Below are positions 1-23,341 of a stretch of 23,341 bases of DNA, piece by piece; within the stretch, counting starts at the first letter, position 1, and the number at the start of each line of letters is the position of its first letter. Source of the stretch: a virus; the IMG/VR virus record IMGVR_UViG_3300025137_000302, positions 1-23,341 of that record; one strand, written 5' to 3'. Made by a program: the position numbers and the translations under genes. A model generated the notes under the pieces. It was not told where the DNA came from and searched no databases. It worked only from the letters and a program-made list of their open reading frames with translations.

Positions 1-3000
1 CCAGACTTGGAGTCTACAAATGAGCAAGAACGAATTAATCGAAGCATCAAAGGATCTCGTATCTCAGGAGATGCAAGGTCAGACAGAGCAAGAGTCGATA
101 GAGTCGCAACAGGATCGGGCAATGTCAGAGGCGAGATTCCAGAGGGCCAAGAAGCTGACTTTGGAACGCCGAAGCCAACAGTTGATGAAAACGGCTTAAC
201 TCGCCTAATACATTACTCTCCTATAGTAGGGCTGGACACCATCAGCCCAAGAGAGCAACTAACAAACAACAGGATGCGCGGAGGAGAGCGGGAACGGAGT
301 GTATTGTTCCCCAAGATCTATCAAGCGAGGTCTTACTTCGGCATGAATGTCGGTGAGGCGAATGGGTATAATCAAGAGGCCACTGTAGGCAATAACGTAT
401 ACGAAACTCAAGTACCTGTTGATTCATTATACGATTACGACAAAGACCCAGAAGGCTTTATTACCAAAGCGTCTAATTCCGTTGATGACAACATCATGGA
501 AAGAACTTGGAACAAGCCCAAGCAATTCATAACAACAACAGCCGAAAAATCCATAAAGGATGCTGGTTACTCTGGTTACTGGAGTAACTCAAGAATGGGT
601 ATGGTTGCGGCCATGTTCAATGATACTGTTGTGAAGCCAGAAGGCTCTATAGAAAAGCCCGTAAAAAGATCTGCAAGAACAGCAACCATAGATGTACCTA
701 ATGTAAATAACGTTGACGGGGCTAGGATTAGCCAAAGGTTCCCTAAAGGTGCTTCAGCGACAGAAGACCCTATAGAAGAAATCCTTCAATTGGGCGCTAA
801 TGATATAATTAACAATCCTAAACTGCTTGCCAGAACCGCCGAGATTGTACGAGGGTACAATATAATAACTGAGGAAGAGGCAGCTTCACTTGGCGACAAG
901 GAGTTGGTCGAAACTCTTATAGAGAGACTTTCTTCTAACCTTGAGTTTGTTTATGACAACGTCCCAGAGGGGACAAGAGAAAGATCAAAGCTTTGGTATG
1001 TCGGCGCTAACAGAATAGCAAATGAAAACGCCTTAAAGTACAGCGAAGAGTCTGGCTCCCCGGTATCTATTGAGCAAGCCGCTGCTGTAATGGCTGCCCT
1101 AAGTCCACAGAAGGATTGGTATCAGAATGTCTCTTTAGGTGAGCGGCTTATAGACATATACAAAACCAAAATGGATTTTGTGCCGACCCCTGAGATGGAA
1201 GCAACTGCCCGAAGAATATTTCCAAAAGATGTGCATCGGCCAATGCTTGATATTATATTCAGGCAGGGGAGAAACATGCCCCTTTCTGAGTACGCCGATG
1301 CGCCCCTTCTGCAAGCTATGTTTATACGATTGTATGATGAAACATATAATGACCGTGGATACTATATCGTTTCTCCTGATGGACAGAACATTGGCTGGGC
1401 CAGAAATGCAAATGGGTCTAGGTCAAGGGTTGCTTGGGGTTCTAATAAAGAGACAACAAAGGCAGTTATGGCTTTAACCAATCCTGAATCAATCTCTGCG
1501 GAGATGGGCGACAGGCATAAGGTTAGAAACTTCTTTAATAATATAGCTGCTCCATTCTCTCAGGACGGAGATGTAACATCGGATACCCACGCTGTAGCCG
1601 CTGCTCATCTAAAGCCATTATCTGGCTCGTCTACAGAAGTTCATCACAATTTCGGCACATCACCAGTAGCGTCAAAAAGAGATGAGAACTGGAGAGGGGC
1701 CGTTTCAAACTCAGGCCCTCTCGGTGTGAAGGGTACATACGCTCTTTACGTTGAGGCACACAGAAGAGCCGCAGCTAGAAGAAATGTTCTCCCTAGAGAG
1801 ATGCAGTCCATAACATGGGAGGCTGTAAGGGGATTGTTTACCCCAGCGTTCAAGCAGAACAAAAATAATGTTAGGATGATTGACCGTATCTGGAATGATT
1901 TCAGGGCTGGTCAGAAAACAATAGAGGAAGTAAGAGAGGAAGTTTTAAATGAAGCAGGTGACAAAGGAAGATTTCGTCCACCAAGCTGGGAGGGACCCGA
2001 TAGTGGAAGCATTAGCAGCCCTGAACTTGCCGTTGACCCGACAGAACTATCTGGAAATGTCGTATCCAGAAGCAATCCCATCGATTACAGCGGAGATGGA
2101 GTCGGAACTACCGGAGGAACTCCTAATGCCGAAACAAAATATAGTAAGCGGTCGGTAAGATACGTTCCATCGTTAGAGCAGGGAACAGGACCACTCATAT
2201 CAAACAACGCCATGCTGAAGGCGTCAGAGCAATCTTACGATAGGATAACGTACAACAACGTAGCTAGAGTTCTTGGAAAGCTTTACTCAAAGGTGTTTGA
2301 CGAAAAGAAAGCACGGGCTTGGGAAGCTAAGACAGAACGCTTTGTGACTAAGTTTCAGGATGCAATGCTTCCTGTGGGCAAGCTTATGGACGAGCTAAGG
2401 TCTGATGGACTTAGCATTCCAGACGCAATGGATGTCTACATGAGGGAAGAGCTTGCACAGGGCCTTATGGGCGCTAGGCTAGACGAAAACAAAGCTAATT
2501 TATACGAGCCATTAACAGACACTATAAAGCAGATAGAAGTTGATCAGGCAAAGATTGATCAACTTGCAAACGTGTCTAGATTTTTTGAGGACGCTAGAGG
2601 GGCTTATGACCCAAAACTGGCCATTGCTGATGCTTATCTTTATGCACTCCACGCGAAAGAAAGAAATGCATATGTTTTAGCTAGGAACAAAACAGGGCTT
2701 GGGTCAGGAATGTCAGACGGAGAGGCTGATGCGATACTAGCGTGGGTAGACTCTCTGAATGTCCAAAGCAAAAACACTTTAAACGGCATAAAAAATACCG
2801 TAGTACAAATTGTACAGAACACAAATGACGTAAGAAGAGAAGGCGGTCTTATGGCTGAGGAGTACAGCTTCTCAAACTATGTGCCTTTGCGAGGCATACT
2901 TGACCCAGAAGAAGACCTTTCAGAGGATCTAGATAGCGTTCCTAGGATGGGGAGAAAGAAAAGAGACAACCTTTACGGAGGCACGGCTTATCAAGACCCA

Positions 3001-5040
3001 AGAATAACAACGGGTAGAGGAACTGAGTACGCTGAAGACATTATAGCAAATGTCATGGTTCAGAACTCTAGGTCTATTGTAGCGGCTGAGAGAAACAAAG
3101 TCGGTCAGGCATTCTTAAATATTATTGATCCAAAGATCATGGACCCTGATGCCGAGTATATAATGGAAAAGGATAATAGGGACGGCATAGCAATTATAGT
3201 CGATCAAGTAACTCCTGACATGCAAGAAAATGTTCTAAAGGTAAAGGTTAATGGCAGACAAGAGCCTTACAACATTCTTATAAGAGACAACAGGGTCGCC
3301 AGAGCCATGAGGGGCGCTGGTGGGGATGGAATCGAAAGAGGCGGCGCTGTAGTCAGGTATATGACAAAGTTCAACAGATACCTCTCAAACATTAACACAA
3401 CTTGGAACCCAGAGTTTGCCATCACAAACTTTTTCAGGGACTTGGAGACTGCTGGGGTAAACATAGGCCAGTACGATCAAGAGGGTATTAGCAGAGAGGT
3501 AATGAAGAACGCCGCACCTGCCGTAAAGGGAATCCTCGCTGTCACCAGAGAAGGAGGATTTGAGGGGTATGACAAAACAAACTGGACAGACGTATTTAAT
3601 GACTTTGTTTCTGCGGGCGGAAAGAACTCTACCAACCAAGTTGATAGCGTTAAAGATCAAATGGAAAGCATCAAAAAGGTTCTTGATGAGGTTTCCAATA
3701 ACAGCATAAAGGGGAAGCTGGGCCTTTCTAGGAATGGCTTTCTTTATAAAATTGGCGGGTTCTTAGACGCTTACAACACGGCTGTTGAAAATGGAGTCCG
3801 AGTTGCAACATATCACGCCCTGTTGAAAAGAGGGTTTAGCAAAGACAGGGCAGCTCAAGCAGCCAGAAACGTAACAGTAAACTTTGCAAAGCAGGGGGAA
3901 GAAAAAGCCCTTATGAATGCTTTGTTCCTCTTCTACAATGCATCAGTGCAAGGATCTATGGCCCTGTTTAACGCTGGCATAAGGTCATCAAAGGTACGCA
4001 ATATATGGGGAGGAATGATTATTGCTGGCGTACTATTGGATCAATTTGCCGCTGCGGCTTCAGGAGACGAAGATGAGGACGGTGTAAGCGACTACGATGA
4101 GCTAGGTCAGTATACTCTTGAGCATAACATAATATTCCCTACATTTGGGCTTGTGGAACAAAAGTTTTTAAAAATACCTTTAGGGTACGGGCTTAATACG
4201 GCAGTCAATCTAGGTCGATCCATGAGTAGAGTTCAGCGCGGAGAGTACACCCCTGCTGAAGGCTTTAACTCTACATTTGGCACATTAGCAGAATCTCTTA
4301 ACCCTCTAGGAGACACTAACTGGGAAAATGCATTAGTACCTACTGTATTTGATCCGCTTATAAGCTTAGCTGTAAACAAAGACTACAAAGGCGACCCTAT
4401 CGTAAAGGAAGCATCTCCTTTTGGTGTCCAGAAGCCAGACAGTCAACTGTACTGGTCTAACACAAGCGCCCTATTCAAGGGCATAGCTAAAGCTGTAAAT
4501 TCTGGCACAGGCGGCACAGAGATAACCCCCGGAATGATAGACATTTCGCCAGAAACAATAGACTTCTGGGCGCAATACTTTACTGGCGCAGCAGGAGCAT
4601 TTGCTCTTAGGACTGCTGAGTCCCCCTCAAAGACGATTGAGTCATTCAGAGGCGACCTTGAAGGTGATCTAATAAGGGAAATACCATTTGCCAGAAAGTT
4701 GTTCACCTCACCTTCTTCAAGAGAGGACACAGGCCAGTTTATAGAAAACAGGGATAAGGTTCTAAGGGCGGCAAAGGAGCTTCAGTTCTCTTTGCAGTCT
4801 CAAGACCCAGAGAGAGCCTCTGAGATAAGAAAAGAGTACGCCAACGAGTTAAAGATTTATGGTCAGCTAAAGGCCATGAACAACTACAGAAACAAGCTTG
4901 TCAGAAACAAGAACAAGGTTCAGTCAAGCAAGACAATACCAGAAGAGCAAAAGAAGGCTATCATAAGAAGCCTAAGAGACAAGATACAGGTAATAGAAAA
5001 AAGAGCCGCAATCATTATGAGGAATGCTGGCGTAAGATAA
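1..5040 (+). CDS. Giant phage polyvalent protein (5' end outside window)
   Basis: The reading frame is open from base 1, so the true start lies upstream; a TTG at base 7 is not convincing. About 1,680 residues are visible. The N-terminal 50-220 residues contain HYS...GL..ISP followed by YFG and a later AGYSGYW, which resembles the ADP-ribosyltransferase-like domains seen at the front of phage polyvalent proteins. Residues about 270-640 hold a separate globular region with a GANRIANENA / AALSPQKDWYQN signature seen in phage proteins of unknown function. The C-terminal half has the features of the LPD38-type large polyvalent protein domain: NINTTWNPEFAITNFFRDL, LFLFYNASVQG, a hydrophobic stretch and an acidic GDEDEDGVSDYDEL motif. 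The last 150 residues are charged and helical. Its place at the downstream end of a rightward unit suggests an internal or ejected virion protein. Family assignment is by eye; the ART assignment is the weakest part. Confidence 0.75.
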   Translation, partial: PDLESTNEQERINRSIKGSRISGDARSDRARVDRVATGSGNVRGEIPEGQEADFGTPKPTVDENGLTRLIHYSPIVGLDTISPREQLTNNRMRGGERERSVLFPKIYQARSYFGMNVGEANGYNQEATVGNNVYETQVPVDSLYDYDKDPEGFITKASNSVDDNIMERTWNKPKQFITTTAEKSIKDAGYSGYWSNSRMGMVAAMFNDTVVKPEGSIEKPVKRSARTATIDVPNVNNVDGARISQRFPKGASATEDPIEEILQLGANDIINNPKLLARTAEIVRGYNIITEEEAASLGDKELVETLIERLSSNLEFVYDNVPEGTRERSKLWYVGANRIANENALKYSEESGSPVSIEQAAAVMAALSPQKDWYQNVSLGERLIDIYKTKMDFVPTPEMEATARRIFPKDVHRPMLDIIFRQGRNMPLSEYADAPLLQAMFIRLYDETYNDRGYYIVSPDGQNIGWARNANGSRSRVAWGSNKETTKAVMALTNPESISAEMGDRHKVRNFFNNIAAPFSQDGDVTSDTHAVAAAHLKPLSGSSTEVHHNFGTSPVASKRDENWRGAVSNSGPLGVKGTYALYVEAHRRAAARRNVLPREMQSITWEAVRGLFTPAFKQNKNNVRMIDRIWNDFRAGQKTIEEVREEVLNEAGDKGRFRPPSWEGPDSGSISSPELAVDPTELSGNVVSRSNPIDYSGDGVGTTGGTPNAETKYSKRSVRYVPSLEQGTGPLISNNAMLKASEQSYDRITYNNVARVLGKLYSKVFDEKKARAWEAKTERFVTKFQDAMLPVGKLMDELRSDGLSIPDAMDVYMREELAQGLMGARLDENKANLYEPLTDTIKQIEVDQAKIDQLANVSRFFEDARGAYDPKLAIADAYLYALHAKERNAYVLARNKTGLGSGMSDGEADAILAWVDSLNVQSKNTLNGIKNTVVQIVQNTNDVRREGGLMAEEYSFSNYVPLRGILDPEEDLSEDLDSVPRMGRKKRDNLYGGTAYQDPRITTGRGTEYAEDIIANVMVQNSRSIVAAERNKVGQAFLNIIDPKIMDPDAEYIMEKDNRDGIAIIVDQVTPDMQENVLKVKVNGRQEPYNILIRDNRVARAMRGAGGDGIERGGAVVRYMTKFNRYLSNINTTWNPEFAITNFFRDLETAGVNIGQYDQEGISREVMKNAAPAVKGILAVTREGGFEGYDKTNWTDVFNDFVSAGGKNSTNQVDSVKDQMESIKKVLDEVSNNSIKGKLGLSRNGFLYKIGGFLDAYNTAVENGVRVATYHALLKRGFSKDRAAQAARNVTVNFAKQGEEKALMNALFLFYNASVQGSMALFNAGIRSSKVRNIWGGMIIAGVLLDQFAAAASGDEDEDGVSDYDELGQYTLEHNIIFPTFGLVEQKFLKIPLGYGLNTAVNLGRSMSRVQRGEYTPAEGFNSTFGTLAESLNPLGDTNWENALVPTVFDPLISLAVNKDYKGDPIVKEASPFGVQKPDSQLYWSNTSALFKGIAKAVNSGTGGTEITPGMIDISPETIDFWAQYFTGAAGAFALRTAESPSKTIESFRGDLEGDLIREIPFARKLFTSPSSREDTGQFIENRDKVLRAAKELQFSLQSQDPERASEIRKEYANELKIYGQLKAMNNYRNKLVRNKNKVQSSKTIPEEQKKAIIRSLRDKIQVIEKRAAIIMRNAGVR
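845..860. repeat. Exact TTGTAC-N4-GTACAA palindrome inside the giant gene
   Basis: Exact copy of the recurring spaced palindrome, spacer GAGG. It lies within the coding sequence of the giant polyvalent protein, where it encodes part of IVRGYN, so it is not in a promoter position. Confidence 0.7.
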
Positions 5041-5068
5041 AGGCCACCCACTTTAAACGGATGGCCTT
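5040..5068. terminator. Hairpin between convergent operons
   Basis: Arms AAGGCCACCC (5040-5049) and GGATGGCCTT (5059-5068) pair with one mismatch around a 9-base loop. The hairpin begins at the last base of the giant gene and faces the end of the leftward operon. Neither side has a strong T tract, so it may be a weak or protein-assisted terminator or a processing stem. Confidence 0.6.
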
Positions 5069-5084
5069 ATCACGACTTACCTAT

Positions 5085-5100
5085 TTGTACCCCAGTACAA
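5085..5100. promoter_or_regulatory. Exact TTGTAC-N4-GTACAA palindrome between convergent genes
   Basis: Exact copy, spacer CCCA. It abuts the stop codon of the last gene of the leftward operon (stop at 5101-5103) and lies 17 bases from the hairpin at 5040-5068. A site between two 3' ends cannot be an ordinary promoter operator, which suggests a stoperator-like or structural role. Confidence 0.7.
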
Positions 5101-5295
5101 TTATTTCTTAGCCTCATCAAACTTAGAGTTAACCCAGTTAATTATATCTTCGTGTCTCCAGCGTTTAACTCTCTCTGATATGACAATAGGCTTCGGGAAT
5201 GTCTCATCGTTCTTTAGTATCTTTTCAACAAGACGGTGACTCTTCAAAGACAATATGTTTGCAACGTCTCGCTGACCTATAAAATCATTGTTCAT
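5101..5295 (-). CDS. AlpA/excisionase-like small DNA-binding protein
   Basis: A 64-residue protein, last gene of the leftward recombination operon. The sequence FIGQRDVANILSL is followed by a FPKPIVI segment and a closing KRWRHEDIINWV, the usual layout of AlpA-like winged helix-turn-helix proteins: HTH, a FPxP turn, then a basic W+..DI..W helix. Such proteins act as transcriptional activators or excisionase-type architectural factors. The start at 5295 is chosen because its ATG overlaps the upstream TGA as ATGA; an upstream in-frame ATG (5316) would add seven residues inside the previous gene. It is one of two candidates in this window for binding the TTGTAC palindromes, one of which lies directly after its stop. 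That link is inference only. Confidence 0.75.
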   Translation of the reverse strand: MNNDFIGQRDVANILSLKSHRLVEKILKNDETFPKPIVISERVKRWRHEDIINWVNSKFDEAKK

Positions 5296-5774
5296 TTTTG
5301 ATAACCCTGCTTCCATCTCACGAACTCCTCTGTTATCGCCTTGAACTTTTCCCTAGCCTCAGAGTTATTCTTTAACTCTGCCCTGCTGGTGATGCCCAAG
5401 ACTGATCTTAGTGTTTCAGTTACCGTCTTCTCTCTCTCTCCAAAAGAGCTTTCTATATAATCAGCGTCTGGCATGTACTCTCGTTTATGCAAGAAGTCTG
5501 CAAACTCATCGTTCCTGCACAACATACCGGCACTAGCAACCATCTTATCGACTTCCCTTTGATTCTCACTTATCTCAGGTTGATCATCGTCACCCAGTTT
5601 AACCATTGCTACCATGTAGCGAGAGCCTACCCAGTCAGTATGTAGACTAGGTGGGACATCATTAGGATGCAAGGCAAGTCTTAGTATAGTGCCTTGCTTG
5701 CTCTGTGACATAGAGGTCTTAACGGCCTCAAAGTTAACTGCGGCAGTCCTTACATCAACATTATCATTTTCCAT
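5292..5774 (-). CDS. Conserved phage protein of unknown function (SLHTDWVGSRYMV type)
   Basis: A 160-residue soluble protein. The segment VKTSMSQSKQGTILRLALHP followed by DVPPSLHTDWVGSRYMVAMV and GDDDQPE looks like a conserved family common in phage early operons, in which a small beta-rich N-terminal domain is followed by a helical tail; residues 80-100 (GMLCRNDEFADFL) are also typical. I do not know its function. Residues 105-160 are charged and helical. The start is fixed by a strong ribosome-binding site, AAGGAGAG five bases before the ATG. It overlaps the previous gene by 11 bases and the next by ATGA, so it is translationally coupled within the operon. Confidence 0.75.
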   Translation of the reverse strand: MENDNVDVRTAAVNFEAVKTSMSQSKQGTILRLALHPNDVPPSLHTDWVGSRYMVAMVKLGDDDQPEISENQREVDKMVASAGMLCRNDEFADFLHKREYMPDADYIESSFGEREKTVTETLRSVLGITSRAELKNNSEAREKFKAITEEFVRWKQGYQK

Positions 5775-6015
5775 ACTGGCTCTCCTTTAGAAAAATCTCT
5801 GATGTCCTACTGTCATAATGGTCACAGTCGGTAAAGTTTCTCACATGAGTGGTTCGCTTGATGCCCTGATCAACTCGCTCCCAAGTGACCATCTCCTGAC
5901 GGAATACACTTTCAGTGTTGTCTGGGAAGAAGTCTTGAGGAAGGGTTTTCGACAAATGACACAGCCCCTTTGTGGGGAAGTAGCATAAGTCTTTTGAATT
6001 TTTCAAAGACTTCAT
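5764..6015 (-). CDS. Conserved hypothetical phage protein
   Basis: An 83-residue protein overlapping both neighbours (ATGA at its start, 11 bases at its end). The segment VTWERVDQGIKRTTHVRNF followed by a D-HYDSRTSEIF stretch looks like a conserved small phage family, and two cysteines occur near the N terminus (C11, C19). No enzymatic motif is visible and I cannot assign a function. The continuous overlap pattern with upstream and downstream genes supports it as a genuine cistron. Confidence 0.65.
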   Translation of the reverse strand: MKSLKNSKDLCYFPTKGLCHLSKTLPQDFFPDNTESVFRQEMVTWERVDQGIKRTTHVRNFTDCDHYDSRTSEIFLKESQYGK

Positions 6016-6359
6016 CTGTCCATCCTTCTCTGGTTTTGTCTCTTCTCACCAGTGTTGACTGTGTTGTTGAGTTCCCTTAACCCACTTACAGTCTGCCTTA
6101 CGATAGACTCTTTTGATGAATACATCTTATCTATGCCGCGCCCCAATCTAGGCCCGTTTAGGGTCAGCCACTTGCTCTTTGCATGGAAGTCACCTCTACC
6201 CCTGTTAAGATAAGTCCTAGTCCCCCTAGGGTTTGACCTCTTGTCTTTAGGGTTGAAGTAATCCTTAAAGTTCATAACCTCATCACTTAACATTTTTATA
6301 TGCTGAGCAAACTCTTCTACAGTCATGTCTGCTGCACTTTTTTCTCTTTCACTAATCAT
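6012..6359 (-). CDS. Hypothetical protein, basic
   Basis: A 115-residue, strongly basic protein (many Lys/Arg in residues 37-70 and at the C terminus ending KRQNQRRMDR). The N-terminal 30 residues are predicted helical (MTVEEFAQHIKMLSDEVMNF). The central RSNPRGTRTYLNRGRGDFH segment is Gly/Arg rich and could bind nucleic acid, but no known domain is recognised. A GAGAG purine stretch four bases before the ATG can serve as ribosome-binding site; the next gene begins by ATGA overlap. Confidence 0.65.
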   Translation of the reverse strand: MISEREKSAADMTVEEFAQHIKMLSDEVMNFKDYFNPKDKRSNPRGTRTYLNRGRGDFHAKSKWLTLNGPRLGRGIDKMYSSKESIVRQTVSGLRELNNTVNTGEKRQNQRRMDR

Positions 6360-6366
6360 TTGTCTC

Positions 6367-6537
6367 TCACTTTATATCTTGTAGTTCGCTTTCAAGGGCG
6401 TGGATGACTATTGATATTTTTGAAAGCATATCGTGTTCAGTCTCCACCTTATCAACTCGCGTGTTCTTCCTAAACTCATCTGGTAGGCTCTCTATTTGAT
6501 GCTTCAGATCATAAGCAACACAAAGGCTCTCATCCAT
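6367..6537 (-). CDS. Small hypothetical helical protein (56 aa)
   Basis: A short gene that fills the gap between the HNH gene and the 6012-6359 gene. The protein begins MDESLCVAYDLKHQIESLPD and ends ALESELQDIK; it is acidic, almost entirely helical and probably a small coiled coil. Its ATG overlaps the end of the HNH gene by 8 bases and is preceded by GGGAGAAG with 4-5 bases spacing. Its stop lies 7 bases before the next ATG, and the sequence there (GTGAGAGACAAATG) serves both as its stop and as the next ribosome-binding site. The packing makes it very likely real; function unknown. Confidence 0.7.
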   Translation of the reverse strand: MDESLCVAYDLKHQIESLPDEFRKNTRVDKVETEHDMLSKISIVIHALESELQDIK

Positions 6538-6793
6538 TAAACTTCTCCCAATTCAACTTAGCCCATTCTTTAGGGTCTACCCCTTGCAAATCCCACCAAG
6601 TCCTTTCGTCACCAAAGCGATGCAATGTCATGTGACAGGAGTGGCACAGAGGAACACACCAATTGTCTCCAACTTTCATGCCCATAGCGTTAGGCTCTGC
6701 GAACATGATATGGTGCGCCTCTGCGCCATACCCACAAACCAAGCAGGGTGCGCCACGCAAGGTCTGTAGATATTTCTTGGATCGTATCCTCAC
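6530..6793 (-). CDS. HNH family nuclease-like zinc protein
   Basis: An 87-residue protein with C17-x2-C20, H27-H28, C50-x2-C53 and H54/H58 (CLVCG, AEAHHI, LCHSCH, LH). This is a zinc-stabilised HNH/beta-beta-alpha metal core, most like the small Ref-type/recombination-associated HNH proteins (LRGAPCLVCG..., ...WW..QGVDPKEWAKLNWE). It would nick or cleave DNA, possibly during recombination, which fits its place behind a nuclease and annealing protein. The start is a GTG overlapping the upstream TGA as GTGA. The C-terminal tail overlaps the next gene by 8 bases. Nuclease activity is inferred from the motif. Confidence 0.85.
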   Translation of the reverse strand: MRIRSKKYLQTLRGAPCLVCGYGAEAHHIMFAEPNAMGMKVGDNWCVPLCHSCHMTLHRFGDERTWWDLQGVDPKEWAKLNWEKFNG

Positions 6794-7152
6794 TTGATCC
6801 TAGTTACCTTTCTAAACGGAACTATGGACAAGTGATTTTCTTTAGGGACAGCCTTTGTCTTAGCAGACTTGTCACCATGAATTGACAGAATGCCTTGATA
6901 CAATCCAGCAGACTGAGGCTCCGGAAGGAAAGCATAGTCCCCAACCTTCATCTTTTTTGCTGTCGATTTGTGCCATCCATATTTAATTTGATATGAAGGA
7001 TCAGACTCGGTAGGCCAATTGGTGTGACTTGAGGCATTATTATCCTCTGGAACAAACTGATACACAGCGTAGTGTTCGACAGGACGATAGGGCTTCTTAT
7101 GACAAGACTTTCCTGAAATAAGAGAGAAAAACTTTTTAATAATCTCAGTCAT
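6790..7152 (-). CDS. Hypothetical protein with KVGDYAFLP motif
   Basis: A 120-residue protein. The C-terminal half contains KKMKVGDYAFLPEPQ, a spacer, and a basic ending PFRKVTRIK. That pattern (small residue turn KVGDSFFVP..., ending VRVWRI-like) recalls a small phage family found next to recombination genes, but similarity is only by eye. The N-terminal segment (MTEIIKKFFSLISGKSCHKK) is basic and amphipathic and is not a signal peptide. It starts by TAATG overlap with the previous gene and ends in a GTGA overlap with the HNH gene. Confidence 0.65.
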   Translation of the reverse strand: MTEIIKKFFSLISGKSCHKKPYRPVEHYAVYQFVPEDNNASSHTNWPTESDPSYQIKYGWHKSTAKKMKVGDYAFLPEPQSAGLYQGILSIHGDKSAKTKAVPKENHLSIVPFRKVTRIK

Positions 7153-7445
7153 TAGAATGGGACCTCATCATTGGTTAGGGTTTTGCTTTGAGACTGTCCT
7201 TCAGCCTTTCTGGCGTAGTGTGTGTTTCCAACCAAAGACAGGAATGTTGATCCGTTCTTCTGGCTCACGCGCTTCCAGCCAGCTAGATCTAACTTAGGCT
7301 TTGGGTTTCCTTCTGCCATCTGAGCAACAAGGTCATTCACAACCTCGTCAGATAACTCTATGTGGCCTGTGTAATCAGGCTGGGTGGCCTTCTCTTTCCT
7401 GTTGTTGGTAAAAAGAACTCCTGATGGTGGGTAATCGTTACTCAT
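7152..7445 (-). CDS. Small ssDNA-binding-like protein with SSB-type C-terminal tip
   Basis: A 97-residue protein encoded directly after the annealing protein. The N terminus (YPPSGVLFTNNRKEKATQPD, then YTGHIEL) and the later LAGWKRVSQKNGSTFLSL segment have the pattern of short beta-strand proteins that sit beside annealing proteins in phages. The protein ends NDEVPF, closely matching the acidic-hydrophobic D-D-I-P-F tip used by bacterial SSB to recruit partner enzymes. A role as phage SSB or SSB-like accessory is therefore likely, but an OB fold is not proven from sequence. The gene overlaps its neighbours by ATGA and TAATG. Confidence 0.65.
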   Translation of the reverse strand: MSNDYPPSGVLFTNNRKEKATQPDYTGHIELSDEVVNDLVAQMAEGNPKPKLDLAGWKRVSQKNGSTFLSLVGNTHYARKAEGQSQSKTLTNDEVPF

Positions 7446-8119
7446 GCCGCTTTCTCCTTATTGGCTTTTGACTCTGGGAATTGATGGCTGTGCTTAGCAA
7501 AATTAGCCACAACCGCGTTGTAAAGAGCTTCGTCTCCTGACTCTAAAATATTCAAAGCAACCTTGTTCTCTCCCCAGAACGCAGTTAGCTTTTGATATGT
7601 ATCGCACTCGCTGATAAATGAATTGAACACATCAGCCATTACAGAATAACTTGCCTCTTCCTTAACCTCTCCAGAAGAAGACTTTATCGTGGCCTTCTTC
7701 TCTTTCTTCTCTTCGATCACGCCTTCTGGCAAATCCTCGCCAGCATAGATGTAGTGACCCAACCCATGAAACGCCAAACACTTAGTCAGACACCTCTGTA
7801 AGGCTGTGTTTACTTGAAAGCTATTGGGCTGAGATACAGATTTGTTCGCGTAGTCAAGAACAGGCATAACCTCTGTTTGACTCTCATCTTCTATATCAAC
7901 GGTTACTGACACAAATGCATACCCTGCCGGATCAATCATGTACGGCAAGGTGCAATCATTATTTGCACTAGAGTACAAATTTTTCGTGAACGTAGTCTTG
8001 GGGTAATGCTTCTTCACAATCCCCCACGCCCATGCCCAGCTTATATAGCTAAGGCCATTCTTTTTTTCGATGTGATCAGACACATCAACCTTAGATAAGG
8101 TTTCCCATACGCTACTCAT
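7442..8119 (-). CDS. Single-strand annealing protein, Sak3/DUF1071 family
   Basis: A 225-residue protein with the hallmarks of DUF1071: LSYISWAWAWGIVKKHYP near the N terminus, an MIDPAGYAFVSVTVDIE stretch, MPVLDYANKSV, and the strongly conserved NTALQRCLTKCLAFHGLGHY followed by IYAGEDLP. Family members are Rad52-like annealing proteins that pair complementary single strands in phage recombination. The C-terminal 90 residues are charged and linker-like, ending in a helical domain. The start at 8119 has GAGGAGAAGG five bases upstream and lies one base after the nuclease stop codon; an in-frame ATG at 8173 would run back into the nuclease gene. Confidence 0.88.
   Translation of the reverse strand: MSSVWETLSKVDVSDHIEKKNGLSYISWAWAWGIVKKHYPKTTFTKNLYSSANNDCTLPYMIDPAGYAFVSVTVDIEDESQTEVMPVLDYANKSVSQPNSFQVNTALQRCLTKCLAFHGLGHYIYAGEDLPEGVIEEKKEKKATIKSSSGEVKEEASYSVMADVFNSFISECDTYQKLTAFWGENKVALNILESGDEALYNAVVANFAKHSHQFPESKANKEKAA
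7963..7978. repeat. Near-exact palindrome TTGCAC-N4-GTACAA inside the annealing gene
   Basis: One mismatch to the recurring TTGTAC-N4-GTACAA palindrome, spacer TAGA, with flanking A/T on both sides as in the exact copies. It lies within coding sequence, so constraint by the protein is a rival explanation. Confidence 0.4.
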
Positions 8120-8120
8120 A

Positions 8121-9008
8121 TTAACCTTCTCCTCTGTACTGTGAACAAAAATCGGAAACTCCACAATAGTCACCGATACACCTTACCGCCTCTCCGGCTC
8201 GGTATTCTATCTCCAAAATCTTTCCGTCATTGCCAAGGGCTTTGTAACCCCCAACAAATCCATTCGCTGATTCTTCTGTTTCAAAAACTCTCAAGGCTCT
8301 CTTGTTTCCCTTCTTTTTTACTGCCCAAGCGTCACTACGCTTCCAAGTCTCATCATCAGAACAAAAGGGGAACTCGCCCTCAGCGTCATACATTTTCTGC
8401 GCTTCCTGATGGATGCCGACTCGTTCATTGATATAATTGATGCGTGTCTCTTCATCCCATATTGGGATGTCAACCAGCACCACAGGCGCACTAGGGTAGT
8501 CTGGCTTGTACTTTGATTCTCTCTTGTTCCAGTCCCTCAGTATCGCGCATATCTGCAAAGAGTTGACCTTCTTACCCTTATTTTTTTGTACTAGGTAGGC
8601 GTACATATTCAGTTGCCGCTCCCACTCAATCTTCCCATAGATCACAGACCACACGCTTGTGACCTTGTAATCAGTTATCTGAATGTTTGTCCGGTCAACA
8701 GCCTGATGGTCAACAGCCCCTGACAATACCCATCCATTGACCTCTGCAAACAGCCTTTCCTCAAGCACAACATCATCAGAAGGCTTGGTACTCTCAAGAA
8801 CATGGTGAACAGCAGTGCCAAACAAAGGCCATATCATGTCTACTGCATCAACAGTTCTATCGTTGGCGTGATGATCCCTCATCAGCCTCACCCTTGGGCT
8901 GTCTATAAGGGTGGTGACAGATATGTCAGCATTTCCCTTGCTATATTTGTCATTTCTGGCAAAATCAACAAAGGATTTGGGCAATTTGTGATTATTGGTA
9001 ATTTCCAT
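8121..9008 (-). CDS. PD-(D/E)XK nuclease, RecB/Cas4-like with probable Fe-S cluster
   Basis: A 295-residue exonuclease-like protein, first gene of the leftward recombination operon. The motifs run in the expected order: GTAVHHVLE (His 68), SGAVDH (Asp 100), ITDYKV (Asp 113, Lys 115) and ERQLNMYAYL (Gln 132, Tyr). A cysteine at 216 (FPFCSDDETW) plus three near the C terminus (277, 282, 288 in RCIGDYCGVSDFC) match the one-plus-three cysteine layout of Fe-S RecB-like nucleases such as AddB and Cas4. It would resect DNA ends to give single strands for the downstream annealing protein. The start at 9008 has AGGGAGGG five bases upstream; an earlier TTG (9041) lacks support. Confidence 0.85.
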   Translation of the reverse strand: MEITNNHKLPKSFVDFARNDKYSKGNADISVTTLIDSPRVRLMRDHHANDRTVDAVDMIWPLFGTAVHHVLESTKPSDDVVLEERLFAEVNGWVLSGAVDHQAVDRTNIQITDYKVTSVWSVIYGKIEWERQLNMYAYLVQKNKGKKVNSLQICAILRDWNKRESKYKPDYPSAPVVLVDIPIWDEETRINYINERVGIHQEAQKMYDAEGEFPFCSDDETWKRSDAWAVKKKGNKRALRVFETEESANGFVGGYKALGNDGKILEIEYRAGEAVRCIGDYCGVSDFCSQYRGEG

Positions 9009-9031
9009 GTTGTCCCTCCCTGTGAGTTTTT

Positions 9032-9060
9032 GTTGTATCAAAAGCGTTTATTAATGTCAA
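9032..9060 (-). promoter_or_regulatory. Sigma70-like promoter for the leftward recombination operon
   Basis: On the minus strand a perfect -35 TTGACA (9055-9060) is followed, after exactly 17 bases, by a TACAAC -10 (9032-9037; four of six to TATAAT). Initiation would fall near 9025, giving a leader of less than 20 bases before the nuclease ATG at 9008. It lies in the 72-base divergent gap. The matching rightward promoter is not obvious. Confidence 0.6.
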
Positions 9061-9080
9061 TAAGGAATTTTGAGGACGAT

Positions 9081-9479
9081 ATGAACACAAAAACACATCA
9101 ATTTGAGATACTTGGAGAACCGGCATCAAAGGCTAACAGCAGAAAAATAGTTTTAATAAGAGGGCGACCAGCGTCTATAAAATCAGACAAGGCTAGGAAG
9201 TATGCCAAGTATTTTCTTGAGCAGTGTGATCAGATAGAAGAGTTATTTTCTGGAGATGTTTGTGTCGAAATGTTAATACACTACGCATCAAGAAGGCCAG
9301 ACTTGGACGAAAGCTTGATCTTGGATTTAATGCAAGGAAAGATTTACGAAAATGACCGGCAAGTTAAGCAGAAGAATATTTACTGGGGGCTTGATAGGGA
9401 AAGGCCAAGAACAATCATCAGAGTGTCATCTCTGGAGAGCGGTAATATCCCAAGCTATTTCGGATGCTTACCTGAATGA
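9081..9479 (+). CDS. rusA: RusA-like Holliday junction resolvase
   Basis: A 132-residue protein. Residues 72-112 (RRPDLDESLILDLMQG, IYENDRQV, then WGLDRERPRTIIRV) match the RusA signature, in which acidic residues of the R-P-D-x-D and D-D/N-D motifs bind metal: here Asp 74, Asp 76 and Asp 92. RusA cuts four-way junctions, and in phages is used to clear recombination intermediates before packaging. The start at 9081 is chosen because GAGG lies five bases upstream; an ATG at 9055 lacks a site, would overlap the divergent promoter, and adds nine residues. The end overlaps the next frame by 128 bases. Confidence 0.85.
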   Translation: MNTKTHQFEILGEPASKANSRKIVLIRGRPASIKSDKARKYAKYFLEQCDQIEELFSGDVCVEMLIHYASRRPDLDESLILDLMQGKIYENDRQVKQKNIYWGLDRERPRTIIRVSSLESGNIPSYFGCLPE

Positions 9480-9663
9480 CGAAAGACAAAAAGACGATGT
9501 GATCAAATGGCTACGCACAGAGGACTTTGTGACTGTTTGTGATCTTGCCGACATAGACCACCGAAAAATGAAAAATAACTTTCTGTATATTTTGACACAG
9601 AAAGAGCCGATTGCCCGATACGAAGGTAGAAAGTTAAAAGATTTAATAGATAAAAAACCATAG
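9352..9663 (+). CDS. Conserved phage protein, LWRAV..QAI..A / DLAD family
   Basis: A protein of up to 103 residues. The stretch LWRAVISQAISDAYLNDE, followed by KWLRTEDFVTVCDLADI, is a recognisable small-protein pattern in phages of alphaproteobacteria and relatives (LWRAV.xQA..DA...WL.S.DF..VCxLAG.). Its role is not known to me. The start is uncertain: the ATG at 9352 has only a weak AAGGAAAG upstream and lies 128 bases inside rusA, while the conserved part begins around 9430, where no ATG, GTG or TTG is in frame. The C terminus (YEGRKLKDLIDKKP) is basic. Confidence 0.65.
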   Translation: MTGKLSRRIFTGGLIGKGQEQSSECHLWRAVISQAISDAYLNDERQKDDVIKWLRTEDFVTVCDLADIDHRKMKNNFLYILTQKEPIARYEGRKLKDLIDKKP

Positions 9664-9757
9664 TAAAGATAATCTATAAACAGTCTATATAGAGATTATA
9701 TTTATATTATATATATTATATAAACACATAATTTCTTTTCTCTGACACCTCCAAAAA
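9664..9757. other. AT-rich intergenic tract before the primase-helicase
   Basis: About 90 bases with long runs of A/T (tatatta-type) and a TCTATATAGA palindrome. No gene fits. It could hold a promoter for the primase-helicase or act as a DNA-unwinding element; no clear -35 is visible, so neither is asserted. Confidence 0.45.
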
Positions 9758-9817
9758 ATGCTTATTGACAGATCAGACGGCATCGATATATCGTGTACGC
9801 CTGTCGTGGAGGACAAA

Positions 9818-11572
9818 ATGCAAAATGATATATTGATACGCGGAACAGCACTCCGCATGGGGGAAGGTCAGCACAAAGCTGTATGCCCTATCTGCTCACC
9901 CAATAGAAAAAAGAAGGGAGAGAGAACTCTTTCCCTAAGGGTTGATGTAGAAGGAATTTTATATAATTGCTGGCACTGCCAATCATCTGGGGTCATCACC
10001 CTTGATGAGCGTCCTATGCCTGTTAGAAAGGAAGCTAAAGTGGCTGTTGTTGTTAAGCAGGATTGGGATGAATTAACAGCAAATACAATTGCTTGGCTTG
10101 GAAACAGGGGAATATCAGAAAGCACCGCCAAGGACGCTAAGATCAAGACAGCGCAGCACTACATCTCTTCTTTAAAGAAGCAAACTGAGTGCGTTGTTTT
10201 TCCATACACAAATAAATCTCAGGTGTATGCGGCGAAGGTCAGGGCTATATCTGACAAGGGCTTTTCTTGCAGCGGATCACCCGCATCATTTTTTAATTTG
10301 GATTCGATTGTAGAGGGCGAAGACCTATACATTTGTGAGGGCGAAATGGATGCCCTATCACTAATGGAGATAGGTTTTAAAAGTGTCGTGTCTGTTCCCA
10401 ATGGGGCAGTGATGAAAGTTATTGATGGCAAGATAGACCCTCAAGACGATAGCAAGTTTCGGTTTCTATGGGACGCAAAAGACAACCTTGATGCAGCAGC
10501 CAGAATAATAATTGCCACAGACTCAGATGGGGCTGGAGATGCTATGGCAGAAGAGATTGCCCGAAGGGTAGGCAAGGACAAGTGTTGGCGTGTTGAGTGG
10601 CCTGATGACTGCAAGGATGCCAATGACGTTCTGGTAAACTTGGGCAAGGATCATCTTAAAAAGATATGTGAAGAGGTCACGCCTTGGCCGGTAGCCGGTC
10701 TGTATGATGCGTCACATTTCTATGATCAGCTAGACGAAATATACGAAAAGGGAATGGGTAAGGGCGCTTCTACAGGATATGGGAATGTCGATGATCTTTA
10801 TAGCGTTGTAGAAGGTCAGCTAACAGTGGTCACAGGACACCCATCATCTGGTAAGTCTGAGTTTGTTGACCAGATCATGGTAAACTTAGCTGAAGAAAAA
10901 GGCTGGAAGTTTGCCATATGCTCGTTTGAAAACGAACCCCGAATACATATAGCAAAGTTGATAAGTAAGCATTTCGCAAAGCCATTCTTTACTGGCGTGA
11001 CCCCAAGGCTGAGCAAGGAAGAGCTTGAAAAGGGTAAGTCGTTTGTCAGGGAACACTTTAGCTTTCTTTATCAAAACGATGGGTCAATGGCCACTATCGG
11101 CGGCATAATAGAGCGTTTGAAGATTGCGGTTATGAGGCATGGCATAAGGGGCGCGGTAATAGACCCATACAATTACATTCAAAAGAACGGTGACATATCA
11201 GAGACTGACTGGATTAGCGAGATGCTTACACAGTTAAGGGTGTTTGCTCAGTCTCATGGAATACATCTGTGGTTTGTGGCTCACCCTACAAAGATGATGC
11301 GTGATTCTAACGGCAAGGTTCCACCACCAAAGGGGTATGACATATCTGGGTCAGCCGCTTGGTTCGCAAAGGCAGACATCGGGATGTCCGTACACAGGCC
11401 AGATCCAGTGAATAGCTCTATGTCAGAAATACATATATGGAAGTGTAGATTTTCTTGGGTTGGCAAACAGGGAGTTGCGGAGCTGTACTTTAATCCAACA
11501 ACATCAAAATACACAGAGGGGATAAAGGACGACTTCTTATCTCAGTCACCTCAATACGATACGCCATTTTAG
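9818..11572 (+). CDS. DNA primase-helicase, T7 gp4/Twinkle type
   Basis: A 584-residue bifunctional replication protein. The N-terminal zinc finger has CPIC (23-26) and CWHC (51-54). The TOPRIM primase core shows CEGEMDAL (Glu 174, Glu 176) and ATDSDGAG (Asp 235, Asp 237). The RecA-like helicase has Walker A GHPSSGKS (340-347), a Walker-B-type RGAVIDPYN and the AHPTK sensor region. It would synthesise primers and unwind DNA at the fork. The start at 9818 is fixed by GTGGAGG with five bases spacing; an ATG at 9758 lacks a site and would add 20 residues. The C-terminal end, SPQYDTPF, is acidic-aromatic and could be a contact tail. Confidence 0.92.
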   Translation: MQNDILIRGTALRMGEGQHKAVCPICSPNRKKKGERTLSLRVDVEGILYNCWHCQSSGVITLDERPMPVRKEAKVAVVVKQDWDELTANTIAWLGNRGISESTAKDAKIKTAQHYISSLKKQTECVVFPYTNKSQVYAAKVRAISDKGFSCSGSPASFFNLDSIVEGEDLYICEGEMDALSLMEIGFKSVVSVPNGAVMKVIDGKIDPQDDSKFRFLWDAKDNLDAAARIIIATDSDGAGDAMAEEIARRVGKDKCWRVEWPDDCKDANDVLVNLGKDHLKKICEEVTPWPVAGLYDASHFYDQLDEIYEKGMGKGASTGYGNVDDLYSVVEGQLTVVTGHPSSGKSEFVDQIMVNLAEEKGWKFAICSFENEPRIHIAKLISKHFAKPFFTGVTPRLSKEELEKGKSFVREHFSFLYQNDGSMATIGGIIERLKIAVMRHGIRGAVIDPYNYIQKNGDISETDWISEMLTQLRVFAQSHGIHLWFVAHPTKMMRDSNGKVPPPKGYDISGSAAWFAKADIGMSVHRPDPVNSSMSEIHIWKCRFSWVGKQGVAELYFNPTTSKYTEGIKDDFLSQSPQYDTPF

Positions 11573-11618
11573 CACTCCGCATGGAATGTATGATAGTATT
11601 TAATCTTTAGAGAAAAAA

Positions 11619-11885
11619 ATGAACAGAGCAAAAATTTTAGACACGGCCAAAAAATATGTCACCGCTGATCGGGCTGCGGATCACGGCGAAATGGAAGATA
11701 ATTTTTCAACGATAGCGAAATATTGGTCAATTCATTTGGGCGTTGAAGTTAATTCTGTCGATGTCGGGGTGATGATGGGGCTGTTAAAAATAGCCAGAAT
11801 AAAATCTAACCGGTCACATGAAGATAATTATATTGATTGCGCTGGGTATCTGGCTTGCGCTGGTGAATGTGTAAAAGAGGCTTGA
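11619..11885 (+). CDS. DUF6378-like phage protein
   Basis: An 88-residue protein. The pattern AADHGEMEDNFSTIAKYWSI, then LGV, then VGVMMGLLKIARI and HEDNYIDCAGYLACAGE matches a small phage/bacterial family (DUF6378) with YGxxxxNF..IA.LW, DV..M..LLK.AR and DN..D.AGY. The function is not settled; the family is often near nucleotide metabolism or replication genes. Here it follows the primase-helicase and is the last gene before a strong terminator. An AGAGAAAAAA purine stretch precedes the ATG. Confidence 0.75.
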   Translation: MNRAKILDTAKKYVTADRAADHGEMEDNFSTIAKYWSIHLGVEVNSVDVGVMMGLLKIARIKSNRSHEDNYIDCAGYLACAGECVKEA

Positions 11886-11891
11886 CCGCAT

Positions 11892-11907
11892 TTGTACTAT
11901 GGTATAA
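11892..11907. promoter_or_regulatory. Near-exact palindrome TTGTAC-N4-GTATAA
   Basis: One mismatch to TTGTAC-N4-GTACAA, spacer TATG. It begins 7 bases after the stop of the DUF6378-like gene and 28 bases before the terminator at 11935-11966, again at the 3' end of a unit. Confidence 0.55.
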
Positions 11908-11934
11908 ATAAAATAGGTCACTCCAAGACAAAAA

Positions 11935-11966
11935 AAAGGGGAGCCGGTTTTCACCAGCTCCCCTTT
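11935..11966. terminator. Bidirectional rho-independent terminator
   Basis: Ten-base arms AAAGGGGAGC (11935-11944) and GCTCCCCTTT (11957-11966), with a further GGT/ACC stem and TTTC loop inside. On the minus strand it is followed by an eight-base T run, a classic terminator for the leftward cluster; on the plus strand it closes the primase operon, with only a short T tract. Confidence 0.85.
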
Positions 11967-11968
11967 GA

Positions 11969-12151
11969 TTATTTCCAGCCCATTCTGATTACACGGCCAT
12001 CAGGTTCTAGATCAGCAATATCACCATCTTTGTTGCTGAGCGTGTATTGCTCACTGATCCTATCCCAGATCATGGTGGTAACAACTTCAGGTAACATACC
12101 AACCTTCTTACATTCCATGATGTAGGCCATTTTTGCTTCGTCAAAGTTCAT
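11969..12151 (-). CDS. Small hypothetical protein (60 aa)
   Basis: A 60-residue acidic protein beginning MNFDEAKMAYIMECKKVG and ending VIRMGWK; no known domain seen. It is the last gene of the right-hand leftward cluster, ending next to the terminator. The ATG lies one base after the stop of the two-helix membrane peptide (TGATATG) and has AAAAGGGG about nine bases upstream. Position and spacing support it as real; function unknown. Confidence 0.65.
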   Translation of the reverse strand: MNFDEAKMAYIMECKKVGMLPEVVTTMIWDRISEQYTLSNKDGDIADLEPDGRVIRMGWK

Positions 12152-12152
12152 A

Positions 12153-12314
12153 TCACGCGCCCCTTTTTGCTAATTGAACTATCCCGACCATTGCCATAAA
12201 CGTGCCAGAATAAAGAACCAACATACCAACGAATAAGCTGTTTGAAGGTATCTCTATATATTCAACCCCAGCAAACGAAATGAACAGTCCTAAAAAGAAT
12301 ATAAAATAACTCAC
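12153..12314 (-). CDS. Small two-helix membrane protein (53 aa)
   Basis: A short gene found by direct reading. The 53-residue protein has two hydrophobic stretches, residues 3-20 (YFIFFLGLFISFAGVEYI) and 27-48 (LFVGMLVLYSGTFMAMVGIV to QL), separated by a short acidic turn and ending in KRGA. It starts with GTG overlapping the TGA of the zinc-finger gene (GTGA), with GGAG about nine bases upstream, and ends one base before the next ATG. Two helices with a positive C-terminal tail suggest an integral inner-membrane protein with both ends in the cytoplasm. A holin-like role is possible but there is no neighbouring endolysin; a membrane modulator is equally likely. Confidence 0.65.
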   Translation of the reverse strand: MSYFIFFLGLFISFAGVEYIEIPSNSLFVGMLVLYSGTFMAMVGIVQLAKRGA

Positions 12315-12568
12315 GACTCATTCTCCTCATATAGATTTAGTTTTTCTCTTAGTGATGCGATTTCAATTTGGTAATTTTGTACCATTCTTTTACGCCCAGC
12401 AGATGCCTTGTGAGATGGGGAACAGTATTTCGCATCCTTAAAAGAACGAAACATTGATCCACACCATTCACATTTGTTTGTATAAAAATTACAAGAAACC
12501 TTAACTTCAAGAGAAGTGTCTATCGGAACGAATATGGTGTGACCCATAATCTTTTTCTTGTGTTTCAT
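12311..12568 (-). CDS. Small zinc-finger protein with C-terminal coiled coil
   Basis: An 85-residue protein. Cys 33, Cys 36, Cys 49 and His 53 (CEWCGSMF... YCSPSHK) form a CxxC-x12-CxxxH finger of the type found in phage and HNH-associated small proteins; a basic ASAGRKRM stretch follows, then a heptad-like helix (EIASLREKLNLYEE). DNA or RNA binding with dimerisation is plausible. The start at 12568 follows GGAGAC-TAAA; the ATG twelve bases upstream is part of the ribosome-binding site and would wrongly add four residues. The stop codon of the upstream gene lies inside this leader. Confidence 0.7.
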   Translation of the reverse strand: MKHKKKIMGHTIFVPIDTSLEVKVSCNFYTNKCEWCGSMFRSFKDAKYCSPSHKASAGRKRMVQNYQIEIASLREKLNLYEENES

Positions 12569-12569
12569 T

Positions 12570-12809
12570 TTAGTCTCCATAAACATTTCCATACTGCATG
12601 TCGATATGATAAGTGAACACATCGTAATCGATCCATCGATATGGTGATGCATCAATTATAAACACCGGAAGGGCGTGCATCATATACTCACGCCCTTCTT
12701 TATAGACATTGTGACTAGCCTTACGAATACCGTCATCATACTCATCGACATCAGGCTTATAGACATAGCCCTGATATCGATATGTCGGTGCGTTATGCCA
12801 GCTAATCAT
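12570..12809 (-). CDS. Hypothetical protein, aromatic-rich (79 aa)
   Basis: A 79-residue protein beginning MISWHNAPTYRYQGYVYKP and ending YHIDMQYGNVYGD, unusually rich in Tyr, Trp, Asp and His, without a signal peptide or membrane segment. No family recognised. The start at 12809 is preferred over a longer frame (to 12932) because GGAGAC lies four bases upstream, matching the leader of neighbouring genes, and because the longer form would cover a better gene at 12802-12978. It overlaps that gene by 8 bases. Confidence 0.65.
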   Translation of the reverse strand: MISWHNAPTYRYQGYVYKPDVDEYDDGIRKASHNVYKEGREYMMHALPVFIIDASPYRWIDYDVFTYHIDMQYGNVYGD

Positions 12810-12978
12810 AAAAGTCTCCCAAAGCGCACTCGACTGTTTCTTGAGCCTCAAGAGCCATGATAAGCTTTTGCCTGTTATCCTTTTGGTAAGGATGCATAAG
12901 CTGCTCAATGATCGTATCAAGACCAACCTCAATAGCGTTCAATTCGGCTGGCGTTAACCTAAGATTTATTACAGTCAT
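12802..12978 (-). CDS. Small hypothetical protein (58 aa)
   Basis: A short gene found by direct reading. The 58-residue protein begins MTVINLRLTPAELNAIEVGL and ends VECALGDFYD; it is helical with a LTPAELNAIEVGLD-type N-terminal helix typical of small phage regulators or partner proteins. Its ATG overlaps the previous stop as TAATG with GGGAG seven bases upstream; its end overlaps the next gene by 8 bases. Coding in this frame fits the gapless packing better than the overlapping longer frame on the same strand. Confidence 0.7.
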   Translation of the reverse strand: MTVINLRLTPAELNAIEVGLDTIIEQLMHPYQKDNRQKLIMALEAQETVECALGDFYD

Positions 12979-13268
12979 TATTGTTCTCCCTTGAAGTGAT
13001 CTTTTAATGTGTTAAAGCTATGATCTAAATAAGCCTCGACATCAGCAAGCCTAAAAAAATTTCTAGGTTTCATGCTTTTTTGGGGCTGTCTTATTACAGG
13101 AAAATTTGGATCGTTTTCACAAAGCCTTTGTAAGGTGCGTGAACTTAGCTTTTTCCTTCCAGACTGGTCTAAAACTATTACCAACTCTGCAATTTTATAA
13201 ATGCCTAAAGCCCTCCTTTGATCCGCACTAAGTTTACAACAAGCGTCATAAATCTCTTCATTTGTCAT
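12978..13268 (-). CDS. HTH protein (AlpA/MerR-like DNA-binding)
   Basis: A 96-residue protein. The C-terminal two thirds show KLSSRTLQRLCENDPNFPVI followed by RNFFRLADVEAYLDH, the helix-turn-helix, FPxI turn and final aromatic-D/E-V-xAYL helix of AlpA/excisionase-like proteins; the N-terminal 35 residues are helical (TNEEIYDACCKLSADQRRAL). It is likely a regulator of this cluster. The start at 13268 overlaps the previous stop as ATGA; an upstream ATG (13292) lies in the previous gene. It is the second candidate for binding the TTGTAC palindromes. Confidence 0.75.
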   Translation of the reverse strand: MTNEEIYDACCKLSADQRRALGIYKIAELVIVLDQSGRKKLSSRTLQRLCENDPNFPVIRQPQKSMKPRNFFRLADVEAYLDHSFNTLKDHFKGEQ

Positions 13269-13480
13269 TTTGCCTCTCCCTTTTGTGACCAATATTCATT
13301 CCAATGCTCAGACATAGCATCAGTCTTTTCCTCATCGGACATATGAGCCAACAAATCAAACGACTTGTTGACTACCAGTTTATCTTGAAGATCGGTTATA
13401 TCTTCACATCCGCCGATATGTTTTGAAACCTCATCAGCAAACTTATCTTCCAAGTCTAATATCCAACTACTCATACCCAT
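13265..13480 (-). CDS. Small acidic hypothetical protein (71 aa)
   Basis: A 71-residue acidic helical protein with two short motifs, WILDLEDKFADEVSKH and HMSDEEKTDAMSEHWNEYW. No domain recognised. The start at 13480 overlaps the previous stop as TAATG with AAGGGGAG eight bases upstream; a second ATG six bases on is possible. It ends by ATGA overlap with the HTH gene. Being co-translated with a DNA-binding protein, it could be a partner or antagonist, but nothing in the sequence shows this. Confidence 0.65.
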   Translation of the reverse strand: MGMSSWILDLEDKFADEVSKHIGGCEDITDLQDKLVVNKSFDLLAHMSDEEKTDAMSEHWNEYWSQKGEAK

Positions 13481-13689
13481 TACACTTGCTCCCCTTCGAT
13501 CTCATAATCTAAATAGCCGCAAGCGGCATCAACGCCCAACAAAAACATTTCTTTATCTTCCTCTGTATCGAAAGCATATGTTTCTGTCTTGTCCTGACAT
13601 GTTCCCCATACAATAGTGATAACGTGATTTGCGTTATCAATTTGCTCTTGGGTTTGAGCAATACAGTTTATGATTTGCTTTTGTACCAT
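13480..13689 (-). CDS. Small hypothetical protein (69 aa)
   Basis: A 69-residue protein beginning MVQKQIINCIAQTQEQIDNA and ending YLDYEIEGEQV. The pattern of short strands (VITIVWG, TYAF) and acidic C terminus suggests a compact alpha/beta domain, function unknown. Its start codon lies inside the spacer of a TTGTAC palindrome (13681-13696), between a GGGAG-type ribosome-binding site and the first codons, so binding at the site, or a hairpin formed by it in the mRNA, would directly affect its expression. Confidence 0.65.
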   Translation of the reverse strand: MVQKQIINCIAQTQEQIDNANHVITIVWGTCQDKTETYAFDTEEDKEMFLLGVDAACGYLDYEIEGEQV

Positions 13690-13696
13690 CGTACAA
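13681..13696. promoter_or_regulatory. Exact TTGTAC-N4-GTACAA palindrome overlapping a start codon
   Basis: Exact copy, spacer CATC; the ATG of the 13480-13689 gene is contained in spacer and edge (13687-13689). The preceding gene ends at 13706. The same CATC spacer occurs in the copy before the AAA+ gene (16772-16787). Confidence 0.75.
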
Positions 13697-13705
13697 ATCT
13701 CCCTT

Positions 13706-14521
13706 CTAGTTTTCCATCATTTTGGTTAAGTGCCGGACAGTCCGGCGGTTCATAAGATTAAAGGCTTTCGACAGGCTCTCGCCAAAGCTATGCGGGATCA
13801 CCGTTTCATCGCGGATCATATCAAACAGCGGATGCAGGTCATCGTGATCACTTGATTTGTGGGTGATCATCCAGCCATTCTCAGTAAAGCCCATCTTTTT
13901 GTTGAAGCCGACAACGGTCACTTCCCAAGCATTCAAGCCAGCCTCATCTACATACTGAACATCGACAGGCTTACACCTCATGACAAACCTTTTGCCTTTA
14001 GGTGATTGAATGATTGAAAAGCCTTTTAGGTGTATTGTCTTGAACCATGTGATCGGGACAGGAACAAGATTGCTCATATTGTAACGACCTTCATTATCGA
14101 CCTCGACTTTGGAGTCCCCATTGCTGGCCGAAAAAATCTCAGATGTTGATCTGGGGAATGCGCTATCGATAACCCTTTGTGCCTGTCTTTTTGATTTTGT
14201 TTTGGCATTCTTTAACGGGCTGTAACCGTCTATTTGTTTTCTTTCCTCACGATACCGTCTGATGGCCTTGCCAGCATCCTCGCAATAGTGTTCAAAAGCT
14301 TTCCAGATATTTTCTGAATTGCTTTTTGCGAGCCTGTCTTCGATAGAATGAATTTGCTCTTTTACATCAGCATCTGCTCTGTAACTTGAGTGAGTGCCAT
14401 TCTTAATGTAATGAGCGATAACTTTCATCGGAACTCCCATGATACCGCCCGACCAGTGGGCTTTGAAATTCTCCAAATCACTAAGCAGGAACTGAATATT
14501 TTTATATGTATCTGTCTGCAT
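13706..14521 (-). CDS. Unknown protein of the AAA+/VWA module (271 aa)
   Basis: A 271-residue soluble protein, fourth member of the module after the VWA protein. Residues 1-110 are helical and charged (FLLSDLENFKAHWSGG, IHSIEDRLAKSN, AIRRYREERKQ); residues 150-230 look beta-rich (LVPVPITWFKTIHLKGF, then FVMRCKPVDVQYV, WEVTVVGF); the C terminus is basic (MNRRTVRHLTKMMEN). I recognise no family. The start at 14521 follows GGAGAC-AAAA; the ATG four codons earlier belongs to the ribosome-binding site. Location points to a substrate or adaptor of the ATPase module, as inference. Confidence 0.7.
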   Translation of the reverse strand: MQTDTYKNIQFLLSDLENFKAHWSGGIMGVPMKVIAHYIKNGTHSSYRADADVKEQIHSIEDRLAKSNSENIWKAFEHYCEDAGKAIRRYREERKQIDGYSPLKNAKTKSKRQAQRVIDSAFPRSTSEIFSASNGDSKVEVDNEGRYNMSNLVPVPITWFKTIHLKGFSIIQSPKGKRFVMRCKPVDVQYVDEAGLNAWEVTVVGFNKKMGFTENGWMITHKSSDHDDLHPLFDMIRDETVIPHSFGESLSKAFNLMNRRTVRHLTKMMEN

Positions 14522-14535
14522 TTTTGTCTCCATTG

Positions 14536-14557
14536 GGTGACGGCCTAAGCCGCCACC
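14536..14557 (-). terminator. Hairpin enclosing the stop codon of the VWA gene
   Basis: Arms GGTGACGGC (14536-14544) and GCCGCCACC (14549-14557), one mismatch, with a CTAA loop that contains the TAG stop (14545-14547). On the minus strand no T tract follows; the ribosome-binding site of the next gene comes a few bases later. It may control termination, readthrough or mRNA stability. Confidence 0.6.
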
Positions 14558-15696
14558 TCTATGCGTGTTGTTTCACCAAACGGTGCATCATTACACCGCT
14601 CATCAGTTGATACCCAAAGCACCGGATAGTGCGGTGCAGTGTCAGGAAAATCGAATATTCCCATATCGGTCAGGTAAACGAAATTATCGACAGGCAAACA
14701 ATTATCATCGATGTATTTGAACACCGGCTCTACTCGCGTACCGCCCCGACCATTGCATTCGATCTTGTCGATGATATCGCCCTGACCGTATGTCTTGACC
14801 GACTGGATTTTGCTGTCGCAAGTTATGACAGTAAGGCTCTTGGGCTTGTGATCTTCCGACATATTGTTGAGTTCCCCCAGAAATTGCTGGAGTTCAACGG
14901 TTCCGACTGATCCACTAGTATCGACAGCCACCACCACATCACCGACACCGATCTTGTCAACGGCTGGCATGTATATTCCTTGGGTGTACATGACCTTTTT
15001 ATTACAACGCCTGAACGTGTAATCATCAGGCTGATCACCACCGATAAACCGGTTGAACACATCACGCCAGTCAACCTCAGACCGCCGCATTTTGTCGATC
15101 AGTTCTTTAAGCTTGCCCGACAGTTTACCGACAGATTTTGCATTCGATGCCGCAAGCATAACGCGCTGATCATTAGATGCCTTGGCCTGTTCTATTTCGG
15201 CCTTGGAAGGCTCACCACCGTCCTTACCTTGCATCTGACCTACATCACCACCCCACGGCTGCTTGGAAGGCTTCTTATCCTTTTCTAGGCGGCTTAAAAG
15301 CCTATAGACCTGAAGCCATGTCATGCCGGAATATTGAGGGTCATACAAACCACCTTCGGGCATTTCCATGCCATCTTCCTTTAGGTAAGCATTGATGACA
15401 TAATCCATAGCCATGTTCTGCAACTCATGGTTCGTTGGCTGGCCATCTATTGTCTTGACCGGAATGCAATGGTTCAGCATCGCGTGGCCAACCTCATGGG
15501 CTATGACAAACTGCAAACCTTTATCAGTCAGGCCATCAGCAAACGCTGGGTTCCAACGTATGCATTTGCCATCGGTTGCCATAGTGGCAATCGTGTCATC
15601 TTCGATGAACGGCAAGCCCAAGGTCAGTGAACCCCAGAACGGCTTGTCCAATACTAGTCTTGTTTTTGCTCTAGCAATTTTGGTTTCTATATCCAT
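14545..15696 (-). CDS. VWA / metallopeptidase-like protein (DUF2201 type)
   Basis: A 383-residue protein with two domains. Residues 45-105 carry RWNPAFAD, FVIAHEVGHAMLNH (zinc-binding HExxH at 67-71) and NMAMDYVIN, the metallopeptidase-like N-terminal domain of DUF2201 proteins. Residues 250-383 form a von Willebrand A domain with MIDAS residues DTSGS (259-263), a GRGGT Thr (320) and YLTD Asp (344). The linker (150-190) is Lys/Gly/Ala-rich. In bacteria such proteins pair with MoxR-type ATPases to remodel or mature partners. The GGGAGA site five bases upstream sets the start. The protein ends VAA with the stop inside a hairpin. Confidence 0.88.
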   Translation of the reverse strand: MDIETKIARAKTRLVLDKPFWGSLTLGLPFIEDDTIATMATDGKCIRWNPAFADGLTDKGLQFVIAHEVGHAMLNHCIPVKTIDGQPTNHELQNMAMDYVINAYLKEDGMEMPEGGLYDPQYSGMTWLQVYRLLSRLEKDKKPSKQPWGGDVGQMQGKDGGEPSKAEIEQAKASNDQRVMLAASNAKSVGKLSGKLKELIDKMRRSEVDWRDVFNRFIGGDQPDDYTFRRCNKKVMYTQGIYMPAVDKIGVGDVVVAVDTSGSVGTVELQQFLGELNNMSEDHKPKSLTVITCDSKIQSVKTYGQGDIIDKIECNGRGGTRVEPVFKYIDDNCLPVDNFVYLTDMGIFDFPDTAPHYPVLWVSTDERCNDAPFGETTRIEVAA

Positions 15697-15716
15697 GTCA
15701 ATCTCCCGAAAGAAGA

Positions 15717-15733
15717 GGGGGGAAAATCCCCCC
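15717..15733 (-). terminator. G6/C6 hairpin between AAA+ and VWA genes
   Basis: Six-base G and C arms (15717-15722, 15728-15733) with an AAAAT loop. On the minus strand it is followed by TCTTCTTTC and then the ribosome-binding site of the VWA gene, so it may be a partial terminator setting the ratio of the two products. Confidence 0.65.
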
Positions 15734-15737
15734 AGTT

Positions 15738-16751
15738 TTACAGCATCAATTCTTTGCCGTCCGAAAGTAAAAACTTGCGGAATGCATCAGTCTTTTTAAT
15801 GCTTGGTGTGCGGTTCATTGCATCCCTGATGCTGAATACCGCGAACTCTTTGTGCGGTAATCTTTTCAGGTACTGAATAATGTTGCCGATATTCTTATCG
15901 TTGGCTCGACTACTCAGAGCCGCAGACACCGCATAGCAAACGGCTGGGTCTTCAGCAATTGGTGCGCTATCGGGGTTGGCAATCAGTGCGTCAATGTCTG
16001 GGCAGCTCTCATAGACCTTTTTGTATCCCATGAACTCAGCACATGCACCACGGCCTACTTGCCCAGCCACCGCTTCATTCTCATTAACCACATCAAGCTT
16101 GAAACCCATGATGGTATCGACACGTTCCCATGATCTGGGTGATGGGCAAGCATCAGCATCACGATCAAACTTGTGCAGCAACTCAGGCCGAAAGCGCAGG
16201 AAGCCGGTGATCAAAGGCGATACCCCGACTGAATTGTAGTAGGCCACCGCGTCTTCAAGATCGGCGTCTACAGAGGTATATAACAGTCTATCTTTTACAT
16301 GCGATGGAAGTTGATTTGTGCCAGCGCGATCCGACATTTTGTTGCCAGCACATACGATAGCCCAACCGTCAGGCAGTCTATGTTCGCCAATCCGGCGTTC
16401 ATTAATTATGACGGCTGATATGTTGAGGCAGGCAGTCGGAGCCTGCGCTAATTCATCAAGGAATAAAATTCCTTCGCCCTCAGTAGGCATCCAATCTGGC
16501 CGTAGGCGTTTCATTCCATCACCATCATTTATAAGCCAGCCTGCGAGTTCCCCTGCATCGTACTGGGCAAGGCTGACCGTCTTTAATGATATCCCACGGT
16601 CTTCAGCGATTTGCTGAACAATGGTAGTTTTACCAAGACCGGCTGATCCGACAAGGTAAGGGATTGGACGCTGTGCATCACGCCCATTTGAATGTTTTAC
16701 TTGGCTGTCGATACATGCCTCGACAATGGCTCTTGCTTGCGAAATCCGCAT
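15738..16751 (-). CDS. MoxR-type AAA+ ATPase
   Basis: A 337-residue AAA+ protein. Walker A is GSAGLGKT (35-42), Walker B GILFLDE (94-100), sensor 1 is in the CAGNKMSD segment (Asn 137) with an Arg in HVKDRL (155) as finger candidate; LKTVSLAQYDAGELAGW is the usual pre-Walker-B insert of MoxR proteins. MoxR ATPases act as hexameric remodelling chaperones with VWA partners, encoded here directly downstream. The start at 16751 is chosen because GGAGAC lies four bases upstream; the ATG at 16811 falls within the hairpin ending the previous gene and would translate through the palindrome at 16772-16787, adding 20 residues. Confidence 0.88.
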   Translation of the reverse strand: MRISQARAIVEACIDSQVKHSNGRDAQRPIPYLVGSAGLGKTTIVQQIAEDRGISLKTVSLAQYDAGELAGWLINDGDGMKRLRPDWMPTEGEGILFLDELAQAPTACLNISAVIINERRIGEHRLPDGWAIVCAGNKMSDRAGTNQLPSHVKDRLLYTSVDADLEDAVAYYNSVGVSPLITGFLRFRPELLHKFDRDADACPSPRSWERVDTIMGFKLDVVNENEAVAGQVGRGACAEFMGYKKVYESCPDIDALIANPDSAPIAEDPAVCYAVSAALSSRANDKNIGNIIQYLKRLPHKEFAVFSIRDAMNRTPSIKKTDAFRKFLLSDGKELML

Positions 16752-16771
16752 ATCAGTCTCCACTAATATTT

Positions 16772-16787
16772 TTGTACCATCGTACAA
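16772..16787. promoter_or_regulatory. Exact TTGTAC-N4-GTACAA palindrome upstream of the AAA+ gene
   Basis: Exact copy, spacer CATC, flanked by T and A runs. It lies about 20 bases upstream of the chosen ATG (16751), in the 66-base gap after the hairpin at 16811-16828, so it is well placed to control the AAA+ gene. Confidence 0.75.
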
Positions 16788-16810
16788 ATTTTGGTTAAGG
16801 TTGGTAGGCA

Positions 16811-16828
16811 AAGCCGCCTAAGCGGCTT
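16811..16828 (-). terminator. Hairpin enclosing the stop codon of the 16818-17528 gene
   Basis: Arms AAGCCGC (16811-16817) and GCGGCTT (16822-16828) with loop CTAA that contains the TAG stop. On the minus strand it is followed by TTTG. Its arrangement is the same as the hairpin ending the VWA gene, and in both the last codons encode Ala-Ala. Confidence 0.65.
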
Positions 16829-17528
16829 CCCCTTCAAGTTGTGCGGTCATGGCATTCACTGCATCATTTTCTGATTTAGTGATATCACCAGCGATTTGAC
16901 TGGCTTGCCTCATTGAAGCCCTCTCTCTCAGCGCATCTTCTAACTCACTCTGAAAGGTTTCAACGATCGCCAGAAAAGCATCTTCAGTCTGGTCTTTTTC
17001 ACCAAGGCCACCGATCCACTTGTCACCGGCGACACGATTTCCATCCGCATCTTTTTTGGTGGATCGTTTACCGACAAGCTTATCGACAATCAACTGGGTT
17101 GCAGTCTTGTTTGGTTCATCAGCAACGGCCTTGATCAGTTTGGCTTCGCTGGTGATATCGGCGTCTTCAAACACATCACCCACCATTGTCGGCGTAATGT
17201 TGTCGCCGTTGATCCCGAAAATTCTAATAGCTCCGGCTGTGTTTTTAATTAGCTTGTTGGCCATACCATCAGAGATTTCAGTTTCTTTCATGTTGATCAA
17301 TTGCATCTTGAGATCACTGCTAATTTTGGGTGGCAGATTTCCCTTTTGCAAACCATGCTTGGCAACGCATGAAATGATCACGCAGTAGGTATCAAGCTTA
17401 CGGCTGTTAGCTTCTTTGCTGCTCTCTTTAGAGTTTTCCTTCAGAGCCTTGATAGTCTTTTCATTCTCACCGATGACAGTAAGGTTGGCTGTATCGATAG
17501 GTAAATTTTTCGCAGTAGATGTCTGCAT
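16818..17528 (-). CDS. Unknown protein of the AAA+/VWA module (236 aa)
   Basis: A 236-residue charged, largely helical protein encoded just before the AAA+ gene. The N-terminal 50 residues are Lys/Ser/Glu rich (KALKENSKESSKEANSRKL), the middle has CVIISCVAKHGLQKG and repeated helical segments, and the C terminus is Ala/Glu rich, ending EGEAA. No catalytic motif is seen and I cannot name a family, but unnamed proteins of this size and composition recur beside phage MoxR/VWA pairs. The start at 17528 follows GGAGAC-TGTC; the ATG four codons earlier is part of the leader. The stop lies in a hairpin loop. Confidence 0.7.
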   Translation of the reverse strand: MQTSTAKNLPIDTANLTVIGENEKTIKALKENSKESSKEANSRKLDTYCVIISCVAKHGLQKGNLPPKISSDLKMQLINMKETEISDGMANKLIKNTAGAIRIFGINGDNITPTMVGDVFEDADITSEAKLIKAVADEPNKTATQLIVDKLVGKRSTKKDADGNRVAGDKWIGGLGEKDQTEDAFLAIVETFQSELEDALRERASMRQASQIAGDITKSENDAVNAMTAQLEGEAA

Positions 17529-17572
17529 GACAGTCTCCATCTTTAAGGTTGAAATATAGCAGGACGCTATGA

Positions 17573-17588
17573 CCCAGCACTGGCTGGG
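17573..17588 (-). terminator. Hairpin in the 95-base leader before the module
   Basis: CCCAGC-ACTG-GCTGGG, perfect six-base stem, in the gap between the two small upstream genes and the module. Flanking AGGACGC and GCGTGTCCT can extend it imperfectly. No T tract follows, so an attenuator or RNA-processing role is as likely as termination. Confidence 0.5.
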
Positions 17589-17623
17589 TTTCGGGCGTGT
17601 CCTACGCGCCCATCATCAGATAG

Positions 17624-17854
17624 CTATATGGTAATGTATTCGGTCAGGCGTAGTGTGCCTTGCTTCACAAGCTTGCCGTTTTGCATCAGGTAGTAGGCAT
17701 GGAAGCGGCGGTTTTTGTATACCGCGATCATCTCAGGCTTTTCCCCAAACGCCTTGTTGCAGCGAAAAATGTACGCACCCAATTCCTTAATCGTTGGCTT
17801 GAGTGGGTACAAAGTTGTCTTGCCATTATCGTTCAATTGATTAGCTGAATACAT
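17624..17854 (-). CDS. Hypothetical protein (76 aa)
   Basis: A 76-residue protein with alternating short strands (MIAVYKNRRFHAYYLMQNG, KLVKQGTLRLTEY) and several aromatic and basic residues. Unknown family. It starts by TAATG overlap with the upstream gene and is the second cistron of the right-hand leftward cluster, ending before a leader with a hairpin. Confidence 0.65.
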   Translation of the reverse strand: MYSANQLNDNGKTTLYPLKPTIKELGAYIFRCNKAFGEKPEMIAVYKNRRFHAYYLMQNGKLVKQGTLRLTEYITI

Positions 17855-18048
17855 TATGCATTCCCCTTCTTTCCGAACCTATTAAGGTAATGCCGGTAGG
17901 CATTCCCCTTTTTCTTTGGTTTACGTCTGGAAATAATCTCAGCCAATGTAAGCTGAAAAACTGGTGTGGCTTGTTCAAATGCAATCTGTTTCACTATGTC
18001 AGTTTTGTTGGCTGCATCAGGCTTTGGAATGAAAGTTACTTTTTTCAC
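17854..18048 (-). CDS. Small basic protein (64 aa), first gene of the leftward cluster
   Basis: A 64-residue basic protein; residues 40-64 (ISRRKPKKKGNAYRHYLNR, then FGKKGNA) are rich in Lys, Arg and Gly and suit nucleic-acid binding. No domain recognised. The start is GTG (18046-18048) with GGGAG seven bases upstream. A short open stretch (18045-18080, MMRYAKQGATP) ends in TGA overlapping this GTG. The next gene starts by TAATG. Confidence 0.6.
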   Translation of the reverse strand: MKKVTFIPKPDAANKTDIVKQIAFEQATPVFQLTLAEIISRRKPKKKGNAYRHYLNRFGKKGNA

Positions 18049-18082
18049 GGCGTGGCTCCCTGTTTCGCGTATCTCATCATAA

Positions 18083-18100
18083 CTGGGGTACGATCCCCAG
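18083..18100. other. Hairpin CTGGGG-N6-CCCCAG
   Basis: Perfect six-base stem (18083-18088 with 18095-18100) and six-base loop TACGAT, 35 bases upstream of the GTG of the first leftward gene. It could shape the leader of the cluster; no T tract follows. Confidence 0.4.
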
Positions 18101-18116
18101 CGACAGGTTTTGTTAC

Positions 18117-18414
18117 AGTGTCGGGTCTCTCTCGACTGCCCGATTACAGCGACACTAGTGCCGCCTCAGTATTACCACCGCATCCATTATCCTAGTGTCA
18201 GGCCTAATCGATTTTTGCTTGGGCGTAGGCGTATTCAGATGCCATCAGAGCCGTAGTGCGGTAGTGTCCAGTCTTCAGGGTTGCTATCCCCTCGCCCCAA
18301 TGGGCGGTTAAATCAGTAGCGGTGGCCTCCTAAAAAATTTGACTAAAAAAACTTATTTCTTTTCGTAGCACAGATAGACAACCCATGCAAACACTAAAAG
18401 CATCTAATGACACT
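18117..18414. repeat. Five copies of AGTGTC / GACACT
   Basis: AGTGTC at 18117-18122, 18194-18199 and 18263-18268, and its complement GACACT at 18151-18156 and 18409-18414. Some copies are extended (CTAGTGTC, GACACTAG). Five in about 300 bases is far above the roughly 0.15 expected by chance for both strands, though noticed after the fact. Spacing is irregular, so they are not classical iterons. Confidence 0.5.
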
Positions 18415-18417
18415 AAT

Positions 18418-18433
18418 TTGTCAGAGGGTACAA
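18418..18433. promoter_or_regulatory. Degenerate palindrome TTGTCA-N4-GTACAA
   Basis: Two mismatches to the recurring palindrome, spacer GAGG; the second half is exact. It shares the same TTGTCA variant half with the site at 18873-18888, so the two may be lower-affinity versions. Confidence 0.4.
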
Positions 18434-18615
18434 ATGTAAGCCGTTTGTGCCTCCTATATAGTAGACGATCCAGAAACCATTATTATTGTGTGACCATGAT
18501 ATTTTTTTCCTCTCAAACAGTAGACGTTTCAGAACGCAAAATTATTCACTGCTATTTTATTTTATTTTGAGACTGTGACAAATCTGCAACACCAACCCTC
18601 AAAACACCCCAATAT

Positions 18616-18633
18616 TTGTTTGTACACAAACAA
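18616..18633. repeat. Inverted repeat TTGTTTG-TACA-CAAACAA
   Basis: Perfect seven-base arms with a four-base centre in the AT-rich part of the intergenic region, next to a second TTTGTT. It contains one TTGTAC half-site and may bind the same or another regulator. Confidence 0.45.
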
Positions 18634-18696
18634 GTTTGTTCACCATGTGTTCACGGTCTGGAACAAAACGTGAAAACGAGCGAGGTTGATCCGTGA

Positions 18697-18730
18697 GTAG
18701 GGGCTGGCGAAAGCCGTGTATGATCCCTAC
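18697..18730. other. Nested stem with a GAAA tetraloop
   Basis: Outer arms GTAGGG (18697-18702) and CCCTAC (18725-18730) enclose GGC-GAAA-GCC (18706-18715). A GNRA tetraloop on a short stem inside a longer one suggests a small structured RNA or leader element, but there is no further evidence for a gene. Confidence 0.35.
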
Positions 18731-18740
18731 CAAAAACACC

Positions 18741-18778
18741 TTTAATCGCTGTATGAGCTTCTATGAGCGTTTAATCGC
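18741..18778. repeat. Paired direct repeats TTTAATCGC and TATGAGC
   Basis: TTTAATCGC at 18741-18749 and 18770-18778 encloses TATGAGC at 18752-18758 and 18762-18768. The nested arrangement could be a binding site or a local duplication near the putative terS promoter. Confidence 0.4.
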
Positions 18779-18797
18779 CATGAACAAAAGGGGAACA

Positions 18798-18826
18798 TTG
18801 CCATTTTGGGGCTTATTGGCTATATG
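18798..18826 (+). promoter_or_regulatory. Candidate sigma70 promoter for the packaging/late unit
   Basis: TTGCCA (18798-18803, five of six to TTGACA) is followed after exactly 17 bases by TATATG (18821-18826, four of six). Transcription would start about 18833, 118 bases before the terS ATG, with the degenerate palindrome at 18873-18888 downstream of it. Confidence 0.45.
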
Positions 18827-18872
18827 TGAGGGATAGAGCCGATCTGGTGCGATTTAGGGTGTAATGTTATCA

Positions 18873-18888
18873 TTGTCACAGAGTACAA
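18873..18888. promoter_or_regulatory. Degenerate palindrome TTGTCA-N4-GTACAA before terS
   Basis: Two mismatches to the recurring palindrome, spacer CAGA, second half exact. It lies between the candidate promoter at 18798-18826 and the terS start at 18951, where a bound protein would block elongation. Confidence 0.45.
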
Positions 18889-18950
18889 ATCCAAAAAGCC
18901 CGATCAAGCGTCAGCGCATTTCGGTGGCATATTTATAGAGGGATAGAGAC

Positions 18951-19430
18951 ATGGGTAAAGACAACGATAAGACAAATCATTTGAAATTGGTTGTTGGTGC
19001 AGGCGATAAGCTAACCAGCAAACAGGAACACTTTTGCCAACTGGTTGCCAAGGGTGAAACCCTGACAGATGCATACAGACATGCCTACGATGTCAGTGCC
19101 AAGACAAAGCCAAGCACAGTCTGGACAAACGCATCTAAGCTGGCCACAGAAAACACCAAGGTGTCACTAAGGATCAAAGCCATTACTGAGGAAATCACTG
19201 CACGAAAGGCGACAGACGATGACCGGTTAAAAATCTGGGTGACTGACCGGTTGAAGACTGAGGCAATGGAAGCTGAGAGTGATAGCGCGCGCGTGGCAAG
19301 CTTAACTCAACTAGGCAGATCAGTCGGCATGTTCAGTGACAGGGTTGAGACAGACAACGTGGCCGAAAGACCAGCGGGTGAAATCGAAGCCGATATTCAG
19401 CGCAGGCTGGCATCGATCCTTGGCGAGTGA
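18951..19430 (+). CDS. terS: Terminase small subunit
   Basis: A 159-residue protein. The N-terminal LTSKQEHFCQLVAKGETLTD with AYRHAYDVSAKT and WTNASKL is the helix-turn-helix recognition domain of the terminase small subunit family; the rest is helical with an acidic C terminus (AGEIEADIQRRLASILGE). It would bind the packaging site and hand DNA to the large subunit, encoded 1 kb downstream. The ATG has GAGGGATAGAG upstream. Small subunits often bind their own gene region, so the repeats upstream may include the packaging site. Confidence 0.9.
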   Translation: MGKDNDKTNHLKLVVGAGDKLTSKQEHFCQLVAKGETLTDAYRHAYDVSAKTKPSTVWTNASKLATENTKVSLRIKAITEEITARKATDDDRLKIWVTDRLKTEAMEAESDSARVASLTQLGRSVGMFSDRVETDNVAERPAGEIEADIQRRLASILGE

Positions 19431-19535
19431 CCCTCCGCATGAAGACTTGCTCCCGGGCTGACCCCCACCTACCCTCATCCCCCCTGTGACAGCATGGCCA
19501 CTCCACACGCACGTACATGAGGTTCTGCACGAGTA

Positions 19536-19760
19536 ATGCCCAATCTTTTCTCAACACCATGCAATATGGAATGCAAGTTTAATGGCCGTATAAAGCCCAC
19601 TGATAGCCTTTGCCTGATCTGTGGTATGACGAGTGCCGAAAGAGACGAGTGGCCCCTTCTGACGGCGTCTGAGGCCGATGCCAAGCATGTTGAGATTAGG
19701 TCTAGACTGGAAACGATATGGTTGATATGGGAACTAATGGAGGAGCCAACACTTCAATAG
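19536..19760 (+). CDS. Small zinc-binding protein, DUF1289-like
   Basis: A 74-residue protein with Cys 9, Cys 13, Cys 26 and Cys 29 (TPCNMEC, LCLICG) followed by MTSAERDEW, closely following the DUF1289 pattern SPCxxxC...CxGCxRTxxEIxxW. DUF1289 proteins are small, cysteine-rich and of unsettled function. The start at 19536 has no good ribosome-binding site, but the frame is closed just upstream and the first cysteine pair lies before the next in-frame ATG. It sits between terS and terL. Confidence 0.65.
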   Translation: MPNLFSTPCNMECKFNGRIKPTDSLCLICGMTSAERDEWPLLTASEADAKHVEIRSRLETIWLIWELMEEPTLQ

Positions 19761-19777
19761 CCCCCCCCCTTTGTAAT

Positions 19778-19793
19778 TTGTACTAGGGTACAA
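19778..19793. promoter_or_regulatory. Exact TTGTAC-N4-GTACAA palindrome after the zinc protein gene
   Basis: Exact copy, spacer TAGG, beginning 18 bases after the stop of the DUF1289-like gene and before the AT-rich tract and terminator that separate terS from terL. Confidence 0.7.
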
Positions 19794-19795
19794 CA

Positions 19796-19915
19796 AAATA
19801 TTACTGCCGGGTATTTTACAGGATAACACCCTAGGAATCCTACAGTCTGTATAATGATTATATTTATATATATATACATATCTAGTTATAATACATAATC
19901 TGTTATATACTGCCT
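19796..19915 (+). promoter_or_regulatory. AT-rich tract with a perfect TATAAT
   Basis: Long A/T stretch with TA repeats. A perfect -10-like TATAAT occurs at 19850-19855, preceded by TG, but no -35 stands at a proper distance. It may hold a promoter for the genes from 20012 on, which would otherwise be cut off by the hairpin at 19943-19978 only if transcription starts upstream of it; this is unproven. Confidence 0.35.
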
Positions 19916-19942
19916 GTGAGTCGCTAAGTCTCCCGGCGGCTC

Positions 19943-19978
19943 CGGTGGGGTTGAGCGGCCTCCCTCGCTCCCCCACCG
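19943..19978 (+). terminator. Long hairpin with T-rich tail between terS and terL
   Basis: CGGTGGGG (19943-19950) pairs with CCCCACCG (19971-19978), and inside, after a two-base bulge, GAGCG (19953-19957) pairs with CGCTC (19966-19970). TCATTATTTT follows. This looks like a rho-independent terminator or antitermination-controlled attenuator inside the packaging unit. Confidence 0.6.
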
Positions 19979-20011
19979 TCATTATTTTGGGAGATTGAAT
20001 GGGAGAGTGTA

Positions 20012-20260
20012 TTGTCTAATAACGTTATCCAGTTTCCTCGTGGTGTAGGTCTTGACGACAAGACTGATCTTGACCCATATGAGATGTTTGGCGTTCTTCG
20101 TGACGAAGTAAAGATGACTGAAGCTATCGTTGTCGGTTGGACTGATGAGGGTAATCTGTTCATGTCAACGTCACATGGCAAGGCTCCTGATATGGTTTTT
20201 CTCTTGGAGCTGGCTAAGTCGGTTCTTTTGAACAGGTGCGTAAGTGACGAGGATGAGTGA
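20012..20260 (+). CDS. Conserved phage protein NVIQFP / VVGWTDEG type
   Basis: An 82-residue protein beginning MSNNVIQFPRG, with IVVGWTDEGNLFMSTSHG and MVFLLELAKSVLL. This combination (NVI.FP near the start, a short beta-strand segment with VVGW..DG, then SSHG and an LLERAK helix) is a common small phage family of unknown function. The start is a TTG at 20012 with GGGAGAG about four bases upstream; an ATG at 19999 is out of frame and gives only a six-codon peptide. The end overlaps the next ATG by one base (TGATG). Confidence 0.75.
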   Translation: MSNNVIQFPRGVGLDDKTDLDPYEMFGVLRDEVKMTEAIVVGWTDEGNLFMSTSHGKAPDMVFLLELAKSVLLNRCVSDEDE

Positions 20261-20478
20261 TGGAGTTCTATACCTTTTTTGTCTTCTTCTCCGTAATCGT
20301 AACACCAGAGGGTGAGATAAGGACGTTCTCAAAGAACGTGACTGAGTGTCCAAGCACTGAGATTGTTCTGGAGCTGCACAAGCCTAGACTGGACAAGGGT
20401 GAGATAATCGACTGGGCTGCCACATGCTTGACAACAAAACTTCCTCTGGACACCACGGTTAAGGGCTTGAAAACGTAA
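20260..20478 (+). CDS. Small hypothetical protein with hydrophobic N terminus
   Basis: A 72-residue protein beginning MEFYTFFVFFSVIVTPEGEI. The first 15 residues are strongly hydrophobic but unlike a cleavable signal; together with the VTPEGEIRTFSKNVTECPST segment they suggest a small beta-hairpin family seen before terminase genes in phages. The ATG overlaps the upstream TGA by one base and has GAGG seven bases upstream; terL begins one base after its stop. Function unknown. Confidence 0.65.
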   Translation: MEFYTFFVFFSVIVTPEGEIRTFSKNVTECPSTEIVLELHKPRLDKGEIIDWAATCLTTKLPLDTTVKGLKT

Positions 20479-20479
20479 T

Positions 20480-21988
20480 ATGAGCCAGCTGGAAGTTATA
20501 AACAAAAAGATAGCTAACCTACCTCCTGATCAAAAACAGGAGATACTGGATCTTCTGACTGAGCTTGATGAGGCGAAGAAGAAGGAGCAGTCCAAGACAG
20601 AGTTTCTTCCGTTTGTTGAGCGTATGTGGCCAAGCTTCATTAGCGGTAAGCATCACTCAATCATGGCAGATGCCTTTGAAAGGGTTGCCAATGGTGAACT
20701 GAAGCGCCTGATTATCAACATGCCACCCCGACATACCAAGTCCGAGTTTGCATCCTATTTGTTTCCGGCATGGTTTCTTGGCAGATACCCCGAAAAGAAA
20801 ATTATTCAGACCGCTCACACGGCAGAACTGGCTGTAGGTTTTGGCCGTAAGGTCAGGAACCTTATTAACCAGACTGATTTCCAACAGGTATTCCCCGGCA
20901 TATCCCTGTCGTCTGATTCAAAAGCTGCCGGAAGATGGAACACAAACAAGCGAGGTGATTATTTTGCTATTGGTGTTGGTGGTGCAGTTACTGGTAAAGG
21001 TGCTGACGTTCTCATTATTGACGACCCCCACTCGGAGCAGGAGGCGGCATTGGGGGCTTACAACCCAGAAGTCTACGACAAGGTATACGAATGGTACACA
21101 TCGGGACCGCGTCAGAGACTACAACCGGGTGGAGCGATCATTGTAGTAATGACAAGATGGTCTGTCAGGGACTTAACTGGACAGATTGTCAGGGCAGCTA
21201 CCCAAAGAACAGGCGCAGATGATTGGGAAGTGATTGAGTTGCCCGCTATTATGCCGTCTGGTGACCCTTTATGGCCTGAGTTCTGGCCCGCAGATCAGTT
21301 AGAGGCACTAAAAGCCGAACTTCCGGTGGCTAAATGGTCGGCACAGTACCAACAGGACCCAACTTCAGAAGAAGGAGCCTTGATAAAGCGAGAATGGTGG
21401 CAGGAATGGGAAAAAGATAGCCCGCCACCGTGCGAAGCAATCATTCAGAGCTGGGATACTGCGTTCCTTAAAACGCAGCGAGCGGATTACTCCGCTTGTA
21501 CCACATGGGGTATCTTCAATATGCCGAATGAGGACGGGGTAACAGTCCCAAACCTTATTCTTTTGGACGCATACAAGGAAAAACTGGAGTTTCCAGAGCT
21601 AAAACGTGCTGCTTACGACAAATATTGGGAATTTGAGCCTGATCAGATGATTGTTGAGGCTAAAGCTGCCGGTTCTCCGCTTATTTTTGAGCTAAGAGCC
21701 ATGGGAATACCAGTTACGGAGTTTACACCCTCCCGTGGACAGGATAAGATAGCTAGAGTTAACGCAGTCAGCGATCTTTTTGCCTCTGGTGTGGTATGGT
21801 GTCCTGCAACTAGGTGGGCTGATGAAGTTATTGAGGAGTGTGCGTCATTTCCTGCGGGACAGCATGACGATTTGGTGGATTCCACCACTCAGGCGTTGCT
21901 GAGGTTCCGTCAGGGAGGATGGATTAGAAGCTCTATGGATGAATGGGACGATGAGCCTTCTTACAGAAGGCCAGTAGAATACTACTAA
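20480..21988 (+). CDS. terL: Terminase large subunit (packaging ATPase-nuclease)
   Basis: A 502-residue protein. The ATPase domain has a Walker-A-type MPPRHTKSE (81-89), Walker B VLIIDDPH (177-184, Asp 181/182) and coupling motif VMTRW (223-227). The nuclease domain carries QSWDTAF (Asp 326), IVEAKAAG (Glu 393) and QHDDLVDS (Asp 463/464), the RNase H-fold metal residues. It drives headful or site-specific DNA packaging through the portal encoded next. The start at 20480 follows the previous stop by one base; residues 5-39 form an acidic-basic helical lead-in. Confidence 0.95.
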   Translation: MSQLEVINKKIANLPPDQKQEILDLLTELDEAKKKEQSKTEFLPFVERMWPSFISGKHHSIMADAFERVANGELKRLIINMPPRHTKSEFASYLFPAWFLGRYPEKKIIQTAHTAELAVGFGRKVRNLINQTDFQQVFPGISLSSDSKAAGRWNTNKRGDYFAIGVGGAVTGKGADVLIIDDPHSEQEAALGAYNPEVYDKVYEWYTSGPRQRLQPGGAIIVVMTRWSVRDLTGQIVRAATQRTGADDWEVIELPAIMPSGDPLWPEFWPADQLEALKAELPVAKWSAQYQQDPTSEEGALIKREWWQEWEKDSPPPCEAIIQSWDTAFLKTQRADYSACTTWGIFNMPNEDGVTVPNLILLDAYKEKLEFPELKRAAYDKYWEFEPDQMIVEAKAAGSPLIFELRAMGIPVTEFTPSRGQDKIARVNAVSDLFASGVVWCPATRWADEVIEECASFPAGQHDDLVDSTTQALLRFRQGGWIRSSMDEWDDEPSYRRPVEYY

Positions 21989-22042
21989 AAAGACCGTTAC
22001 TCTGTTATTATGAAAAAATTATACAAACAATAGGATTTTGGC

Positions 22043-23341
22043 ATGGCTGTGGAAAAACAAATGATTCCCTCTGATCTCGACATAGAGGATACGGATGAAG
22101 TTGAGGTTGAGATTGTTAATCCTGACGCCGTAGGTATTACATCTGAAGGGGAGTCAATGATCATAGATTTCACAGGTGATGTGACTGAAGACATGATTGG
22201 CCCTGACCACGACAGCAACCTAGCTGAGTATCTTGAAGAAGGTGAGCTAGAGGGTTTGGCATCCGAGCTTGTTGATGACTTTGTTGCTGACAGAGAGTCA
22301 AGAAAGGACTGGGCGCGATCATACGTTAAGGGCCTTGAACTATTAGGGATGAAGATTGAAGAGAGAACTCAGCCGTGGGCTGGTGCTGCTGGTGTTTTTC
22401 ACCCTGTTCTTACTGAAGCTGTTGTTCGCTTCCAAGCCCAAGCAATGGGAGAGTTGTTTCCTGCATCTGGACCTGTCCGTACAAAGATTATGGGAAAAGT
22501 TGATCTTGATAAGCAGGAACAGGCGCAGCGCGTAGAAACGGAAATGAATTATCTTCTCACTGAGGAGATGACAGAGTACCGCGATGAGACAGAGCAGATG
22601 CTTTTCCGTCTGCCTCTTGCTGGATCGTCTTTCAAAAAAGTTTATTACGATCCAATCATGGAACGACCATGTGCGATGTTCGTGCCTGCTGAAGACTTTG
22701 TGGTTTCCTATGGTGCTGCCGATCTTGCTACATGCCCGCGTTACACGCATATAATGAAGAAAACAGAAAATGAAATAATAGAGCTTCAGGTGGCTGGCTT
22801 TTATCTTGATGTTGATCTTCCGTCTCCAGAGGCTGATTATTCTGATATTCAGGAAAAGTATGACGAGATTGATGGTGAGACTGCTGTTCTTGAGGACGAT
22901 GATCGTCATACCATACTTGAGGTTCATGCTGATCTTAACCTACCAGAGCCTTTTGATGATCCAGACGGTTTGGCGCGTCCGTATGTTGTCACCATAGATA
23001 AGTCCAGTTTAACGATCTTGTCCATAAGGAGAAACTGGTATGAAGACGATACTAAGAAGCGTAAAAGACCGCACTTTGTTCACTACAGATACCTACCGGG
23101 ACTTGGGTTCTATGGAACGGGTCTTATTCATCTTATTGGTGGTCTTGCTAAAAGCGCCACAAGTATTCTTCGACAGCTTATTGACGCTGGCACACTCAGC
23201 AACCTCCCCGCTGGCCTTAAAGCTCGCGGGCTTCGTATTAAAGGTGACGATTCGCCTCTCATGCCGGGTGAGTTCCGCGATGTGGACGTACCGGGTGGTG
23301 CAATTCGGGATTCGATTGCATTCCTTCCTTACAAGGAGCCA
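22043..23341 (+). CDS. Portal protein (3' end outside window)
   Basis: The frame runs open from the ATG at 22043 to the window end, 433 residues visible. An acidic N terminus precedes a GMKIEERTQPWAGAAGVFHP segment, then LAGSSFKKVYYDP, VPAEDFVVSYGA and, near residues 350-390, LPGLGFYGTGLIHLIGGLAK with ILRQLIDAGTLSNLPAG, a signature of podophage-type portal proteins. It forms the twelve-subunit vertex through which DNA enters and leaves. TAGGA lies about eight bases before the ATG. It directly follows terL, the usual order. Confidence 0.92.
   Translation, partial: MAVEKQMIPSDLDIEDTDEVEVEIVNPDAVGITSEGESMIIDFTGDVTEDMIGPDHDSNLAEYLEEGELEGLASELVDDFVADRESRKDWARSYVKGLELLGMKIEERTQPWAGAAGVFHPVLTEAVVRFQAQAMGELFPASGPVRTKIMGKVDLDKQEQAQRVETEMNYLLTEEMTEYRDETEQMLFRLPLAGSSFKKVYYDPIMERPCAMFVPAEDFVVSYGAADLATCPRYTHIMKKTENEIIELQVAGFYLDVDLPSPEADYSDIQEKYDEIDGETAVLEDDDRHTILEVHADLNLPEPFDDPDGLARPYVVTIDKSSLTILSIRRNWYEDDTKKRKRPHFVHYRYLPGLGFYGTGLIHLIGGLAKSATSILRQLIDAGTLSNLPAGLKARGLRIKGDDSPLMPGEFRDVDVPGGAIRDSIAFLPYKEP

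Follow-up and report, generated by a model that had tools for sequence, protein, structure and literature searches.

Lineage-specific palindromes dispersed at conserved gene ends in a group of uncultivated, mostly marine phages, with a candidate phage-encoded binder

Genome-wide sets of operators are known from a few temperate phages. In the Streptomyces phage phiC31, which is temperate and has a known repressor, conserved inverted repeats (CIRs) occur at many places in the genome and are bound by a phage protein. The C1 operators of phage P1 and the centromere sites of N15 are likewise scattered sites served by one phage-encoded protein. The stoperators of L5-type phages are numerous and dispersed, lie mostly away from promoters in short intergenic gaps, and have a consensus that diverges between subgroups (PMC6550527, PMC9283540). 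Each is an asymmetric 13-mer whose orientation matches transcription; the repressor binds it as a monomer, and the phages that carry these sites are temperate (PMC9283540).

We analysed the whole of an IMG/VR record of 23,341 bases (the window). It comes from an uncultivated tailed phage, as a 23-kb fragment, and not from a bacterial genome. The phage group to which it belongs is widespread, mostly marine and uncultivated. A palindrome recurs along the window, and a preliminary description had likened this arrangement to the L5 stoperators. We found that the likeness holds for the layout, the adjacency to stop codons and the phage-specific consensus: as in the cluster A mycobacteriophages (L5, Bxb1), the sites are dispersed in short intergenic gaps and their consensus is specific to a subgroup. 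It does not extend to asymmetry, and probably not to binding by a monomer or to the repressor immunity of temperate phages. Instead of asymmetric 13-mers, the sites here are perfect or near-perfect palindromes of 16-20 bp. Whereas the L5 phages are temperate and have a repressor, no conserved CI-type HTH_3 protein was found among the relatives of this phage, a search of 25 contigs of relatives (which may be incomplete) gave no tyrosine integrase, and no L5-like repressor was recognised. The candidate binder proposed here fits no known family. In palindromic form, the phiC31 CIRs are nearer than the L5 stoperators; the P1 operators are asymmetric and the N15 sites serve partition. We found no published description of this palindrome system in a search that had most subscription journals outside its scope.

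The word TTGTAC-N4-GTACAA occurs in the window in exact copies at 845, 5085, 13681, 16772 and 19778, with one mismatch at 7963 and 11892, and with two mismatches at 18418 and 18873; all of the coordinates and mismatch counts given previously are correct. Five exact copies are not a chance result, as had also been claimed: a pattern with 12 fixed bases should turn up approximately 0.0014 times in 23.3 kb. A control pattern, the palindrome read backwards, has 0 copies in the window. The fuller unit is ATTTGTAC-N4-GTACAAAT, which spans 20 bp. That the sites lie at gene junctions is true of most, the exceptions being 845 and 7963, which are inside genes, and 13681, which falls on a start codon.

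The first site, TTGTACGAGGGTACAA (845..860), lies within the gene for an LPD38/DUF7178 large polyvalent protein (7-5040, truncated at the contig end), and the closest relative, G001, has the same word in its LPD38 gene. Relatives have homologues of this protein as long as about 3100 aa, with palindromes inside them. The second, ATTTGTACCCCAGTACAATT (5083..5102), touches the stop codon of an AlpA-like helix-turn-helix gene (5101..5316, minus strand) between convergent genes; G001, G002, G004, G005, G017, G033 and G035 have an equivalent, and class II phages have another word in its place. The one-mismatch copy ATTTGCACTAGAGTACAAAT (7961..7980) is within the gene for the single-strand annealing protein (SSAP) Sak; G001, G017, G032, G033 and G035 have it at identical codons, 148 nt from the start, and G002 has it at an equivalent place. 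Another, ATTTGTACTATGGTATAAAT (11890..11909), lies past the stop codon of a DUF6378 gene and has an equivalent in G001. The remaining window genes upstream of the terminase region include an HNH-type gene (DUF968), RusA, a Toprim-DnaB primase-helicase and, by a weak match, a PD-(D/E)XK exonuclease.

Four minus-strand genes form a group in the order c5, MoxR, vWA and c2. They encode c5, a 240-aa protein of no recognised family (16818..17540); a MoxR-like AAA+ ATPase (phrog_1297; 15738..16751), downstream of c5; its partner, a metallopeptidase with a vWA domain (DUF2201, CobT-like; 14545..15696); and c2, a 275-aa protein, also of no recognised family (13706..14533). A copy of TTTTGTACCATCGTACAAAT (16770..16789) occupies the gap between c5 and MoxR, 18 nt upstream of the ATPase start, and a second copy (13679..13698) lies over the start codon of the ORF at 13480-13689, with the 3' end region of the 275-aa gene just upstream; the latter site has equivalents in G002, G004 and G016. 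A search for MoxR in bacterial genomes, for a host or prophage, gave no match.

Two degenerate palindromes lie upstream of the small terminase gene (TerS). The first, ATTTGTCAGAGGGTACAAAT (18416..18435), is identical in G001, while at a spacing that matches the second, TTGTCACAGAGTACAA (18873..18888), G001 has TATTGTACGAGGGTACAAAT, a homology judged from the coordinate offset. The intergenic region that holds these two weak sites is long (18049-18950) and also contains an inverted repeat of CTGGGGTACGATCCCCAG; it has no Rfam match. The last site, ATTTGTACTAGGGTACAACA (19776..19795), is past the ORF at 19536-19760 and before the next genes. The window closes with the small and large terminase genes and the first part of what is probably a portal gene. 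The terminase module (20480-21988) is akin to that of HTVC023P-type pelagiphages and is joined to an unrelated replication module, an instance of module-level mosaicism. The large terminases of the pelagiphages HTVC023P and HTVC027P are 53-56% identical to that of the window, but their annotated replication module differs and they have no dispersed palindrome above background. Megablast of the window against isolates gave no near match.

Scans for relatives yielded more than 200 loci, and 24 contigs were read across most or all of their length. The further dispersed sites that the preliminary description led one to look for in relatives are present, with each lineage having its own word. Contigs with the word of the window have 5 to 13 sites each (at most 3 mismatches in 16). 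Relatives that do not have this word have a different palindrome that is equally dispersed: AAAGTTAA-N2-TTAACTTT, AAAGTTCA-N2-TGAACTTT, AAAGTTAC-N2-GTAACTTT, AAAGTTTAC-GTAAACTTT or AAAGTGCA-N2-TGCACTTT. A distant relative, L510, has the word AAGGTGCAA-N-TTGCACCTT at 15 sites (at most 4 mismatches), with 0 in shuffles. Altogether there are at least seven distinct words, one per lineage, and about 5-15 sites per phage. Where counts were tested against Markov shuffles, we found 11-14 sites versus 3-6 (in G020, 14 versus 3). In class I contigs their own word predominates; AAAGTT-type words have a core in common, and for that reason match one another in part. In a different phage group (L018, L028 and L088; records G042-G044), the palindrome TTGTACG-NN-CGTACAA is dense, with 3-5 copies per 4.7-16.7 kb. 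L018 has distant homologues of the MoxR and vWA proteins, c5 was not detected in the sequence examined from the three loci, and their palindromes are possibly a parallel system.

The placement of the sites is conserved across these words. Among the relatives, 88 of 134 sites (at most 2 mismatches) lie outside genes, versus 20.3 expected. Different words occur at the 3' ends of homologous genes in 107 concordant between-class pairs, as compared to 37 ± 6.6 in permutations (maximum 61 in 2000) that held the sites per contig constant and left shared ancestry unmodelled. Site position is thus kept at homologous gene ends while the words differ, as the preliminary description had thought worth looking for. 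The gene ends that bear sites include those of the AlpA-like, LPD38, putative capsid (c25), MoxR and TerS genes, among others. Many sites abut the stop codon of the preceding gene or run into it, leaving 10-20 nt before the next start. As a whole, the sites span early and late regions, structural genes included.

Judged by sequence, the palindromes resemble docking sites or operators, set out across the whole genome, for a fast-evolving phage DNA-binding protein with co-evolving specificity. The reading that we favour, with a probability of roughly one half, is that the palindromes are double-stranded DNA sites of a dimeric phage protein, likely c5, that blocks elongation at gene boundaries. 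A phage-encoded dimer would bind each palindrome as duplex DNA; if the binder is c5, contact would be made by the region around its predicted helix at residues 91-108. Specificity would have diverged by lineage, so that the places stayed the same while each lineage came to fill them with a word of its own, and the bound sites may act as stoperators do, halting the elongating polymerase where one gene ends and the next begins. Of the transcriptional roles, an elongation block seems most likely because the sites show no promoter signature and the gap to the following gene is often too short to hold a promoter. Association with sigma70 promoters was rejected, as -10 and -35 hexamers are not enriched near the sites. 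Against a roadblock, some sites lie within genes, where blocking seems costly.

What points to c5 is, in the first place, co-occurrence. In a comparison of gene content among relatives with the primase-helicase and at least 9 kb of sequence, c5 co-occurs with the palindromes and is absent or unrecognisable in most palindrome-free relatives. Eight loci have no detected palindromes. All of these retain the genes for the exonuclease, the primase-helicase and RusA, and TerS or MoxR-vWA is present in some, but c5, c2 and the AlpA-like protein were detected in none of the eight at the standard profile cut-off. With a more sensitive profile, L510, which has its own palindrome, was found to encode, in the syntenic position, a c5 that has diverged (E 2.8e-5), and L504, one of the eight, has a marginal c5 (E 0.0055) along with four weak candidate sites, all in predicted genes. 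L492 first appeared to have c5 and no palindromes. Its c5 helix is of class III, the AAAGTTCA type, and a laxer re-search found 6 class III sites versus 0.8 expected, in this one locus and after the helix was known.

The second line of evidence is covariation. For 32 non-redundant phages, we compared palindrome distance with the distance between 18-residue windows of ten proteins (852 windows), using the mean distance over four core proteins as the correction. The top four of the 852 all fall in c5 residues 82-111 (starts 82-94), with correlations of 0.50-0.54; with permuted palindromes the maximum was 0.38 at the 95% point, and 0.54 was not reached in 500 trials. The core of this stretch is the predicted helix at residues 91-108 (about 85-108; 17217..17270, minus strand). 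By eye, the word TTTGTAC goes with the helix sequence SMANKxxKNAVGA, AAAGTTCA with KEATxKRYxENSVGA (in most cases), AAAGTTAC with KKRYENTIKA, AAAGTTAA mostly with KxLKENxVKF, and AAAGTTTAC with LFKRNxxLF. When class I is left out, the c5 peak is 0.41 (95% point 0.37) and residues 79-102 of MoxR (15738-16751) score higher, at 0.51. Such covariation of MoxR with palindrome class in AAAGTT-type phages is what one would see had MoxR and the palindrome binder adapted to each other. Because palindrome class agrees with the phylogeny of nearly every core gene, covariation is supportive and not decisive, and class monophyly was uninformative for telling candidate binders apart. L206, a seemingly discordant locus, was not decisive either, because its sites are of a class IV-like mixed type.

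The predicted structure of c5 has a pLDDT of 82.5 for the whole protein, and of 85.7 with a pTM of 0.77 for residues 31-155. In this confident model, a domain made up mostly of helices is accompanied by a small pair of strands and, at the C-terminus, a long helix. Neither the whole fold nor the domain has a usable match in the PDB, and one uncultured-phage protein matches the fold. The sequence has no match in Pfam or PHROG, and tblastn found none in HTVC023P, HTVC027P, phage isolates or plasmids. No DNA-binding fold can be recognised in c5, and the case for its role is made by co-occurrence and covariation; with these, we consider c5 the likely and best candidate for the palindrome binder.

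Alternatively, the sites could serve DNA handling, such as genome organisation, segregation or the choice of DNA for packaging, in the manner of dispersed centromere or TerS sites. The absence of a promoter signature and the spread of sites over early and late regions, structural genes too, would suit this, and a stretch of TerS also tracks the palindrome, at 0.49 in the full set. Moreover, the MoxR-vWA chaperone pair adjoining c5 belongs to a type for which a part in the assembly of jumbo phage virions has been proposed (PMC7824862). Packaging or partition nonetheless leaves the strong preference for gene ends unexplained; palindrome-free relatives also have TerS, and ParA or ParB was not noticed, although no dedicated search was made for them. 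On balance we regard such a role as rather unlikely, though a serious rival to the transcriptional one.

It is also unlikely, and somewhat more so, that the operator system is as we propose but its binder is the AlpA-like winged-helix protein beside the 5085 site, which had been put forward earlier. This protein belongs to a recognisable DNA-binding family and is encoded in nearly all palindrome-bearing contigs of the first set that cover the region, and the 3' end of its gene has a site in 8 of 14 contigs. Yet its recognition helix varies widely among phages that share one palindrome, its partial correlation with palindrome distance is -0.02 for the whole protein (best window 0.26, or 0.16 without class I), and it was not detected in L510 despite the 15 dispersed palindromes of that phage. 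The variable helix and the absent covariation weaken the case, and we do not favour this protein as the binder. A tblastn search for it in phage isolates gave no match. The other protein suggested as a binder (12978-13292) is not favoured either: it has no Pfam or PHROG match and falls outside the widely shared clusters.

We think it very improbable that the sites belong to a host regulator, for instance LexA, as was suggested at the outset, or a TetR-type repressor. A bacterial regulator can use the word of the window, since the exact 20-mer ATTTGTAC-N4-GTACAAAT is found in many Bradyrhizobium genomes (loci L313-L392), where its distance to a TTGACR-type hexamer, often TTGTTGACGRGACCTAAT upstream, is constant. 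From sequence, these Bradyrhizobium copies look like an operator at a promoter, used by a bacterial regulator that is unrelated. In the phages, by comparison, the palindrome differs between close relatives and tracks the phage lineage, and the 5-15 sites are mainly at gene ends, away from promoters; a LexA box would be conserved with the host and placed at promoters, whereas these words vary and show no promoter enrichment. The LexA proposal is thus unsupported.

Equally slim are the chances that the palindromes are boundary sequences promoting homologous recombination between phage modules. The location at gene junctions and the Sak and exonuclease recombination genes would accord with this, but such sequences need not be palindromic and several sites are inside genes; moreover, the words differ between lineages, and therefore cross-lineage recombination would not occur at them. 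Finally, that the palindromes work as RNA hairpins on mRNA is scarcely credible and was rejected on a wobble test: although the 2-4 nt spacer between arms would allow folding and stop codons precede many sites, imperfect pairs on the transcribed strand include G-U about as often as A-C (46 versus 43) and so show no bias towards RNA pairing, class III words are near-perfect palindromes that are almost loop-free, and an Rfam scan of the window found no match.

Returning to c5 as an elongation-blocking binder, it is speculation that its MoxR-vWA neighbour remodels it. A broader proposal, which we offer tentatively and hold to be less probable than not, is that c5 founds a new all-helical family of sequence-specific DNA-binding proteins and that these phages, apparently virulent, use it with MoxR-vWA to control transcription of the whole genome, by way of palindromes whose specificity switches between lineages while their positions are kept. 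What distinguishes the present case is that the putative operator sets occur in a phage group with no recognised lysogeny system, and that at least seven specificities interchange at conserved positions. The group would thereby offer a natural series for the joint change of a DNA-binding protein and all of its genomic sites, and the finding singles out one candidate protein whose fold is not recognised.
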